A stretch of 64,000 nt of DNA, from positions 930,001 through 994,000 of the forward strand of contig NZ_CP074102.1 in assembly GCF_018310535.1 (NCBI RefSeq), given 5' to 3'. This document shows, in pieces, positions 1 through 64,000 of this stretch; position 1 is the first letter of the stretch, and each line of letters starts with the position of its first letter. The notes beneath the pieces are model-generated. The model was not told the origin of the DNA. It did no database searches and was given only the letters and a program-made list of their open reading frames with translations. Position numbers and translations under genes: made by a program. The DNA is from Streptomyces mirabilis (lineage in GTDB: Bacteria; Actinomycetota; Actinomycetes; Streptomycetales; Streptomycetaceae).

Positions 1-468
1 GCATCGGGCGGTGGCCCGTTCGTGGTCGTCGTGGGCCCAGGCGAGGTCGAGCCGGACGGTGTCGGCCTCCTCCTGGGTGGTGGCCGCGTGGAACTCCCGG
101 CTCAGTTCGGCCTGGCGCTCCGCGGCGTAGCGCTGTTCGCGGAGCATGACGTCGAGACGGTCGCCGAGGGCGTCCCTGCCGCCGGGCCGGCCGTCGTAGG
201 CGGCGAGCGAGGCACCGTGCAGGGAACGGGCGCGCTGGGCCTCCTGGGCCGCGACCTGGGGACCCTGCTCCGCGGCGAGGTCCTGGAGGAGCGCCTCCAC
301 GACATCCCACGGGGGCACTTCCCAGCCGTCCAGGCAGGCCCGCATGCCGTCGGGGTCGCGCTGCCAGAACACCGCACACCAGCCGCCGTCCTGATCGAGC
401 CGTTTCATCAGCCCGCTCAGGTAACTCGCGAACTCCCGCACTTGACCCGGGAGTTGTTCCACAGCCAT
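1..468 (-). CDS. Hypothetical protein, C-terminus beyond window edge
   Basis: The reading frame starts at the ATG read from 468 and stays open for 156 codons to base 1, so the gene is cut by the window. The visible N-terminus (MAVEQLPGQVREFASYLSGL) is soluble and acidic. From about residue 75 onward it is rich in Ala, Glu, Gln and Arg and looks like a long helical or coiled-coil segment. I see no membrane helix or catalytic motif. It reads in the same direction as the small HTH gene upstream, with about 56 bp between them. I do not recognise a family. Codon use is typical of the neighbours and confidence that it is coding is fairly high. Confidence 0.6.
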   Translation of the reverse strand, partial: MAVEQLPGQVREFASYLSGLMKRLDQDGGWCAVFWQRDPDGMRACLDGWEVPPWDVVEALLQDLAAEQGPQVAAQEAQRARSLHGASLAAYDGRPGGRDALGDRLDVMLREQRYAAERQAELSREFHAATTQEEADTVRLDLAWAHDDHERATARC

Positions 469-524
469 CACACGACTCCCCGCCCGACTGGAGTACTCCG
501 GTCCGGTAGAAAACACCCTTCGTG

Positions 525-797
525 TTACGGAACGGCTACGGGGAGTTTTCGGACTGGACGCAGAGTCCTGTGATCAATGTCGTCCATGGACAGTCCGAGC
601 GCCCGCGCCAGCGCCGCGACGGTGAAGAAGGCGGGGGTGGGGGCCCGCCCGGTCTCGATCTTGCGCAGGGTCTCGGCCGAGATCCCGGCGATCGCCGCGA
701 CCTCCACCATGCTGCGGCCACCGCGGGCCTCGCGCAGCAACTGCCCGAGCCGCTCGCCGCGTTCGCGCTCTTCGGGGGTCAAGGGGTTACGCACCAT
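525..797 (-). CDS. XRE-family helix-turn-helix regulator (90 aa)
   Basis: This small one-domain DNA-binding protein has a Cro/C1-type helix-turn-helix at about residues 14-75. The segments VEVAAIAGISAETLRKIETG and ALARALGLSMDDID are the classic second and third helices plus the closing helix. It lacks any sensor domain, so it is probably a simple repressor or antitoxin-like regulator. It is divergent from the methionine aminopeptidase gene, with only 32 bp between the two start codons. That spacer contains a perfect 10-bp palindrome that could be its operator. No Shine-Dalgarno sequence precedes the ATG; a TAGAAT -10-like box lies six bases upstream, which suggests a leaderless transcript. 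The family call is secure, the target is inferred. Confidence 0.85.
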   Translation of the reverse strand: MVRNPLTPEERERGERLGQLLREARGGRSMVEVAAIAGISAETLRKIETGRAPTPAFFTVAALARALGLSMDDIDHRTLRPVRKLPVAVP

Positions 798-803
798 GGC
801 CCC

Positions 804-825
804 ATTCTAATACCGGTATAGTAAT
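804..825. promoter_or_regulatory. Overlapping divergent promoters with palindromic operator
   Basis: ATACCGGTAT at 810-819 is a perfect palindrome, flanked symmetrically by ATT (804-806) and AAT (823-825). On the plus strand TATAGT (817-822) is a good -10 box seven bases before the ATG at 830. On the minus strand TAGAAT (809-804) is a -10 box six bases before the ATG at 797. Neither gene has a ribosome binding site, so both mRNAs are probably leaderless. A protein bound at the palindrome would block both. Promoter assignment is inferred from spacing. Confidence 0.5.
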
Positions 826-829
826 TGGC

Positions 830-1597
830 ATGGTGGAACTCAAGACGGACACGTCGATCGACGAGATGTACGAGGCGGGGCAGGTCGTGGGCCGGGCGCT
901 CACGGCGGTGCGCGAGGCGGCGGACGTGGGGGTCTCGTTGCTGGAGCTGGACGAGGTCGCCCACCAGGTGCTGCGTGAGGCGGGCGCCGGCTCCCCCTTC
1001 CTCGGCTACCGGCCCTCGTTCGCGCCCACCCCCTTCCCGGCGGTCATCTGCGCCTCGGTGAACGACGCGATCGTGCACGGCATCCCGACCGGTTACCGGT
1101 TGCGGGACGGCGACCTGGTCTCCATCGACTTCGGAGCCGAGCTGGACGGCTGGGTCGGCGACTCGGCGATCAGCTTCATCGTGGGCGAGCCGCGCGTGGC
1201 CGACGTACGGCTCGTGCGGACCGCCGAGCGGGCCCTCGCGGCGGGCATCGAGGCGGCCGTCGTCGGCAACCGGATCGGGGACATCGCGCACGCCATCGGC
1301 ACGGTGTGCCGCGCGGCGGGGTACGGCATCCCGGACGGCTTCGGAGGCCACGGCGTGGGCCGCCGCATGCACGAGGACCCGCCCGTCCCGAACGAGGGCC
1401 GCCCGGGCCGCGGCCTCCCCCTCCGCCACGGCATGGTCCTCGCGATCGAGCCCATGCTCATCGGCGGCGGCACGGACGGCTTCCACGCGGCCCCCGACGG
1501 CTGGACGCTGCGCACCGACGACGGCTCCCGCGCGGCCCACACGGAACACACGGTAGCCATCACCCACACGGGCCCACGCATCCTCACGGCACGCTGA
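830..1597 (+). CDS. map: Type I methionine aminopeptidase
   Basis: This cytosolic metalloprotease removes the initiator methionine from new proteins. The 255-residue chain fits the type I bacterial family. Metal and active-site segments are visible in order: the conserved His in NDAIVHGIP (about residue 85), the ligands in SIDFGAELDGWVGDSA (about 98-112), the His in GFGGHGVGRRMHEDP (about 172-186), then the Glu in LAIEPM and the final Glu in HTEHTVAITHTG near the C-terminus. The start at 830 has no Shine-Dalgarno sequence but sits seven bases after a TATAGT box. Streptomyces usually has more than one map gene, and this one, paired with a small HTH gene, is probably the non-ribosomal-operon copy. 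Function is secure from the motifs. Confidence 0.93.
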   Translation: MVELKTDTSIDEMYEAGQVVGRALTAVREAADVGVSLLELDEVAHQVLREAGAGSPFLGYRPSFAPTPFPAVICASVNDAIVHGIPTGYRLRDGDLVSIDFGAELDGWVGDSAISFIVGEPRVADVRLVRTAERALAAGIEAAVVGNRIGDIAHAIGTVCRAAGYGIPDGFGGHGVGRRMHEDPPVPNEGRPGRGLPLRHGMVLAIEPMLIGGGTDGFHAAPDGWTLRTDDGSRAAHTEHTVAITHTGPRILTAR

Positions 1598-1642
1598 TCC
1601 CCGCAGGCGCACTGACGTCGACGGGCGCGAGGGCGCCGCTCG

Positions 1643-3454
1643 CTACGACACCGGTCGCACCACCATCGCCGAGCCGCCACCGCGCCGTACCTTCTCGGCC
1701 GCTGCCAGCCACTGGCCGCCCGGAAGGCGCTGGACGCCCGTCGCCGCGCCGATCTCGGGGTTGAGCTTGAAGGAGTGCCCGAGGGATTCGAGCCGGGTCC
1801 GCAGGGCGCTGTCGTACAGGCCGGGTTCGAGTTCGGTCTGGGCCGCATTGCGCTGGCTGGCGCGCGGCGCGGCGATGGCGTCCACCAGCGGCAGACCCCG
1901 GTCCAGGAACTCCGTCAGGGTCTGCAGGACGGTGGTGATGATGGTCGCGCCGCCGGGCGAGCCGAGCGCCACCACGGGCTGGTTGTGCCGGTCCAGGACG
2001 ATCGTCGGGGAGATCGACGAGCGCGGGCGCTTGCCGGGGCCGGGAAGGTTCGGGTCGTGGACGGCCGGGTTGGCCGGGGTGAAGGAGAAGTCGGTCAGCT
2101 CGTTGTTGAGGAGGAATCCGCGCCCCGGGACGGTGATCCCACTGCCGCCGGTCTGCTCGATGGTGAGGGTGTAGGAGACGACGTTGCCCCACTTGTCGGC
2201 CACCGTGAGGTGGGTGGTGTTCTCGCCCTCGTACGTCGTCGGGGCGGCCGTGCCGCCGGTGGAGCAGGCCGCCGGGTGGCGCGGGTCGCCCGGTGCGAGC
2301 GGGCTCGTCAGGGCCGCGTCGTCCTTGATCAGGCAGGCGCGCGAGTCGGCGTACTTCTGCGAGAGGAGTTCCTTCGTGGGGACGTCCTCGAAGGCGGGAT
2401 CGCCCACCCAGCGCCCCCGGTCCGCGAACGCGATCCGGCTGGCCTCGATGTAGTGGTGCAGGTACTGGACCTCGCTCGCCTTCGAAAGGTCCGTCTTCTC
2501 AAGGATGTTGAGGGCCTCGCCGACCGTGGTGCCACCGGAGGAGGAAGGGGCGATCGAGTAGACCTTCAGTCCGCGGTACGACGTCTGCGTCGGCGCCTGT
2601 CGCTTCGCCCGGTAGGCCGCCAGGTCCTTCGACGACAGCTTGCCCGGGCGGGCGTTGTAGCCCGAACCCGGGTCCACCGGGGGCTTGTTCACGGTGGCGA
2701 CGATGTCCCTGCCGAGGTCGCCGTGATAGATCGCGCCGACACCCTTCTTGCCCAACTCCTCGTAGGTGCTGGCGAGATCGGGGTTGGTGAAGGTCGATCC
2801 GACCACGGGCAGCGAGCCGCCGGGCAGGAACAGCTTCGCGGTGTCGGGGAAGTTCTTGAAGCGGGCCTGGTTGGACTCGGTCTGCGAGCGGAAGGTCGCG
2901 TCGACCGTGAACCCGTCGCGTGCGATCCGTTCGGCAGGCTTCAGTACGCTCCCGAGCCGCTCGCTGCCCCAGCTGTCCAGCGCCGTCTGCCAGGTGGCGG
3001 GTGTACCCGGTGTACCCACGCTCAGCCCGCTGGTGACGGCGTCCGCGAAGGCGAGCGGCCGGCCGTTCTCCAGGAAGAGCCCCGAGTCGGCGGTCAGCGG
3101 CGCGGTCTCACGGCCGTCGATCGTATGCACCGTACGGGACTTGGCGTCGTAGTAGACGAAGTAGCCGCCCCCGCCGACGCCGGAGGAGTACGGCTCGGTG
3201 ACGCCGAGGGCCGCCGCGGTGGCGACCGCCGCGTCCACCGCGTTGCCGCCCTTCTTCAGGACCTCGATCCCGGCGGCGGAGGCGTCGGCGTCGACACTGG
3301 CCACGGCACCGCCGTAGCCGACGGCGACCGGCACCTTGGCCGGGGTGGTGCGGGAGGAGGCCGCCCCGGCGGTGGGTGGCGCCGCCGCGCCGACCGACAC
3401 CACCGCGGCCGAAACCGCCAAGACCGCCAGATTCCGCGCAACAGGGCGACGCAT
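1643..3454 (-). CDS. ggt: Gamma-glutamyltransferase, secreted
   Basis: Extracytoplasmic Ntn hydrolase that cleaves gamma-glutamyl bonds of glutathione-like compounds and transfers or hydrolyses the glutamyl group. The N-terminus (MRRPVARNLAVLAVSAAVVS) is a signal peptide ending in an Ala-rich cleavage region. The large subunit contains GGNAVDAAVA and GVGGGGYFVYYD. The autoprocessing site is in ENTTHLTVADKWGNVVS, where the second Thr becomes the nucleophile of the small subunit. Later conserved segments are LNNELTDFSF, PRSSISPTIV and ALGSPGGATII. At 603 residues it has the usual precursor length. It is monocistronic, with its 5' end facing the gene at 3559. Nothing suggests inactivation. Confidence 0.95.
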   Translation of the reverse strand: MRRPVARNLAVLAVSAAVVSVGAAAPPTAGAASSRTTPAKVPVAVGYGGAVASVDADASAAGIEVLKKGGNAVDAAVATAAALGVTEPYSSGVGGGGYFVYYDAKSRTVHTIDGRETAPLTADSGLFLENGRPLAFADAVTSGLSVGTPGTPATWQTALDSWGSERLGSVLKPAERIARDGFTVDATFRSQTESNQARFKNFPDTAKLFLPGGSLPVVGSTFTNPDLASTYEELGKKGVGAIYHGDLGRDIVATVNKPPVDPGSGYNARPGKLSSKDLAAYRAKRQAPTQTSYRGLKVYSIAPSSSGGTTVGEALNILEKTDLSKASEVQYLHHYIEASRIAFADRGRWVGDPAFEDVPTKELLSQKYADSRACLIKDDAALTSPLAPGDPRHPAACSTGGTAAPTTYEGENTTHLTVADKWGNVVSYTLTIEQTGGSGITVPGRGFLLNNELTDFSFTPANPAVHDPNLPGPGKRPRSSISPTIVLDRHNQPVVALGSPGGATIITTVLQTLTEFLDRGLPLVDAIAAPRASQRNAAQTELEPGLYDSALRTRLESLGHSFKLNPEIGAATGVQRLPGGQWLAAAEKVRRGGGSAMVVRPVS

Positions 3455-3558
3455 CCGTACCTCCAGTCAACAGCCGTCCGCGCAGCGTAACTTCACCGCG
3501 CCCTTCCCGTCAGGACCCCCTCGAACACCGGTCCGCACTCCCGATACCATGCGCGCCC

Positions 3559-4317
3559 ATGAATGACGACGTGCGCAACATCGTCCTCGGCGTGGTCGCC
3601 GCCGCCATCAGCGCCGCGCTCGGCTGGCTCGCCCGCACCTACCTCTGGAAGCGCAGACTCCGGCGCAAGCAGGCGTTCTTCGGGCTGCCCGACAACTCCG
3701 AGTCGCTCCTGGTGGTGAACCGCGAGGCGGGCGGCCCGGAGCTCACGGTGATGCGCTTCGACGTGTTCGCACTGCTCGAACTCGCCGCGCTGATCAAGGA
3801 CTGCGGCGCGCACGCCCAGGTCGTCGCGCACGACGCCGCGCAGCAGGGGTTCGGGGAGCGGACCGAGTTCTGCGTGGGCGGGCCGGCGTCGAATCGCCGC
3901 ATGGCCGCGCATCTTCACAGCCTGCTCCCGGGCATCCAGGTCAACACCGACGCCGAACCGGGCCCGGACCGCGGCGCCTTCCAGATCGGCAGCGAGCGCT
4001 ACCTCCTGGAGCCGGGGAAGGGCGAGTACGTGATCCTCGCCCGGCTGATCGCGGGACAGGAGCGCGGGACGCGGCCCGTCTTCCTCTTCTGCGGGCAGCG
4101 CGCGATCACCAACCAGGCGGCGACCCGCTATCTCGCCCGCAACCACGAACGGCTGGCACGCAAGCACGGCGGCAACTCCTTCGTACTGCTGCTGAAGGTG
4201 GTGAACTCGCACGCGTACGGGCCCGATGTCGTCGAGCTTGTCGCGGACGTGACCCGGGCCGCCCAGACCCCGCTGCCCACACCCGCGCCGGCCCGCAACT
4301 CCCACCGCGCATCGTAG
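3559..4317 (+). CDS. Membrane-anchored hypothetical protein (252 aa)
   Basis: I start this at the ATG at 3559 because the following residues (MNDDVRNIVLGVVAAAISAA) form an N-terminal membrane helix up to about residue 25, followed by a basic stop-transfer stretch, LWKRRLRRK. The rest, about 220 residues, is a cytoplasmic soluble domain with segments such as SESLLVVNREAGGPELTVMR, PVFLFCGQRAITNQAATRYL and NSFVLLLKVVNSHAYGPDVV. I recall similar one-helix proteins as common and conserved in Streptomyces, but I cannot name a function and see no catalytic signature. It is divergent from ggt and just upstream of the CocE-type hydrolase, probably as a separate unit given the repeat-containing promoter region between them. 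Confidence 0.75.
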   Translation: MNDDVRNIVLGVVAAAISAALGWLARTYLWKRRLRRKQAFFGLPDNSESLLVVNREAGGPELTVMRFDVFALLELAALIKDCGAHAQVVAHDAAQQGFGERTEFCVGGPASNRRMAAHLHSLLPGIQVNTDAEPGPDRGAFQIGSERYLLEPGKGEYVILARLIAGQERGTRPVFLFCGQRAITNQAATRYLARNHERLARKHGGNSFVLLLKVVNSHAYGPDVVELVADVTRAAQTPLPTPAPARNSHRAS

Positions 4318-4355
4318 ATTTCACGGCCATCCAACAATCTTTACCCGTGCGTAAC

Positions 4356-4404
4356 TTACCGACGGGTTACTTCCGGTAAGGCAGCGAGGTTACCGTCGGG
4401 TCAC
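4356..4404. promoter_or_regulatory. Paired 15-bp direct repeats, putative operator of the CocE-type gene
   Basis: TTACCGACGGGTTAC (4356-4370) and TTACCGTCGGGTCAC (4390-4404) match the pattern TTACCGWCGGGTYAC and start 34 bp apart. The first lies inside a GTAAC...GTTAC inverted pair (4351-4370), and a related TTCCGGTAAG follows at 4371. The repeats sit 30-80 bases before the GTG at 4434, so a bound regulator could control that promoter. The identity of the regulator is unknown. Confidence 0.4.
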
Positions 4405-4433
4405 ATTCTACTGACACGAGTGAGGAGTGGCCC

Positions 4434-6002
4434 GTGGGACACCATCGTCATGCCCTGCGCACGTCCGCCGTCGGTGCCGTATCCGCGGCCCTGATCGCCG
4501 GTACCGCCCTCGGGCTCGCCCCCACCGCCCAGGCCACCTCCGCCGGCGTCCGCTTCGTCGACATCACCGGAGACGGCGGCACGGTCCTCAAGGCCAATGT
4601 CGTCACCCCCGCGGGCGCCGACGGCAGCCGCAGGTACCCGCTCCTCGTCATGCCGACGAGCTGGGGCCTGCCCCAGGTCGAGTACCTCGCACAGGCCCAG
4701 AAGCTCGCCGACTCCGGCTATGTGGTGCTCACGTACAACGTGCGCGGCTTCTGGCAGTCCGGCGGCGAGATAGAAGTGGCGGGACCGCCCGACGTGGCCG
4801 ACGCCTCCAAGGTGATCGACTGGGCGCTGGCGAACACCCCGGCCGACGCCCAGAAGGTCGGCATGGCGGGCGTCTCGTACGGCGCCGGGATCAGTCTGCT
4901 CGCCGCCGCGCACGACAAGAGGATCAAGGCGGTCTCCGCCATGAGCGGCTGGGCCGACCTCATCGACTCGATCTACTCGGGCCGCACCCAGCACTCCCAG
5001 GCCACCGCCCTGCTCGGTGTCGCGGGGACCATCACCGGGCGCCCGAGCGCCGAACTCCAGCAGACGCTCAAGGACTTCTTCGCCTCGAACCTGTCGAAGG
5101 AGCAGGAGATGATCGCCTGGGGGAAGAAACGTTCCCCCGAGACCTATGTCGACCAGCTCAACAAGAACGGCGCGGCCGTCTTCATGGCCAACGGCTGGGG
5201 CGACACGATCTTCCCACCCAACCAGTACGCCAAGTTCTACGAGGAGTTGACCGGCCCCAAGCGTCTGGAGTTCCGCCCCGGCGACCACGCCACCGCCGAG
5301 ATCACCGGTCTGTTCGGGCTCCCCAACGACGTGTGGACGGACACCGGCCGCTGGTTCGACCACTACCTCAGGGGCGTCGACAACGGCATCGACCGTGAGC
5401 AGCCCGTCCAGCTCAAGCCCCGCACCACCGGCGTCTACGAGGGCTACCCCGACTGGAAGTCGGTCGGCGCGACCAGGAAGAAGATCGCCCTCGCGGGCAC
5501 CACCACGATCCACACCAACGTCGACTCGGGCGCGGACGGCGGGATCATCTTCCTCTCCAGCATCCTCGACCAGATCGCCCAGGTGCCCCCGATGGCGTCG
5601 ATCCCGCTGCTGCCGCGCCGCTGGGCGGCCGTCTGGCAGTCGGAGAAGTACGCGAGCGTCCAGCAAGTGCGCGGAACCACCACGCTGCACACCACGCTCA
5701 CTCCGACCAAGGAGAGCGGCACCCTCGTCGCCTACCTCTACGACGTGGGCCCGCTCGGCCTCGGCAAGCTGGTCAGCAACGCGCCGTACACCTTCCACGG
5801 GCAGACGCCCGGAAAGCCGTTCGGCGTCGACCTGGAGCTGTACTCCACGGCCTACGACGTCCCGGCAGGGCATCGGCTCGCCCTGGTCGTCGACACGGTC
5901 GACCCGCTCTACATCGAGCACAACCCGTCCGGCGCGCAGCTGACCTTCTCCTCACCGGCGAACGACCCGTCCTACGTGTCCGTTCCCCTGCGCGAGCAGT
6001 GA
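4434..6002 (+). CDS. Secreted CocE/NonD-type (X-Pro peptidase S15 family) hydrolase
   Basis: Predicted extracellular serine hydrolase of the alpha/beta fold. A signal peptide covers about residues 1-35 (LRTSAVGAVSAALIAGTALG, cleavage near AQAT). The nucleophile elbow is GVSYGAG (Ser at about residue 143). The acid is likely within the VFMANGWGDTIFPPNQ segment, and the His is in FRPGDHAT (about residue 285). The C-terminal ~180 residues (TTTLHTTLTPTKESGTLVAY) form the beta-sandwich domain typical of S15/CocE enzymes. GTG is chosen as start because GAGGAGTGGCCC just upstream gives a ribosome binding site and the signal peptide follows directly. Substrate (peptide or ester) cannot be read from the sequence. 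It is transcribed alone, with paired repeats upstream. Confidence 0.85.
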   Translation: MGHHRHALRTSAVGAVSAALIAGTALGLAPTAQATSAGVRFVDITGDGGTVLKANVVTPAGADGSRRYPLLVMPTSWGLPQVEYLAQAQKLADSGYVVLTYNVRGFWQSGGEIEVAGPPDVADASKVIDWALANTPADAQKVGMAGVSYGAGISLLAAAHDKRIKAVSAMSGWADLIDSIYSGRTQHSQATALLGVAGTITGRPSAELQQTLKDFFASNLSKEQEMIAWGKKRSPETYVDQLNKNGAAVFMANGWGDTIFPPNQYAKFYEELTGPKRLEFRPGDHATAEITGLFGLPNDVWTDTGRWFDHYLRGVDNGIDREQPVQLKPRTTGVYEGYPDWKSVGATRKKIALAGTTTIHTNVDSGADGGIIFLSSILDQIAQVPPMASIPLLPRRWAAVWQSEKYASVQQVRGTTTLHTTLTPTKESGTLVAYLYDVGPLGLGKLVSNAPYTFHGQTPGKPFGVDLELYSTAYDVPAGHRLALVVDTVDPLYIEHNPSGAQLTFSSPANDPSYVSVPLREQ

Positions 6003-6053
6003 TCTCCGGCTGCTGGCGCCGGCCGGGTCTGGCCCTGTGAGCTGCTGCTCCCC

Positions 6054-6944
6054 CTACAGTCGCGGGGCTGTGGGGGGAACCCCACCCGGCAGCAGCGTCC
6101 CTGGTTCGGCCGGTGCCACATTCACGGCCTCGGTCTTGGGACTGCGCTGCTCCCGCCGGGACACCCACTGGGCGAACCAGGAGAGCAGCATGCACATCCC
6201 GATGTAGATCGGCGAGATCACCATCACCACGGGGATGAACGGCAAATCGTAGTCGAGGTTCGAGGCGATCAGTTTCCCGGCGTGGAGAAACTCCTCGTAG
6301 GTGATGAGATAACCGAGCGAGGTGTCCTTCAGGGCCACCACGAGTTGGCTGATGATGGCGGGCAGCATGGCCCGCACGGCCTGCGGGACGAGGACGTACG
6401 TCATGACCTGGGTCTTGCGCATGCCGAGCGCGAACGCGGCCTCCCGCTGGCCGCGTTCGACGGAGTTGACGCCGGAGCGGAAGACCTCGGCGAGCACCGA
6501 GCCGTTGTAGAGGGTCAGCCCCGCGACCAGCGCGGGCAGCGGCTGCACCTTCAGCGCCACGAAGATGAAGAAGATCATCACCAGTACGGGCATGGCGCGG
6601 AAGAACTCGACGACCAGCGCGGAGATCCAGCGCACCGGACGGTGGTCGGAGAGGCGTCCTGTCGCGAGCACGGTGCCCAGCGCCAGGGAGAGCACCGCGG
6701 CCATCGCGAAGGCCTTCAGCGTGTTGCCCAGTCCCCGCAGCAGCAGTTCCTGGATGCCCTTGTACTCGAAGGGCATCCACTTCGTGTACGTGAACTGGTC
6801 GGTGTCGAAGAGGAGATAGAGGATCCAGGCGACCAGGGCGAGGATCAGGGCGGTGGACACGGCCGCGTAGAGCCGGTGCCGTTGACGGGTCCTGGGTCCG
6901 GGAACGTCGTACAGGGCGGTGGAATCGGGGGCGGTGGTGGTCAT
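6054..6944 (-). CDS. gluD: Glutamate ABC transporter permease GluD
   Basis: Second membrane subunit of a polar amino-acid importer. A cytoplasmic N-terminus is followed by helices starting at about residue 25 (AAVSTALILALVAWILYLLF), an amphipathic insertion containing GQREAAFALGMRKTQVM (the EAA loop that docks on the ATPase) and further helices through PVVMVISPIYIGMCMLLSWF. The start ATG at 6944 overlaps the stop of gluC by the ATGA tetranucleotide, so translation is coupled; longer upstream readings would run into gluC. The order A-B-C-D and the 296-residue length match the gluABCD systems of Streptomyces and Corynebacterium. Glutamate as substrate is inferred from this match. Confidence 0.9.
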   Translation of the reverse strand: MTTTAPDSTALYDVPGPRTRQRHRLYAAVSTALILALVAWILYLLFDTDQFTYTKWMPFEYKGIQELLLRGLGNTLKAFAMAAVLSLALGTVLATGRLSDHRPVRWISALVVEFFRAMPVLVMIFFIFVALKVQPLPALVAGLTLYNGSVLAEVFRSGVNSVERGQREAAFALGMRKTQVMTYVLVPQAVRAMLPAIISQLVVALKDTSLGYLITYEEFLHAGKLIASNLDYDLPFIPVVMVISPIYIGMCMLLSWFAQWVSRREQRSPKTEAVNVAPAEPGTLLPGGVPPTAPRL

Positions 6945-7585
6945 CGGGCGACTCCCCAGCGCTGTTCGAGGTAGTTGAAGATCGCGCTGATGGTGAGGGT
7001 GATGATCAGATAGCCGACGGCGATCCAGATGAAGGTCCAGACGATGTTGTAGCCGAGCTCGCTCAGTGTCTTGTAGGTCCCGAGCAGTTCGTTGACGCTG
7101 AACGCCCCGGCGATCGCCGAGTTCTTGGCGAGGGCGATGAGTGTGGAGCCGATGGGCGGGATCACGGACCGGAACGCCTGTGGCAGGACGACCACGGACA
7201 GCGTCTGGCTGAAGGTCATGCCGAGGCTGCGGGCGGCCTCGCCCTGCCCCTTGGGCACGGTGTTGATGCCCGAGCGCAGCGCCTCGCAGATGAACGCGGA
7301 GGTGTAGCAGCCGAGCGCCAGGACCGCGAACACCTTGAAGGGCAGCACGAGTCCGAACCGGGGCAGCCCGAGCAGCACGGCGAAGAACAGCAGGGTGAGC
7401 GGGGTGTTGCGCAGTACGGTCACCCACACCGTGCCGAAGGCCCGCAGGGAGCCGACCGGCGCGACCCGGAACGACGCCATCAGGAAGCCGAGCACGAGGG
7501 CCAGCACGCTCGCGTAGACGGTGAGTTCGACCGTGCCGAGGAATCCCTGGGCGAAGGTGTGGAAGTTGTCGATCAGTACGTTCAC
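6941..7585 (-). CDS. gluC: Glutamate ABC transporter permease GluC
   Basis: First membrane subunit of the importer, 214 residues. The GTG at 7585 is chosen because it lies 11 bp after the gluB stop and opens directly into a soluble N-terminal helix and the first membrane helix (LTVYASVLALVLGFLMASF). The EAA loop GQGEAARSLGMTFSQTL (about residues 117-133) is intact. Its stop overlaps the start of gluD. It forms a heterodimeric pore with GluD. Confidence 0.9.
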   Translation of the reverse strand: MNVLIDNFHTFAQGFLGTVELTVYASVLALVLGFLMASFRVAPVGSLRAFGTVWVTVLRNTPLTLLFFAVLLGLPRFGLVLPFKVFAVLALGCYTSAFICEALRSGINTVPKGQGEAARSLGMTFSQTLSVVVLPQAFRSVIPPIGSTLIALAKNSAIAGAFSVNELLGTYKTLSELGYNIVWTFIWIAVGYLIITLTISAIFNYLEQRWGVAR

Positions 7586-7596
7586 GTCGGCCTCGC

Positions 7597-8514
7597 TCAG
7601 CTCGCCGGGTAGCGGTCGATGGCGGGCGGGGTGGGCGCCGGCACTCCGGAGAGCCCGAGCGTCGCCTCGTACGCCCTCTTCCAGTCGCCGTTCTTCTCTC
7701 GGGCCTCCAACGCGTCGTCGAGCGCGAACCGCAGCGCGTTGTCGTCGCGCGGCACGCCGATGCCGTACGGCTCCTTCGAGAACGGCTTGCCGACGACCTT
7801 GAGTTCGTCGGGCACTTTCGCCGCGTAGCCGATCAGGATCGCGTCGTCGGTGGTGACGGCGTCGACCTGGTAGGTGAGCAGGTTGTCGACGCAGACCGAG
7901 TAGGTGTCGTAGGCGACGAGCGTCGCCCTCGGGTAGTCGGTCTGGATGCGCTGGTACGGCGTCGAGCCGGCCGCCGAGCAGACGCGTTTGCCGGCGAGGT
8001 CCTGGGGGCCGTGGATGTCCTTCTCGTTCTTGCGCACGAGCAGCGACTGACCGGCCATGTAGTAGGGGCCCGCGAAGCCGACGAGCTTCTTGCGGTTGTC
8101 GTTGATGGTGTAGGTGCCGACGTAGAAGTCGATCTGGCCGTTCTGCAGGGCGGTTTCGCGGTTGGCCGAGGCGATCGTCTTGAAGCGGATGGTGCTCGGG
8201 TCGAAGCCGAGCGAGGCCGACATCATCCTGGCGATCTCGATGTCGAAACCGGAGTAGGTGCCGCTCGCCGGGTTCTTCTCGCCCAGGTACGGCTGGTCCT
8301 CCTTGACGCCGATGTTGAGGTAGCCGCGCTTTCTGGCCCTCTCCCAGGTGGGCGAGGAGGGGAGCTCGAAGCCCTCTGCCACCTGGTAGTGGGGCAATTT
8401 GCCGGCGGCCGGTCCCTTGGTGGGCGGACTGCCCTCCTTGCCGCACGCGGCCGTCAGCAGCGCGACGCACACGAGGGCGGCCACGGCGAGGCGCGTACGT
8501 GTCGTACGGATCAT
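7597..8514 (-). CDS. gluB: Glutamate-binding lipoprotein GluB
   Basis: Extracytoplasmic solute-binding protein (family 3) that captures the amino acid and hands it to GluCD. The signal sequence RTRLAVAALVCVALLTAACG carries a lipobox ending in Cys at about residue 25, so the mature protein is lipid anchored. Typical family 3 segments follow: YSGFDIEIARMMSASLGFDP, NGQIDFYVGTYTINDNR (ligand arginine) and DAVTTDDAIL. Start at 8514 fits a signal peptide; an upstream in-frame Met would place charged residues first. 305 residues is the usual size. It lies second in the gluABCD operon, 16 bp after gluA. Confidence 0.92.
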   Translation of the reverse strand: MIRTTRTRLAVAALVCVALLTAACGKEGSPPTKGPAAGKLPHYQVAEGFELPSSPTWERARKRGYLNIGVKEDQPYLGEKNPASGTYSGFDIEIARMMSASLGFDPSTIRFKTIASANRETALQNGQIDFYVGTYTINDNRKKLVGFAGPYYMAGQSLLVRKNEKDIHGPQDLAGKRVCSAAGSTPYQRIQTDYPRATLVAYDTYSVCVDNLLTYQVDAVTTDDAILIGYAAKVPDELKVVGKPFSKEPYGIGVPRDDNALRFALDDALEAREKNGDWKRAYEATLGLSGVPAPTPPAIDRYPAS

Positions 8515-8530
8515 GGTCGTACTCCCCCGC

Positions 8531-9274
<744 letters not shown>

Positions 9275-9414
9275 GCCCGGCCCTACCCACTCTCAGCTGT
9301 GTCGCAGAAGCCGCAAACTATCCGGGCAGGATGGCCCCCCATACGCGACACGCACTTTTCGGGCATTAGCCGTATTTATGAAGTTTCTGATTTACGGCGT
9401 CACGGCGGGACGGC

Positions 9415-9855
9415 TCACCCCTCCGCCACCTCGGCGTACAACTGGGAGAGTTCGGGGGCGCCACTGGACGCCCAGGTGTGGCCGGAGGCGACCACATCGA
9501 TCTCCCGGCCGGAGGCCAGCCGCACCGCCGGGTGGCCGTTGGGCCAGACCTCCCAGCGGGCGCCGGGCACCGTGCGCACGATGACCGAGCCGAGATAGAG
9601 CCCCGCGTCGTTGCCGAGCCACGGCAGGCTTTCCTCGTCGTCGCGCCAGCGCGGCAGCAGCTGGTCCAGCGCTTCCAACGAGGCGACGGAGTCGTCGAGT
9701 TCGACGCCCGCCTGATGTGCCTGCGAGCGCAGCAGCTCGCACTCGGAGAGAAGTTCGGCGACGCCCTCGGAGTCATGATCACCGTCGGAGAACACCGCGA
9801 CGCCGAAGGCGGGACCGTGCTTCTTGCGCCAGGTGCCGAGGAAAGGGATGTTCAT
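9415..9855 (-). CDS. DUF6278-like hypothetical protein (146 aa)
   Basis: A small soluble protein starting at the ATG read from 9855 (MNIPFLGTWRKKHGPAFGVA). It contains an acidic, helical middle (SEGVAELLSECELLRSQAHQ) and a C-terminal part with alternating strands ending GAPELSQLYAEVAEG. I recall this opening as that of the Streptomyces DUF6278 family, though I cannot confirm it without a search; no biochemical function is known to me. A reading 20 codons longer from 9915 is possible but adds an implausible Cys-rich stretch. It follows the exonuclease III gene in the same direction with about 56 bp between them. Confidence 0.7.
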   Translation of the reverse strand: MNIPFLGTWRKKHGPAFGVAVFSDGDHDSEGVAELLSECELLRSQAHQAGVELDDSVASLEALDQLLPRWRDDEESLPWLGNDAGLYLGSVIVRTVPGARWEVWPNGHPAVRLASGREIDVVASGHTWASSGAPELSQLYAEVAEG

Positions 9856-9911
9856 ACTCCCAGCGTGACATTCGCACTCCGGGTCGCACCACAGGCGCGC
9901 CCCGGGGGCAC

Positions 9912-10691
9912 TCACACGTCGAGGTCCACCACGACGGGCGCGTGGTCCGACGCGCCCTTGCCCTTGCGCTCCTCGCGGTCCACATAGGAGTCGGTGACCG
10001 CCTTGGCGAACGGCTCGTTGCCGTAGACCAGGTCGATGCGCATGCCTCGGTTCTTGGGGAAGCCGAGCTGGCGGTAGTCCCAGTACGTGAACGGGTGGTC
10101 GTACTTGAGGGGCCGCGGGACCACGTCCGACAGGCCCGACTCGCGCAGCGCGGCGAGGGCGGCCCGCTCGGCCGGGGTGACGTGGGTGGCCCCCTCGAAG
10201 AGGGAGATGTCCCAGACGTCGTCGTCCGTCGGCGCCACGTTGTAGTCACCCAGCACGGCGAAGGGGCGGCTGCCCGCCGCGTCGCCCGCGACCGCGGCCT
10301 TGAGGGCCTCGAACCACTGGATCTTGTAGGCGTAGTGGGGGTGGTCCACCTCGCGTCCGTTCGGCACATACACCGACCAGACGCGGAGCGGGCCGCAGGT
10401 CGCGGAGACGGCCCGGGGCTCCTCGACGCCCTCGTAACCGGGGTCGCCGGGCAGCCCCTTGACCACGTCCTCCAGGCCGACGCGGGAGAGCACCGCCACG
10501 CCGTTCCACCGCCCGGTCGCGTGGACCGCCGCCTCGTAGCCCAGCTCGCGCAGCTCGTCGACGGGGAACTGCTCGGCGGCGACCTTGGCCTCCTGGAGGC
10601 ACAGCACGTCCGTGCCGCTGCTCTCCAGCCAGGCCAGCAGCCTCGGGAGGCGAGCGGTGATCGAGTTCACGTTCCAGGTCGCGATGCGCAT
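9912..10691 (-). CDS. xthA: Exodeoxyribonuclease III / AP endonuclease
   Basis: DNA repair nuclease of the EEP superfamily, cutting at abasic sites and degrading 3' ends. The first residues MRIATWNVNSITARLPRLLA hold the conserved Asn, and the metal ligand Glu is in VLCLQEAKV. Further family blocks are NGVAVLSR, the catalytic GDYNVAPTDDDVWD, the Asn/Asp in RGMRIDLVYGNE, and the final GASDHAPVVVDLDV with the catalytic Asp-His pair. Length of 259 residues matches the family. No unusual context. Confidence 0.95.
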   Translation of the reverse strand: MRIATWNVNSITARLPRLLAWLESSGTDVLCLQEAKVAAEQFPVDELRELGYEAAVHATGRWNGVAVLSRVGLEDVVKGLPGDPGYEGVEEPRAVSATCGPLRVWSVYVPNGREVDHPHYAYKIQWFEALKAAVAGDAAGSRPFAVLGDYNVAPTDDDVWDISLFEGATHVTPAERAALAALRESGLSDVVPRPLKYDHPFTYWDYRQLGFPKNRGMRIDLVYGNEPFAKAVTDSYVDREERKGKGASDHAPVVVDLDV

Positions 10692-10761
10692 GCCTCACAA
10701 CCTACCGGGCGGGTACGACAACGAGTCGCCGTGTCCGCCCGGCGCCCCCGCCCGCGGGTGC

Positions 10762-11397
10762 TCAGACCTCCGCCGACGCCCCCGGCGTGAGCCGCAGGTG
10801 CTCAGAGCCGCCCAGGGAGCCGATCTGGTGGTCGTAGATCGGACGCGCGAGGTCCGTCAGGAGGGCGTCATGAATGTCGTACGCGCGCTGCGGCTTCACC
10901 TCGCGGACGTAGTCGATGACCTCGGCGATCTTGTTCCACGGGGCCATGACCGGGAGCATCAGCGTCTCGACCGGCTGCTCGGGGACGGTGAGGGCGTCGC
11001 CCGGGTGGAAGACGCGGCCGCCGTCGATGAGATAGCCGACGTTCGTGATGCGCGGGATGTCCGGGTGGATCACGGCGTGCAGTTCCCCGTGCACCTGGAC
11101 GTCGAAGCCCGCGGCGCTGAACGTGTCGCCGTGACCGACGGTGTGCACACGGCCCGGGAAGGCCGCGGAGATCTTCTCCGCGACCGACTTCAGGGTCCAG
11201 ATCTCGGCCGCCGGGTTGGACTCCAGGCCGGCCCGCAGCCGGTCCTCGTTGAAGTGGTCGAGGTGCTCGTGCGTGACCAGGATCGCTTCCGCGCCGACGG
11301 CCGCGTCCTCCTCGGTGAAGGTCCCCGGGTCGATGACGAGCACACGCCCGTCCTTCTCGAGACGGATGCAGGCATGCGACTTCTTCGTGAGCTTCAT
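10762..11397 (-). CDS. Metallo-beta-lactamase-fold hydrolase, UlaG/YtnP-like
   Basis: Cytosolic metal-dependent hydrolase of 211 residues. The N-terminus MKLTKKSHACIRLEKDGRVL is typical of the short beta-lactamase-fold subfamily related to UlaG. The metal-binding motif is THEHLDHF (HxHxDH, about residues 54-61), and later ligands are His in VHGELHAVIH, Asp in VFHPGDALTV and His in YDIHDALL. The start at 11397 is supported by GAGGATGGACCC upstream. The substrate is unknown; such proteins are often labelled as general MBL-fold hydrolases. It lies alone between xthA and the PcaD-PcaC gene. Confidence 0.85.
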   Translation of the reverse strand: MKLTKKSHACIRLEKDGRVLVIDPGTFTEEDAAVGAEAILVTHEHLDHFNEDRLRAGLESNPAAEIWTLKSVAEKISAAFPGRVHTVGHGDTFSAAGFDVQVHGELHAVIHPDIPRITNVGYLIDGGRVFHPGDALTVPEQPVETLMLPVMAPWNKIAEVIDYVREVKPQRAYDIHDALLTDLARPIYDHQIGSLGGSEHLRLTPGASAEV

Positions 11398-11467
11398 GGG
11401 TCCATCCTCCCCCTCCCGGTGCCAGGGAGGGCTGCCGAGACAGGTGCTCCCACTACCAGGCTCAAGA

Positions 11468-12787
11468 TCACTCCTGGGGGGTGGTCTCCTCCCGGATGAC
11501 CTGCTGCGCCACCTTGAAGGCGCTGTTGGCGGCCGGGACACCGCAGTAGACGGCCGCCTGGAGGAGCACCTCCTTGATCTCGTCCGGGGTGAGGCCGTTA
11601 CGGAGGGCGGCGCGGGTGTGGAAGGCCAACTCGTCGAGGTGACCGCCCGCCACCAGCGCGGTGAGCGTGACACAGCTGCGCGAACGCCGGTCGAGGCCCG
11701 GCCGGTCCCAGATCTCGCCCCACGCGTAGCGCGTGATGAACTCCTGGAAGTCCCCGGAGAACTCGTCCGCCGAGGCCAGCGCCCGGTCCACATGCGCGTC
11801 GCCCAGCACCTCGCGGCGCACCTTGATCCCGGCGTCGTAGGGGTCAGGCCTGCCCAGGACCGCGGGCTGTACGACGGCCGGGGCGATCTCGGCGACGGGG
11901 CCGACCGGCGGGGGTGCCGCGAGCACCGGCTTGACCGGGGCCGCCGGGATGGCCATCTGGCCCGTGGTCGAGCCGTAGGCGGGCTGCCAGGCGGTGGAGA
12001 AGTGCCGCACCAGCAGGTCGGTGACCGCTGCCGGCTGCTCCACGGGGACCAGGTGCGAGGCACCGGGTACGACGGCGAGGCGGGCGTCCGGTATCCCGGC
12101 GACCAGCGTGCGGGCCTCGGCGGGTCCGGTGACCTGGTCGTCGGAGCCGACGAGGACGAGGGTGGGGACGCCGATGCGGCCCAGTTCGGCGCGTACGTCG
12201 AACGCGGCGAGCGCCTCGCAGGCGGCGATGTAGCAGCCGGGGTCGGTGGTGCGCACCATCTGCACGGCCCACTCGGTGATCGCGGGCTGCGCGGCGGCGA
12301 AGCCGGTCGTGAACCAGCGCTCGGGCGAGGATCGCGCGATCGGGTCGAGCCCGTTGCTGCGCACGATCACCCCGCGCTGCCGGAACTCGTCGGCCGAACC
12401 GAAGCGGGGCGAGGCGGCGATCACGGCGAGCGAGGCGATCCGCTCCGGGTGACGCAGGGCCAGCTCGATGCCGATGGCCCCGCTGAACGCGCAGCCCGCG
12501 TAACCGAAGCGCTGCACGCCGAGCCCGTCGAGGGTGGCGAGCAGCCGCCCCGCGAGTTCGGTGACGGAACCCGCCGGGTAGGCCGGGGCGCCGCCGTGGC
12601 CCGGCAGATCGAACCGGAAGATCCGCCAGTTCTTGGACAGCTCCGGTATCTGCCGGTCCCACATGTGCCATGTGGTACCCAGTGAGGGACCGAGGATCAG
12701 GACGGGAGCCTCTTCTGGCCCGTCAAAGCGGTATTGCAGGGTGTTCATCGGTGTCTCACTCACCCGCCTGACCCTTTCATCTGTCAC
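11468..12787 (-). CDS. PcaD-PcaC fusion (3-oxoadipate enol-lactonase / 4-carboxymuconolactone decarboxylase type)
   Basis: Two-domain protein of 439 residues. Residues about 14-265 form an alpha/beta hydrolase of the enol-lactonase type, and residues about 310-435 form a carboxymuconolactone decarboxylase domain (VRREVLGDAHVDRALA, RSRSCVTLTALVAGGHLDEL, HTRAALRNGLTPDEIKEVLL). Such fusions (PcaL) act in the protocatechuate branch of the beta-ketoadipate pathway, but no other pca gene is nearby. The nucleophile elbow reads YAGCAFSGAIG, with Ala where the GxSxG serine is expected, while the acid (VGSDDQVTG) and His (GASHLVP) are kept. The lactonase half may therefore be inactive or repurposed. 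The first Met is uncertain; MNTLQYRFDG, 13 residues in, is an alternative start. Confidence 0.8.
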   Translation of the reverse strand: MTDERVRRVSETPMNTLQYRFDGPEEAPVLILGPSLGTTWHMWDRQIPELSKNWRIFRFDLPGHGGAPAYPAGSVTELAGRLLATLDGLGVQRFGYAGCAFSGAIGIELALRHPERIASLAVIAASPRFGSADEFRQRGVIVRSNGLDPIARSSPERWFTTGFAAAQPAITEWAVQMVRTTDPGCYIAACEALAAFDVRAELGRIGVPTLVLVGSDDQVTGPAEARTLVAGIPDARLAVVPGASHLVPVEQPAAVTDLLVRHFSTAWQPAYGSTTGQMAIPAAPVKPVLAAPPPVGPVAEIAPAVVQPAVLGRPDPYDAGIKVRREVLGDAHVDRALASADEFSGDFQEFITRYAWGEIWDRPGLDRRSRSCVTLTALVAGGHLDELAFHTRAALRNGLTPDEIKEVLLQAAVYCGVPAANSAFKVAQQVIREETTPQE

Positions 12788-12793
12788 GAGATG

Positions 12794-13240
12794 TCACATC
12801 GCCGGGGTGGACCTAGCGGGCCTTGCCCCGCTCCGGCAGTGCCGGACCTGCCGACGAGAGCCCAGGCATACGTTCTCCGGCATGTACTCGTGGCCGTGTC
12901 GGCAGTGGGCCCTCCGGGCGCGTGCCCTCCTTCAGTCGCTACGAGCAACGCTTTCCTCTTTGATCGCGGCCTCCAAGCGGTTCGGATTGCAGCATCGAGT
13001 GTGGCGGCACCGACGAGGATCGGTATGACGCACCTGGAAACCTTCCCGAATCTCGCCCACCAGCAGCTTGAACGCCACACGGTGAACAAGATCTGTCTTC
13101 CCCTGGTAGGAGACTTGGCCGTGGCCGGACGCCCGGTTACAGCTGCCGGTCCACAACCAGCAGCCGGACTCCGCATCCACCTCAATCTTCCTGGCCATAC
13201 GGCTCGGCAAGTCGCTCGGCCAGTAGACCGCATGGCTCAC
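12794..13240 (-). pseudogene. HNH homing-type endonuclease interrupted by in-frame TGA
   Basis: The frame opens with GTG at 13240, two bases after the integrase stop, and encodes GCWLWTGSCNRASGHGQVSY, then HRVAFKLLVGEI and VRHTDPRRCRHTRCCNPNRL. These are the hallmarks of the phage-type HNH_3 endonucleases. A TGA at 12934-12932 ends the chain after residue 102 (KEESVARSD). Reading through it in the same frame gives HCRHGHEYMPENVCLG and VRHCRSG, the Cys/His zinc-ribbon tail usual for this family, ending at a TGA at 12794. So this was one gene of about 148 codons, now with a single nonsense codon. The shortened product keeps the HNH core and might still fold. Confidence 0.7.
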
Positions 13241-13242
13241 TC

Positions 13243-14442
13243 TTACCCCTCCGCCGCACCCCCGTGCAGGCCATCCCAAGTGGTGGCGGCTCCGCGAAGA
13301 TCCTCCACGTCCGGCTTCACGTACCACTTCTTGGTGGTCTTCACATTCGTATGTCCGGCCCATCGCGCGAGGATGTGGTCCGGGACACCGTTGTTGGCCA
13401 GGAAGGTGAAGCACGACGAGCGTGCGTCGTAGAGCCTGACGCGACGGAGCCCGAGAAGCTCCATAAGCCGGTACGCGCGTCGGCGAAGTTGCTTGATCGT
13501 GAAGGCGTGGCCCGCCTCGTGCGCCAGGACGTAGCCCGACACCGTGTACGCCTCCCCCAGAGCGAGCCTCTCCTCGGCTTGGAGAGCCCGGAATGCCTTG
13601 AGGGCTCCCAGCACCAGCGCCGGCAGCGGCAGATCCCGCTCACCCGCAAGAGACTTGGTGTCCTTCTCCACCACGTACCGGTTGCCCATCATTGTGCGCG
13701 TGTTGGCAATGACGATCGTGGCGTTCTCCAAGTCAACGTCTTCCCACCGGAGGCCGCAGACTTCAGCTGGACGAAGCCCCATCAGCGAAAGAAGAAGCGC
13801 AGCATAGAGACGGTCACCCCTAATTCCATTTATGAATTTCTGAACCTCCTGGACGTTCCAGGGCGGCACCTCCTCTTTAGTCTTCCGCTCTTCCTTGCGC
13901 GCTCTCCGGGGAATGGTCACGTACGCAGCGACGTTGACGTACACCAATCGCCGGGTAACGGCTCTCCCTAGCGCCTCCTTCAGCCGAGCGAGGCTCATAT
14001 CCACACTCGTGACGCTGAGTGGCGTCCCGGCCCTTTTACCACGCACGCGGCCATGCGCCAGCGCCCAGTCCCTCCACTCTTCCACATGCTCTTCAGTAAG
14101 GTCCTGGAGACGGATACTGCCGAGCCTCCCCCGAACTCGGTCCAGGGTAATCCCGTAGTTGTAGATGGTGGTTTCTTCGAGGTCCTCCGCTTTCATGGCC
14201 ATCCATCGGTCGAGCCACTCATTCACGGTGATCTTGTTGGGCGGCACAAGCGACCCATCATGCCGCCGATTAGTTATGTTCGCGTACTCAGCCCTAGCTT
14301 CCTTCAACGAGTCGAAGGTGCGCCTCAACTGCTTACGCTTCCCAGTTTCGGGGTCGATTCCTGCGTCGACAACAAACCGGTATCGAACCTTCCCCTTCGA
14401 GTTCGGCGGAAGCTTTTTTATTGGTTCGGACAGGAAACTCAC
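13243..14442 (-). CDS. int: Tyrosine recombinase (phage/ICE-type integrase)
   Basis: Site-specific recombinase of 399 residues if started at the GTG at 14442 (MSFLSEPIKKLPPNSKGKVR). An open frame continues to 14613, so the exact start is uncertain. Order of domains: an Arm-binding strand region (GKRKQLRRTFDSLKEARAEY), a SAM-like core-binding domain (ITVNEWLDRWMAMKAEDLEE), then the catalytic domain with Arg in LMGLRPAEVCGLRWEDVDL, the box-II segment VRLYDARSSCFTFLANNGVP, WAGHTNVKTTKKWY and the nucleophile Tyr in KKWY. The first His of the usual HxxR is Tyr here (YDAR). It reads into the HNH gene. No tRNA or clear att repeat was found nearby, so the integration site is unknown. Confidence 0.88.
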   Translation of the reverse strand: MSFLSEPIKKLPPNSKGKVRYRFVVDAGIDPETGKRKQLRRTFDSLKEARAEYANITNRRHDGSLVPPNKITVNEWLDRWMAMKAEDLEETTIYNYGITLDRVRGRLGSIRLQDLTEEHVEEWRDWALAHGRVRGKRAGTPLSVTSVDMSLARLKEALGRAVTRRLVYVNVAAYVTIPRRARKEERKTKEEVPPWNVQEVQKFINGIRGDRLYAALLLSLMGLRPAEVCGLRWEDVDLENATIVIANTRTMMGNRYVVEKDTKSLAGERDLPLPALVLGALKAFRALQAEERLALGEAYTVSGYVLAHEAGHAFTIKQLRRRAYRLMELLGLRRVRLYDARSSCFTFLANNGVPDHILARWAGHTNVKTTKKWYVKPDVEDLRGAATTWDGLHGGAAEG

Positions 14443-15299
14443 TCTCCTTGAGGGTGTGGAAACTGCACAGGAGTAGAGGAGCCGCTGCGCTTCAGCGAAG
14501 GGCGCCGTGGGCATCAGGGCTGCAGCAGGTGGTGCCCCTTCTCTTCCTCCCCGGTGGGTTTGGGGAGCGCTGCCCTCTGTGTCCACTACGGCTCCACCGC
14601 CAAGTACAGCCAAATGCGGACCTGCTCAATGGTCGCGACGATCGCCGGTTTGGCCAACCGGCAATCTTGGTCTATGTTGCGCTCGCGCTCCGAAAAGAGA
14701 CTCGCCCCGACTGCCAGCCTCGACGCCGCTCGATCCGCCCCCGTATGTGGATTCGGTATGAGCGGTCCACCGGTATATCGCACGAAGAGTAAGCGGACAG
14801 GGACGGTCGGCCGGACTGGTCGGAGGGCGCGCATCGGCGGAAAGACTCCTCATCGGATCACCCGGCTGATCGCTTACCGACCTCGCACTTCCGGGGTGTT
14901 GTACGTTGACATACACCCGGAGAGGGTTCCAGTCTTTCGAGGGCCTTTCTCGTCTGCCATGGGCGAAATGCCGAGTCGGCCTGGCGACACAGAAAGAATT
15001 CGCCCTATCGACCGACCTCGTCCGGGCCGCCGCTCGCTCTCCGCTAGGCACCCGCCGACGCGCCGTCGCCCCCGGAAGTCAGGGGCTCGCCGGCCTGCCT
15101 GGCGGTCAGCACGAAGCCCAATGGACGGCACCACACCCTGGTGAGGTCATGCTCCTATGCGGTCCACGCGTTCACGCCGCCAAGCGCCAAGGGGAAGCCA
15201 GCGGATCGGAGAGCGGCCTTCGGCAGGTGGGACTCCTTGGGGCGGATCGGCTAGCCTCGATCGTTCATGAGTCCTCGTCGGTCTGCTGACGGGGACTCT
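14443..15299. other. Non-coding stretch upstream of integrase
   Basis: No convincing gene was found in about 850 bp; open frames here have no recognisable domains and inconsistent codon bias. It includes one operator-like inverted repeat, annotated separately. It may hold the integrase promoter and an attachment site. Confidence 0.4.
14894..14918. promoter_or_regulatory. Operator-like inverted repeat
   Basis: GGGTGT (14894-14899) and ACACCC (14913-14918) are perfect inverted arms separated by TGTACGTTGACAT. The shape resembles binding sites of GntR-type or similar dimeric regulators seen on actinobacterial mobile elements, but no adjoining gene start supports this directly. Confidence 0.25.
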
Positions 15300-15750
15300 G
15301 TGTTTGCGAGGTGCGGTCTTTTCGGGCTGGGGCAGGTTGACGGCCCGGTTGTCGCGTCGGGTGGACGCCGGGTTCCACTTTCCCGGTGTGGTGGTGCGGA
15401 TCGTTGGGGCGGTTGAAGTGGCTGGTCAACCGGGGCTCGGCAAGGCATTGAGCCGGTCGATTGCCCGGGTGATCTCGTCGGTCCAGGGTCGCGACCAACA
15501 CCAAAGGCGGCCAGCTCGCCGACCTCGAACTGCGTCACCGCAAGCGGGCCCGCTGCGAGGACCGCATCCGAGGCGCCCGCGACACCGGCCTTGCCGGTCA
15601 GGGTGAGCACCGGCATCCAGGCGAGAAGGTCGAGTGCGAGGCGCAACCTGCCCCTGCACGACACCGCGCAGAACCGGATCTGGCTGGAGATCGTCTCAAG
15701 CTCCACCTGCGGCTGTTCTCCGCCGCCGCCCAGCTCGTCACCATCTGGTC
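15300..15750. mobile_element. Scrambled remnant of an IS1380-family transposase
   Basis: Pieces of one transposase lie in mixed orientation. On the minus strand 15490-15426 encodes the typical C-terminus PWTDEITRAIDRLNALPSPG and stop. On the plus strand 15491-15592 encodes ATNTKGGQLADLELRHRKRA and CEDRIRGARDTGL, the conserved DDE region. 15593-15641 is inverted (LALDLLAWMPVLTLTG on the minus strand). 15642-15700 is forward again (RNLPLHDTAQNRIWLEIVS), followed after a deletion by LHLRLFSAAAQLVT. In intact IS1380 elements these blocks run colinearly. This is therefore a non-functional, rearranged copy. The left limit is approximate. Confidence 0.6.
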
Positions 15751-15981
15751 GTGCCGGTCGAGTGCTCGGCAGGGGTCGCGTTCTCCATCCGCGTCTCCGT
15801 TCGATCAGACCAGCGTCGGATCGCGTAGGAGCGAGTCGGGAATGGTCGCGGTACCGACGGGATCTGCGGTGTGGTGCACGGTACGGATGCCTAGGGCCTC
15901 AGCGGGAGGCAGGTTCTCCGCGTGGTCGTCCACGAACACGCACTCCGGGCCCGTCAGCCCCAAGGCATCGAGGGCTCGCTG

Positions 15982-16611
15982 TTACTGACCTTTTCGGGTT
16001 GGCTTCGGGGGGTCTGAAGCGAGGGTCAGTCCGGTTTCGATGAGGCAGCCGTCGATGAGTTCGGGATGGCGCTGGATGTGGGCGAGTCCTCGGCGGAGGG
16101 TTCGGGTGAGGTGGTCGGGGTCGGTGAATGCGGTGTTGCCCATCGGCCCGCGCCGCAGCAGAGACCAGATGCCCTCAACGGGATTCAAGTCCGGGCTGTA
16201 GGAAGGAAGTTGGATGATGGTGAGCCATTCGTGGTCGGCCGCGTACTTCCTCATCCCGGCGGCACGATGGGTGTTCAGATTGTCCCAGACGACAACGATC
16301 GGGGCGCCGAGTTGCAGGTGCGCGCGGACCAGGAGGTCTCGGTAGTCCTGCCAGGCAAAACTCTTGCGTGCTCCTTTGAGCAACGAGTGGAAGCGGGGCC
16401 GGTAGATCAGCCGGGACCTCTCGCCGGGCCGGTAACAGCACATCGCGGCGACCGAGATCCGGCGCCGGGACCGTCCCCGCACTCGCACCACGGGAGTCTG
16501 CCCGCGCCGGCCCCACGTGCGGGCTCGTGGCGGCGTCATCGCGAACCCGGCCTCGTCCTCGAAGACGATCCAGGCATCGAGCGCCGCCGCGGTGCTTCCA
16601 CCTGCGGCCAC
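15982..16611 (-). CDS. IS630 transposase, catalytic part (frame B)
   Basis: The DDE catalytic half of the transposase. The three acidic residues are in FEDEAGF, VVVWDNLNTH and LNPVEGIWSLL. Together with the upstream frame it gives a normal IS630 transposase of about 360 residues. The two frames overlap at 16536-16611 and are related by a -1 shift, with no classical A6G slippery heptamer visible. Either programmed frameshifting at another signal or a mutation is possible. The stop TAA is formed by the duplicated target TA plus one flanking base, outside the inverted repeat. Confidence 0.75.
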   Translation of the reverse strand: MAAGGSTAAALDAWIVFEDEAGFAMTPPRARTWGRRGQTPVVRVRGRSRRRISVAAMCCYRPGERSRLIYRPRFHSLLKGARKSFAWQDYRDLLVRAHLQLGAPIVVVWDNLNTHRAAGMRKYAADHEWLTIIQLPSYSPDLNPVEGIWSLLRRGPMGNTAFTDPDHLTRTLRRGLAHIQRHPELIDGCLIETGLTLASDPPKPTRKGQ

Positions 16612-17137
16612 ACGTCCTTCTTCCAGAGCTCGACCGCGTGTTCGTCACGTTCCAGTGCGCGACGGGCCGGGCTCTGCCAGGACCAGCCGTGACGGTGCAG
16701 GAGCCGCCACACTCCCGCGATCGAGCAACTGACCTTGAACTGGCGGCCGATCAGCGTTCTGACGCGTTCCAGCGTCCACCGCTGATCTTCCCAGCCATGC
16801 GCGGCCGGCCCTTTGGCCAGCTCCTTTTCCAGCAGGGCGAACCGTTCGTCCGACAGCTTCGGCAGTTTCGCGGGTCCCTTCGACTTCAGGCCCTCCATGC
16901 CGCCTTCACGCCAGGCCCGGCGCCACTGCTCCACCGAACGCTCGCTCACCCGCAGGTCCTTGGCGATGTCCGAAGTCCTGTCACCTCGTGCGAACCTCTG
17001 CCCGGCCTCCAGCCGGATCCCTTCACGCGCAGCCCGCCGCTCAGCAGTCAGGCCCCCACCATCCGCGTACCGCATAACACCGGCATACCGCAGGGATCAC
17101 CCCACGTCACCACCCGAACGCAACCCGAAAAGGTCAG
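15985..17137 (-). mobile_element. IS630-family insertion sequence
   Basis: The element is bounded by inverted repeats CTGACCTTTTCGGGTTG at 15985-16001 and its complement at 17121-17137. It is flanked by the TA duplication (15983-15984 and 17138-17139) typical of IS630/mariner transposition. It carries one transposase in two overlapping frames. The flanks match a HAD gene fragment, so the insertion point is exact. Confidence 0.85.
16536..17075 (-). CDS. IS630 transposase, DNA-binding part (frame A)
   Basis: N-terminal DNA-binding part of the IS630 transposase. Residues 15-60 hold a helix-turn-helix (RFARGDRTSDIAKDLRVSER, SVEQWRRAWREGG). The following segment has a second winged helix (WTLERVRTLIGRQFKVSCSI, AGVWRLLHRHGWSWQSPARR) that introduces the catalytic domain. 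After ELWKKDVWPQVE the frame departs from homology and ends about 20 codons later, while the -1 frame continues the protein. Confidence 0.75.
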   Translation of the reverse strand: MRYADGGGLTAERRAAREGIRLEAGQRFARGDRTSDIAKDLRVSERSVEQWRRAWREGGMEGLKSKGPAKLPKLSDERFALLEKELAKGPAAHGWEDQRWTLERVRTLIGRQFKVSCSIAGVWRLLHRHGWSWQSPARRALERDEHAVELWKKDVWPQVEAPRRRSMPGSSSRTRPGSR

Positions 17138-17232
17138 TAGATGAGCGGTGAGGGCTTCCGAACGCCTTCCAGCTCCGAGAAGATCACCGCGTCGAAGAAG
17201 TCGGTCCACATGCCCTTGGGTCGTTCTGGGCT

Positions 17233-17718
17233 TCAGTAGCCAGCTCTGGCCGCCAGGTCCGAAGCGATCCGAGCGCAACGCCCGGCGTACGCCTGAAGGT
17301 GGCGCTCCTGGAACCCGGCCGCGTCCCAGTCCTCCACCTACACTTCTCCGCCCGGCCAGACGTAGGCCCAAGCGGCAGATCTGCAAGTCAAATCGATGCG
17401 CTGCAGGTCGTACCGATCATCTTCGAAGGCATCGAGGACTCGCCACTCCCGTTCGCTCATCCCCGTCAACAACAGGCCGCGCGCTTCGGAGCCGGGAGCG
17501 GAGACGAGACCGGGATATACGCGGCCTTCGAGAGCCGCTGCGCGCCAACCCAGCGTAGTGGTGGGCTGGCGCTCGGGGACGCGTCCGATGAGGCCACCTA
17601 ACACCGTCTCGAACTGGAGAGTTCCGTATACGAACAGTGCCGTCGCCCGGTCAGCAAGTCGGTTCGGCAGAGGAGCTTGTAAGCCCGTCGAGCGGTCCGC
17701 CGGGTTCGGGTCCCGCAT
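17233..17718 (-). pseudogene. Gamma-glutamylcyclotransferase (AIG2-like) gene with in-frame TAG
   Basis: From the ATG at 17718 the frame encodes a small GGCT-like fold protein. The substrate-loop motif is FVYGTLQF, followed by LGWRAAALEGRVYPGLV, GLLLTGMSEREWRVLDAFED (with the catalytic-region Glu) and AWAYVWPGGEV. A TAG at 17340-17338 stops it at residue 126. The same frame then continues VEDWDAAGFQERHLQAYAGR and ends at TGA 17233. The continuation is a convincing native C-terminus, so this is a one-nonsense pseudogene, although the truncated product retains most of the fold. Confidence 0.65.
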
Positions 17719-17734
17719 GTGCGCCTCCGTTGAT

Positions 17735-18391
17735 TCAGGCCAGGGTTGGGTCGAGCAGCAGAGACTCCAGGATGACGGCAGTAGCGACAGGGTCCGTGGT
17801 GTGGTGAACCGTTCGGATGCCCAAAGTTTCGGCCGGCGGCAGGTTCTCTGCATGGTCGTCCACGAATGCGCACCCCGAGCCGATCAGCCCCAAGGCATCT
17901 AGAGCTCGCTTGTAGATGGCTGGGGACGGCTTCCGCACGCCCTCCAGCTCCGAGAGGATCACCGCGACGAAGAAGTCGGTCCACATGCCCTTGTCGGCCT
18001 ACGGGTTGTAGGGCTCGATCCCGAAGCTGCTGCTGAGCATGGCGACCTTGATTCCCGCTGCCCGGGCGCGCTTCGCCACGGCGACGATCTGCGGCTCGGG
18101 GTGAAGGTTGGCGAGCGCGCGCTGCATCAAGTTGGTGGGGTCGATGCCGAGGATGCCGCCGATGACACGGTTCCAGTCCTCCTGCGTCGCCTTCCCCACC
18201 TCCAGCGCTGCGTAGATCGCGACGCCTTCGGGGTTCTCGTTGAGGGCAGCGAAGTATTCTCCGGGATTCCGGCCCTCTGACCTCTCGAACGCCTGCCCAT
18301 TCAGCCTCATGCGGGTGGTGAGTACGCCGCCGAAGTCGAGAATCAGGCCACGGCGTCTGGTTGGCAAGGCAGCCTCCCCGTATACGTACAA
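17735..18391 (-). pseudogene. HAD-family hydrolase (copy 2) with in-frame TAG
   Basis: A full-length HAD phosphatase-like frame starts at 18391. The nucleophile motif is GLILDFGGVLTTR, a helical cap follows (GVAIYAALEVGKATQEDWNR), motif II is in KVAMLSSSFGIEP, motif III Lys is in GVRKPSPAIYKRALDALGL, and motif IV is CAFVDDHAENLPPAE. A TAG at 18001-17999 separates EPYNP from ADKGMWTDFF in the same frame, where a Tyr codon would be natural. No frameshift is needed, so a single substitution explains the break. It is a diverged duplicate of the remnant at 15805-17217. Confidence 0.7.
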
Positions 18392-18425
18392 ACGTGATCA
18401 TCTGGTAGTTGGCCCGGTCCGTGGG

Positions 18426-19307
18426 CTACATGATCCCCTTCCAGCGCCACGGTGGCGCCCCGGACCGGTCGCGCAAGCAGTCAATGCGGTACTGCGCCTC
18501 ACGCCGCCACTCCGGACGGGAGGCAGCGTGCTGCGCGGCGTAGGTCGCCATCCGCAACTCACGTGCTCCAGATAGGAGTCCATACCCTTCCCACTCGGTG
18601 ACGTCAGTGCCGTAGGTCTCGCAGAACTCGGCGTACTCCTGGGCAGACACCGCGCCGGTCGTGGTGAGCTTCACCGCGGTCGACACGAGATCCCACTCCG
18701 GCGGGCCGAACGAAGCGCGCTCGAAGTCCATCAACAACGGGCCAGCCGCCGTGCGCGCCACATTGCCGACCCACGCATCCCCGTGGACTACGCACTCCGG
18801 CAGGCCCTTCGGTCTCGTAGCCCACTGGTTCTTGAGCTCTTTGAGCCGGCCGTGCAGCCACTGCCGGTCATCGTCGGAGATTGTGCTTGCTGCTTCGATG
18901 CGCTCGACCACCCGGACGAAGGGGTCCAGCTCGCCGAGCGGCAGGTCCGGCTTCGGCAGGGCGTGCAGTTGCTTGAGGAGCGTGACGACGTCGGCGACGG
19001 TCCCGATTTCGTGAGGTGGCAGTTCTTGCCAGAATGTCACCGGGTATCCGTTGGCAGTTACCGGCTGCCGCAGGTCAAGGGCGCGTACGGCGGGCACGCC
19101 CTGGGTCGCCAGCCAGCGGGCGACCTGAACCTCACGCGTTGCAGCGGCAGATTGGCCGGGCTGAGTGATGCGCACCACAATCCCCCCAGGCAGACGCCAT
19201 ATGGCGTTCTCGGCAAGCCGTATCGGTTCGGCGTCCGTGGCGTCGAGGCCGGCGGCGAGGCACGCCGCCTGAAGTACTGCTGGGGTGGGCGTTGGTGAAG
19301 TGGTCAC
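18426..19307 (-). CDS. APH-family phosphotransferase
   Basis: Kinase-like protein of 293 residues with the aminoglycoside phosphotransferase fold. The N-lobe shows LAENAIWRLPGGIVVRI (strand and Lys/Arg region). The catalytic loop is CVVHGDAWVGNV (His-Gly-Asp and Asn) and the DFG-like metal loop is LLMDFERASFGPPEWDL. The GTG start at 19307 overlaps the stop of the TPR regulator upstream in a GTGA junction, so the two are translated together. Substrate is unknown. Similar proteins are often sited beside XRE/TPR regulators in Streptomyces, and resistance is not implied. Confidence 0.8.
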   Translation of the reverse strand: MTTSPTPTPAVLQAACLAAGLDATDAEPIRLAENAIWRLPGGIVVRITQPGQSAAATREVQVARWLATQGVPAVRALDLRQPVTANGYPVTFWQELPPHEIGTVADVVTLLKQLHALPKPDLPLGELDPFVRVVERIEAASTISDDDRQWLHGRLKELKNQWATRPKGLPECVVHGDAWVGNVARTAAGPLLMDFERASFGPPEWDLVSTAVKLTTTGAVSAQEYAEFCETYGTDVTEWEGYGLLSGARELRMATYAAQHAASRPEWRREAQYRIDCLRDRSGAPPWRWKGIM

Positions 19308-20707
19308 GCTCGCACCGTAGCCTCGATGCGCTCACGCAGGTCACTGGCCTCGGAGAGCTTCCGGTACCGGCCAGCGAACCGGGCGAGTTCCCGCAGGTCG
19401 TCGGCGGCCCGGCACGAGGTCAGCTTGCCGGCGTCGTCCAGCGCTCGATGACCCAGCACGACCGCGTGCCGCGGATCGTCGCCCTTGGCCATGACCAGGG
19501 AAGCGAGCTTCGTCTCAGAGATGGCACGTGAGCGGGCGAAGGCGCTGCCGTGGCCTTTCACTGCGATCTCGAAGCGGCGGCCCGCTTGCCCCGGGTCCTC
19601 GTCCGCGTGGACCGCGAGATCGAACAGCGCGTGTGCGGTGTCGCCGTGGTGCTGGGCATAGTCGTAGTACGCCATCCACGGTGGATCCTGTGCCGGGTCG
19701 GACTGTTCGAAGGCGGCGTCGGCTTCTCCGACCGCGCGCAGAGTGTTGCCCACGTCGCGCATCTTGGCGAAGGCGCGGGCACGTGCGGTGTGCAGCATGG
19801 CGCGCTCGGTCGCAGTGAGGCGGTCGGAGCGCACCAGGCCCTTCTCCGCGTGGGTGAGGCCGGTGTCCGGGTCTCCGACCCAGATCTCCTGCCGGGCCAT
19901 GAACGAGTACGTCTTGGCGCGCAGGTGCCACTCCCCGGCTTCTTCCGCGCACTCGGCGGCTAGCCGAAAGCTGACCCGAGCGTCGTCGTGGGCGTATGCG
20001 TCGAACTGAGAGGCGCCAACAACGATCCCTAACCGGGCTACAGATGCTAGGAGTTCAGGCCGGAGCGGCTCGGGGCAATGGACCGACAGCAGGGAGGCTC
20101 CCCACATGATGGCGCCGCGGGCGAGTTCTCGTACCGCGCCGCCGCCTCCGTGCTCGTTGTCCTGGCGGTGGATGACATCAGCAAGCGACTTCAGCTGCCC
20201 GATCTCGCGCGGGCGGATCTGTGTCGGGGTCTCCCGAGGGGCTGCTGGGGCGACGAGGTGGACGAGGTCTATGGGGGCGATGGCGGCAAGGCCACTCGTG
20301 GCGAGGAAGGCGCGACGGTCCACAGAGGCAGGGCTCCCGCTTGGAGGTGTTGTACTACCTCTGCCCAGGATGCGGCCTTCATGGACCTGAACCGACGCCT
20401 CCGCCCTACCGCAGGGTGCACTTTCCGTTTCGGGGCGGGGTTTTTCCGTTTGACCAAACACCATTCCCCACGCCCTGGTGAAGACGCCGCCGGTCTGCAA
20501 GACCTCGTCCAGGCGCTCGGCCAAGTCCTTCGAGCAGGTAGCAGTCCCCTTCTCGATCTTCTCAATGAGTGAGCCGCTGACCTGCACTCTCGCGGCCAAG
20601 TCGGCATGCGTGAGAGGGCCGCGCTTCTTGCGCCAGGTCCGCAGTTCATAGCCAAACCAGTCGCGCGGAGACGCATCCGGAGTCAACTGCTTCTCGGGTC
20701 TTGGCAT
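19304..20707 (-). CDS. XRE-type regulator with TPR-like C-terminus
   Basis: Transcriptional regulator of 467 residues. The N-terminal helix-turn-helix (LTHADLAARVQVSGSLIEKI, about residues 32-51) is followed by a low-complexity linker, a hydrophobic segment AFLATSGLAAIAPIDLVHLV and about 280 residues of helical repeats. This layout is shared by many Streptomyces regulators that recognise a peptide or small ligand through the repeats. A TTA leucine codon occurs at 20032-20030 (codon 226), so expression may depend on the bldA tRNA. It is divergent from the anti-sigma-like ATPase gene, with about 160 bp between starts, and it is coupled to the downstream phosphotransferase. Confidence 0.82.
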   Translation of the reverse strand: MPRPEKQLTPDASPRDWFGYELRTWRKKRGPLTHADLAARVQVSGSLIEKIEKGTATCSKDLAERLDEVLQTGGVFTRAWGMVFGQTEKPRPETESAPCGRAEASVQVHEGRILGRGSTTPPSGSPASVDRRAFLATSGLAAIAPIDLVHLVAPAAPRETPTQIRPREIGQLKSLADVIHRQDNEHGGGGAVRELARGAIMWGASLLSVHCPEPLRPELLASVARLGIVVGASQFDAYAHDDARVSFRLAAECAEEAGEWHLRAKTYSFMARQEIWVGDPDTGLTHAEKGLVRSDRLTATERAMLHTARARAFAKMRDVGNTLRAVGEADAAFEQSDPAQDPPWMAYYDYAQHHGDTAHALFDLAVHADEDPGQAGRRFEIAVKGHGSAFARSRAISETKLASLVMAKGDDPRHAVVLGHRALDDAGKLTSCRAADDLRELARFAGRYRKLSEASDLRERIEATVRA

Positions 20708-20865
20708 GGGCTGTTCCTCGCTCGCGAAACGGAAGATCGAGGTTTCCGAATCAAGATCTGCACGCGGTCCTATCGGCCTGGCTCAATGGTTGCTCACGGC
20801 CGCCACCCCAGTACACACCGCATCCGGCGCCGGTTGGAGAGATTTCGTCGAACGAGGGACTCCCC

Positions 20866-21327
20866 ATGAAGGCAGACTTGATGGAGGCTCAACAGCCCAT
20901 CACGGAGGGCACAAGCTCAACGGTCCGGACACGCTCCGGCGCATGCGAAATCGACATCGCTCTGACAGCCGCAGCCGTCTCGGGCGTGCGTGACCTCGTC
21001 AGGGCGTGCCTACGTCTGTGGGGCCTGACCGAACTCGACTGGCGGGTCACTCTCACCGTGTCCGAACTGCTGACGAACGCCTTCCAGCACGCCCGCAAGG
21101 AGCACGAGTCCTCGGTTCCAGTGAAGGTCGTTCTCACCCGAACCCCTGACGGTGTCTTCCTGTGCGTCAGTGACCCGCACCCCCGGTTCCCGGCCCCCGT
21201 CTTGGCTGGCGACAACGACGAAGGCGGTCGCGGCCTGGTGCTGATCAAAAAGCTCAGCGACAGATACGGCTGCTCGTCCACTGCGCACGGCAAGGACGTT
21301 TGGGCCACGATCCTGCACTCCGCGTAG
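20866..21327 (+). CDS. Anti-sigma-factor-like ATP-binding protein (HATPase)
   Basis: Single GHKL ATPase domain of 153 residues, related to the SpoIIAB/RsbW serine kinases of which Streptomyces has dozens. The N-box is TVSELLTNAFQHARKE (about residues 64-79), the G1 box is CVSDPHPRFP and the G2 region is GGRGLVLIKKLSDRYG. Such proteins bind and phosphorylate anti-anti-sigma factors or sequester sigma factors, but no partner gene is adjacent. The start at 20866 is chosen from the family length and the GAGGGACT upstream; the open frame extends further 5' without homology. Confidence 0.82.
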   Translation: MKADLMEAQQPITEGTSSTVRTRSGACEIDIALTAAAVSGVRDLVRACLRLWGLTELDWRVTLTVSELLTNAFQHARKEHESSVPVKVVLTRTPDGVFLCVSDPHPRFPAPVLAGDNDEGGRGLVLIKKLSDRYGCSSTAHGKDVWATILHSA

Positions 21328-21370
21328 CCACACCTGCCCGTCTCACACGAGCCGCGAAAGGACCACCACC

Positions 21371-21586
21371 ATGTGCCGGCACTCGCCGCCGTTCTCCAGG
21401 GCCGACGCAACCGACCCGAAGGCCGACGGGATTTCATCGGCGGCGACGATGCGTTCGGAGAGCCCGGATGAGGCTTCGGTCCGGGGCCCAGCCCCCGTGC
21501 GGAACCTCTCCGGGGAGGGGAACGTTAGCGAGGACGCCCGTGACTCCGGGTCTACCCTCCTCCGTATCTCCGCGGGCAGGCCGTGA
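21371..21586 (+). pseudogene. Possible degenerate DUF5999-like gene
   Basis: A small frame opens MCRHSPPFSRADATDP, resembling the start of the DUF5999 proteins that often follow HATPase genes in Streptomyces. The remainder does not show the expected conserved Trp-Ser-Leu-Leu core, so I read it as a remnant or a chance frame. The call rests on about 16 residues only. Confidence 0.25.
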
Positions 21587-21633
21587 TGAATGCCCGCGGG
21601 GACGCCACCGTCGAGGAGTTACGACAAGCCTGT

Positions 21634-22116
21634 CTACGAGCGCTCCGACGCGTCACGCCAGTAGGTCGCAAGCATCTCGCTCGGCCAGGCCGGCTGGCGG
21701 ACGGTGCCTCGTGGCCCCATCTCCTGAAAGTAGGGGGCCAGGTCCACAACCGGTGTCCCGTCGACCGCGTCGAGATCCGTCACCAGGAGGTCGCGGCCTT
21801 CCACGCCCAGCAGCCTTGGGTAGCTGATGGCCAGTTGGTTGGGGCGCCGGTGGTTCCGGTGGACGAATGTTCCGGTCGCCGGCCACTGCGGGTTCCCCCG
21901 GGGGCTGCGGGCGTGGAGCTGGACATCCTCGGGCTGCGCCAAGTGAAAGCGCCACGTCACCGTCAAGTGGGAGAACTCTTCGATCCCCTGAAGGGTTTCG
22001 AGGGGGTACCCCTGGTTGAGTCGGATCACCGACTGGACCCCGCCCTGGTAGTCGTCCTGAACGCGGGTGTGGCCGCCGACGACCGATGCGATCGATTCGA
22101 CCTCGTACGTCGTCAC
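21634..22116 (-). CDS. TsaA/TrmO-type SAM-dependent methyltransferase (UPF0066)
   Basis: TrmO-family proteins N6-methylate threonylcarbamoyladenosine in tRNA, using a beta-barrel SAM fold. Here residues 1-160 contain YEVESIASVVGG, YQGGVQSVIRLNQGY, GIEEFSHLTVTWRFH and the diagnostic HRNHRRPNQLAISYPRLLGV followed by GTPVVDLAPYF. The protein is shorter than E. coli TrmO and lacks its C-terminal extension, so the substrate in this subgroup may differ. GTG at 22116 is taken as start because AAGGGAGAGG precedes it; an ATG at 22173 is in frame. It lies 72 bp after a TPR regulator in the same direction. Confidence 0.75.
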   Translation of the reverse strand: MTTYEVESIASVVGGHTRVQDDYQGGVQSVIRLNQGYPLETLQGIEEFSHLTVTWRFHLAQPEDVQLHARSPRGNPQWPATGTFVHRNHRRPNQLAISYPRLLGVEGRDLLVTDLDAVDGTPVVDLAPYFQEMGPRGTVRQPAWPSEMLATYWRDASERS

Positions 22117-22188
22117 CGGTACTGGTTCCTCTCCCTTGGAGATGCGGATCCACGAGCTGCTGTGGGGCACCACGAGCCCGTGTCGCGA

Positions 22189-23577
22189 TCAGCCTATGGC
22201 CCGCAGCATGCTCCGTGCCCGGTGGTCCAGTTCGGTGACATGGCGGCCCCCACGTTGTCGGACGGGCGAGAGGTCGCTCTGGAGGCGGACGATGACGTCG
22301 CGGGCGCGGCCAGACTGGACGCCAGTCATGGCGTCGAGTGCTTGGTTCCAGGTGGCGCATGCCTCGTCGAGGCGGCCTTGCTGGACCTGGACGGCGCCGA
22401 GGTAGCCGAGTGTGACGCTGTGGGTTCGGGCGTACTGCTGGCGTCGGCGGGTGGCAACGCTGCGCTTGAAGTGGATCTCCGCGTCGAGCGGCTGGCCCAT
22501 GTCGCGCAGAGCACAGGCAGTTTCGTGGGCGAGGGACGCTTCCTGGAAGAAGCCGACGCGGGCCGGCGCCTCGACTGTGTCGGCGCGGGCAAGGTCCCGC
22601 TCTGCGCGGCTGATGGCCGCGAGAGTGCCGGCCCGGTCGCCGTCGGCCGCGAGTGCGCGTGCATGGACGATCGCCAGCAGTGCCTTCTCACGATTGCTGG
22701 CCTGGCCGTAGCGGTCGCGGGACATCGAGGCGTCGGCCAGGGCGAGCGCCCTACGCGGATGCCCGAGGTCCACGGCCTGGTGGGCGAGGGCGCGCAGGAC
22801 ATGGCCGCCGAGCGGTCCGTCTCCGGCTTCCGCCGCGATCCGGGCGGCGATGGTGAGGTAGCGCTGGGCGGTGCGGTGCTCACTGGCATCGAAGGCCATC
22901 CAGCCGGCGAGATAGGTCATCTCTGCCACGGCCGAGTACGTGTCGCGACGGAGCTGATCCGTGCGGAATCGACCGCCGAGCAGCGGCACCGCTTCGTCGA
23001 GCAGGTGGCTGGCAAGGGCCTTGCGGCCGGAGGCGCCGCCTCGCTGCTGGTCACGCGCGGAGTAGTAGACCGTGAGGTCGCGGACGTCGTCGATGTCCAC
23101 CTGGGTCACCGAGCGCGGGGATACCGGTCGACGGTTCGCCGCTGCGGCAGGGGCGGCTGCCCACCACGAGGCGGTAGGCAGGGCGAGGCCAGCCGCGGAG
23201 TAGGCGGCGGTGGCCAGCAGCTTGCGTCGGTGCATGTCGAGATCGTCGCTTCCCAGCTCGGCCAATGCGGTCAGAGGGTCGACGCTCCAGTCGGAACCGC
23301 TGTCGGTCGTGCCTGTCGGCTCTTCTTCCAGCCCGAGGTCGGCCAAGGTGAGGCGGCGGCCGAGTCTGCGGGACAGCGTCTCGCGCAGGATATGCGGCGC
23401 TCTGCCACTCGGCTTCGTGCCCAGGACCCACATGGAAATGTGCGAGCGGGAGATCGCCTCCAGCTCACGCACGCCGCTCTCCGCGGCCACCCGGGCAACG
23501 GCAGCGGCTGCTTGCGGCTGGGACCAGCCTGCTTCGCGCAGGAGTGCGGCGAGGGCGACGTTTCGTTCACGGGCCAT
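22189..23577 (-). CDS. NsdA-like TPR transcriptional regulator
   Basis: A 462-residue protein with an N-terminal DNA-binding-like region (AGWSQPQAAAAVARVAAESG, SRSHISMWVLGTKPSG) resembling an atypical helix-turn-helix. A hydrophobic stretch follows, SAAGLALPTASWWAAAPAAA, and then long TPR-like helices (ADASMSRDRYGQASNREKAL, LGYLGAVQVQQGRLDEACAT). This architecture is that of the Streptomyces NsdA/NsdB family, which influences antibiotic production and sporulation; assignment to that family is by architecture. It is divergent from the DUF6415 gene (190 bp apart). Confidence 0.75.
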   Translation of the reverse strand: MARERNVALAALLREAGWSQPQAAAAVARVAAESGVRELEAISRSHISMWVLGTKPSGRAPHILRETLSRRLGRRLTLADLGLEEEPTGTTDSGSDWSVDPLTALAELGSDDLDMHRRKLLATAAYSAAGLALPTASWWAAAPAAAANRRPVSPRSVTQVDIDDVRDLTVYYSARDQQRGGASGRKALASHLLDEAVPLLGGRFRTDQLRRDTYSAVAEMTYLAGWMAFDASEHRTAQRYLTIAARIAAEAGDGPLGGHVLRALAHQAVDLGHPRRALALADASMSRDRYGQASNREKALLAIVHARALAADGDRAGTLAAISRAERDLARADTVEAPARVGFFQEASLAHETACALRDMGQPLDAEIHFKRSVATRRRQQYARTHSVTLGYLGAVQVQQGRLDEACATWNQALDAMTGVQSGRARDVIVRLQSDLSPVRQRGGRHVTELDHRARSMLRAIG

Positions 23578-23766
23578 GGACTGCCCCTCGGTTCCGAAAT
23601 GATCTTTGGCGCCTTTGGCGGCCTTCCGGTCCGCACAGGCATACCCCTCAGACGGGATTCACGGTTCGCTCAACGTAGCGGCCAGATCACTCACTTCGCA
23701 CGCCAGCCGTCGGTGCCAACGGGCGATCTCGGCTCACTTTGGCTTGATCCGAACAGGAGTTGTGTC

Positions 23767-24258
23767 ATGCGTCTTTCGCTGGTCCCTCGCGGAGGAGACA
23801 TCCAGGGCGGGAGCGGAGGGCGAGGGTCCGTCACCGTGGAGCGGGCGCCGCAGCGTGATCACGTGGTGGCCGCGTCGGAGACGGTGACGCTCGTGCTGGG
23901 CGATGATTCGCCGCTGCCCGAGAGCGCTTCTGATGTGGAGGACCTCGTTCGCCGTCTGCGCGGTCACGTTGCCCAGTTGGGAGCACGGACCGCTTCGGGC
24001 ACCCCTGTGTTGCTGCGCGCGCAGAGGCTCTGCTCGGAGAGCGTTCCGGAGGGCTACATGCCCAGCCGGGTGTACCTGGTCCAGCTCGCCGAAGCGACCC
24101 AGGAACTGGTCGCGTATGTGGAGCGCGTCGGCCCCGGGGCGATGCTCCCGAGGCGCAGGCGGCGTTGGCGGAAGCCGAGGATCAACGTGCTGCGCAGGGC
24201 GGTCTTCGCTGTTGCCCTCGCCTGCTTGGTCTGGGCCGCTTCGGTGCCGCGGACATGA
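23767..24258 (+). CDS. DUF6415-like protein with C-terminal membrane helix
   Basis: A 163-residue protein. The central region LPESASDVEDLVRRLRGHVA and PEGYMPSRVYLVQLAEATQE matches what I recall of the DUF6415 family, sometimes labelled natural-product biosynthesis protein, whose function is unknown. The end is a basic patch (RRRRRWRKPRINVLRRA) followed by a membrane helix AVFAVALACLVWAASV. The ATG at 23767 is supported by AACAGGAG upstream. Its stop overlaps the next small membrane gene by ATGA. Confidence 0.7.
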   Translation: MRLSLVPRGGDIQGGSGGRGSVTVERAPQRDHVVAASETVTLVLGDDSPLPESASDVEDLVRRLRGHVAQLGARTASGTPVLLRAQRLCSESVPEGYMPSRVYLVQLAEATQELVAYVERVGPGAMLPRRRRRWRKPRINVLRRAVFAVALACLVWAASVPRT

Positions 24259-24398
24259 CGGCGACCGGAGCCGTCGTCATCGGGCTGATCCTCGTGCCGA
24301 TGGCCTGGCTTGTTCTGCGCGGCGAGCGCGCAACCGGCCCTGCTGCGCCCGGCGAGGAGTCCCCGCCGTCTCAGATCGCCCCTTCCCCGCCCCGGTGA
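24255..24398 (+). CDS. Small membrane protein (47 aa)
   Basis: Starts at an ATG overlapping the stop of the DUF6415 gene, so it is translationally coupled. Residues 5-22 (GAVVIGLILVPMAWLVLR) form one membrane helix, followed by a Pro-rich tail of about 24 residues. No known family. It may act with the membrane-anchored DUF6415 protein; that is inferred only from coupling. Confidence 0.55.
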   Translation: MTATGAVVIGLILVPMAWLVLRGERATGPAAPGEESPPSQIAPSPPR

Positions 24399-24486
24399 CA
24401 CCGGTGCCGCTCGTTCCTACTTTCCCGACCGCTGCGGCGGCCCCGAAGCCATCCCCGGATCCGCGGGGCCTACGGAGATCCACACG

Positions 24487-26388
24487 ATGAAGCGCCTTCC
24501 GCGTATCGAGCAGTACGGCCTGATCGGCGACATGCAGACCAGTGCCCACGTCTGCGACGACGGTTCGATCGACTGGCTGTGCCTGCCCCGGTTCGACTCG
24601 CCGGCCGTCTTCGCCAGCCTGCTCGGCACGCAGAAACACGGCACCTGGCGGATCGCTCCGGCCGCTCCCGCTGGCCGTTCCAGCTCCGAAGCAGTCGCCG
24701 AGCGCCGGTACCGCGGTGACTCGCTCGTCCTTGAATCGGTATGGCGCACCCAGGCCGGTTCGGTCCGCGTCCTGGACTTCATGCCACCGCGCGACGGGGC
24801 ACCGCAGGTGATCCGGATCGTCGAGGGCCTGACCGGTGAGGTCTCCATGGTCTCGGCCATGCGTCCGCGGCCGGGGTACGGCGGCGTCAGCCCGTGGATT
24901 CACGAGGTCGGTGGGCGCATGGTCGCGGAGGCCGGCGCGGACGCTCTGTGGCTCGACACCTGCGTCCAGCAGGTGGAGAAGGACGGCGTCATCGTCAGTG
25001 CCTTCTCCGTCGCCGCCGGGCAGAGCGTGGCGTTCGTCCTCAGTTGGTGCCAGTCCCACGCGACGGCGCCCGACGTTCCCGACCCGGAGGCCGCGCTCAG
25101 CGAGACGCTCACGTTCTGGCGGGACTGGACACGGGAGTGCACCTACGAGGGGCCCTATCGCGAGCCCGTGGTCCGTTCATCGATCGCGCTGAAGGCGATG
25201 ACGTACGGGCCGAGCGGTGGGATCGTCGCGGCGCCGACCACGTCGCTGCCCGAGGAGATCGGCGGAAATCGGAACTGGGACTATCGCTTCACCTGGTTAC
25301 GGGACGCCTCCACGACGCTGGCCGCACTGCTGGGAACCGGGTACCGGCAAGAGGCGCAGGCATGGCGGCGTTGGCTCTTGCGTGCCGTGGCCGGCGATCC
25401 GGAGAACCTGCAGATCATGTACGGGATCACCGGGGAGCGTGACCTGCGGGAGCGGGTGTTGCCCTGGCTGCCCGGGTACGAGGGAGCAGCGCCGGTGCGG
25501 GTCGGCAATGGGGCAGCGGACCAGCTTCAGCTCGACGTGTACGGCGAGGTGATCGAGACCCTGTACCTCGCGCACGAGAGCGGTGTGGCCCACTGTGCCG
25601 ACACCGCCGTGCTGCACCAGCGACTCGTCGAGCACCTGGCACAGCGCTGGCAGGAGCCCGATGAGGGGATCTGGGAGATTCGCGGGGCACGCCGGCACTT
25701 CGTGCACTCGAAGGTGATGGCCTGGGTGGCGATCGACCGCACCATCCGCTTGGTGGAGGCCGGCTCCCTCCACATGGACCTGGACTACTTGGCCGAACTG
25801 CGGGCGAAGATCCACCACGAGGTCTGCACCAAGGGCTTTGACCCGGTGCGCAACACCTTCACCCAGTCCTACGGCTCGCAGGAGCTGGATGCCGCCACGC
25901 TGCTGATCCCCCGCGTCGGCTTCCTGCCGCCGGACGATCCGCGCGTCGTCGGCACCGTGGACGCGGTACGTCGTGAACTCTCCACCCCGGACGGGCTCGT
26001 ACGCCGGTACCCGACCATCGGCGACCACGCCGGGGTGGACGGCCTGACCGGAGACGAGGGCACATTCGTCCTCTGCTCCTTCTGGCTCGTCGACGCCCTG
26101 GCCCTGACCGGCCGACTGGACGAGGCCCACGCCCTGTTCGAACGCCTCCTCGCGCTGCGCAACGACCTCGGGCTCCTGGCCGAGGAGTACGACCCCGTCC
26201 AGCAGCGCCAGCTCGGCAACTTCCCGCAGGCGTTCAGCCACATGGGCCTGATCCAGAGCGCCCGGCTCCTTCAGCTCCTGGCGACGCAGTCCTCCCACCA
26301 CCGCGGCGCGGTCGCGGTTCCGACGCCCCGCTCGACCTCACGCAGCACACGCCAGACCTGCGCAGACCTGACGCCGCAGCACGCTTAG
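24487..26388 (+). CDS. Glycoside hydrolase family 15 protein (glucoamylase/trehalase-like)
   Basis: Cytoplasmic enzyme of 633 residues without signal peptide, hydrolysing alpha-glucosides, possibly trehalose. The N-terminal beta-domain opens IEQYGLIGDMQTSAHVCDDG and SIDWLCLPRFDSPAVFASLL. The catalytic (alpha/alpha)6 barrel has NRNWDYRFTWLRDAS (about residues 259-273), EIRGARRHFVHSKVMAWVA and a final ALFERLLALRNDLGLLAEEY then GNFPQAFSHMGLI, which hold the general base and acid. A TTA codon (25297-25299) falls in the conserved FTWLRDAS motif, an unexpected place that points to bldA dependence. It precedes the conservon by 26 bp and could share its transcript. Confidence 0.9.
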   Translation: MKRLPRIEQYGLIGDMQTSAHVCDDGSIDWLCLPRFDSPAVFASLLGTQKHGTWRIAPAAPAGRSSSEAVAERRYRGDSLVLESVWRTQAGSVRVLDFMPPRDGAPQVIRIVEGLTGEVSMVSAMRPRPGYGGVSPWIHEVGGRMVAEAGADALWLDTCVQQVEKDGVIVSAFSVAAGQSVAFVLSWCQSHATAPDVPDPEAALSETLTFWRDWTRECTYEGPYREPVVRSSIALKAMTYGPSGGIVAAPTTSLPEEIGGNRNWDYRFTWLRDASTTLAALLGTGYRQEAQAWRRWLLRAVAGDPENLQIMYGITGERDLRERVLPWLPGYEGAAPVRVGNGAADQLQLDVYGEVIETLYLAHESGVAHCADTAVLHQRLVEHLAQRWQEPDEGIWEIRGARRHFVHSKVMAWVAIDRTIRLVEAGSLHMDLDYLAELRAKIHHEVCTKGFDPVRNTFTQSYGSQELDAATLLIPRVGFLPPDDPRVVGTVDAVRRELSTPDGLVRRYPTIGDHAGVDGLTGDEGTFVLCSFWLVDALALTGRLDEAHALFERLLALRNDLGLLAEEYDPVQQRQLGNFPQAFSHMGLIQSARLLQLLATQSSHHRGAVAVPTPRSTSRSTRQTCADLTPQHA

Positions 26389-26414
26389 CCACCCCCACCC
26401 TGACGAGGATTCCC

Positions 26415-27932
26415 ATGCCTGACAGCGCCTTCCCGGCACGGCTGGCCGCTACCGGCCACCGCAGACGGCGGCCTCCGATCGACGCGTTCACGCTGCACCG
26501 TGTCCGCCGCGCCGTGGCACTGCCCCTGGTGCTCCTTGCCACGCTGCTCGGTGCCGCCTTCCCCCTCTGGTCGGTGTCCGCGGCAGGCCCCGGCTGGCTC
26601 CTGGTCGGTCTGGTCTGCGGACTGGCTGGGGTCGCCACGGTGGCGGCTCGCGGAGCGCGAACGGCCGCAGGGGCCGTGCAGACAGCCGCGGAGGAGGCCC
26701 GGGTAGCGGCACTGACCGCGGTCGCGGGGGCAGCGGCAGCCGTCGAGAAGTCGGTGCAGTGGTCGGCGGACGAGCTGTGCCGCGGGGGACGCCCGCCGCT
26801 GCCGGACCTGCAGGCGCCACCATCGGCCAGTCCGAACGCCGAGATCAACAAGGCGTTGAGTGCAGTCCAGGCGCAGGCCATCGCGTCGCTGATACGTGTG
26901 CACGACGAGTCCCAGTCCGTCGTCCTCCTGGAAGTGCTGCGCCGTCTGGCCATGCGCGAGCACGCCCTGGTCGGCAAGGCGCTTCAGGCACTGAGCCAGC
27001 TGGAGATGCTGACCGACGACCCGGAGCTGCTGGCCAAGATCTTCGAGATCGATCACCTCGTGACGCGGATGCGTCGCCAGGTTGAGAGCACGGCGGTGCT
27101 GGGCGGGCAGTCCCTGCGCAGCGTGCGCCGGCCTGTTCCCGTCGCGACGGCGCTGCGCGGCGCGGTCTCCGAGGTCGTGCAGTATCCGCGTGTGGCCGTC
27201 GCGGCCGGGTCTGTGGGCGCCGAGCTGGGTCTTCCCGGACATGTGGGTCCGGACCTGACGCACCTGCTGGCCGAGCTGATCGAGAACGCCTGCGAGTGCT
27301 CCGATCCGGCGACGAAGGTGATGGTGCGTGCGCAGCGGGTGGCGAACGGGCTGGCGGTCGAGGTCGAGGACCGGGCCATCCCCATGCATCCGCAGACGCG
27401 GGCACAGATGAACCACCTGCTCAAAGCCCCCGACGAGGTCGATGTCAGCGGCCAAGTCCGAGCCGGCCAGCTCGGCTTGCTGGTCGCCGCGAAGATCGCC
27501 CAGTCCCACGGGCTGTCCGTTCTCCTGCAGGAGAACGTGACAGGAGGCACCACCGCCCTGGTCGTTATTCCGGCACGGCTCCTCGTAGCGATTCCCTCCG
27601 TCGACGATGCGAGTGCGCTGCCGAAGGAAGCCCGCCCCTCCGCGCCGCAGCCGCGGCAGGTTGCCGCGACTCCAGCCATCCCGACGGCAGGCCAGGTCAC
27701 ACGCCCCGGCACCGCAGGGGCACCGGGAGCCGCAGAGGCAGGTCACTCTGCTGATGCGCCCGCTCTTCCCACGCGTAGACGTCAGGTCGGCTCGTTCCAT
27801 CCACCACGCGAGCGGGAGCAAGCCCCCGTGACCGCGGCGACGCCAGGGCTCGCAGCCGCCTTCCGCAACGGCATCCAGGCCGGCGGGGCCGCCGGTTCTC
27901 CCACCGCTTCGACAGAGCAGCCCAGGCCCTGA
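26415..27932 (+). CDS. cvnA: Conservon sensor protein CvnA-like (histidine-kinase-type ATPase)
   Basis: First gene of a conservon, the four-gene module of actinomycetes that links a membrane sensor to a small GTPase. Two membrane helices lie at about residues 34-78 (AVALPLVLLATLLGAAFPLW, GWLLVGLVCGLAGVATVA). A helical dimer-type region follows (REHALVGKALQALSQLEML), then a GHKL ATPase with N-box LAELIENACECSDP and GQLGLLVAAKIAQSHGL. The C-terminal 120 residues are Pro/Ala-rich and disordered. 505 residues is shorter than many CvnA proteins, and the extracytoplasmic loop is nearly absent. Confidence 0.85.
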   Translation: MPDSAFPARLAATGHRRRRPPIDAFTLHRVRRAVALPLVLLATLLGAAFPLWSVSAAGPGWLLVGLVCGLAGVATVAARGARTAAGAVQTAAEEARVAALTAVAGAAAAVEKSVQWSADELCRGGRPPLPDLQAPPSASPNAEINKALSAVQAQAIASLIRVHDESQSVVLLEVLRRLAMREHALVGKALQALSQLEMLTDDPELLAKIFEIDHLVTRMRRQVESTAVLGGQSLRSVRRPVPVATALRGAVSEVVQYPRVAVAAGSVGAELGLPGHVGPDLTHLLAELIENACECSDPATKVMVRAQRVANGLAVEVEDRAIPMHPQTRAQMNHLLKAPDEVDVSGQVRAGQLGLLVAAKIAQSHGLSVLLQENVTGGTTALVVIPARLLVAIPSVDDASALPKEARPSAPQPRQVAATPAIPTAGQVTRPGTAGAPGAAEAGHSADAPALPTRRRQVGSFHPPREREQAPVTAATPGLAAAFRNGIQAGGAAGSPTASTEQPRP

Positions 27933-28005
27933 GCCTCGCCCTTCCTTCCACGTTCCCGGCGGCCCGTTATATCCGCTGGCCCTTCCCCCTTCTGGAGCGA
28001 TCCCT

Positions 28006-28521
28006 ATGAGCACCCATCCCGCGATGAACAGCGTGACCGGCGACGCGCCCGCATCCGAGACAACGGCAAGCGGACAGCGGGACAACATGGCCTGGCTGCT
28101 GCGTCAGTTCGCCTCCGATGTCCCGGGCGTCACGCACGCCGTCCTGCTGTCGCGGGACGGGCTGCGGCTGCTGGACAGCGACGTCGACAAGGACTGGGCG
28201 GACGAACTGTCGGCCGCGCTCAGCGGAGTTGCCTCCCTCGCGGCGAACATCACCGGCCCCAGCCACAAGAAGAGGCCGGCCAGGCAGGTCGTCATCGAGC
28301 GAGACGACTGCCTGTTCTTCGTCCAGAGCGCTGGTCGCAGCGCGGCCTTCGAAAACCACCCCGGCAACGAACGCGGTGTGGTGGACACGGTCCTCGCCGT
28401 CATCGCCACCACGGACGCCGACGCGGGCACCGTCGGGTACGAGACGGGGCGCCTCGTGCAGAAGTTCGCCCCCTACATGCAGATCCCCGTCCGCGTCGGC
28501 ACGGGTGCTGAGGTCCGGTGA
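28006..28521 (+). CDS. cvnB: Conservon roadblock/LC7 protein CvnB-like
   Basis: Roadblock/LC7-fold protein, thought to act as a GTPase-activating partner for the CvnD small GTPase. The fold covers about residues 20-125: MAWLLRQFASDVPGVTHAVL, LLSRDGLRLL, ALSGVASLAANITGPSHKK and DDCLFFVQSAGR. At 171 residues it is slightly longer than usual, with a C-terminal extension. Its stop overlaps the GTG of cvnC. Confidence 0.88.
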   Translation: MSTHPAMNSVTGDAPASETTASGQRDNMAWLLRQFASDVPGVTHAVLLSRDGLRLLDSDVDKDWADELSAALSGVASLAANITGPSHKKRPARQVVIERDDCLFFVQSAGRSAAFENHPGNERGVVDTVLAVIATTDADAGTVGYETGRLVQKFAPYMQIPVRVGTGAEVR

Positions 28522-28931
28522 CCACACACGGCCGCGCTGCCGAGGACTCGACGTTCGTGCGGACCTACACCCTGACGCGCGGGCGCACCAAGCCGCGGCA
28601 CCTGCTCGGCCTGGAAACCGTGCTGGACGCCGGACCGGGGCGGCCCGGCCCGGCGCAAGCCGAGGAATGCGAGGAGATCCTCGCCCTGTGCCGGGAGCGC
28701 CGGCGTTCGGTGACCGAACTGGCGGGCCGACTCCGTCGCCCCGTCACCGCCGTGAAGATCCTCGTCTCGGACCTCCTAGACGCCGACGCCCTGGTCGTCC
28801 CCGTCACCTCCCCCTATGCCGCAGCCGACGCGGACGCGGATGCAGGTCCCTCCCCACAACTGCTGGCGGCCCTCTCAGCGGGCCTGAAAAGGAAGTGGCC
28901 CGATGCCATCGCCTACCCCCAGGCCGGATGA
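28518..28931 (+). CDS. cvnC: Conservon DUF742 protein CvnC-like
   Basis: DUF742 protein of 137 residues. It opens FVRTYTLTRGRTKPRHLLGL, ends its first half in ECEEILALCRERRRSVTELA, and contains a winged-helix-like part LRRPVTAVKILVSDLLDADA, all standard for CvnC. Its role in the CvnA-D signalling complex is undefined. The reading overlaps the start of cvnD by 29 bp, indicating strong translational coupling. Confidence 0.87.
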   Translation: MTTHGRAAEDSTFVRTYTLTRGRTKPRHLLGLETVLDAGPGRPGPAQAEECEEILALCRERRRSVTELAGRLRRPVTAVKILVSDLLDADALVVPVTSPYAAADADADAGPSPQLLAALSAGLKRKWPDAIAYPQAG

Positions 28932-29571
28932 CCCGGCCGTGGTGCTGCGGACTCCGGCGCGCCCGCATGCCGGTGCACCTACCGTGCTGAAGATCGTGAT
29001 CGCCGGGGGCTTCGGCGCGGGCAAGACCACCGCCGTGGGCGCGGTCAGCGAGATCACGCCGCTGAGCACGGAGGAGTACCTGACCGAAGCGAGCGCGGAC
29101 GTGGACAGCCTGGAAGGCGTCGAGGCCAAGCAGACCACTACGGTTGCCTTCGACTTCGGTCGCCTCAGCCTGCCCGACGCGCCCGTACCCCTGGAACTGT
29201 TCCTGTTCGGCACGCCCGGCCAGGACCGGTTCGTCGACCTCTGGTACGACCTCTCCCGCGGAGCCGTCGGCGCGGTCGTCCTGGTCGACACCCGCCGCCT
29301 GGAAAGCAGCTTCACCCCCGTCAGCTTCTTCGAAGACATCGGCCTGCCCTTCGTCGTCGCCGTGAACCAGTTCGACGGAGCACACCGCTACCACCCCGAA
29401 CAGGTCCGTACCGCCCTCGAACTCCCCGCCTCTGTACCGGTGGTCACCTGCGACGCCCGCGACCCGAACCACGTCGCCGGCGTCCTGCTGACCCTCGTCG
29501 GCCACGCCGTGAGAAACGCAGCGGCAGGCCCCGTCCGCCCCACACCCACTACCGCCCTCCAGGACGCCTGA
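28903..29571 (+). CDS. cvnD: Conservon small GTPase CvnD-like
   Basis: Ras-like GTPase of 222 residues, the output switch of the conservon. The P-loop is GGFGAGKTT (about residues 35-43), the G3 motif is FGTPGQDRF, and the G4 motif is VAVNQFDGAH (NxxD variant), followed by VVTCDARDPN. AAAAGGAAG supplies a ribosome site inside cvnC. Its TGA overlaps the ATG of the GAF gene by one base (TGATG). Confidence 0.9.
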   Translation: MPSPTPRPDDPAVVLRTPARPHAGAPTVLKIVIAGGFGAGKTTAVGAVSEITPLSTEEYLTEASADVDSLEGVEAKQTTTVAFDFGRLSLPDAPVPLELFLFGTPGQDRFVDLWYDLSRGAVGAVVLVDTRRLESSFTPVSFFEDIGLPFVVAVNQFDGAHRYHPEQVRTALELPASVPVVTCDARDPNHVAGVLLTLVGHAVRNAAAGPVRPTPTTALQDA

Positions 29572-30206
29572 TGACATACCAGCCCACCAACCCCTACCTC
29601 GGACCGCAGACCCCGCCCACGCAGGCACTACCGCGCCGCAACATGCGGGACCTCGCCCCTGGGCCGTCCGTCCCGGCCGCCGCCGTCACCGGCCCGCAGG
29701 CCCAGCAGACGACCGAACTAGCGCGGCGGTACGAGCTGATCGAGCGCCTGGGCATGCCTACCGCTGCCAGCGACGACTTCGACGAGATGGCCCGCGACAT
29801 GGCCACGCAGGCCGGGTTCCTGTACGGGTTCGTCAATCTGTTCCTGGAGGAGCAGACCTTCGTCGGACTGCACCAGCCGTCGGCGGACAGCGGGTACGTC
29901 ATCGTCGGCCGCACCATGAGCCGCGACCACGGCTGGTGCCCGGAGGTCATGGCCCGAAAGAAGGCCCTCCCGCTGCACGACGTGCACGCCAGCCCTCGCT
30001 TCAGCAGCAACCACGTGGTCGACGCGGTCGGGATCCGCTCCTACTTCGGCGCCCCGCTCATCCACGACAGCGGCACCGTGCTGGGCACGGTGTGCGTCAT
30101 CGACCCCGAGAAACGGCCCCTGAGCGAGGCCCGACGGCTCAGAGACATCGTCATCAACGCCGGCGCGCAGGTGATGGACCACATCGTCCGCGCCCCCGTC
30201 CGCTAG
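29571..30206 (+). CDS. GAF-domain protein linked to the conservon
   Basis: A 211-residue protein with one GAF domain at about residues 55-205: RYELIERLGMPTAASDDFDE, FLYGFVNLFLEEQTFVGLH, MSRDHGWCPEVMARKKALPL and GAPLIHDSGTVLGTVCVID. No output domain follows, so it is probably a small ligand- or redox-sensing partner. The conserved Cys in DHGWCP is typical of this GAF subgroup. Coupled to cvnD by TGATG, it would act in the same signalling module. Confidence 0.8.
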   Translation: MTYQPTNPYLGPQTPPTQALPRRNMRDLAPGPSVPAAAVTGPQAQQTTELARRYELIERLGMPTAASDDFDEMARDMATQAGFLYGFVNLFLEEQTFVGLHQPSADSGYVIVGRTMSRDHGWCPEVMARKKALPLHDVHASPRFSSNHVVDAVGIRSYFGAPLIHDSGTVLGTVCVIDPEKRPLSEARRLRDIVINAGAQVMDHIVRAPVR

Positions 30207-30288
30207 GCCGTTCCACACCCCCACCCGGGAGCCGTAGGCGATCCCCGGCCGCTCCACGTCGCGACCTTCACCCAGGGAGAGGGAGACC

Positions 30289-31542
30289 ATGTCCGCCACA
30301 CCCACCACACCGCCACCAGCGCTGCGTCCCTACCTCACCGCCCGCCACGAACTGCTGTGGGACGAGGCGGACGCCTTCGCGGCCGAGCACGTCGCGCCGC
30401 GCACCGCTCGTATGGAGGCCGCGCCGGGCAGGGTAGAGCGCAAGGTCGCCGACCTGATGGCCGCACGGGGCTGGTTCGCCGTCACCGTCCCGTCCGCCTT
30501 CGGCGGGCTGAGTGCCGGACACGTGGCCAAGACCATCCTGGTCCACCGCATCGCCTGCGTCTCGGCAGCTGCCGCGGCCATCCTGCAGGCCACCCTGATC
30601 CCCGTCGGCGCCCTGCTGCACTTCGCCACCTACGAACAGAAGGGCCGCTGGCTGCCCCGAGTCGCGGACGGTTCCCTGCTGTTGTCGATCGCCGTGACCG
30701 AACCGCAGGCCGGCGGACACATCGGCGGCATCGAAACCACCGCCGAACGCGCCGGCAGCGAGTGGGTGATCACCGGCAGCAAGATCCATATCGGCAACAG
30801 CCACCTCGCGGGAGCCCACCTCGTCGTAGCCCGAACCGCCGAGGCAGGCGTGAGCGCCTCCCAGGCACTGACCGCGTTCATGGTCGAAGCCAACCGCCCC
30901 GGGCTCGCCGTCTCCGACCACCGCCCGGGCCTCGGTCTGCACGGCTTCTCCGCCGGCCGCCTCGATCTCGACCACGTCCGCGTCCCCGAAGACCACGTGG
31001 TCGGAGAGATCGGCCGAGGGCTGAGCGTGGCCCAGAGCAGCAGCATCCTGTACGGCCGTCCCAATCTGGCCGCCGTCAGCCTCGGCATTCACGAAGCGAT
31101 CGTGGCCACCACCGCTGCTCGTCTCAAGACCCGTCCCCGCTACCGGGGCACCCTGTCCGACCTGCCCGTACTGCGGGACCGCATCGGCGGCATGGAGGCC
31201 CGCCTGCGCGCCGGCCGGATACTCGCCTACCAGTCCGTGCATCTCCTCGACCAGGGCCTGCCCTGCGACGCCGACCTGATCAACGCCAAGTACCTCGGCC
31301 ACCAGTGGGCCGTGCAGTCCGCCCAGGACGCCATGGAACTGCACGGCGCCCACGCCCTCGACCGCGACTACGTCCTCCAACGCCTGTGGCGCGACATCCA
31401 GCACACCTACCCGCCCGCCGGAACCGGCGAGGTCCAGCGCATACGCCTGGCCGACGCCGCCTTCGACGAGGACCACATCCAGTGGTCCGAGCGCCTCGCC
31501 GCCGAAGCTGCCTGGGCACGCCCCGGCCCGACCGCCGCATGA
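30289..31542 (+). CDS. Acyl-CoA dehydrogenase family protein
   Basis: Flavoenzyme of 417 residues of the acyl-CoA dehydrogenase fold. N-terminal helices (LMAARGWFAVTVPSAFGGLS), the FAD/substrate segment LSIAVTEPQAGGHIGGIET, strand VITGSKIHIGNSHLAGAHLV, and the helical C-terminus (GLSVAQSSSILYGRPNLAAV, MELHGAHALDRDYVLQRLWR) are all present. The catalytic Glu position cannot be settled by eye. Family members also act on carrier-bound acyl or amino acyl groups in specialised metabolism. It follows the conservon after an 82-bp gap and precedes regulators and the lanthipeptide genes, so its substrate could relate to either or to none. Confidence 0.82.
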   Translation: MSATPTTPPPALRPYLTARHELLWDEADAFAAEHVAPRTARMEAAPGRVERKVADLMAARGWFAVTVPSAFGGLSAGHVAKTILVHRIACVSAAAAAILQATLIPVGALLHFATYEQKGRWLPRVADGSLLLSIAVTEPQAGGHIGGIETTAERAGSEWVITGSKIHIGNSHLAGAHLVVARTAEAGVSASQALTAFMVEANRPGLAVSDHRPGLGLHGFSAGRLDLDHVRVPEDHVVGEIGRGLSVAQSSSILYGRPNLAAVSLGIHEAIVATTAARLKTRPRYRGTLSDLPVLRDRIGGMEARLRAGRILAYQSVHLLDQGLPCDADLINAKYLGHQWAVQSAQDAMELHGAHALDRDYVLQRLWRDIQHTYPPAGTGEVQRIRLADAAFDEDHIQWSERLAAEAAWARPGPTAA

Positions 31543-31670
31543 GCCCCCGTGCGCGGCACCCCGTGAATCCAGACCGCCGCGCACGGGCCCGTGCCGCCGG
31601 GCCCCGTCCCCCGCGGGGACCGGTGGCACCCATCCCGGTGACCGTCCATTCCAGCCGAGAAAGAGACATC

Positions 31671-32165
31671 GTGACCCCGCCCGTGACGACCAGCGCACCG
31701 ATCACCCCCCTGACACCGACCCTGCAGCGCGTCGCCCAACACCTCGCGAACGGCCTTACACCCCAAGAGATCGCCACGAAGACAGGACTGTCGGCGGTCA
31801 CCGTCCGCCAGTACATCCGCGACATCCGCGAGAGCCTCCACTGCCCGCCCCGCTGCAAGCCCCCGGTGATCGTGCACCGACTGTTCACCACCCAGCGGGT
31901 GGCCCCTCCCACGACCGACAGGCCGACGCCGGAGCTCAGCTCGAAGCAGCTGCTGCTGCTTCGAGCCGTCGCTGAGCACAGCGATACCCGCGACATCGCC
32001 GTCGCCGCCAAGATCGCCCCGGCCGACCTGCGCGCCGCGCTCGACCAGCTCCTCGCCGACACGGGCGCACAGGACACCACCGAACTGGTGGTCCTGGCGC
32101 ACAGCTGGCAGCTACTGCCGGCCGAGCAAGCCGCCCACGCGACGCGAAGCGGGGCAACCCAGTGA
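31671..32165 (+). CDS. LuxR-type helix-turn-helix regulator (164 aa)
   Basis: Small DNA-binding protein started at GTG 31671, with GAGAAAGAG eight bases upstream. The LuxR-type helix-turn-helix spans about residues 15-45 (VAQHLANGLTPQEIATKTGL, SAVTVRQYIRDIRESLH). A second half with a similar helical pattern follows (LLLLRAVAEHSDTRDIAVAA). There is no receiver or ligand domain. Its stop overlaps the next gene (GTGA), so three genes from here to 33384 are coupled. It is a candidate regulator of the lanthipeptide block. Confidence 0.7.
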   Translation: MTPPVTTSAPITPLTPTLQRVAQHLANGLTPQEIATKTGLSAVTVRQYIRDIRESLHCPPRCKPPVIVHRLFTTQRVAPPTTDRPTPELSSKQLLLLRAVAEHSDTRDIAVAAKIAPADLRAALDQLLADTGAQDTTELVVLAHSWQLLPAEQAAHATRSGATQ

Positions 32166-32812
32166 TCCGCCCCACGACCCCCACGGCCAACGAGGACCGC
32201 TCCGCCCCCGTCCCGTTCACGCAGGCGCCGCCGGCCGCCATCTACGAGATGCGCATGCTGAGCACCGCGGCCGAGCGCGAGGAAGCCGCCGCCCTCGTCC
32301 AGGACCGCCAGCGCTGGCTCACCCTGCACGGCCTGCCCGTACCCGCCCGAGCCGACATCCCCGCGCAGTTCCGCGAGGCGCAGACCATGCCCGCCGGGCT
32401 GTTCGAGGACGGGAGGCTGCTGGCCTGCATGATCCCCGAGCACGACCCCGACCTCGGATGGGGCCAGAGTCCGTGCCTCTTCCTCCAAAGCGTCCACACC
32501 CTGCCCGGCCAGTCCGACGACATCACCCGCCTGATCACCCTGTGGGCGTCCGACTTCGCCGCCCGAGTCGACCTCCACGTCGTACGGGCCGAGACCCTGG
32601 CCCGCCACGCCCTCGAAGCCGAACCCCTCGCTGCCCTTCTGCGTCGGCTCACGGACACCGGCTGGGACGTGTGCGGATCCGGCCCCGGACGCGACGGCGA
32701 TCGAGTCGCCCGCCTCGAACTCCCCGCCGAGCACCGCCCCGGGCTCCGCGCGCTGATCAGCTGCCAGGTCCACGCGCCTCAGCCGGCCCCGGATGATCGG
32801 AGCAACGCGTGA
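32162..32812 (+). CDS. Hypothetical protein, possibly GNAT-like (216 aa)
   Basis: Soluble protein with an alternating strand/helix pattern: YEMRMLSTAAEREEAAALVQ, RRLTDTGWDVCGSGPGRD and SVHTLPGQSDDITRLITLWA. The arrangement recalls a GNAT fold, but the Q/RxxGxG/A acetyl-CoA loop is not convincing, so I leave the function open. GTG start overlaps the stop of the LuxR-type gene, and its own stop overlaps the next GTG. Confidence 0.6.
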   Translation: MIRPTTPTANEDRSAPVPFTQAPPAAIYEMRMLSTAAEREEAAALVQDRQRWLTLHGLPVPARADIPAQFREAQTMPAGLFEDGRLLACMIPEHDPDLGWGQSPCLFLQSVHTLPGQSDDITRLITLWASDFAARVDLHVVRAETLARHALEAEPLAALLRRLTDTGWDVCGSGPGRDGDRVARLELPAEHRPGLRALISCQVHAPQPAPDDRSNA

Positions 32813-33384
32813 CAACCGACGAACCGCAGCGGCCCGACCTCGCCCGCGAACTGATCGCCCGCGCCACGGAATCGGCCGCGCACCGGGCCAAACGCGTGCG
32901 CGACCAGCTCGACGCCGTCCAACTCGGACAGGGCCGGCACACCGACCACGCCAACACCAAGGTGCTGCGCCGCATCCTGGCCGACCACGACTGGCCCGGG
33001 CACCGCCTCGTCGGCCCCGACGCGGCCCGTGCCGCGTGGAGCATCGCCCTGCACAGCGACGACGAACCCGACTTCCAGCGCGCCGCCACCACCCTGCTGG
33101 GACGTGCGGTCCAGGCCGGCGACGCGCTGGTCCAGCACTGGGCGCACCTTCACGACCGCGCCCTCATCACCAGCGGGCGCGACCAGGAGTACGGCACCCA
33201 GCTCCTGCTGCGCGCCGACGGCATCGAACTGTGCCCGCTGCGCGCGCCGGAGTCAGTCGACGCACGCAGGGCCACCGTGGGTCTGCCGCCGATCGCTGTC
33301 GCTCTGAAGGCGGTGCGCCGCCGGTACACCGCGCATAACTCTGCCGATGAAGCCCCGACCGTCGTCCTCGCGGGGGCCGCGTGA
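32809..33384 (+). CDS. DUF6624-like protein (191 aa)
   Basis: Soluble, helical protein. The run VLRRILADHDWPGHRLVGPD, AARAAWSIALHSDDEP and LGRAVQAGDALVQHWAHLHD with RDQEYGTQL matches what I remember of the DUF6624 family, of unknown function and often found beside peptide-modifying enzymes. GTG start is coupled to the preceding gene. No catalytic residues can be named. Confidence 0.65.
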   Translation: MTTDEPQRPDLARELIARATESAAHRAKRVRDQLDAVQLGQGRHTDHANTKVLRRILADHDWPGHRLVGPDAARAAWSIALHSDDEPDFQRAATTLLGRAVQAGDALVQHWAHLHDRALITSGRDQEYGTQLLLRADGIELCPLRAPESVDARRATVGLPPIAVALKAVRRRYTAHNSADEAPTVVLAGAA

Positions 33385-33458
33385 AGCAGCGGAACCCCAG
33401 GTTCTCCACCAGTCGGCCTCCCGGCCGCAACTCCGCTCCGCGAAAGGATCGTTGACAG

Positions 33459-33926
33459 ATGAAGCTCACCACCGCCGTCCTCGCTGCCGGTGCTGCCGTC
33501 TCCCTCACCACCGCTGTGGTCGGAGCCGTCCGGCTCAGGCAGGACGCGCGGCACCAGGCCGAGCGCAACGAGGCGGTCGTCGCCCGCAACCAGCTCGACT
33601 GGCTGGCGCAGATGTCCGCCAACGCCGACCTCGCCAAGCTCTGGGCGCCCGAGGACATGGACGTCGAGGAGTACATGCAGCTGCTCCATGCCAACCAGCA
33701 GATCTGCACCCTCAGCCTGCGCGACCGCCTGGGCTTCGTCCGCGACGGACAACTGCCCTTCTACGCCTCGATGCTCATGAACAGCGACGTCTGCCGGCGC
33801 TACTGGGCCCGTTTCGGAGACCTTCGCGCCCAGGAGGCCGAGGGCGACGAACGCGCCGAGCACTTCACCAAGGTCCTGAACCAGGCCGCGAAGGCCCACC
33901 AGGAAGCGCAGCCCGTAGCAGCCTGA
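33459..33926 (+). CDS. DUF6082-like membrane-anchored protein (155 aa)
   Basis: An N-terminal membrane helix (LTTAVLAAGAAVSLTTAVVG) is followed by a cytoplasmic helical domain with QLDWLAQMSANADLAKLWAP and FYASMLMNSDVCRRYWARFG. I recall such DUF6082 proteins as frequent neighbours of Streptomyces lanthipeptide clusters; function unknown. AAAGGATCG precedes the ATG. It lies 132 bp before the precursor gene. Confidence 0.65.
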   Translation: MKLTTAVLAAGAAVSLTTAVVGAVRLRQDARHQAERNEAVVARNQLDWLAQMSANADLAKLWAPEDMDVEEYMQLLHANQQICTLSLRDRLGFVRDGQLPFYASMLMNSDVCRRYWARFGDLRAQEAEGDERAEHFTKVLNQAAKAHQEAQPVAA

Positions 33927-34058
33927 CGGCACGGGTCCCATCGACTCCCAGACGTCCTGGACCAGGCGACGCCTTCGCCCGCCACCGTCTGGCACCAAGC
34001 TCCGGGCCCCGGCCGGGTCCCGGGATCCCGCACCACCCATCGCCACAAGGAGGCAAGC

Positions 34059-34247
34059 ATGACCGCCGTGCAGACGGAGAGGCCGACCACCCCCGTGCAG
34101 TCGGACCTGGCAACCACCGACGAGACCGACCCGTTCGGGCTCGACATCACCTTCATCGAGGGCACGCCGGCGACCGAGACAGTCCTGATGTGCAGCACGG
34201 GCGACACCTGCGGCAGCTCCTGCCCCAGCGCCTGCACCACCTCGTAA
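34059..34247 (+). CDS. FxLD-type lanthipeptide precursor
   Basis: A 62-residue precursor. The leader is acidic and contains the signature DPFGLD (FxLD at residues 26-29), the recognition motif for class I dehydratases. The core region is MCSTGDTCGSSCPSACTTS (44-62), with four Cys (45, 51, 55, 59) and nine Ser/Thr available for dehydration and thioether rings. It has a single Asp (49) that the cluster's isoaspartate-type methyltransferase could modify. AAGGAGG lies just upstream of the ATG. A perfect stem-loop follows the stop, before the dehydratase gene. The leader cleavage site is not marked by GG, GA or a known protease motif, and no protease gene was seen. Confidence 0.9.
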   Translation: MTAVQTERPTTPVQSDLATTDETDPFGLDITFIEGTPATETVLMCSTGDTCGSSCPSACTTS

Positions 34248-34266
34248 GCCGGACCACCCCGGCAAC

Positions 34267-34300
34267 GCGGGCCGGACGGGGCTCTCCCCGTCCGGCCCGC
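34267..34300 (+). terminator. Stem-loop between precursor and LanB gene
   Basis: GCGGGCCGGACGGGG pairs perfectly with CCCCGTCCGGCCCGC (15 bp) around the loop CTCT. There is no T-run, so it could be a partial terminator or an mRNA-stabilising structure, giving more precursor than enzyme transcript. Confidence 0.7.
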
Positions 34301-34334
34301 CCCGCCCGCCACGCAGAAGATGAGGAGAGCCCTG

Positions 34335-36374
34335 ATGACACGGCACCGGCCCAGCCTGTACGAGGCCGCGGGGCAGGCCATGCTGCGCGCCGCGGTACAC
34401 ACGACCGAGCCCGCCATGCCGCCCTGGCCGACGACCACGGCGCCCGTGGAAGAGTGGCGCGCGTGGCTGAGCACGGTGTGGTCCGACACCGGCTTCCGCC
34501 GGACCGTGTCGCAGGCGAGCCCTCACCTGGCGGACCAGGTGCAGGCCATCATCGACGGCCGCACACCGAAGGTGCGCCGGATACGCCGGGCGGCGCTGGC
34601 CACCGCCCGCTACGCGATCCGCTACGCCCGCCGCTCCACCCCCTACGGCCTGTTCGCCGGCGTCGCCCCGCTCGGCTTCGCCCAGGTCACGTCCGTCCGC
34701 ATCGGCGACGAGCACCAGGCCGTGGCCCGCCCCGAGCCGGTCGGACTCGAGGAGATGCTCAGCGCCTGGGAGAGCGACGCTGCGCGCATGGCCGACGCCG
34801 AGGTCTGCGTCAACACCCTGATCTGTCAGCGCGACCAGCACATCCACGTGCCCTCCGAGGGCGACGCCGAGTTCCGCCTCACCCTCAGCCCCGCGCTGCG
34901 TCTCGTACTCGACCTGGCCCGATCGCCGATCGGGTACCGCCAGTTGTCCGACAAGCTGGCCGCGGAGTTCCCCGCCGTGAGCGGCACCGCGCGTGACCGG
35001 CTGCTCGGTGATCTGCTGCGGGTGCGGCTGCTGCGCTCCTCGCTGCGCGCGCCCGCCACCGTCGCCGACCCCACCGACGTCTTACCGCCCGCGGCGCGCG
35101 CTCAAGTAGCCGGCCTGCGGACCGCGTGCGACCTGCGGCTGGACTCCGACGTGCGGCTGCCCGAGCAGGTGCTGACCGAAGCGGAGACCGCCGCGACCGT
35201 CCTGGCCCGCCTGGTCACCCATCCGACCGGGACACCGACCTGGCGGCGGTGGATCGAGCAGTTCTCCGAGCGCTACGGCGAGAACACCGCGGTGCCGGTG
35301 GAAGCGGTGACGGACCCTGACCGGGGCGTGGGCTTCCCTGCAGGCTTCGCCACGGCGAGCGAACCGCCCCGACCGATGTCCCGGCGTGACCGCCTGCTGC
35401 TGGAGCTGGCCGGCACCGCCGCTGCCGAAGGCAGCCGCACCGTCGCGGTGACCGGGGCGATGATCGAGGAACTGGAAGCAGCGGCCGGCGACAAGCCCCA
35501 CGGCCTGGCGCCTCACCTCGAACTGGCCGCACAGGTCCACGCCACCTCTGTTCCGGCCCTGGACCGGGGCGACTTCCGGCTGCGCGTGCTCACCGTCTCC
35601 CGCTCGGCCGGATCAATGACCGGTCGGTTCTGGCACCTGTTCCCCGGCGCCGAGGAGGCGTACGCGAACCTGCCCACCGTCGATCCGGAGGCGGAACTCG
35701 CGCAGCTCTCCTTCCACGCCGGACGCGTGCCGGCCGACCTGCTCACCCGCGCGCCCCAGGCCCTGCCCCGGATCGTCAGCGTCGGCGAATTCCGCCGCCC
35801 CGAACCGCACGTCCTCTTCCCCCGCGACCTGTCGGTCACCGTCGCCGACGGCCGCCCCCAGCTGGTGGAGTCCGCGACGGGCAAGCCGCTGGAGCTGCTG
35901 GCCCCCACCGCCATCAACTTCCTGTGGAACAACTACACCCCGCCGATGGCCCGCTTCCTCGGCGAGATCAGCCGGGCCGCGTCCCCGCAGGTGACCTGGT
36001 TCGACTGGGGCGCCGCCTGGACCCTGCCCTTCACCCCGGCCCTCACCTACCGGCGCACCATCCTCACCACCGCCCGGTGGAAGATCCGCAGCCGCACGCT
36101 GCCCGCCCGCACCGCCCCACTCCAGCAGTGGGCGGACCAACTCCACGCCTGGCGTGCCCGGTTCCGGGTGCCGGAGCGGGTCCTGCTCGCCGAGGACGAC
36201 CAGCAGCTGCCCCTCGACCTCACCCGCGACGTCGACCTGGACCTCCTGCGCGCCCACCTGGACGCCAACCCCTTCGGCATCGCCACGCTGCACGACGCGC
36301 CCCCGCCGGACGCCGACGGGTGGATCGGCGGCCGGCCCCACAGCATCGTCGTCCCCCTGGCCAGGCGCTCATGA
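34335..36374 (+). CDS. Lantibiotic dehydratase, glutamylation domain (short LanB)
   Basis: Class I dehydratase that transfers Glu from glutamyl-tRNA to Ser/Thr of the precursor. Blocks include RAALATARYAIRYARRSTPY, GLFAGVAPLGFAQ, SDKLAAEFPAVSG, FWHLFPGAEEAYANLP and the end FGIATLHDAPPPDADGWIGG. 679 residues is much shorter than a full LanB (about 1000). The missing elimination domain is encoded by the gene at 37481, so the two act as a split enzyme. The ATG at 34335 has GAGGAG nine bases upstream. A TTA codon at 35082-35084 (residue 250) suggests bldA control of the whole pathway. Its stop overlaps the LanC start. Confidence 0.88.
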   Translation: MTRHRPSLYEAAGQAMLRAAVHTTEPAMPPWPTTTAPVEEWRAWLSTVWSDTGFRRTVSQASPHLADQVQAIIDGRTPKVRRIRRAALATARYAIRYARRSTPYGLFAGVAPLGFAQVTSVRIGDEHQAVARPEPVGLEEMLSAWESDAARMADAEVCVNTLICQRDQHIHVPSEGDAEFRLTLSPALRLVLDLARSPIGYRQLSDKLAAEFPAVSGTARDRLLGDLLRVRLLRSSLRAPATVADPTDVLPPAARAQVAGLRTACDLRLDSDVRLPEQVLTEAETAATVLARLVTHPTGTPTWRRWIEQFSERYGENTAVPVEAVTDPDRGVGFPAGFATASEPPRPMSRRDRLLLELAGTAAAEGSRTVAVTGAMIEELEAAAGDKPHGLAPHLELAAQVHATSVPALDRGDFRLRVLTVSRSAGSMTGRFWHLFPGAEEAYANLPTVDPEAELAQLSFHAGRVPADLLTRAPQALPRIVSVGEFRRPEPHVLFPRDLSVTVADGRPQLVESATGKPLELLAPTAINFLWNNYTPPMARFLGEISRAASPQVTWFDWGAAWTLPFTPALTYRRTILTTARWKIRSRTLPARTAPLQQWADQLHAWRARFRVPERVLLAEDDQQLPLDLTRDVDLDLLRAHLDANPFGIATLHDAPPPDADGWIGGRPHSIVVPLARRS

Positions 36375-37441
36375 CCACGACGACCGTGCCCCGTACGCAG
36401 GACCTGTCCGAGGGCGCCCTGGGGATGGCCCTGCTCGACATCGAGCGCCGGGACCTGTCCACCGCCCGCCGCCACCTCGCCCAGGCCACCGTCCGAGGGG
36501 TGAGCACCGGCAGCAACGCCAGCCTCTTCCACGGCGCACCCGCCCTGGAGCTCGTCCTGGCCCGCGCCCACGGGGCCGGAGACGACGTCCGCGCGGCCGT
36601 CGACCGCGTCGTGGACGCCCGGCTCGCCGCCGCCCACCGCCGTCAGGCGGCCGGCGCGCTGCCTCACCTCGCCGAATGGGACCTCATCCGCGGCCTGACC
36701 GGACTCGCCGCCCTGCTGCTGTCCCGCCGCCCGATCGCGCCCCGGCTGCCCGACGTGCTCGCCTGCCTCGTCGCGCTCGCCCACCCCGCCCGTGGTGAAG
36801 GCCGGATGCTGCCCGGGTGGTGGTCGGCGGTCGGCCCGGACGGGAAGGAGATGGCCGGCGGGCACGGCAACAACGGCATGGCCCACGGCATCGCGGGGCC
36901 CCTTGCCGTGCTCTCCCTCGCCCTGCGCGCCGGAGTCAGCGTCCCCGGCCAGGAGGAAGCCGTCGGCACGTTCGCGACCTGGCTCGACCGGCACGGCGCC
37001 CACTACTGGTCCACCGCAGCACACCTGGACGCCGACCAGCCACCCGAGGCGGAACCGGCCCGCCAGTCCTGGTGCTACGGCCAGCCCGGCATCGCCCGCG
37101 CCCAGCAGCTCGCCGCGCTCGCCCTCGGCGACCCCGCACGGCGCCGAGCGGCCGAGGACACCGTCGAGACCATCCTGACCGACCCGCTGCGGCTCGCCCG
37201 CATCACCGACTCGACGCTCTGCCACGGCTGGGCCGGGCTGCTGATGCTCACCCGCACGGTCGCCGCCGACAGCCCCGCACCCGCACGCTTCACCCCGATC
37301 ATCCAGGACCTGCACCGACGGCTGGCCGCCGACTGGGAGCACCTGCCCAAACCCGGATTCATGGAAGGCCGCGCCGGAGCCCAACTCGCCCTGAACGCCA
37401 CCGACACCACCGGCTGGACCCGCGTCCTCCTGCTCGCCTGA
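36371..37441 (+). CDS. Lanthionine cyclase LanC
   Basis: Zinc enzyme that adds Cys thiols to dehydrated residues to form (methyl)lanthionine rings. The zinc ligands are visible: Cys in QSWCYGQPGIARA (about residue 232) and Cys-His in STLCHGWAGLLML (about 284-285). The barrel repeats include RGLTGLAALLLSRR and MAHGIAGPLAVLSLAL. 356 residues is slightly shorter than stand-alone LanC. Start ATG overlaps the LanB stop (ATGA). Confidence 0.92.
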   Translation: MTTTTVPRTQDLSEGALGMALLDIERRDLSTARRHLAQATVRGVSTGSNASLFHGAPALELVLARAHGAGDDVRAAVDRVVDARLAAAHRRQAAGALPHLAEWDLIRGLTGLAALLLSRRPIAPRLPDVLACLVALAHPARGEGRMLPGWWSAVGPDGKEMAGGHGNNGMAHGIAGPLAVLSLALRAGVSVPGQEEAVGTFATWLDRHGAHYWSTAAHLDADQPPEAEPARQSWCYGQPGIARAQQLAALALGDPARRRAAEDTVETILTDPLRLARITDSTLCHGWAGLLMLTRTVAADSPAPARFTPIIQDLHRRLAADWEHLPKPGFMEGRAGAQLALNATDTTGWTRVLLLA

Positions 37442-37480
37442 TCTTCTTCTCCCCGCCGCCTCGCAAGGAGTTTTCTGCCC

Positions 37481-39526
37481 ATGACCTTCGACGACGAGAA
37501 CCTGCCGATCCCTCCGGACATCTCCTGGTGGCACGCCTCCGTGGCCTTCCCCGACCCGCACACGGACGCCGCCCGGGCCCTGGCGACCGCGCTGGCCGGG
37601 CGCCGCTTCCACTTCCTGCGCAAGGACGCCGGCGTGCGCCTGCGCACCGAACAGCCCGCCACCGGCTTGCTGGACCAGCTCGTCGCCGACCGCGTGATCA
37701 CCGGCTGGACGAGCGGGATCTACGAGCCGGAGACCCATGCCTTCGGCGGCCCCGAGGGCATGGAGGTCGCGCACGACGTGTTCTGCGCCGACAGCCCGGC
37801 CGCGCTCGCCGAGACCGGCACCCCCGGCGCCCGCGAGCGCAACGTGATGCTGCTGTCCGCCATGATCCGCGAGGCCGGGCTGGACCCGTTCGAAGCCGGA
37901 GACGTGTACGCCCGGTGGGCCGCCCTGCGGCCCCCCGTCACCCCGCCCCAGGGGACCGCGCTGGAGCAAGCCGTCTCCGCGATGCGGCGGCTGATGAACG
38001 CGGACGCCGCCCGGCGCCCCGACGCGGAGGCGGGCTGGGGCGAGCGCGTCGCCGCGTTCGAGGACGCCGGCCGCCACCTGCGCCGGCTCGCCGCCGACGG
38101 CCGACTGATACGCGGAATCCGGGGCGTCATCGCCCACCACGCGATCTTCGCGTTCAACCGCGCGGGCGTGCCCGCCGACGCGCAGGCCGCCACCGCGTGG
38201 CTCGGCCGTCACGTCGCCTTCTCCGCCGGAGAAGGAGCTGACGTGTGTACCCGCAAGTCCGCATCCGCGGACCCTAGCCTCCCTCGAATGGAGACCACCG
38301 TGACACCCGTGACCGACCCCAACCAGCTGCGCGAAGCCCTCGCCCAGCGGCTCGTCGACAGCGGCCACCTGCGCAGCCAGGCGGCCATCGACGCCTTCCA
38401 CACCACCGACCGGCACGCCTTCCTGCCCGGCGTCGACCTGGAGAGCGCGTACAAGGAGGACGCGGTCCCGATCAAGCACGACGAGCACGGGGAGATGATC
38501 TCCTGCATCTCCGCGCCGTCCATCGTCGCCACCCAGCTCGAACAGCTCGGCGCCCAGCCCGGCCACAAGGTCCTGGAAGCCGGCGCCGCAACCGGCTACA
38601 ACGCCGCCCTCCTCGGCAAGATCGTCTCCCCCGGCGGGCAGGTGTGGACCCTCGACGTCGACCAGGACCTCGTCGCCGGCGCGAGCCAGCACCTCGCCGA
38701 AGCCGGCGTCGACAACGCCACCGCAGTGATGGCCGACGGCGCGGCCGGGCTGCCCGAGCACGCCCCCTACGACCGGATCATCTTCACCGTCGGCGCCGGC
38801 GACGTCCCCGTGAAGATCCTCGACCAGCTCGCCCCCGGCGGACGCCTGGTCCTGCCGATGCGCATCCGCGGCAGCATCTCCCGGAGCTTCGCCTTCGAAC
38901 GCGACGGCGACACGTGGAAGACCGTCTCCTGCGAGATGGCCACCTTCATCCCGCTGCGCAAGGGCGTCTGCGACGACGTGTACACCCTCGTGCCGATGGC
39001 CGGCGAGGGCAACGTGCGCCTGGAGACGTTCAGCGAGCAGGACGTCGACCGCGACGCGCTGCGTACCGTCCTCGACCAGCAGCAGACCAAGCTCTACACC
39101 GGGGTGAAGTTCCGGCAGGGCTCCGCGTGGGAGTGGCTGTACCTGTACCTGGCCTGCGTGCTGCCCAACGGCCTGTCCCGGCTGCCGGGCCAGCGCCCCG
39201 GGTTCACTCCGCACTTCGGGTGGGGGTCCATGGCCGCCCTCGACGGCGGGTCGCTCGCGTACCTGACCATCCGCGAAGGCGAGGACGAGAAGGGCCGGTA
39301 CTGGGAGGTCGGCGTGATCGGCCACGGCGAGGGCGGCGCCGACCTCGCCGAGCGCGTCGTGAGCGAGATCCGCGCCTGGGACGCGACCGGCCGCAACGAC
39401 GCCCCCGAACCGGGCTTCCGGATGGCCGTCGCGGACTCGCGTGACCGGCTGACGGCAGACGACCCGCGCTTCGTCGTCGACAAGCCCTACAGCCGTCTCG
39501 TCGTCGACTGGGCGCGCAAGGGCTGA
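37481..39526 (+). CDS. Fusion of LanB elimination domain and FxLD-system methyltransferase
   Basis: A 681-residue bifunctional protein. Residues about 10-260 are the thiopeptide-type/SpaB_C domain (PPDISWWHASVAFPDPHTDA, FHFLRKDAGVRLR) that eliminates glutamate from glutamylated Ser/Thr. From about residue 275 a protein-isoaspartate O-methyltransferase-like domain follows, with ISAPSIVATQLEQLGAQPGH, the SAM loop KVLEAGAATGYNAALLGK (about 363-380), IIFTVGAGDVPVKILDQLAP and GGRLVLPMR. The last 180 residues are specific to the FxLD family. Such methyltransferases act on a core Asp and yield aspartimide or isoaspartate; Asp49 of the precursor is the only core candidate. AAGGAG precedes the ATG. 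Confidence 0.88.
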   Translation: MTFDDENLPIPPDISWWHASVAFPDPHTDAARALATALAGRRFHFLRKDAGVRLRTEQPATGLLDQLVADRVITGWTSGIYEPETHAFGGPEGMEVAHDVFCADSPAALAETGTPGARERNVMLLSAMIREAGLDPFEAGDVYARWAALRPPVTPPQGTALEQAVSAMRRLMNADAARRPDAEAGWGERVAAFEDAGRHLRRLAADGRLIRGIRGVIAHHAIFAFNRAGVPADAQAATAWLGRHVAFSAGEGADVCTRKSASADPSLPRMETTVTPVTDPNQLREALAQRLVDSGHLRSQAAIDAFHTTDRHAFLPGVDLESAYKEDAVPIKHDEHGEMISCISAPSIVATQLEQLGAQPGHKVLEAGAATGYNAALLGKIVSPGGQVWTLDVDQDLVAGASQHLAEAGVDNATAVMADGAAGLPEHAPYDRIIFTVGAGDVPVKILDQLAPGGRLVLPMRIRGSISRSFAFERDGDTWKTVSCEMATFIPLRKGVCDDVYTLVPMAGEGNVRLETFSEQDVDRDALRTVLDQQQTKLYTGVKFRQGSAWEWLYLYLACVLPNGLSRLPGQRPGFTPHFGWGSMAALDGGSLAYLTIREGEDEKGRYWEVGVIGHGEGGADLAERVVSEIRAWDATGRNDAPEPGFRMAVADSRDRLTADDPRFVVDKPYSRLVVDWARKG

Positions 39527-39530
39527 GCCG

Positions 39531-40643
39531 ATGATCCCCGCGATAGCCAGCCGCATCCCCCTGGTCCGCCGCACCAAAGCGCCCGCGCTCCCCTTGGAGG
39601 AGCGCATCAACCATCTCACCGGGCTGACCGTCGCGCCCGCAGGTGCGGGCCACCACGACCTGGTGGCCCGCACCTGCGGGGTCCTCAACTACGCCGCGCT
39701 CATCGCCTCCGACGTCGGCCTGCCCGACCTGGCCGAGGATCTGTGCTGGCGGCAGCACCAGGTCTTCGCCAACGCCGGACGCCTCAGCGGACGGGTCGCC
39801 GTCATGTCGCTGATGCCGCTCGTCAACCTCTCCCGGTTGCAGACTCGCGCCGGCCACGGCGAACTCGCCTACGACTTGTTGTACTGCCTCAACGACGCTG
39901 CCCGACACCGGAACAAGACTGACATCGACGGCCGCACCGTCGACCTGTCTGCTCTGACCGGCACGGACGAGGACCACCGCACGGTGTGCCAGGAGCTGTA
40001 CGTCACCCTGCTCGTGGACGGCGCCCGCGCCCTCGCCCAGATCGGGCGGTGGACCGAGGCCGCCGACGCCATGGCCCAGCACCGCGGCATCGGCAACCGG
40101 CTCCTCGACGGCCGCCAGATCAAGATCATGGCCCTGATGGAGCAGGGCCTGGACCAGCAGGCCCGCGACCTGATCGACACCACCCAGCCCGCCGAGCCTT
40201 GGGAGAGAGCCATCGCCCTCCTCCTGCACGCCCACTGCCGACCCGCAGGCACTCCCGTCCCTGAACCCGACCTCGACCGCACCCTGGATGAAGCCGTCCA
40301 GCTCCTTGCCCATCCGGATCCGCCGACCGCCGCCTTCCAGACTCGGACGGGCCTGTCAGCCCTGGAGCTGGACCGCACCGGACGCCACGCCGCCCGCGTA
40401 CTCAACTCCCTCGTCAGCGTCGCCCGACTCGACGCCTACGCCGCACGAGACGCACTGCACCACCCCGTCGCCGCGTCCGCCCTAGGCGACGGGGCGACGG
40501 ACGCGCTCAACGCAGTGATCGCCACGGCCGGACTGGGATCCGGCGTCCTGTCCGCCCACCACCAGGAGGCTCTGACGGGCGCGGTCGGCCACGCCGAGAC
40601 AGAGCTGGTGAAGCTGCTGCAGGCCGAACCAGACCCCGGCTAG
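39531..40643 (+). CDS. Helical-repeat protein of the lanthipeptide operon (370 aa)
   Basis: Soluble all-helical protein starting four bases after the methyltransferase stop. Repeating helix pairs such as VLNYAALIASDVGLPDLAED, LVDGARALAQIGRWTEAADA and IKIMALMEQGLDQQARDLID suggest TPR-like packing. There is no HTH. Position in the operon suggests an accessory or scaffold role in peptide maturation, but I do not recognise a family with known function. Confidence 0.7.
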   Translation: MIPAIASRIPLVRRTKAPALPLEERINHLTGLTVAPAGAGHHDLVARTCGVLNYAALIASDVGLPDLAEDLCWRQHQVFANAGRLSGRVAVMSLMPLVNLSRLQTRAGHGELAYDLLYCLNDAARHRNKTDIDGRTVDLSALTGTDEDHRTVCQELYVTLLVDGARALAQIGRWTEAADAMAQHRGIGNRLLDGRQIKIMALMEQGLDQQARDLIDTTQPAEPWERAIALLLHAHCRPAGTPVPEPDLDRTLDEAVQLLAHPDPPTAAFQTRTGLSALELDRTGRHAARVLNSLVSVARLDAYAARDALHHPVAASALGDGATDALNAVIATAGLGSGVLSAHHQEALTGAVGHAETELVKLLQAEPDPG

Positions 40644-40708
40644 GAGGGGACGACCCGGATGCCCCGCCGTACATCCCCACGCTGTTTGACGGTGTCGGCG
40701 TTTCGGCC

Positions 40709-40779
40709 ATTTCCTGCCCGCAGCCGCTCCAAGCCAGACCAGGGATCCCGCGCCCGCGGGGTTCCCTGACGCAGGAAAT
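40709..40779 (+). terminator. Nested inverted repeats between operon and exporter gene
   Basis: ATTTCCTGC (40709-40717) and GCAGGAAAT (40771-40779) are perfect inverted arms enclosing a second stem, AGGGATCCCGCG with CGCGGGGTTCCCT (40741-40766). The structure probably ends the lanthipeptide transcript or controls the exporter gene. No T-run is present. Confidence 0.45.
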
Positions 40780-40877
40780 AGCGGGCTCCCCAGCACGACC
40801 GAATGACGTGTGTTCGATATCGCAGCCGTGTCGTTAGACCTCACGACTCTGCCGCAGCGACCGTCCTAGGGGGAACG

Positions 40878-42818
40878 ATGACCTCGGCCATTACACAGGA
40901 CCAGCCGCCACAACCGCCCAAGGGGACCGCGCCGGACAACGAACCGCAGGAGGCCGGTGTTCGAGAAGAGGAATACCTCTACCGCGACGAGTCACGGCTC
41001 CAGGCCGGCTCCCTGCTGACCTCCCGCACCATGGCGCGGCGCCTTCCCTCACTCGTGCGGCGCTCGGTGCAGATGGCCTGGCGCGTGGACCGCGGCGCGA
41101 CCATCGGACTGCTGGTGTGCCAGATCGGGACCGGCGTCCTCGCGGCCCTCGGCCTCCTAGCCGTCACGGGCACGATCACCGCGCTGATCGCCTCGGGCGA
41201 CATCACCGAGCGGCTGTGGGATGCCGCCCCGCAGCTGGCCGTGATCGCCGCCGCCGCTGGCCTGCGCGCGCTACTGGGCATCGCCGTCGTCTGGCTGACC
41301 GGCCGTCTGCGCCCGGTGCTCGGCCGGGCAGCGGAGCTGACGATGATCGAGGCCGCGCTCGGCGCGGAATTGGCCGCCAACAACAAGCCCGGCTACAACG
41401 ACGCCTACGACATCGCCGACCGCGGCGCCCAGGTCACCCCCGACCTCGTCGAAGAAGCGCAGGACGTCCTCGCGGCCACCGCCACGCTCGCGGCCAGCGC
41501 CACCGTCCTGACCGTCCTGCACCCCCTGCTCCTTCCCCTGCTCTTCCTCGCCTGCCTGCCGCAGGCCGCCGCCTACGTCCGCTCCGCCCGCGTGCTCTAC
41601 CTCGCCGGGCTGGAGACCTCCGGGCGCCGCCGGATGCTGGGCAAGCTGCGCTGGCACATGGCCTATCAGGAGTCCAGTGAGGAAATGCGCGCCTGCCTGG
41701 CCGGCCCCTTCCTGATCAACCGGTACCGGCGGCTGGCCGCCTCGGTCAACGCGGCCGAACGAAAAGCCGCGAACACCGGTGCCTGGATGGGACTGGCCGG
41801 AGCCGTGGCCGGCGGGATCGCCTCGACCGCGGTGTGGGCGGCGCTGCTGTGGCTCCTGGCCTCCGGGCGGATGAGCCTGGCGGCCGGCGGCGGCGCCGTC
41901 TTCGCTCTCCAGACCGCCACCGGCTCGGTGCGCGGCATCATCAACGGCGGGGCCCGCCTGGTGCGCACCGGCTGGTACGTGCAGGACTGGCAGAACTTCC
42001 TCGACAACGCCCACGGCCAGGCCATGACCGACTCCCGCGGCACCGCGCCCGTGGCCGTGCCCCCGGAGCGTTTCGAGGTCCGCGACGTCACCTACCGCTA
42101 CGACGGCGCCCCGAAGGACAGCCTGAGCAACGTCTCCCTGCACGTGCGGCGCGGGGAGATCGTGGCGCTGGTCGGGGAGAACGGCTCCGGCAAGACAACC
42201 CTCTCGCGCCTGCTGTGCGGGCTGCTGCTGCCCACCGAGGGCGACGTGGCCTGGGACCACGCCTCCACCGCGGACCTGGACCCGTGGGGGTCGTGGGAGC
42301 ACGTCGCGCTGGTGCCGCAGAAGTTCACGTACCTGCCGCTGACGATGCGTGACAACATCACGTTCGGGCAGGGCGACACCAGTGACGCGGCTCTGCTCGC
42401 CGCATGCGAGGCGTCCGGCGCCGCGGAGATGCTGCCGGGCCTCCGCTCCGGCCTGAATACCCTCCTGACCAGTGAGTGGTTCGGCGGACAGCAGCTCTCC
42501 GGCGGGCAGTGGCAGCGCCTGGTCCTCACTCGCGCGTTCCACCGGCAGGCGGCGCTGCTGGTGATGGATGAACCCACGGCCGCCCTCGACGCCCGCGCAG
42601 AGCACCGGATCTTCGCCGGCCTGCGCGAACTGGCCAAGGACCGCGCCATCCTGCTGATCACGCACCGGCTCACCAACGTGGCTGTCGCCGACCGGATCGT
42701 GGTCCTGGATGAAGGGCGGATCGTCCAGGAGGGCACCTACGCCCAACTCACCCAGGAGCCCGGTCTGTTCCGGACCCTGTGGGAGCTGCAGCGCCGGATG
42801 AGCGGCGTTGCCTCCTGA
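40878..42818 (+). CDS. ABC exporter, fused membrane and ATPase domains
   Basis: Half-transporter of 646 residues, probable exporter of the lanthipeptide. After a hydrophilic N-terminus of about 75 residues come six membrane helices (TIGLLVCQIGTGVLAALGLL, LAVIAAAAGLRALLGIAVVW, TAVWAALLWLLASGRMSLAA). The nucleotide domain has Walker A GENGSGKTT (about 430), signature LSGGQWQR, Walker B LLVMDEPTAALDAR and ITHRL. There is no C39 leader peptidase domain. ATG 40878 has TAGGGGGAACG upstream; a longer reading from 40803 lacks one. It starts a new transcription unit after the nested inverted repeats. Confidence 0.88.
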   Translation: MTSAITQDQPPQPPKGTAPDNEPQEAGVREEEYLYRDESRLQAGSLLTSRTMARRLPSLVRRSVQMAWRVDRGATIGLLVCQIGTGVLAALGLLAVTGTITALIASGDITERLWDAAPQLAVIAAAAGLRALLGIAVVWLTGRLRPVLGRAAELTMIEAALGAELAANNKPGYNDAYDIADRGAQVTPDLVEEAQDVLAATATLAASATVLTVLHPLLLPLLFLACLPQAAAYVRSARVLYLAGLETSGRRRMLGKLRWHMAYQESSEEMRACLAGPFLINRYRRLAASVNAAERKAANTGAWMGLAGAVAGGIASTAVWAALLWLLASGRMSLAAGGGAVFALQTATGSVRGIINGGARLVRTGWYVQDWQNFLDNAHGQAMTDSRGTAPVAVPPERFEVRDVTYRYDGAPKDSLSNVSLHVRRGEIVALVGENGSGKTTLSRLLCGLLLPTEGDVAWDHASTADLDPWGSWEHVALVPQKFTYLPLTMRDNITFGQGDTSDAALLAACEASGAAEMLPGLRSGLNTLLTSEWFGGQQLSGGQWQRLVLTRAFHRQAALLVMDEPTAALDARAEHRIFAGLRELAKDRAILLITHRLTNVAVADRIVVLDEGRIVQEGTYAQLTQEPGLFRTLWELQRRMSGVAS

Positions 42819-42879
42819 TCACCGCTCGCCGGTCCGCGCTGCGCACTCGCCCGTCCACCGTCGCGAAAGGCAGAGATAC

Positions 42880-44016
42880 GTGACCTCTCCCGTCTCCCCT
42901 TCGGATCACGTCACACCGCGTACGGCTCTGCCCGCAGCGCAGTACGCCGCATCCCGGCATGCGGCGTGGCTCGGCGCCGCCGCGATCATCACCGACGAGG
43001 TCGGCCGGGTCCTGCTGGTGCACCCCACCTACCGCAAGGACGACTCGTGGCTGCTGCCCGGAGGCGTCGTCGAACCCGGCGAACACCCGCACATCACCTG
43101 CCGGCGCGAGATCACCGAGGAACTGGGCCTGGATCTGCCCCTGTCGGCCGTGCTCGCCGTCCACTCCTTCTCCCCGCACCACCCCGACCTCCAACCCGGC
43201 ACGCCCTGCCCCGGAGAGGTCCGGTTCGTCTTCGACGGGGGAACCCTCACCCCCGACCAGGCGGAGGCGATCCGCCTGCCGCACGAGGAGCTGTCCGAGT
43301 ACGCCTTCCTGGAGAGCCGGGACGCGGTGCAGCGGCTGCGCCCCGTGGACGGGCAGATCATGCTCGCCGCCTACCGTGCCCGGCTCGGGAACACCGCCAC
43401 CGCTCACCTCGCCGACGGCCGGCACATCCTCGACGTCCCGGCGCTGGACCGCCACGACGTGCACGTCCGCTACCGGCCCTTGTGGGACAGCCCTCTCAAC
43501 CGCGGCCCCGTCCCCGGGCAGCTGCCCATGCAGCAAGCCTGGGCGTGGTGCTTCGTCCCCGACGGCCGGGTCGTCCTCGTGGCCGACCCCGGCCCGCGGG
43601 GCGCGCTGCCGATGCTGCCCGGCGGCACCATGGAGAGCACCGACGCGACGCCCGAGGACACCCTGCACCGCGAAGCCGCCGAGGAAGCCCAGCTCACCCT
43701 GGCCGATCCGGTGCGACTGGGCTGGGTGCTGGACGAGACCGGCGAGGTCTACGGCGGCGTGGGGCCCAACGCCCGGCTGCGCCTGGCCGCCCGGGTCACC
43801 GCCATCGGGCCGGCGGCCGTCGACCCCGCCACCGGCCACCCCTTCGCCCGCCTGCTCACCACCCCCACCCAGGCAGCCGCCCTGCTGGGCTGGGGCCCGC
43901 CCGGCACGCGGCAAGCCCAGCTCGCAGGGGAAACAGCACGGGATCGGTGGGGCCTGCCCACGGCCCGCGCCGCCTCCATCGAGGAGATCCCGGCGGAGGG
44001 GATGCGGCTGAGCTGA
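42880..44016 (+). CDS. Tandem double-NUDIX protein
   Basis: Two NUDIX hydrolase domains in one chain of 378 residues. Domain 1 (about 27-165) has the box GGVVEPGEHPHITCRREITE then ELGL. Domain 2 (about 205-340) has GGTMESTDATPEDTLHREAA then EEAQL, ending in Gln where Gly is usual. Each opens with the expected strand (AAIITDEVGRVLLVHPTYRK; AWAWCFVPDGRVVLVADPGP). NUDIX enzymes hydrolyse nucleoside diphosphates linked to another group; the substrate is unknown. GTG 42880 has GAAAGG upstream. It lies 61 bp after the exporter gene and may be co-transcribed. Confidence 0.85.
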   Translation: MTSPVSPSDHVTPRTALPAAQYAASRHAAWLGAAAIITDEVGRVLLVHPTYRKDDSWLLPGGVVEPGEHPHITCRREITEELGLDLPLSAVLAVHSFSPHHPDLQPGTPCPGEVRFVFDGGTLTPDQAEAIRLPHEELSEYAFLESRDAVQRLRPVDGQIMLAAYRARLGNTATAHLADGRHILDVPALDRHDVHVRYRPLWDSPLNRGPVPGQLPMQQAWAWCFVPDGRVVLVADPGPRGALPMLPGGTMESTDATPEDTLHREAAEEAQLTLADPVRLGWVLDETGEVYGGVGPNARLRLAARVTAIGPAAVDPATGHPFARLLTTPTQAAALLGWGPPGTRQAQLAGETARDRWGLPTARAASIEEIPAEGMRLS

Positions 44017-44073
44017 CCCGAACGACCGCCCCGCCTCCACTCGTCCCGCTCCACGTCCCTCTGAGGTAGCCCC

Positions 44074-45558
44074 ATGCCGTTGTCGCACGACCACATCCGC
44101 ACCACTGTCGAGACCTACCTCGCTCGCCACCCTCACGAGCGCGAGCAGCTCGGCGGCCTCCTGGACGCCCTCGACCGTCCTACCGACATCGCCAGCCGCT
44201 CCACCTTCACCGGACACGTCACCTGCGGCGCAATCGTCGTCGACCCGCTCGGCCGCGTCCTGCACGTGCTGCACCTGGCGAGCGGGAAGGTCCTCGCCCC
44301 CGGCGGACACACCGAGCCCGCCGACGAGTCCCTGGCAGCAGCGGCGCTGCGGGAGCTGCACGAGGAGACCGGGATCCCGCCCCAGGCCGTCACGCCGTGG
44401 CCCGGCTACGAGGCCGTGCCGTTCGACATCGACATCCACGACATCGACGCCCACCCGGGCAAAGGCGAACCCGGACACCAGCACTTCGACCTCCGGTTCC
44501 TCTTCCGCCTGCACACTGCGACAGATGTGCCGGTGGTGCTGCAGGAAGAAGAGGTCGGCGGCATCGAGTGGCGGCCCGTGGACAGGGTGACCTCCCCGTC
44601 CCTGCGCGAGAAGCTGCTCAAGCTCCCGCCGAAGACCGAACCGGATACGGCCAACGCCTCCGCCCTGATCTACAACGACCGCGGCGAGTACCTGCTCCAC
44701 CTGCGCGACTACTTCCCCGGCCGGATCTGGGAGCCGGGCATGTGGTCCCTGCTGGGCGGCGGCCGAGAGCCCCAGGACGCCACCCTGGAACACACCGTGC
44801 GGCGCGAACTGGCCGAGGAAGCCGGCCTCGACATCGCCGATCTCACCCCGTTCGGCACCGAGTACGCCACCGACGACGCCGGCGCGACCGTGCCCATCGC
44901 CATCTACGCGGGCCGCTGGAACGGCGATCCCCGCGAGCTCCACCTGACGGAAGGGGTGATGCTGGCCTGGTTCACCCCCGACGACCTCCACCGCCTCCGT
45001 ATCACAGACACCACCAGCGACCTCGCACGGCGCCACGCCGCCAGCCGCCCCGCCGGCACCGCGCCACAGAGCGGGCTCTCATCCCACGAGGAGTGCCGGT
45101 CTACCTCCCCGCACGGCACGGTCCTCAACGTCATCGGCGTCCACCTCTACCTGGAACGGCCCGACGGAACGGTACTGCTCGGACTGCGCCACCCCGACTC
45201 CGCGTTCGCGCCGTCCACCTGGCACGTCCTGGCCGGCCACTGCGAGCAGGAGAACGCCATCACCTGCCTGATCAGGGAGGCACGGGAGGAAGCCGGCCTG
45301 CACATCGAGCGACCGGACGTCGAACTCGTCCACGTCGTCCACCACATCGACCGCGCCGGGGACCGGCCCCGCATGGGCCTGTTCTTCCGCACCCGCACCT
45401 GGAGCGGCGAGCCGGAACTGCGCGAGCCGGACAAGTGCACCCAGTGGAGATTCTGGGACCCGGTCGCGCTCCCCGACAACCTCGTCTCCTACACTCGGGT
45501 GGCCATCGGAAAGATCCAGAACGGGGAGCTGTACAGCGAGACGGGCTGGCCCGCATGA
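44074..45558 (+). CDS. Triple-NUDIX protein
   Basis: Three NUDIX domains in tandem in 494 residues, an unusual layout. Boxes: GGHTEPADESLAAAALRELH-EETG (domain 1, about 77-100), GGGREPQDATLEHTVRRELA-EEAG (domain 2, about 227-250) and AGHCEQENAITCLIREARE-EAG (domain 3, about 388-409). The REUxEE core is intact in all three, while the spacing between the first Gly and first Glu varies, and domain 2 lacks the first Glu. Domain 3 resembles the single-domain NUDIX pyrophosphatases. Linkers are short and hydrophilic. Its stop overlaps the kinase-VanX gene (ATGA). Confidence 0.85.
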   Translation: MPLSHDHIRTTVETYLARHPHEREQLGGLLDALDRPTDIASRSTFTGHVTCGAIVVDPLGRVLHVLHLASGKVLAPGGHTEPADESLAAAALRELHEETGIPPQAVTPWPGYEAVPFDIDIHDIDAHPGKGEPGHQHFDLRFLFRLHTATDVPVVLQEEEVGGIEWRPVDRVTSPSLREKLLKLPPKTEPDTANASALIYNDRGEYLLHLRDYFPGRIWEPGMWSLLGGGREPQDATLEHTVRRELAEEAGLDIADLTPFGTEYATDDAGATVPIAIYAGRWNGDPRELHLTEGVMLAWFTPDDLHRLRITDTTSDLARRHAASRPAGTAPQSGLSSHEECRSTSPHGTVLNVIGVHLYLERPDGTVLLGLRHPDSAFAPSTWHVLAGHCEQENAITCLIREAREEAGLHIERPDVELVHVVHHIDRAGDRPRMGLFFRTRTWSGEPELREPDKCTQWRFWDPVALPDNLVSYTRVAIGKIQNGELYSETGWPA

Positions 45559-46823
45559 CCGGCACACCGAGCGGCGCACCCTGTCACGTGTCTGTTGCAA
45601 CTGCGGCCGGACGTCCGGGCACTCGCCTCGTGGTGATCCGCGGCAACTCGGCGTCAGGCAAGTCAAGCGTGGCCCAGGGCCTGCGAGACCACTACGGCCG
45701 CGGTATCGCGATCGTGGGCCAGGACGTGATCCGCCGGAACGTGCTCAGGGAACACGACACCGCGCGCGGCGCCAACATCGCTCTGCTGGGCAGGATCGCG
45801 CGTGACGCCCTGGACGCCGGCTTTCACGTCGTACTCGAAGGGATCCTGTACGCCGACCGTTACGGCCACATGATCACGTCCCTGGTACGGGACCACCGCG
45901 GCGTCTCCAGCTGCTACTACCTGAACGTGCCGCTGGAAACGACATTTGTCCGACATGCGTCGAAGGCGGATGCCGCGTACCTGGAGCAAGTCACCGACAC
46001 CCACCTCGCCTCCTGGTACCGCGAGCTGGATCTATTGCCCGGCGGTCTGGAGACCGTGATCCCGGCCGCCAGCACGCTACAGGACACCGTCGCGCGCATC
46101 CTGCGCGAAATCGACCTGGCCTCTGCCTCTCCCGTCCCGCCACCGCAGTGCCAGCCGTCACAGGGAGACTCGATGAAGCCTCTGGTGTTGATGTCCGATC
46201 CCCAGGTCGCCGCGATCCCGGTGCGCGAGTGCGGGGAGCCGCTCGTCGACGTGCGCGATTACAACTTCCGCGTCGATCCCCGCAAGCAGGATCCGCTGGG
46301 CGCGTTCACCCACGTCCGCGAGGGCGTCCTGGCCCGCCTGAAGCACGCCCGCTCGCTCCTGCCCGCTGGCACCGACCTGCTGTTCATCGAGGGCTACCGG
46401 CCGCTCTCCCTCCAGCATCGTTACTTCACCGAGTACCGGGACGAGCTGGCCGCCGCTCAGCCCGGCTGGACAGCTGAGCAGCTGCACCACGCCGCCAGCC
46501 GCTACGTGTCACCGCCAGAGATCGCGCCCCACTCCGCGGGCGCGGCCGTGGACGTCACCCTCGTCGACCAGGACGGCCACGAACTCGACCTCGGTACCCG
46601 TGTCAATGCCTCCCCCGAGGAGAGCGACGGGGCCTGCTTCACGCACGCCCCGAACCTCAGCGATCAGGCGCGTCACCACCGCACGCTGCTGCTCAACGCC
46701 ATGGAGAACGCGGGCTTTACGAACTATGGAACCGAGTTCTGGCACTTCTCAGTGGCGGACCGGTACGACGCGCTGATGCGGCAGAAGTCGCACGCTCGCT
46801 ACGGACCGATCGAACTGCCTTAG
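45555..46823 (+). CDS. P-loop kinase fused to VanX-type D,D-dipeptidase
   Basis: One open frame of 422 residues without internal stop. Residues about 25-195 are a small-molecule kinase: P-loop VIRGNSASGKSSVAQGL, IAIVGQDVIRRNVL and HVVLEGILYADRYGHMI. Residues about 207-422 are an M15D zinc dipeptidase of the VanX/DdpX type: DLLFIEGYRPLSLQHRYFTE, zinc ligands in IAPHSAGAAVDVTLVDQ (HxxxxxxD) and catalytic Glu plus His in TEFWHFSVADRY. AGGGAGACTCG precedes the Met at 46173, so the dipeptidase may also be made alone from an internal start. In other organisms these are separate genes. D-Ala-D-Ala or a related dipeptide is the family substrate. Confidence 0.82.
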   Translation: MTGTPSGAPCHVSVATAAGRPGTRLVVIRGNSASGKSSVAQGLRDHYGRGIAIVGQDVIRRNVLREHDTARGANIALLGRIARDALDAGFHVVLEGILYADRYGHMITSLVRDHRGVSSCYYLNVPLETTFVRHASKADAAYLEQVTDTHLASWYRELDLLPGGLETVIPAASTLQDTVARILREIDLASASPVPPPQCQPSQGDSMKPLVLMSDPQVAAIPVRECGEPLVDVRDYNFRVDPRKQDPLGAFTHVREGVLARLKHARSLLPAGTDLLFIEGYRPLSLQHRYFTEYRDELAAAQPGWTAEQLHHAASRYVSPPEIAPHSAGAAVDVTLVDQDGHELDLGTRVNASPEESDGACFTHAPNLSDQARHHRTLLLNAMENAGFTNYGTEFWHFSVADRYDALMRQKSHARYGPIELP

Positions 46824-46953
46824 AGGGCAGCCGGACTCGTCCACTTCCTCGCCATCCCTTCCGATTCCGGAGACACGGGAGCGCGGCCATCGCTCCTTGG
46901 CCTGACGCAATCCCAAGACCGCGACGGACCGAGCACATCGAACGGAGGCACTT

Positions 46954-47856
46954 ATGCCTGACGACACCCAGCAGGCGATCCCAGCCGTCCCGAGCCCGGC
47001 GGACGGAGACGTACCGCCCGAGCACCACATGCACCTGCTCGGGCGGTACTACCGCCAAGTGGAAGCAGGGCGCAAGACGATCGAAGTGAGGGTGGCCACG
47101 CCGAACAAGCGCGACATCGGCGTCGGCGACACGGTCGTCTTCCACGACCGGGACACCGGCCAGGAACTCGACGTCATCGTGCAGCGGATCACCCCGTACC
47201 CCTCCTTCGAGGACCTGCTCAGCTCGGAGGACGCCGCACGCATCGACCCCGACGGGCCGCCCGGAGACCTGCTCGCCAACCTCCGCAGCATCTACCCGCC
47301 GGCCAAGGAAGCCCTCGGCGCTCTCGCCCTCGCGTTCGACCACCGCCCTGCACGGCCGGGCCGCCCCATGCCGATGACGCCCACGCAGTACGCGCAGACC
47401 GTGCCCCACCACACGGTGTACGGCTGCCTCTACATCCGCGACGCGAACGACCGGCCGGTCCAGCTCCGCTCGGTCTACGGCTCGAGACTCTGGCAGTTCC
47501 CGGGCGGCAACTTGGACACCGCAGGCGAGGACCCGCTGCAGACCGCACGGCGAGAGGCAGTCGAGGAAACGAGCCTCGAACTCGGTCTGGAAACGCCGAA
47601 GCTGCTCCTGACGCACTTCCTGCACGCCGGGCCGCGCCAGCCGCTGAACAAGGTGGGGCTCATCTTCGACGGAGGCCGGCTGACCGCCGGCCAGCTCGGC
47701 CGGATCCGCCTCGATCCCGCCGAGCACGACATGTGGGCCGTCCACGACCTCGCGACCTGGCAGGAGCTGATGGCACCGCGCGCCTTCGCCCGCCTCGACG
47801 CCATCGAACGAGCCCGGCGCGGCGAGGGCCTCGCCTACCTGATCACGCACACCTGA
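46954..47856 (+). CDS. ASCH-NUDIX fusion protein
   Basis: A 300-residue protein. The N-terminal ASCH domain (about 25-115) is shown by MHLLGRYYRQVEAGRKTIEV, KRDIGVGDTVVFHDRDTG and FEDLLSSEDA; this fold binds nucleic acids or nucleotides. The C-terminal NUDIX domain (about 145-285) has GGNLDTAGEDPLQTARREAV then EETSLEL. ASCH and NUDIX are both nucleotide-linked, so a modified nucleotide substrate is plausible but unproven. It follows a 130-bp gap, and ATCGAACGGAGG supports the ATG. Confidence 0.82.
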   Translation: MPDDTQQAIPAVPSPADGDVPPEHHMHLLGRYYRQVEAGRKTIEVRVATPNKRDIGVGDTVVFHDRDTGQELDVIVQRITPYPSFEDLLSSEDAARIDPDGPPGDLLANLRSIYPPAKEALGALALAFDHRPARPGRPMPMTPTQYAQTVPHHTVYGCLYIRDANDRPVQLRSVYGSRLWQFPGGNLDTAGEDPLQTARREAVEETSLELGLETPKLLLTHFLHAGPRQPLNKVGLIFDGGRLTAGQLGRIRLDPAEHDMWAVHDLATWQELMAPRAFARLDAIERARRGEGLAYLITHT

Positions 47857-47885
47857 TCCCCAGCACCCCCACCCAGGAGGCAACC

Positions 47886-49058
47886 GTGCCCGCCGAGGAC
47901 ACCAACACCAGGGCCTGGCAGATCTACGGCCAGCGCCAACTGGCCCGCGCCTACACCCCGCCCATCCCCGACCGGCTCGGCTGGGCGCCCTGGGAAGGGA
48001 TCGGACCGGGAGCAGAAGTCCTCGGTGACGTGGCCGGTCGCCAGGTTCTGGACATCGGATCCGGAGCCGGCCACCACGCCGTCCACCTCGCCCAGACGTA
48101 CGGAGCCCGCGTCACCGGCATCGAGCTGTCCCCTACCCAGCACGAACGCGCCGTCTCCGCCCACGCGGACGTTGACGGCGTGGAGTTCGTCCAAGCAGAC
48201 GTGGCCGCGTACCTGACCGGAGCCGAGCCGTTCGACGCCGCGTACGCGATCGGGACTCTCGCCTTCATCGACCCGCACCGCTCGCTGCCGGCACTGCGCG
48301 ACGGCCTGCGTCGCGGCGCTCCTCTGATCCTCTCGCTCCTGCACACCGACCTGCACGGCCGCGGCCCGTCCACGGAGGTGGCGCCGCGCGAGCAGATGAT
48401 CCTGCTGCGCGACGACCCGCCCCTGCCGACACAGATGTGGGTCTTGGCACCGCAGCTGTGGGAAGACCTGCTCACCGAGTACGGCTTCCGCGTCGAGGCA
48501 ATCGACCTGTTCCCGCACCCCGACGAGAGCGCCACGGTAATCCAGCAGCTCATCCGCGCCCGGCGACTGCCCGACCGGCCGGCGCGCGTCTCCAGCCGCA
48601 CACGCAGCACTAGAGCACCAGCCGCACACGCGGCCGTCGGCGTCGGAGCGATCCTGCTGAGCGAGCAGGGCATCCTGTTGGGCCGGCACCGCCGCGGCAC
48701 CCTCGAACTACCAGGCGGCAGCGTGGAGGCCGGGGAATCCTTCGAGGACGCGGTGATCCGCGAACTCGCCGAGGAGACTGGTCTGGTCGCTCGCGCCGAT
48801 GACGTGAGGCTCCTGGGCACGCTCATCGACCACGTCGCTGGTGTCCTGCGGGTCACCGTCGGCGCGCTCGTGCACGCCTGGCAGGGGCAGCCCGCCACGC
48901 AGCCGGACGAGAGCGTCGGCGACTGGGCGTGGTACCCGCTCGATCAGCTCCCCGACGGCCTGTTCGTATGCAGCGCCCAGATTCTCACCGCCTGGCGGCC
49001 CGACCTGGCCATCGACCACCCGTCGGCGCACTTCACTGCCTTCGCCCCAGCCAAGTAG
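47886..49058 (+). CDS. SAM methyltransferase-NUDIX fusion protein
   Basis: A 390-residue fusion. Residues about 10-235 are a class I SAM methyltransferase, with motif I VLDIGSGAGHHAVHLAQTYG (about 55-74), GARVTGIELSPTQHERAVSA and FDAAYAIGTLAFIDPHRSLP. Residues about 250-385 are a NUDIX domain with GGSVEAGESFEDAVIRELAE then ETGL. GTG at 47886 has AGGAGG at 47875-47880. The architecture suggests a methylated nucleotide or nucleotide-linked intermediate handled by one chain. Confidence 0.83.
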   Translation: MPAEDTNTRAWQIYGQRQLARAYTPPIPDRLGWAPWEGIGPGAEVLGDVAGRQVLDIGSGAGHHAVHLAQTYGARVTGIELSPTQHERAVSAHADVDGVEFVQADVAAYLTGAEPFDAAYAIGTLAFIDPHRSLPALRDGLRRGAPLILSLLHTDLHGRGPSTEVAPREQMILLRDDPPLPTQMWVLAPQLWEDLLTEYGFRVEAIDLFPHPDESATVIQQLIRARRLPDRPARVSSRTRSTRAPAAHAAVGVGAILLSEQGILLGRHRRGTLELPGGSVEAGESFEDAVIRELAEETGLVARADDVRLLGTLIDHVAGVLRVTVGALVHAWQGQPATQPDESVGDWAWYPLDQLPDGLFVCSAQILTAWRPDLAIDHPSAHFTAFAPAK

Positions 49059-49166
49059 GCGGCGCATTGGCACAACAGCCGACACCGATGCCCTCCCGCG
49101 ACACGGCGTAGGTGCCGCGCCCCCGGTTGCAACACCCCACCGCTCAAACTCAAGTTGGAGTCCTCC

Positions 49167-50285
49167 ATGTCGCATCTCTCCATGCGCCGGTCCATATCCT
49201 CGGACGGCGCCGTCGGCACCGAACGCCTGCATGATCTGGAGCGGGCTGCCGTGCGCCACGGAGTACCCGTCGAGGACGTGGTGCTGATCGCCGTCAACCT
49301 GTACGGGATCACCTCCGACCAGGACCGTCACCGGGCCCGGGTCAACCTCCGCCTCGCACGCCGTCCCGACGTTCCCTGGCAGATCATCGTCCCGCTGAAC
49401 CAGCCGGCCAGCCCGTTCCAGCTCCGGGGCGACGAGCTGTCGCTGAACGGCGAGGTAGTCGCGCACGTCGAGCGCATCGATGCCGACGAGGCGGTCGGGG
49501 GGTACTTCCGCAACGACGGCCGCGCCGCGACCCTCAACCCCAACGCCCGCAGCCGGTGCGTCGGGTGCGGCTGGTGCCCGAACACCCTGGAGGCCGCCGC
49601 CGATCCGAGGATGCAGGAAGACCAGGGACTCGACGCCTTGCTGCGCGCCCTCGGCGAGCAGCACCCCCGCCGCAGCCTGGCCGAGCTGACCGAGGTCACC
49701 GTCTCCACCGGCTGTTTCGAGCGCGAGGAGGCGGCCGTCGCGCACCTGACCGCCCTGCGGCCCGCTCTGGAGCGGGCCGGCGTCAAGGCTCGGATCGGCT
49801 TCCTCACCTCCGTGCTGCGCAGCGACGAGGCGTTCGAGACCATCGCGTCGCAGGTGTCACCGTTCGTGCTCAGGCTGACGGCCGAGCACTTCACCCGGCG
49901 GGAGGCACTGATGAAGGCGACCAAGGCCGACCTTCGGCCGGAGCAGATGCCGGACCTGCTGACGCGGGCGCGGGAGGCGGGGCTGGACACCTCATACACG
50001 TACATCGTCGGGCTGGACCCGATGGAGGACCTCGTGCGCGGGGTGAACGCAGTGGCGGGCGAGGTCACCGCGTTCCCGAACTTCCAGGTCTTCCAGGCAC
50101 ACACGGTGATGATGCAGGGGATGCGGACGCCGGGCGCGGAGAGCCTGGAGTACTACCTGCGGGCGCGTACGGCGATCGAGCGGGCCATGGCGCCGACCGG
50201 GCTGCGGCCGGTGGGCTGGGAGTGCTACCGGCCGCTGTGGTACTTCACCTACGCGGGAGAGGACCTCGTCGATGGACCCCGCTGA
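49167..50285 (+). CDS. Radical SAM-type protein with CX2CX2C motif
   Basis: A 372-residue protein started at ATG 49167 with GGAG six bases upstream. It has a long N-terminal region (about 130 residues, VVLIAVNLYGITSDQDRHRA, VPWQIIVPLNQPASPFQLRG) before the cluster motif NARSRCVGCGWCPNT, which reads CX2CX2C rather than the classical CX3CX2C. A TIM-barrel-like second half follows (LTEVTVSTGCFEREEAAVAH, FVLRLTAEHFTRREALMKAT, GLDTSYTYIVGLDPMEDLVR), similar to radical SAM barrel strands with DP and GLD turns. I call it radical SAM with moderate confidence. Its end overlaps the enolase-superfamily start by 14 bp. Confidence 0.68.
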   Translation: MSHLSMRRSISSDGAVGTERLHDLERAAVRHGVPVEDVVLIAVNLYGITSDQDRHRARVNLRLARRPDVPWQIIVPLNQPASPFQLRGDELSLNGEVVAHVERIDADEAVGGYFRNDGRAATLNPNARSRCVGCGWCPNTLEAAADPRMQEDQGLDALLRALGEQHPRRSLAELTEVTVSTGCFEREEAAVAHLTALRPALERAGVKARIGFLTSVLRSDEAFETIASQVSPFVLRLTAEHFTRREALMKATKADLRPEQMPDLLTRAREAGLDTSYTYIVGLDPMEDLVRGVNAVAGEVTAFPNFQVFQAHTVMMQGMRTPGAESLEYYLRARTAIERAMAPTGLRPVGWECYRPLWYFTYAGEDLVDGPR

Positions 50286-51321
50286 CGCGGTCATCGACCG
50301 GGTGCAGGTCGAGCGCCTCGACGAGAGCGTGGCGGGTCCGTGGAAGGCTGGCGACAGTCGGTTCGCGGTAGTGGTCGAGGCCAGCGAGGTGAACGGGGTA
50401 TTCGCCCCGGTCGACGAGCTGCCCGCCGCGCTCGTCGCCTCCCGGCTTGGGCAGAGCGCTCTGCGGCACCCCGTGGCCGACCACACCGGTCTGCTGCGCA
50501 GGCTCCTGGCCGAACTCGGTCCGCAGGCGGCGGGGCTCGGGCGCTGGGCGGTCGGGGCGTTGGACTGCGCGGTGTGGGACCTGCACGGCCGCCTCGCCGA
50601 CCTCCCGGTCGCGGCACTGCTCAGCGACCGGCCCGCGCCGCGGGTGCCGGTCTACGCCTCCTGGCTTTCACTGGACCTGGCCGCCGAGTCGGCCGCCGAG
50701 TCCGTCAAGGCCACCGCCGGTGAGGGGTTCGCCTTCACCAAGTGGGCCCTGCGCGGCGCTGAAGCCGCCGAGATGGTGCTGCTGGCCGAACTGGCGGCGA
50801 AGTGGGCGGGGGACAGTGTGGCGGTGGACGCCCTGGGCGCATGGGGGCACCTGCGGACCATGGAGGTTGCACCGCTCCTCACTCCGGAGACGGTGCGCTG
50901 GGTGGAGGACCCGCTCGCGCGGACCGACCGGACCGCGTACACGCATCTGCACGAGCAGGCGAAGGGGCTGCGGATCGCGTTCGGCGAGCGGCTGTCCCAT
51001 GTGGAGGATGCCAGGGCCCTGCTGGAGCACTGCCGGCCGGAGGCGTTCACGTTCGACGCGGTGTGGTGCGGCGGCATCACCGAGGCTCGGGGCTGGCTGG
51101 GCGCCGCCCACGACGTTGGGGTCCCCGTCCACCTGCACGGGCGGGCGTTCCTGCCCGCCGTGCACCTGGCCGCAGCCTTCCCCGACGCGGCGGGCGCGGT
51201 GGAGTACCAGGTGGTGTGGGAGCCACGCCGCCAGCGGGCACTGTGCGGCACGCTCCAGCCGGACGGCGGGCACATCGCTCTCCCCGACCGGCCCGGTCTC
51301 GGGATGGAGGTGCGCCGGTAA
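50272..51321 (+). CDS. Enolase-superfamily (mandelate racemase/muconate lactonizing) enzyme
   Basis: A 349-residue enzyme with capping domain and (beta/alpha)7-beta barrel. It is expected to abstract an alpha-proton next to a carboxylate. The barrel base region is FAFTKWALRGAEAAEM (Lys at about 156), and metal ligands are probably Asp in VAVDALGAWGHLRTMEVAPL, Glu in RWVEDPLARTDRTAY and Glu in IAFGERLSHVEDARALL. The C-terminal region VHLHGRAFLPAVHLAAAF carries a candidate second catalytic His. It is coupled to the radical SAM gene and shares its stop with the next start (TAATG). Confidence 0.8.
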   Translation: MDPADAVIDRVQVERLDESVAGPWKAGDSRFAVVVEASEVNGVFAPVDELPAALVASRLGQSALRHPVADHTGLLRRLLAELGPQAAGLGRWAVGALDCAVWDLHGRLADLPVAALLSDRPAPRVPVYASWLSLDLAAESAAESVKATAGEGFAFTKWALRGAEAAEMVLLAELAAKWAGDSVAVDALGAWGHLRTMEVAPLLTPETVRWVEDPLARTDRTAYTHLHEQAKGLRIAFGERLSHVEDARALLEHCRPEAFTFDAVWCGGITEARGWLGAAHDVGVPVHLHGRAFLPAVHLAAAFPDAAGAVEYQVVWEPRRQRALCGTLQPDGGHIALPDRPGLGMEVRR

Positions 51322-51770
51322 TGCCCAGGCACACAGACGAGTTGGCGGTCCGCGGCCGCCTGGAGCGGCGCGAAGGGACAGAGCTGTTCGTCGTGGACGA
51401 GCGGCTGAGCGGCTACGACACCTTCCTGTCCACGACCCTTCGCCTCGACCGGCCGGTGCACCTGCCCGAACTCCCGGTCCGGATCCTTACGTTCGACGAC
51501 GTCACCGTCCTTGCGCCCCTCGTATCCGTCCTGCCCCAGGCGCAGGCCGGCGAGGGGTGGAGCGGCACGCTGCTGATTCCGCACGGCGCCCGCCCGCCGA
51601 CGATCCCCGACGACCTCGCCCAGGCCGCTGCCGAGGCCGGGGTCGACACCAGCGGCTGGTCGCCAGCCGAAGCAAGGCAACTGCTGACCTTCCTCGGCGA
51701 ATCCGGCTCCGGGCCCGTGCGCACCGAGCGGATCGGCCTGATCATCGCGGCTCTGGCGGGTCGTTCGTGA
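51321..51770 (+). CDS. Hypothetical protein (149 aa)
   Basis: Small soluble protein with a strand-rich first half (TELFVVDERLSGYDTFLSTT, PVRILTFDDVTVLAPL) and a helical end (EARQLLTFLGESGSGPVRTE, RIGLIIAALAG). The last helices weakly resemble the end of YdeI/OmpD-associated proteins, but this is not strong. Being translationally coupled on both sides (TAATG and GTGA) implies a role in the same pathway. Confidence 0.6.
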   Translation: MPRHTDELAVRGRLERREGTELFVVDERLSGYDTFLSTTLRLDRPVHLPELPVRILTFDDVTVLAPLVSVLPQAQAGEGWSGTLLIPHGARPPTIPDDLAQAAAEAGVDTSGWSPAEARQLLTFLGESGSGPVRTERIGLIIAALAGRS

Positions 51771-52465
51771 ACGCGGCCCCGGTGCGGCTGGTGAGCCTCG
51801 ATGTCGGATACACCCTGGGCGAGCCGTCCGGAACGACGTTGACGCAGCGCCTCGTGGAGCTGTCCCCGCTCCCGGCCCGGCAGGCGAAGCAGATCGCCCA
51901 GCAGATCCTGCACGCCCTGGACCCGCGCGCCGACGCGACAGCACCGCAGACGGTGTGTGCCGCTCTGGGGATCGCGCTGTCCGCCTTCCCCCACGACCAC
52001 CGTCCGCCCGGCTTCGCCCTGTGGCCTGGCGCGGTGGAGGCGGTGGCACGGATCGCGCGGGTCGTGCCGGTGGTCACCCTGTCGAACGTGAGCCACTGGG
52101 ACGAGCAGGAGACTGACGTCGCAGCCCTCCTCGCCCCCCACCTCCGGGCTCATCACCCGTCGTGGCAGCTCGGGTTCGCCAAACCCGACGCGCGCGCCGT
52201 GGAGACTGTCGCCCGGCTGCACGGCCGCGCCCCCGCAGAGGTGCTGCACGTCGGGGACAGCCTCGACTACGACGTACGCGGGGCCCTCGCCGCCGGAGCC
52301 CACGCACTGTGGATCACCTCGCGCCCGCCGTCGTCCGAGGCACTCCGGCTGCTGGCCGAGTACCCCGGCCGGGTCACGGCCGTACCGGACCTCACCCGTG
52401 CGGTCGAGCACATCGAGCAGACCGTCCTTCCGTCAACCCAGATGATCAGGAGTTTCACCCCGTGA
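51767..52465 (+). CDS. HAD-superfamily hydrolase
   Basis: Phosphatase-like protein of 232 residues. Motif I is VSLDVGYTLGEP, where the nucleophile Asp is present but the +2 acid is Gly. Motif II Thr/Ser is in PVVTLSNVSHW, motif III Lys is in LGFAKPDARAVETV, and motif IV is VLHVGDSLDYDVRGALAAG. The cap is helical. The missing +2 acid lowers phosphatase certainty. GTG start overlaps the previous stop, and its own TGA overlaps the methyltransferase GTG. A dephosphorylation step of a sugar- or nucleoside-type intermediate is likely. Confidence 0.8.
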   Translation: MNAAPVRLVSLDVGYTLGEPSGTTLTQRLVELSPLPARQAKQIAQQILHALDPRADATAPQTVCAALGIALSAFPHDHRPPGFALWPGAVEAVARIARVVPVVTLSNVSHWDEQETDVAALLAPHLRAHHPSWQLGFAKPDARAVETVARLHGRAPAEVLHVGDSLDYDVRGALAAGAHALWITSRPPSSEALRLLAEYPGRVTAVPDLTRAVEHIEQTVLPSTQMIRSFTP

Positions 52466-53241
52466 GCCAGTTCGACACCACTGCCCCGTACTACGCCGCC
52501 TACCGGCCCGGCATCCCGAAGGAAGCCGTCGAGCTGCTCGCTCAGCGGGTGGCCGGCAAGGAGCACCGGGCCCTGCTCGACCTCGGGTCCGGCACCGGGC
52601 AGGTCCCACTGGCCCTGGCCGGGGCGATGACGGAGATCGACGTCGTCGAGCAGGACGCGGGCATGCTCGCCGAGGCCGACAAGGCGCTCGCCGGGCTGCC
52701 GGTCACCGTCCGCCTGCACAACGCTCACGCCGAGGAGTTCACCCCGCCCGCCTCGTACCGGGCCGACGTCGTCACGGTCTGCCGCGCCTTTCACTGGATG
52801 AAGCAGGACGTGGTGCTGTCGCGTCTGGAGGGCATGACCACGCCGGACGCGACCGTCGCGGTCATGGGCGACGGAAGCCTGTGGACCGCGCGCACCGCGT
52901 GGACCGACGCCCTGCGCGCCCTGATCCAGGAGTACCTGGGAGAGGAGCGGCGGGCCGGGGTGGGCAAGAAGTACGCGGCGCACAACCGGCCGTACCGCGA
53001 GATCCTCGCCGAGTCCGCGTTCGGCCAGGTCGAGGAGCACACCGTCGCCGTCGAGCGGGAGTGGAGCACCGAGACGGTGATCGGCTACCTGTACTCGGCC
53101 TCCTTCGCCGCCCGGCCGCTGTTCGGCGAGCGGGTCGACGACTTCGAGCGCCGTGCCCGGGCTCTGCTCGACGAGCACGTCGCCGGCGGCGGCCTGATCG
53201 AGCACGCCTCCTTCCAGATCGTCCTCGGCCGGCGCGGCTGA
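52462..53241 (+). CDS. Class I SAM-dependent methyltransferase
   Basis: A 259-residue methyltransferase. The N-terminus MSQFDTTAPYYAAYRPGIPK is a common opening. Motif I is ALLDLGSGTGQVPLALAG (about 39-56), the acidic strand is TEIDVVEQDAGML, and FTPPASYRADVVTVCRAFHW is post motif I. O-, N- or C-methylation cannot be distinguished. It may modify the product of this cluster. Confidence 0.87.
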   Translation: MSQFDTTAPYYAAYRPGIPKEAVELLAQRVAGKEHRALLDLGSGTGQVPLALAGAMTEIDVVEQDAGMLAEADKALAGLPVTVRLHNAHAEEFTPPASYRADVVTVCRAFHWMKQDVVLSRLEGMTTPDATVAVMGDGSLWTARTAWTDALRALIQEYLGEERRAGVGKKYAAHNRPYREILAESAFGQVEEHTVAVEREWSTETVIGYLYSASFAARPLFGERVDDFERRARALLDEHVAGGGLIEHASFQIVLGRRG

Positions 53242-53324
53242 CCCGCTCCTCTCCATTCGCGCCGGGGCGGCCCCCCCCTTCCCGCCCCGGCCCCTTATCC
53301 CGTCCTTTTGGAAGGAGATCCACC

Positions 53325-54095
53325 ATGCCCAGTCCTGTGACGTGGAGCGACGGCGAGCGGCGCCGGTTCGTCGCTGACGGCGTCCTCATACGCCGTGGCC
53401 TGGTCCACGGCGCCGTCCTGTCCCGGGCCCGTGACCTCGTCGGCGGCTGGCTGGCCGAGGCGTACGACCCCGCGCGGCTCACCCCCTACACCGAACGCAG
53501 CTTCGCCCCCGAGCTGGAGGAGCACCCCGACCTCCTGGCCCTCTACCAGCGAAGCGGCCTGGCGGAGTTGGCCGGAGACCTGCTGCGGCCCGCGAGGCCC
53601 GCCCCGGTCACCCGGGCGCAGATCCAGATCCGGCTTCCGCACGGCGCGCAGCAGCCGGTGAAGCGGATGCATGTCGATGGCGTCTCCTGCCCCCACCTGG
53701 AACCGCGCGACCTGCCCACGTTCACCTTCATCGTCGGCGTCGTCCTGGACGGCAGCGCCACCGCGGACGCCGGCGCTCTGCACTACGTGCCCGGAGGGCA
53801 CCACCGCATGGCCGACTACTTCGCCACGGACTGGGTCCTGGGGCAGCCGGCCCAGACCCCCGACGACATCGACGCCCAGGACGGCACCCCCCTCACCGCC
53901 GAGCCCAGCGACGTGGTCGTGATGCACCACCTCGTCCCGCACCGAGTCGGCCTCAACACCAGCAGCACCCCGAGGGTGATGGCGTACTTCCGGGTCCAGC
54001 ACGCCCAGCACCCCGACCTCGCCCTGCGCGCCCTGTCGGAACCGTGGTTGGAGTACCCGGCGCTCGGCGCCCTCGCCCGCCCCGGAACCGCGTGA
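53325..54095 (+). CDS. Phytanoyl-CoA dioxygenase (PhyH) family oxygenase 1
   Basis: Non-haem iron/2-oxoglutarate oxygenase of 256 residues. The iron triad is H-x-D in KRMHVDGVSCPHL (about residue 112) and the distal His in VVMHHLVPHRVGLNT, whose Arg would bind 2-oxoglutarate. Also typical: AGALHYVPGGHHRM. It has a very strong ribosome site (GAAGGAGAT) after an 83-bp gap, so expression may be boosted here. It probably hydroxylates or desaturates a pathway intermediate. Confidence 0.82.
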   Translation: MPSPVTWSDGERRRFVADGVLIRRGLVHGAVLSRARDLVGGWLAEAYDPARLTPYTERSFAPELEEHPDLLALYQRSGLAELAGDLLRPARPAPVTRAQIQIRLPHGAQQPVKRMHVDGVSCPHLEPRDLPTFTFIVGVVLDGSATADAGALHYVPGGHHRMADYFATDWVLGQPAQTPDDIDAQDGTPLTAEPSDVVVMHHLVPHRVGLNTSSTPRVMAYFRVQHAQHPDLALRALSEPWLEYPALGALARPGTA

Positions 54096-54109
54096 GAAAG
54101 GGGAGCACC

Positions 54110-54763
54110 GTGGACATCCTCACCCCCGCCCAGCTCCCCGACGCGGCCCGGCTCCTGGCCGCCGGGCAGATGGTCGCCGTACCCACCCCCCGCTGGTACA
54201 TGCTGTGTGCCCACGCCGACGACCCCGCCGCCACGAACGCGGTCTTCCGCGCCAAGCAGCGCCCCACCGCCAAGCCGCTGCTGCTCCTGCTCGACTCCCC
54301 AGCCACGGCCGAGACCCTGTTCAACCTGAGCAGCGACGCTCGCCTGCTGACCGGCGGCCTATGGCCGGGGGACCTCGCACTGCGTCTCCCGTGGAAGCCC
54401 GCCGTGGAGCCCGTCGCGGCGGTCGGCTCCCCTGCGCTCGTCGGATGCCCCGACGGAATCCTGGGCCAACTGGTCGCCCTGGCCGGCGAACCGCTGGCCG
54501 CCGCCGTGTGCAGCATCTCCACCCCCGCCGCCGGCGAGAAGGACCACCCGGCGCTCACTGCCGGCCAGGTCGCCGCCTTTGAGCGGACCACGGGGGCCGG
54601 GATCGGCGCGGTCGTCGACGGCGGTATCTGCCCGTACGGCCGGCACATGACCATCGTCGACTGCCCCGCGGACGCCGCCGCCCGCCTGGAGCGGGAGGGC
54701 ACCGTCCACGCCCGCGCCGTCGAAGCCGCTCTCATCCCGGCAGGAGGACCGCATGTGGGCTGA
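54110..54763 (+). CDS. Sua5/YciO/YrdC-family protein
   Basis: A 217-residue protein of the YrdC fold. Housekeeping members make threonylcarbamoyl-AMP from threonine, bicarbonate and ATP for tRNA modification. The KxR motif is in NAVFRAKQRPTAKPLLLLL (about 44-62), and the GGLWPGDLALRLPWKP region and ALAGEPLAAAVCSISTPAAG contain the expected nucleotide-binding strands; the SxN motif is less clear. An extra copy inside a biosynthetic run suggests carbamoyl-adenylate chemistry for a small molecule, as in carbamoylated antibiotics. GTG has AAAGGGGAG upstream. Confidence 0.75.
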   Translation: MDILTPAQLPDAARLLAAGQMVAVPTPRWYMLCAHADDPAATNAVFRAKQRPTAKPLLLLLDSPATAETLFNLSSDARLLTGGLWPGDLALRLPWKPAVEPVAAVGSPALVGCPDGILGQLVALAGEPLAAAVCSISTPAAGEKDHPALTAGQVAAFERTTGAGIGAVVDGGICPYGRHMTIVDCPADAAARLEREGTVHARAVEAALIPAGGPHVG

Positions 54764-56870
54764 CCTCGCCCGCCGCACGAACCGCCTGGTGCCCGACGCG
54801 TCGGTGGCCGCCGTCGCCGACGCGCTCGACTACCTCTGTCTCGCCCAGCTCTACCTGCGCGACAACCCCCTCCTGGCCCGGCCTCTGTCCCCGGCCGACG
54901 TCAAGACGCGACCGGCCGGCCACTGGGGAGTTTGCCCGCCCGTCAACCGGATGCTCGCTGCCCTGGGCCCGCTCCAGGCGGCCGTCCCCGACGGCTACGA
55001 GCTGCACGTCCTGCACGGCGCCGGGCACGCCGGCCCCTCCGCCCTCGCCCATGCCTACCTCATCGGCCGACTCGGTCACGCCCACCCCCACTTGCGCCAG
55101 GACGCGGCCGGACTGCGCGAACTCGTCGCGGGCTTCCCCCGGGCCGACATCGGCGGGGAGATCACCCCGATGATCCCCGGCCACCTGCACACCGGAGGCC
55201 AGCTCGGCCCCGCCCTCGCGATCGGGCAGGGCACCGTCCTCGACGCGCCCCACCGGCTGTCCGTGGTCCTGATCGGCGACGGCGAGTGCGAGACCGGGAC
55301 GACCGCCGCCTCCTGGCTCGCCACCCGCGCCCTGCACGGCACGGGCGACCACGGCACCGTTCTCCCCGTCGTCCTGCTCAACGGAATGCGCATGGGCGGC
55401 AAGAGCCTGCTGTCCACCCTGAGCCGCGCCGAACTCACCGCCTATTTCGCCGGCCTTGGGCACCGGCCCGTCTACAGCGACGGTCTCGACACCGGCCAGC
55501 TCCGCCAGGCGGTGGCCGAAGCGCTCGGCGCCGCCCAGCCCCTGGGCATTCCGGGACCGTCGAGCGTCCTGGTCCTCACCCTCGACAAGGGCCACGGCGC
55601 CCCCGCCCACCTCGCCGGCACCCCGGCGGTCCACAAGACGCCGCTGCGCGACCCGGCCGATGTGCCCGCCGAGTTCGACGCGCTCGCCGACTGGCTGGCC
55701 TCCTACCAGCCCACCCAGCTCCTCACCTCCAGCGGCCGGCCCCGGCCGCACCTGCTGCCCGCGCTCCCGCTGCCCCGCCCCGAGCCCGACGGCCTCCCGG
55801 CACCGCGCGGCTGCGTCGCCGCCTCCGCCCAGGTCGCCAGCCGCGCCGCCGGGCGCCCGTTCTCGCAGGTGGTTCCCGAGGTCCTGCGGGCCCGCGCCGA
55901 GCAGGGACCGTTCCGCGTGTTCAGCCCCGACGAGCTGGCCTCCAACCGCCTCGACCTCACCGACGAGGACGGACGCCCGGTGCCGTGGACGGTGGAAGTG
56001 CTCAGCGAGGAGTTGTGCCACGCCTGGGCCCAGGGCTACACGGAGACCGGCCGGCACGCACTCGTCGCCACCTACGAGGCGTTCGCGCCGATCACCCTCA
56101 GCCTCGTCCAGCAGCAGCTCAAGCACCGGTCCGTGCGTCGGCACGCCGGGCTCGCCCCGCTGCCCAGCCTGGTCTACCTCCTGACCGGCCTGAGCTGGCA
56201 CAACACCCTCACCCACCAAAACCCCAGCCTCACCTCGGCGCTCCTGGCCGGCGGCGACCCCACGCTTCACGTCCTCACCCCCGCCGACCCCGCGCGCACC
56301 GCCGCCGCCCTCACCTTCGCCCTACGCAAACTCGGCCGGTGCACGCTCGTCGTCGCCGGCAAGCACACGAGCGTCCACCACCCGCTGGACACCCTCGACG
56401 AGGAACTGCGGCACGGCATCGCGATCTGGCCCAACCTGACCCACCCCGGCCCCGGGGAACCCGACCTGATCCTCGTCTCCGTCGGCGACCTGCCCGCCGA
56501 GGCCCTGACCACCCTCGCCCAGCGGCTCCGCGCCGAACGCCCCGGCCTGCGCCTGCGGTACGTCCACGTCCACGACCTCACGGCCCTCGCCGAGGACGGC
56601 ACCCGCCCCCTCGCCCTCGCCCCGGACGCGTTCGCCCGCCACTTCGGCACCCGGGCGCCGATCGTCCTGGCCACCAGCGGGCACCCGGCCGACATCCACG
56701 CCCTCCTCGGCCGCCGTCACCCCGGGCCCCGGCTCACCGTACTCGGCTACCGCGACCCCGGCCGCCCCGTCTCCCAAGCCCGCCTCCGACAGCTCTGCGG
56801 CCTCGACGACGCCAGCCTGTGGCAGCTCGCCACCACCCTCACCGACACCCCGAAGGAGATACCGGCATGA
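54753..56870 (+). CDS. Divergent phosphoketolase-like TPP enzyme
   Basis: A 705-residue protein aligned along its length with xylulose-5-P/fructose-6-P phosphoketolase (about 790 residues). Shared blocks: WGVCPPVNRMLAAL, LHGAGHAGPSALAHAYL, VVLIGDGECETGTTAASWL (TPP/Mg site), YEAFAPI and TGLSWHNTLTHQNPSL. Several family residues differ: the SIHEGGELG block reads HLHTGGQLG, the His after ETGxxAxSW is Leu, and HLNGYKIANPT reads LLNGMRMGGKS. The altered pocket implies a non-standard acceptor or donor. The start overlaps the Sua5 stop. Confidence 0.8.
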   Translation: MWADLARRTNRLVPDASVAAVADALDYLCLAQLYLRDNPLLARPLSPADVKTRPAGHWGVCPPVNRMLAALGPLQAAVPDGYELHVLHGAGHAGPSALAHAYLIGRLGHAHPHLRQDAAGLRELVAGFPRADIGGEITPMIPGHLHTGGQLGPALAIGQGTVLDAPHRLSVVLIGDGECETGTTAASWLATRALHGTGDHGTVLPVVLLNGMRMGGKSLLSTLSRAELTAYFAGLGHRPVYSDGLDTGQLRQAVAEALGAAQPLGIPGPSSVLVLTLDKGHGAPAHLAGTPAVHKTPLRDPADVPAEFDALADWLASYQPTQLLTSSGRPRPHLLPALPLPRPEPDGLPAPRGCVAASAQVASRAAGRPFSQVVPEVLRARAEQGPFRVFSPDELASNRLDLTDEDGRPVPWTVEVLSEELCHAWAQGYTETGRHALVATYEAFAPITLSLVQQQLKHRSVRRHAGLAPLPSLVYLLTGLSWHNTLTHQNPSLTSALLAGGDPTLHVLTPADPARTAAALTFALRKLGRCTLVVAGKHTSVHHPLDTLDEELRHGIAIWPNLTHPGPGEPDLILVSVGDLPAEALTTLAQRLRAERPGLRLRYVHVHDLTALAEDGTRPLALAPDAFARHFGTRAPIVLATSGHPADIHALLGRRHPGPRLTVLGYRDPGRPVSQARLRQLCGLDDASLWQLATTLTDTPKEIPA

Positions 56871-57727
56871 GCACCCCGCTCCCACCCGTCGCCCCCGCCG
56901 CCGCCGTCATCGACAACTTCGAACGCGACGGGTACGCGGTCATCCGCGACGCGATCACCCCCGCCCTGCGCGACCAGCTCCTGACCGCCGCCGAGAAGCT
57001 ACTAGCCAGCGACATCACCCAGGGCCGCGACCGAGGAGGCGACGGCAAGGACGGCTTCCGCGGATGCCTCAACCTCGACCCCGCGTTCCTCCCGCTCCTC
57101 GCCAACCCGTCCGTCCTGCCCACCGTCGTCCAGCTCCTCAGCCCGAACATCCACCTGCTGTCCGCCCACCTCATCGCCTTGCCCAGCGGCCCGCCCCGCA
57201 CCATCCGCATCCCCGGACGCCACGGCTGGCACCGCGACATGTACGGCGTCACCGCCGACCTCGGCTTCCCCCACACCCCCCGCATGGCCATCAAGGCTGC
57301 CCACTACCTCACCCCCGTCACCCCCGACTGCGGGCTGACCATGTTCCTCCCCGGCAGCCACCGCCTCACCGAAGAACCAGTCGTCCCCGCCGGCGCCATC
57401 GACCCACCCGGCGCCATCACCCCCAACATCACCGGAACCGACGCAGTCCTCTTCGAGAACCGCACCTGGCACACCGGAGGCATCAACCTCTCCGGCCGAC
57501 TCCGCATCGCCCTGATGCTCCAGTACGGATACCGCTGGCTCCACCCCGTCGACGACCCTGCCACCAACCTCCGGAAAGACTCCGCTCTCACCCCCATCGA
57601 GCAGCAGCTCCTCGGCCTGCCCGACCGCCACCCGGACGGATCCCTCGCCAAGGGCAGCGGAGCCGCCCCCATCCGCTCGTGGTGGGAGACCGGCCCGTGG
57701 ACCCCCCTGTCGGCCAAGAAGCGCTAG
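56867..57727 (+). CDS. Phytanoyl-CoA dioxygenase (PhyH) family oxygenase 2
   Basis: Second iron/2-oxoglutarate oxygenase, 286 residues. H-x-D is in RHGWHRDMYGVTADLGFPHT (about 121-123), and the distal His is in LFENRTWHTGGINLSGRLR (about 203). CGLTMFLPGSHRLTEEP is the conserved strand pair. It is more similar to true PhyH enzymes than the first copy. Start ATG overlaps the phosphoketolase stop (ATGA). It likely performs a distinct oxidation in the same pathway. Confidence 0.85.
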   Translation: MSTPLPPVAPAAAVIDNFERDGYAVIRDAITPALRDQLLTAAEKLLASDITQGRDRGGDGKDGFRGCLNLDPAFLPLLANPSVLPTVVQLLSPNIHLLSAHLIALPSGPPRTIRIPGRHGWHRDMYGVTADLGFPHTPRMAIKAAHYLTPVTPDCGLTMFLPGSHRLTEEPVVPAGAIDPPGAITPNITGTDAVLFENRTWHTGGINLSGRLRIALMLQYGYRWLHPVDDPATNLRKDSALTPIEQQLLGLPDRHPDGSLAKGSGAAPIRSWWETGPWTPLSAKKR

Positions 57728-57918
57728 CCGAGATGATCGCCGTCGCCGAAAAAGCCGGAGAATCCGCCCTCGGCGGGCTCACGCTCCACCGGATCGCCGC
57801 CGACGGCACCACCGCCCCATGGCCACCGAACACCGGCCTCGACGCCACGCATCCTCTCGGCGTCCACCTCACCCACCGACTCCTTCACGGCGCCCCCCGC
57901 CGTTCAAACCCCCGCTAG
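57697..57918 (+). CDS. Small protein overlapping the second PhyH gene (73 aa)
   Basis: A frame from GTG 57697 (or ATG 57733) encodes EALAEMIAVAEKAGESALGG then LTLHRIAADG and ends GAPRRSNPR. It overlaps the end of the PhyH gene by 31 bp in another frame. Codon bias is normal and no family is recognised. It might be a small accessory protein. Confidence 0.4.
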   Translation: MDPPVGQEALAEMIAVAEKAGESALGGLTLHRIAADGTTAPWPPNTGLDATHPLGVHLTHRLLHGAPRRSNPR

Positions 57919-57983
57919 AACCACAACCACGGGTACGCCACAATGACCCCACCGGTACGAGCACCACGAGGGAGCACAACATC

Positions 57984-58499
57984 GTGAGCGAGCCGACCGC
58001 CATCCTGCTCATCGGGATCACCGGCTCCGGCAAAACCCACCTCGCCCAGGCCCTCGCGGACCACGGCCTCGTCCGACTCAGCGTGGACGAGGAGGTCCAC
58101 CGTCTCCACGGGCGGTACGGCGTCGATTACCCCGAACACGGGTACTTCGAGCGTGAGGCCCCCGCGGTCGAAACCGTACGCGCGCAGCTCACGGAGCACC
58201 TGCTCGTCGGCCACTCCGTCGTCCTCGACCACGGCCTGTGGCGTCGCTCCGATCGCGACGAGTGGAAGAAGACAGTCCGCGCCGCGGGCGGACGCCCGCT
58301 GATCGTCTACCTGCCGGCGTCCAAGGAGGAACTTCTGCGGCGCCTCGCCGCACGCAACCAGCGCCAGGACGCCAACGCGCTCGCCGTCACCCCCGAAGCC
58401 CTGGACGACTTCTTCGCCCGCTTCGAGCCCCCGGCCGAGGACGAGGACGCCACGGAGTACCACGGCGACATCGACGCGGTCTACTCGATGACGCAGTGA
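57984..58499 (+). CDS. P-loop ATP-binding kinase-like protein (171 aa)
   Basis: Small-molecule kinase-type P-loop protein. Walker A is LIGITGSGKTHLAQAL (about residues 9-24). VRLSVDEEVHRLHGRYGVDY and SVVLDHGLWRRSDRDEWKKT form the acceptor side, and RRLAARNQRQDANALAVTPE is the lid. It resembles the predicted kinase/AAA_33 proteins related to antibiotic phosphotransferases. GTG start has GAGGGAG upstream. It may supply the phosphorylated intermediate of this run or act independently. Confidence 0.78.
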   Translation: MSEPTAILLIGITGSGKTHLAQALADHGLVRLSVDEEVHRLHGRYGVDYPEHGYFEREAPAVETVRAQLTEHLLVGHSVVLDHGLWRRSDRDEWKKTVRAAGGRPLIVYLPASKEELLRRLAARNQRQDANALAVTPEALDDFFARFEPPAEDEDATEYHGDIDAVYSMTQ

Positions 58500-58607
58500 G
58501 ACCCGCACGCGACGCCGGCCGACTGGGAGACAGGAAGCCCCTGCTCGGCTTGGCGCGGGGGAACTGGTCCGATTCTCGGTGCCGCTGCTCTGCTGGACCC
58601 CCGGCCC

Positions 58608-60035
58608 TCAACTCGACGCGCCTGAGGCAACAGCCCGAAGCAGCGGCGTCAGCTCCTCCGCCAAGGCGAGGAGGACACGGTCTGCGTACGCCGGTCCGAT
58701 GATCTGGACGCCGATCGGCAGCCCCTCCTCGGTCGTGGTCACCGGTATGACCAGGCTGGGCAGGCCAACGTGGCTGGTGAGGTTGGCCCACCCGGTCTGG
58801 TCGAAGAAGCTGCGCTCCGTGCCGTCGACTGTGAGCGAACGGCTGCCAGCGGGGATCGCGGGGGTGGGGGCGGCTGGCGTGAGGAGGACGTCGTGCTCCG
58901 TGAAGAACTGCTGCCAGGTCTGTCGGAGCCTGGCTCGGTCTTCGTCCGCACGGAGCCAGGTGCGATGGGTCTGGGTCCGGTGGCGGAGGAATGCCGCGCG
59001 GGGGCTGGCGTCGTCGTCCCGTAGTGCTCGTGCGGCGGCGAGTTCCTCGGCTGCGGCTTCGTCGCCGGCGGTGGCCGTCGCGGTGGCGTGCAGGAGCTGC
59101 TCGAACAGGCGCGTGGAGTCACCGAAGTGCACGGGGCCTGTGGAACGGCGGACCAGGGCCCCGGTCCTTGACAGCGTCTGCTCGACGGCGGCCAGGGCCC
59201 GTGCGGTCGCCTGGTCGACGGGGCAGCTCGGGTCCTCAGCCCAGATCGCGACGCGCAGCTGGTCGATGCTCTTGCTCGGCGTCGGCAGTTCCACGCGCCA
59301 GGGTGTGTTCTCGCTCGGCGACGGTGTGGTCAGCGCGGCAAGCAGCAGGTCGAGGTCTCGGGGGTGGCGGGCCAGGGGTCCGGGCGTGACCATGTCGCTG
59401 CTGGTGAGCCAGCCCGGCAGCCTGGGGATATGGCCGCGGGCCGGGACGAGCCCGTGCGTGGGCCGAAGGCCGTACACCCCGCAGTAGTGGGCCGGCAGGC
59501 GGAGTGAGCCTGCGAGGTCGCTGCCGAGGTCGGCGGGCGTGAGGTGGGCGGCGACCGCTGCGGCGGGTCCGCCGGAGGAGCCGCCGACTGTGCGGGCTGG
59601 GTCGTGCGGGTTGAGTGTGGGGCCGAAGAGGGCGTTGTCGGTGTGGAGGTCCTGGCAGTAGGCGGGGGTGTTGGTCTTGCCCATGATCACCGCGCCTTGG
59701 TGGCGGAGTCGTGCGACCGCGTCGGCGTCCCGCCCGGGGATGTGGTCCTTCAGGTCGTCGGCTCCGCTGGTGGTGCGCAGGCCGGCCGTTTCGAAGCTGT
59801 CCTTGATGGTGAGCGGGAGGCCATCAAGGATTCCAGTATTCTCGCCGCGGGCTCGGCGTTCGTCAGCCGCGTGGGCGGCTTGCCAGGCCGCGTCGTCGCG
59901 GGTGATGACGGCGTTGACGGTGCTGCCGTCGATCCGGTCGAGGTGGAGATCGAGCAGTTCGCGGCTGGAGATCTCGCGGCGGTCCAGGGCGCGGAGCTGG
60001 ACGTGCGCGGGCTGGCGGGTCAGGTCGGTCGTCAT
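58608..60035 (-). CDS. Amidase (amidase-signature family)
   Basis: Ser-Ser-Lys amidase of 475 residues. The catalytic Lys is in DGLPLTIKDSFETAG (about residue 76). The glycine/serine motif is RTVGGSSGGPAAAVAAH, and the nucleophile Ser is in DLGSDLAGSLRLPAHYCGV. GLRPTHGLVPARG and a C-terminal GLPIGVQIIGP complete the family. Substrate unknown. It closes a four-gene reverse operon, its ATG overlapping the stop of the membrane protein gene (ATGA). Confidence 0.92.
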   Translation of the reverse strand: MTTDLTRQPAHVQLRALDRREISSRELLDLHLDRIDGSTVNAVITRDDAAWQAAHAADERRARGENTGILDGLPLTIKDSFETAGLRTTSGADDLKDHIPGRDADAVARLRHQGAVIMGKTNTPAYCQDLHTDNALFGPTLNPHDPARTVGGSSGGPAAAVAAHLTPADLGSDLAGSLRLPAHYCGVYGLRPTHGLVPARGHIPRLPGWLTSSDMVTPGPLARHPRDLDLLLAALTTPSPSENTPWRVELPTPSKSIDQLRVAIWAEDPSCPVDQATARALAAVEQTLSRTGALVRRSTGPVHFGDSTRLFEQLLHATATATAGDEAAAEELAAARALRDDDASPRAAFLRHRTQTHRTWLRADEDRARLRQTWQQFFTEHDVLLTPAAPTPAIPAGSRSLTVDGTERSFFDQTGWANLTSHVGLPSLVIPVTTTEEGLPIGVQIIGPAYADRVLLALAEELTPLLRAVASGASS

Positions 60036-61240
60036 GCGCAGGCTCGCTCGGTGTGGGGGGTGCGGGCTGGTTCGTGGGGAAGGTGTCGGGCGACGGCGAG
60101 GAGTGCGGCGATCTCATCCAGGGGCCCACTGGTCTGGCGGTCGGCGTCGGCGAAGTCGGTGAGCTGGTCGGGGTCGGGACGTTCGCCTGCGGCGCGGGCA
60201 GCGATGCCGGCGACGATTTGGTCGGCGGTGACAGCGGCGTTCAGCTCTTCGCCATGGAGCCCTTCCGCCCGGTGATGGGCTTCGCTGCTCTCGCGCACCC
60301 TTGTGTCGAGGTACGGGCGGATCACGAAGCGGCCGTCACGGATCTCAACCACGCGCCGGTAGAGCTTGATCCCGATGCCGCGGAAGCGACGTCGCTGGTC
60401 GGGGTCGGCCCGGTCGATCGGCAGGGCGATCTCGGGCACCTCGCTGTAGAAGGCCAGCCACAGGGGGCACAGGCCACGGTAGCTGCGGTGCTGCTTGATC
60501 CGGTGCTGGACGCTGCGGGCCTGGTCACTGACCGTGGGCACCAGCCAGCCGATGAGGGTGAGCATGGCGCCGACGTCGCCGCAGGTCCAGGCGAAGCTCT
60601 CCCACTGTGCCAGGGACCTGTCGAAGGCGCCCGCGATGACGTCGCCGATCCGGACGGCGCTGTATCCGAGGGTGATGGTGGCGCCCAGGGCGACGACCCG
60701 CAGGCCGATGCGGACGGAGGCGCGGCTGCTACGTCGGGCGAGTCGCCAGCAGGCCCGGACGAGGAACAGCTCTCCGAGGGTGTAGGCGGTGACGTACAGG
60801 GTGAGGTACGCCGCGTACAGGTTGTCGTGGGCGTAGTACAGCGTGAAGTCGATCGGTCTGGGGGCGCTGGGTGTCAGCAAGGCGAACAGCACCAGCAGCC
60901 CCGCGATCACCCCGAGGCCCACGCTGAGCCACGTCCGCGCCCTCTTGCGGGCGACCTCGGGAGGCGAGCCCCAGTAGGTGAGAACCACCTGCTGGCAGGC
61001 GATCAGCGCGACCACACATCCCATTGCCAGCGGCACGGAGAGGTTCACGGTGCCCAGCACTCGGTCGAGGTACTTCCACATCGGGGTGATGGAAAACAGG
61101 AACGACAGGCCCGACAGCAGAAAGACGGCGGCCAGGGCGGTGGAGGCGGGGTCGCGTCGCCGGGCGGGGACATCCCGCAGGAGGCACAGGAATCCCAGTG
61201 CGGCGACGACGAGGCTGATGGGGTGGAGCAGGTCCTTCAC
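60032..61240 (-). CDS. MAB_1171c-like seven-helix membrane protein
   Basis: A 402-residue protein. The N-terminal ~230 residues contain seven hydrophobic helices (LVVAALGFLCLLRDV, ALAAVFLLSGLSFLFSI, AGLLVLFALLTPSAP, and others), and the C-terminal part is cytoplasmic (GLCPLWLAFYSEVPEIALPI, RRFRGIGIKLYRRVVEIRDG). I recall this combination as the MAB_1171c putative transporter family, typically next to ImmA/IrrE and XRE genes. GTG 61240 overlaps the ImmA stop. Actual transport has not been shown for the family to my knowledge. Confidence 0.72.
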   Translation of the reverse strand: MKDLLHPISLVVAALGFLCLLRDVPARRRDPASTALAAVFLLSGLSFLFSITPMWKYLDRVLGTVNLSVPLAMGCVVALIACQQVVLTYWGSPPEVARKRARTWLSVGLGVIAGLLVLFALLTPSAPRPIDFTLYYAHDNLYAAYLTLYVTAYTLGELFLVRACWRLARRSSRASVRIGLRVVALGATITLGYSAVRIGDVIAGAFDRSLAQWESFAWTCGDVGAMLTLIGWLVPTVSDQARSVQHRIKQHRSYRGLCPLWLAFYSEVPEIALPIDRADPDQRRRFRGIGIKLYRRVVEIRDGRFVIRPYLDTRVRESSEAHHRAEGLHGEELNAAVTADQIVAGIAARAAGERPDPDQLTDFADADRQTSGPLDEIAALLAVARHLPHEPARTPHTERACA

Positions 61241-61749
61241 CGTCGCGCCTCCCGTCGGCGCAGCAGGGTGTGCGTGACCCGGTCCTGGACGTCGTCGCCG
61301 GAGGACTCGTCGCTGCGCAGCCAACGGTCGATGATCCGGCTCTGGACGAGCGAAGCGAGGAGTTCGGTGTCGCGTTCCTCGGCCTCGTCGTACTTGGTCC
61401 GCCCCAGCATCATCTGCACGACCGCTGGGTCCATGGTGGTGATGAGAGCCGGCGCCAGGGCGGACAGAGGGCGGGACTCATGGTGCCCGAGCAGCAGGTG
61501 GCTGAACTCGTGAGCGATGATGTGATCTTGGTGCAGAGGGCTGGTCCGCGGGTCGTAGAACACATAGACGGCACTCTCGGTGACGGCACATGCCCCGCAG
61601 ACCGACGGCGCCTGCTCTTGCGGCTCCAGAATTACCTCGCGGCCGGTGCGACGGGAGATCTCGTCCCGTAGGTCGCGGACGCTTGTGACGTGGGGGAGGT
61701 CCAACTCGGCCAGGAGATCCCCCTGGCGTCGCCTACGTACAGACCACAT
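61237..61749 (-). CDS. ImmA/IrrE-type metallopeptidase
   Basis: Zinc protease of 170 residues with HEFSHLLLGHH (HExxH, about 80-90) and the downstream DTELLASLVQSR helix holding the third ligand. ImmA/IrrE peptidases cleave partner XRE repressors on a signal, and an XRE gene lies immediately upstream. AAGGAACGAG precedes the ATG. The pair probably controls this operon. Confidence 0.87.
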   Translation of the reverse strand: MWSVRRRRQGDLLAELDLPHVTSVRDLRDEISRRTGREVILEPQEQAPSVCGACAVTESAVYVFYDPRTSPLHQDHIIAHEFSHLLLGHHESRPLSALAPALITTMDPAVVQMMLGRTKYDEAEERDTELLASLVQSRIIDRWLRSDESSGDDVQDRVTHTLLRRREARR

Positions 61750-61791
61750 TCTCGTTCCTTGCTCATTTCCTGAACTGCAGCCAGAAGTCGG

Positions 61792-62232
61792 CTAGTTGGA
61801 GGGCGGAAGCCCCTCCATCTTTCGCACGCCGTCCACGAGACCGAGAACCGCGTCCTTCCCGTCCGCCGAGACATCGGAGAGGCGAAGAAGAACGTTTTTG
61901 ATCTTCGAATCGCGGAGCAATTCCAGCAACTTCAGCTCCTGCGCAGTCTTTTCGGCGACTTCATCGTCGAACCAGTAGGCGGCAGGAACACCGAAAAACG
62001 TTGCGAGCGCTTCGAGATGACGCATCGTCGGATTATCGCGGCGTCCGGTGCGCAGCATCCACAGATAGGTGGACGTCACCGTTTCAAGCCCTCGCGCGGC
62101 CATCAGCTCGGCCACCTCGGCATTGCTGTACGGGCCGCGATCAGGCGGGTGCACCACGTCAAACAGGCGGTTGAGCCGCTCGCTGAGCTTCCGCGCGCGC
62201 GGACTCATCGGCTCCTTTGTCAACTCTTTCAT
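61792..62232 (-). CDS. XRE-family regulator (partner of ImmA/IrrE)
   Basis: A 146-residue DNA-binding protein. The helix-turn-helix lies at about 38-85 (YSNAEVAELMAARGLETVTS, TYLWMLRTGRRDNPTMRHLE) with the ALATFFGVPAAYWFDD ending common to repressors paired with ImmA. The C-terminal helices (EKTAQELKLLELLRDSKIKN) likely form the cleavage or dimer region. AAAGGA precedes the ATG. It begins the reverse operon. Confidence 0.87.
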   Translation of the reverse strand: MKELTKEPMSPRARKLSERLNRLFDVVHPPDRGPYSNAEVAELMAARGLETVTSTYLWMLRTGRRDNPTMRHLEALATFFGVPAAYWFDDEVAEKTAQELKLLELLRDSKIKNVLLRLSDVSADGKDAVLGLVDGVRKMEGLPPSN

Positions 62233-63115
62233 GATCCTTTCCGGGACGCGGGTTCATTCGGGTTGAGCCACTGTACTCCACCATTAACACCAGTTGACGC
62301 ACCGATCCTGAATATGGATAGTTCTTTCTCACCAGCACGTTTCCGCGTTTACGCGCGCCTCCTCGGTCGGCCCGTTCGTGCTTACCGGCAGAGGCGCACT
62401 GGCCGACGTGACGCGTGCCATATTCACCCGGCGACATGCGTCGCGTCTGGGGCTGCAGGGTGTTTTTGATCTTCGAGCGGAAGGTGCAGGGGCGGCGGTG
62501 GGAGCACTCAATCCACTTCGCAATGGCAGTGCGGCCAATTCCGCGCGCCCATTCTATTTCGGACATTCTGGCGCACTTCGCAAGTTCCGGGCAACCGTGA
62601 CCATGGACCACCCGAAGGCTTTGCCGCAGACCGCGCCGCCAACCGCGAGCGATTACGAGAGCTTTTCGCGTCGTCACGCTCTGCGACTAGTACAGAGATT
62701 AAGAACCAACTCTGGATCTTGACACGGGTCCGTGCGTATGTTCGTCGTCCCCGGGCAGCCCGCCCGGCGCCACGAACATGAGGAGCACGGCAGGTACCGA
62801 CCAGACCGTGTAGGTCCACATACAGCGGCGGCGCCCGAGAGCGGTAACTCCCGGACGCCGAACGCTCAGCGGCATAACCCGCCCCGGCAAGGGCGGAGAT
62901 TGCCCACCATCACCACGCTGATCCCTTCCACGGGGCGCTTCAGCATGGCAACACTGCAAAGGGGATTCTTGCATGCCTCCTGCCCTGCGCAAAAGGCCAA
63001 ACTGCCTGGCCTGCGCGGCAGCCGCCTCCGTCTCGGTGCCTTCCCGACCCGGGCTGGAGAACACCACCCCGGCCTCGGCAAACCGTCGGCCCCGCCTCGA
63101 GAGCGGGAGCAGCCG
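62233..63115. other. Intergenic region with no recognisable gene
   Basis: The stretch between the divergent XRE and winged-helix genes includes an A/T-richer part near 62250-62350. It also has the 15-mer GTTTTTGATCTTCGA at 62462-62476, which recurs inside the XRE gene at 61894-61908. Frames here, such as 62159-62677, show no family. Promoters for both flanking genes must lie here. Confidence 0.4.
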
Positions 63116-64000
63116 ATGAGCAGCGATGCCCGCGAGTGGGTGTGGGAGCACAGCTCCAGCCGGGGAACCGCACGCCTGGTCCTGCTGTCGATCGCCGACC
63201 GGGTGACCGACGAGCAGTGCGTCTCCTGGGCCTCCCTGACCAGCCTGGCCAAGCGCACGCGCGCCTCTGTATCCACGGTGCGCGAAGCCATCAGCCGACT
63301 CGTCGACGACGGTGAGCTGGAGCAGCTCGACGACCTCACCGGCCCACAGCGCAGCACGGTCTACCGCCTGCCCCTCGCCGCCAAGGCCGTCGCGCAGGCC
63401 CCGCGAGAGCAGCAGGAGGACAGCGACGCCGCGTCGCCCGACGAGTCCGAGGCCGCCTTGACACTCCGGATCTCGGCCCTGCGACGGTGCGGAATCCGCC
63501 CGCGAGAGGTACCGGAATCCCCCGCGAGGGTCCGGAAACCGGCAGTACCGGAAACCGGCAGGTCCCGACGGAAACCGGCACCTCGACGTACCGGAAACCG
63601 GCACAGCGATGTACCGGAAACCGGCACACAGAACCGTAGTGAACCGGAATTGAACCGTAGGTACAGCAGTGGTGGTGCCGCCGTCACCTCGGCTGCCGAG
63701 TGGCAGGTCGACCCAGCCACCCACGCCTGGACCCGCCAGCAGGGACACCTCGACCGCCTCGGCGAGGAGGGCCTGCAGGCAGCCGATGCGAAGTGGCGTG
63801 CCCACCGCGCCGACTTCAAGCCGCGGACCGCGGCTGCCTGGGCTGCCGACTGGCGCTCCTGGGTCGCCCGGGAGCACGCCCCGGGCCGCCCGAATCTCTA
63901 CGCCGTGCCCGGCCAGCGCCCCGCTCAGCCGGGCGGCATGACGCGGGCCGAGGCCCACACCGCCGCCCTCCTCGCCGCCCTCGAAGAGCCGACCGGAACG
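63116..64000 (+). CDS. Winged-helix protein of replication/plasmid type, cut by window edge
   Basis: The frame starts at ATG 63116 (GCGGGAGCAGCCG upstream gives GGGAG) and stays open to 64000. Residues 10-85 are a helix-turn-helix of the HTH_36 type: RLVLLSIADRVTDEQCVSWA, SLTSLAKRTRASVSTVREAI and SRLVDDGELEQLDD. The middle is disordered and its DNA carries an iteron-like array. The end (EEGLQAADAKWRAHRADFKP, AWAADWRSWVAREHAPGRP) is a second helical domain. This layout is typical of helix-turn-helix proteins on actinobacterial plasmids and ICEs. The C-terminus is off the window. Confidence 0.7.
   Translation, partial: MSSDAREWVWEHSSSRGTARLVLLSIADRVTDEQCVSWASLTSLAKRTRASVSTVREAISRLVDDGELEQLDDLTGPQRSTVYRLPLAAKAVAQAPREQQEDSDAASPDESEAALTLRISALRRCGIRPREVPESPARVRKPAVPETGRSRRKPAPRRTGNRHSDVPETGTQNRSEPELNRRYSSGGAAVTSAAEWQVDPATHAWTRQQGHLDRLGEEGLQAADAKWRAHRADFKPRTAAAWAADWRSWVAREHAPGRPNLYAVPGQRPAQPGGMTRAEAHTAALLAALEEPTGT
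63532..63626. repeat. Iteron-like array, CCGGAAACCGGCA x5
   Basis: Copies at 63532-63544, 63548-63560, 63568-63580 (ACGGAAACCGGCA), 63591-63603 and 63614-63626. Start-to-start spacing is 16, 20, 23 and 23 bp. The last two and the second extend to GTACCGGAAACCGGCA. Degenerate neighbours occur at 63511 (ACCGGAATCC) and 63641 (GAACCGGAAT). The array lies inside the coding region of the winged-helix gene. Confidence 0.7.

Follow-up and report, generated by a model that had tools for sequence, protein, structure and literature searches.

A radical SAM and phosphoketolase-like gene cassette, probably a self-contained small-molecule pathway, behind an FxLD lanthipeptide region of Streptomyces mirabilis

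A gene run composed of two modules

The analysis of a 64,000-nucleotide stretch of the Streptomyces mirabilis genome (hereafter the window) revealed that its forward gene run 42880-58499 comprises two modules rather than a single pathway, namely, module N (42880-49058, forward), which comprises NUDIX genes, a kinase-VanX gene and a methyltransferase-NUDIX gene, and module R (49167-57727, forward), made of nine contiguous genes from a radical SAM gene through a second PhyH gene. We regard module R as probably a self-contained small-molecule biosynthetic cassette that lies by chance behind an FxLD lanthipeptide/NUDIX region. An unrecognised pathway had been proposed in an initial annotation of this DNA, and it probably exists, with 49167-57727 kept as a block in relatives rather than scattered.

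The genes of the run are real and forward, as first annotated, and show coding-type GC3 at the places given here, but they number 15 instead of about 16. Overlaps of 1-14 bp, thought to join most of them, were measured at half of the junctions (7 of 14). The remaining junctions are gapped by 14-256 bp, with larger breaks before 46954 (130 bp), 49167 (108 bp) and 57984 (256 bp). The families initially named were confirmed (NUDIX, kinase-VanX, enolase superfamily, HAD, methyltransferase, two PhyH, Sua5/YrdC, phosphoketolase-like XFP and AAA_33 kinase), the radical SAM one by the fold of its model.

Module N, entirely on the forward strand, starts with a NUDIX protein (42880..44016, PF00293) and a triple-NUDIX protein (44074..45558, three PF00293 stretches). 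A fusion of a PRK06762-like kinase with an M15/VanX-type dipeptidase follows (45555..46823, start corrected, with an ATGA overlap), then an ASCH-like and NUDIX protein (46954..47856, PF00293 1.4e-8), whose ASCH match of 20.7 bits is just under the cut-off of 21.2, and a methyltransferase-NUDIX fusion (47886..49058, PF13649 and PF00293). On the other side, module R is flanked by a forward AAA_33 kinase gene (57984..58499), which starts at 57819 or 57984; the profile scan used the longer form, from 57819, and homologues align from 57984. The upstream context, outside module R, is a forward FxLD class I lanthipeptide cluster (34059..40643; PF04738, PF05147, TIGR04364) containing LanB, LanC, an FxLD methyltransferase (TIGR04364 score above its cut-off), one protein of no assigned family and a precursor-like peptide picked by reading the sequence.

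Distribution and conservation of the cassette

A single genome scan with two short peptide patterns yielded 70 loci, including 52 actinobacterial ones, a lower bound, which belong to more than 10 genera and fall into three architectures: type I, that of the window (12 loci), type II (22) and type III (18). The core gene order of the respective type is found in 45 of the 52. Nine of the 12 type I loci have it in full (two others end at contig ends and one is truncated), and it is present in 20 of 22 type II loci and, as core order, in 16 of 18 type III loci. Upstream, many type II loci (14) have a NUDIX gene unlike those of module N, and an ABC relative is present in four type II/III loci (L072, L075, L078 and L100). 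Outside the three types, an archaeal MAG (L099) holds eight cassette families together. Of the 18 loci outside these types, 14 have the radical SAM gene without any other cassette gene, which counts against the cassette reading. The radical SAM gene is accompanied by XFP and HAD genes in Treponema (L113), and by a split phosphonopyruvate/sulfopyruvate decarboxylase-like pair and a methyltransferase in Patescibacteria (L112, L116). These distant relatives connect it to a thiamine enzyme.

Within the genus, any match to the radical SAM protein is patchy (26 of 392 genomes). The XFP-like gene is present in 14 of the 18 genomes with a full-length homologue of the 49167 protein, when about 0.7 would be expected by chance (from 18 and 16 of 392 genomes); its absence from the other four counts against the cassette reading. 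For five genes, pairwise distances were compared over 40 loci and found to be correlated (0.77-0.96; 0.67-0.98 within types). Among the values listed, dN/dS ranges from 0.14 to 0.58, some values near 0.57 denoting moderate constraint only. Since gene order is kept across several genera, the genes are linked and dN/dS lies in this range, the run is more than a chance assembly. The cassette has decayed in several Streptomyces (L043, L053, L054, L050/L051) and is thus dispensable.

Separation of module R from the NUDIX and lanthipeptide genes

The initial annotation read the whole run as one pathway, whose product might be joined to the adjacent lanthipeptide. One may thus imagine a single pathway from 42880 to 58499, in which NUDIX enzymes would trim nucleotide intermediates and the product would decorate the lanthipeptide. 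All genes lie on the same strand with short gaps in the window; furthermore, at least one NUDIX-block gene is nearby in 9 of the 12 type I loci and at least one FxLD/lanthipeptide-region gene in 8, and the 14 upstream NUDIX genes of type II loci could be read in the same way. However, the fused kinase-VanX gene occurs at ≥84% identity in 14 genomes, half of which (7) lack an adjoining cassette of the type I kind, and L159 and L162 have the lanthipeptide and NUDIX block without module R. Conversely, three of the 12 type I loci (L067, L088 and L105) possess the cassette with neither NUDIX-block nor FxLD/lan genes, and the matches listed for the 40 loci of types II and III include no FxLD/lan gene. 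Cassette relics also remain beside lanthipeptide/NUDIX genes in L043 and L053. With the modules separable in both directions, the joining of the product to the lanthipeptide is not supported, and we hold the single-pathway scheme to be improbable. Module R does not always accompany the FxLD cluster: the latter is directly upstream of the run here, yet module R occurs without it. With regard to the other loci with kinase-VanX and no module R, L165 has ABC and 39531-type pieces nearby, L161 has distant ABC/FxLD relatives, and L160, L163 and L164 show no FxLD-type match within the 20 kb fetched.

The radical SAM enzyme

The usual cysteine motif of radical SAM enzymes is CX3CX2C. The first gene of the cassette (49167..50285, forward) codes for a protein with CX2CX2C at residues 131-137, for which no Pfam or NCBIfam match was obtained, PF04055 included; its homologues in L037 and L112 match PF04055 below the cut-off. 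The predicted model adopts a radical SAM partial barrel fold, in agreement with the identity first assigned. C131, C134 and C137, located in the loop before the barrel helices and presumed to bind the [4Fe-4S] cluster, are invariant in 19 aligned rows, all 19 of which have the CX2CX2C spacing and none the canonical one; CxxCxxC is also present in the L109, L112, L113, L114 and L118 sequences. Exceptions in spacing exist in the superfamily, such as the CX5CX2C of HmdB, mentioned in PMC9431491. By fold, the nearest families are lipoyl synthase, HydG, MqnE, PylB, NosL, BioB and HydE, from which the protein differs by its cysteine spacing and by an identity of 9-16% to the best chains listed. We conclude that 49167 encodes a predicted radical SAM enzyme of a family with unusual cysteine spacing.

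The phosphoketolase-like enzyme

The 54753..56870 gene (forward) codes for a protein with XFP_N, XFP and XFP_C domains (PF09364/PF03894/PF09363) and a ThDP motif. Compared with XFP phosphoketolases (8io8, 3ai7, 3ahc), it is shorter (705 versus 796-845 residues) and retains H64, H97, S440, E479, Y501, N549, H553 and K605, which we take to be catalytic, whereas the presumed substrate-site residues of canonical XFP (H142, Q321, R545-H548) are not preserved. In all 11 aligned XFP-like sequences, archaeal and Treponema ones included, H142 is replaced by E, Q321 by K, and R545-D547 are missing. In the XFP tree, types I-III group in a separate clade (support 100/99), and a second XFP gene in the same genome encodes a protein 36% identical to this one. 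The Treponema copy clusters with the canonical one and a long branch sets the archaeal copy apart, so the signature common to them may be old or convergent. Judged from its sequence, 54753 encodes a phosphoketolase-like enzyme of an altered clade.

The thiamine enzyme of Patescibacteria invites another explanation, namely, a phosphonate or sulfonate pathway in which the radical SAM enzyme would produce a pyruvate carrying a C-P or C-S bond, with no need for PEP mutase, and the thiamine enzyme would drive this forward. The split decarboxylase precedes the radical SAM gene in L112 and L116 and scores best on the equivalogs for phosphonopyruvate decarboxylase (1.2e-45 with the C-terminal half from L112) and sulfopyruvate decarboxylase; no PEP mutase-family match was found in these two genomes. 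PEP mutase (PF13714) was not found in the L113 genome either; the archaeal L099 genome has two matches over the cut-off, outside the fetched locus coordinates. However, the decarboxylase pair is under the equivalog cut-offs, so its substrate may differ, types I-III have XFP instead of a decarboxylase, the four PF13714 places of the S. mirabilis genome all lie away from the locus, and nothing in the sequence indicates phosphorus or sulfur transfer. We consider such chemistry quite unlikely for module R.

Other genes of the cassette

All the remaining genes are forward. The 50272..51321 gene encodes a mandelate racemase-type member of the enolase superfamily (MR_MLE; PF13378 1.4e-30), in which K157, D186, E212, E239 and H289 are invariant in 14 aligned rows. 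It shares with the acid-sugar dehydratases of this type (talarate/galactarate, galactonate) what are presumably a metal triad and K/H acid-base residues, but is far under their equivalog cut-offs (73.8 versus 500 bits). Instead of a natural-product pathway, the genes could form a catabolic or stress operon that deals with an uncommon sugar acid; this would accommodate the galactarate/galactonate dehydratase-like enolase, the phosphoketolase and the phosphatase, as well as a core without exporter. Such an operon is nevertheless unlikely, as the core lacks any sugar transporter, dehydrogenase, sugar kinase or aldolase, catabolism seldom involves anything as costly as a radical SAM enzyme, a methyltransferase and two oxygenases, and the distribution is patchy.

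The next gene (51321..51770) codes for a 149-aa protein with no assigned function and no significant PDB fold match. Its C-terminal part resembles the end of a type III 387-aa protein (hhalign probability 95.9, E 5.6e-9, the profile including one type III-related row), the latter labelled OmdA-like from a PF13376 match of 0.0029, below the cut-off. It is followed by a HAD hydrolase with a D-x-G-x-T nucleophile motif (51767..52465, PF00702, alignment of 13) and a class I SAM methyltransferase (52462..53241, PF13649, 11 sequences aligned, archaeal and Patescibacteria rows among them). Two PhyH Fe(II)/2-oxoglutarate oxygenases are encoded, the first shared by types I and II (53325..54095, PF05721 1.1e-8) and the second, which carries HxD and a distal H...R, adjoining XFP in types I and III (56867..57727, PF05721 7.8e-15). 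Finally, the Sua5/YrdC-like enzyme (54110..54763, PF01300 1.4e-17) shares the YrdC domain family and the KxRP motif with the threonylcarbamoyl-AMP synthase Sua5/TsaC, but has PTxRWYM where PTETVYGLG stands and 217 residues versus 340-352 in Sua5 chains. It scores 68 bits on the corresponding equivalog (cut-off 123.2), and a separate, higher-scoring Sua5/YrdC paralogue exists elsewhere in the same genome. With PTETVYGLG lost, the nucleoside-like or carbamoylated product considered in the initial annotation stays conjectural.

Proposed pathway

Module R is most likely a small-molecule pathway not yet described; no cluster matching it was found in the open literature. The radical SAM enzyme may perform the committed carbon-skeleton change. 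With the help of ThDP, the phosphoketolase-like enzyme would cleave a non-standard substrate, a ketose phosphate or keto-acid phosphate, at the bond adjoining its carbonyl, and would release an acyl phosphate together with a shortened aldehyde. Abstraction of a proton adjacent to a carboxylate, leading to dehydration or epimerisation, would fall to the enolase-superfamily enzyme. HAD would remove phosphate, the PhyH oxygenases and the methyltransferase would hydroxylate and methylate, respectively, and the Sua5-like enzyme may convert a compound different from threonine into a carbamoyl- or acyl-adenylate. A small, polar product derived from a carboxylate would result; step order and product are guesses. 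The core is without a transporter or resistance gene, which counts against this scheme and is unusual for an antibiotic pathway.

Some parts seem to be swapped between cassettes: a creatininase, a second PhyH, and a GGDEF-like domain or an ATP-grasp-like enzyme. GTP cyclohydrolase III resembles GGDEF folds, and one could suppose a purine-derived pathway, with GTP cyclohydrolase III-like GGDEF and ArfB-like creatininase steps processing GTP-derived pyrimidines. The type III GGDEF-like domain has a GGDEV motif (below the Pfam cut-off) and the type II creatininase-fold enzyme a weak ArfB match (1.4e-7). However, this enzyme is far closer to MftE (9.8e-39, itself under the cut-off), the two parts never occur in the same architecture, and type I has neither, which makes a purine origin highly improbable. 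We tentatively put forward, as a possibility short of even chances, that module R represents a new class of natural-product pathway, in which a CX2CX2C radical SAM enzyme would set the skeleton and a repurposed phosphoketolase, or a phosphonopyruvate-type decarboxylase in candidate phyla, would cleave it to an acyl phosphate, swapped parts leading to related molecules in actinobacteria, an archaeon and a spirochaete.

Implications

Module R itself encodes no NRPS, PKS, terpene or RiPP enzyme, and for this reason would probably escape rule-based cluster finders. The locus also illustrates that an unrelated pathway beside a lanthipeptide cluster can give the appearance of one operon. Both the CX2CX2C radical SAM family and the altered phosphoketolase clade are open to direct assay, and if the substrate of the phosphoketolase is new, a rare carbon-carbon cleavage would be added to the natural-product toolkit.

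Gene organisation of the run and its surroundings

The 15 genes at 42880–58499 overlap at 7 of their 14 junctions. Three larger breaks interrupt the run: 130 bp ahead of 46954, 108 bp ahead of 49167 and 256 bp ahead of 57984. Gene calling and family searches bore out the gene list of the initial annotation, except that the start of the kinase-VanX gene was corrected to 45555, giving an ATGA overlap, and that an ORF at 51321 had not been named there. Below, module N designates 42880–49058 (NUDIX genes, kinase-VanX fusion and methyltransferase-NUDIX gene), and module R the cassette 49167–57727. In module N, the RExxEE core is present in all seven NUDIX-like stretches, while a strict box pattern scan matched two, and kinase P-loop, M15 and PhyH motifs were found by motif scan in proteins of the run. 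In the protein encoded by the fusion gene (45555–46823), a P-loop kinase and a dipeptidase of the M15/VanX type are joined, and catalytic motifs are present.

The upstream neighbour is an FxLD lanthipeptide cluster of class I. It encodes a precursor-like peptide at 34059, identified by reading the sequence, together with LanB, LanC and a methyltransferase that reaches 420.6 bits for TIGR04364 (cut-off 320). It is preceded by a DUF6082 protein (33459–33926), a relative of which is found close before the cassette in several further loci (L046, L049, from the same genome as L108, L088 and L107), hinting at shared regulation. Directly after the run, an amidase is encoded on the minus strand (58608–60035), and its relative stays beside the cassette or a cassette relic in several relatives. 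Further upstream, from about 12665 to 24486, gene calling gave few confident genes over long stretches, with a weaker codon bias than in the flanks, possibly reflecting a decayed or mobile region.

Cassette architectures across genomes

A scan of species genomes with a radical SAM alignment and two peptide patterns yielded 70 loci, sorted into types by script; since several genomes occur in both, these loci were not summed with the set of 392 same-genus genomes. Type I (12 loci), to which the window's cassette belongs, has the order radical SAM, enolase, 149-aa protein, HAD, methyltransferase, PhyH1, Sua5, XFP (phosphoketolase-like) and PhyH2, and is complete in nine loci, two others stopping at contig ends (L059, L088) and one being truncated after PhyH1 (L090). 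Type II (22 loci) has radical SAM, XFP, enolase, 149-aa protein, HAD, methyltransferase, creatininase, PhyH1 and Sua5, an order held in 20 loci (L074 is without XFP, L079 without creatininase). The core of type III (18 loci), namely, radical SAM, enolase, HAD, GGDEF-OmdA-like protein and XFP, is ordered thus in 16 loci (L097 ends early, L106 is decayed) and is followed by PhyH2 and methyltransferase in nine. Another 18 loci fall outside the three types. In 14 of them no cassette gene other than radical SAM is present, two also have a methyltransferase (L112, L116), and the remaining two are a Treponema locus with XFP and HAD (L113) and a Thaumarchaeota MAG (L099) carrying eight cassette families in a different order and a weak ATP-grasp match. 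Being from a MAG, L099 may be wrongly binned.

With regard to neighbours, at least one NUDIX-block gene accompanies type I in 9 of 12 loci and at least one FxLD/lanthipeptide-region gene in 8 of 12, with neither in L067, L088 and L105. Upstream of type II there is often a separate group of genes, with a NUDIX gene of another kind and a regulator in 14 loci, a further HAD in 13 and an HD protein in 12. In the Micromonosporaceae type II loci L069, L071 and L077, an amino acid permease and a formamidase-family gene adjoin the cassette, and two of the three also have a GPP34-family gene.

Within the genus, the 49167 protein matched in 26 of 392 genomes, in full length in 18. The phosphoketolase-like protein (E 1e-92) matched in 22, with copies of at least 43% identity in 16 and the remaining matches being 38–40% identical. 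Among these 16, 15 also match 49167, 14 of them in full length, against about 0.7 genomes expected by chance (18 and 16 in 392); in the one that does not, G075, pieces of type III were found (L166) but no radical SAM match. Conversely, the phosphoketolase-like gene is absent from 4 of the 18 full-length 49167 genomes: in G099 the radical SAM locus is on an 8.2 kb contig, in G008 the row lacks the gene, in G055 the radical SAM gene stands alone, and in G316 the row is decayed.

The cassette proteins and a probable exchange of parts

The 54753 protein aligns with the solved structures 8io8 and 3ahc over almost its entire length, and is 36% identical to the other XFP of the window's genome. Among the residues that we take to be functionally important, numbered with the 20-residue offset of chain 3ahc, H64, H97, S440, E479, Y501, N549, H553 and K605 are kept, while all 11 aligned cassette sequences, including the archaeal and Treponema ones, show H142 replaced by E, Q321 by K, R545–D547 deleted and H548 variable. 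As to the other proteins, alignment indicates that enolase 50272 retains the metal triad and K/H residues, and HAD 51767 retains D12, K139, D164 and D169, with G14 replacing the second Asp; Gly at this position occurs in some known HAD phosphatases. The Sua5-like protein carries a distinctive PTxRWYM motif, and a higher-scoring paralogue is encoded elsewhere in the genome. The 149-aa protein and the 387-aa protein of type III have similar ends; both labels, OmdA-like and GGDEF-like, are based on sub-threshold matches. A GGDEF-like domain with a GGDEV motif, below the Pfam cut-off, is fused to or beside an OmdA-like domain within the cassettes of L093 (12833–13459) and L098 (12991–14148).

Pairwise distances of five cassette genes correlate at 0.77–0.96 over 40 loci and at 0.67–0.98 within types, which shows joint inheritance and not function, since linked genes share their history anyway. 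The dN/dS of module R genes against six type I loci is 0.14–0.58. In the XFP tree, types I–III form one clade (100/99), the Treponema copy pairs with the other XFP of the window's genome, and the archaeal copy has a long branch and no settled position. Types I and III are joined (97/94), type I being nested within type III (92/87 and 94/92), and a constraint holding type III apart was rejected (p 0.018), whereas a quick radical SAM tree unites type III at 99. Among the type I proteins, those closer to type II are radical SAM, enolase, HAD and methyltransferase, while XFP and PhyH2 are closer to type III. From these placements, type I looks like a part-exchanged type II, in which an XFP-PhyH2 pair would have replaced XFP and creatininase, and the joint swap suggests that XFP and PhyH2 may function together.

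Separability from the neighbouring genes

The fused kinase-VanX is found at 84% identity or more in 14 of 392 same-genus genomes, in full length in 13. Unlike the fused form, matches to the VanX part only are common. Seven of the 14 have no adjoining type I cassette, among them G290, with a type II cassette elsewhere in the genome; G029 has a broken copy, which was left out of the count. Two of these seven loci (L159, L162) have lanthipeptide-region and NUDIX genes without module R, L161 has NUDIX genes with distant ABC/FxLD relatives, and in L165 the NUDIX genes are accompanied by fragments of ABC and 39531. L160, L163 and L164 contain kinase-VanX, not always with NUDIX genes, and the 20 kb examined gave no FxLD-region match. 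Module N, which often, though not always, adjoins FxLD genes, is therefore separable from module R. In several relatives (L033, L034, L159, L162; pieces in L043 and L161), the ABC gene and the NUDIX block are separated by a second, shorter FxLD-type methyltransferase (31–39% identical) that the window lacks.

The cassette has itself been lost repeatedly, several times beside surviving lanthipeptide/NUDIX genes. In the L043 relic, radical SAM residue 192 is joined directly to PhyH2 residue 252, further relics occur in L035, L053, L054 and L050/L051, and the radical SAM gene of G355 has its ends about 32 kb apart. Where relics adjoin lanthipeptide or NUDIX genes, module R is evidently dispensable, and nothing was found in favour of the earlier suggestion that its product is joined to the lanthipeptide. 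A protein listed for a plasmid of Streptomyces sp. NBC_01340 (protein P0032) has a radical SAM part that is 100% identical to the window's over 75%, followed by an end of group II intron/HNH type; this strain is also listed with a second copy (P0035, 73%).

Proposed function

Across the loci, the radical SAM gene is accompanied most widely by a gene for a thiamine enzyme. This is XFP in types I–III, the archaeal MAG and Treponema; in two Patescibacteria it is a split decarboxylase akin to phosphonopyruvate/sulfopyruvate decarboxylase. In these small genomes, the decarboxylase-like pair, methyltransferase and CX2CX2C radical SAM genes stand in a row (L112, 2452–5499; L116, 8022–11077). No PEP mutase-family match was found in either genome, making the standard phosphonate pathway unlikely there. 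In the scheme that we infer, the product of the radical SAM enzyme, or a direct descendant of it, would bear a carbonyl, the thiamine enzyme cleaving a neighbouring bond; enolase, HAD, oxygenases and methyltransferase might next tailor a small polar acid, to which, in types I and II, the Sua5-like enzyme may attach an adenylated carbamoyl or acyl group. Neither this cluster nor CX2CX2C radical SAM enzymes were found described in the open-access full-text literature, the scope of our search. The single pathway first proposed for 42880–58499 contains a true cassette, with borders drawn too wide. While we are much less confident of the chemistry, we are confident that the nine genes of module R form a conserved cassette, as yet uncharacterised, that is separate from its neighbours.
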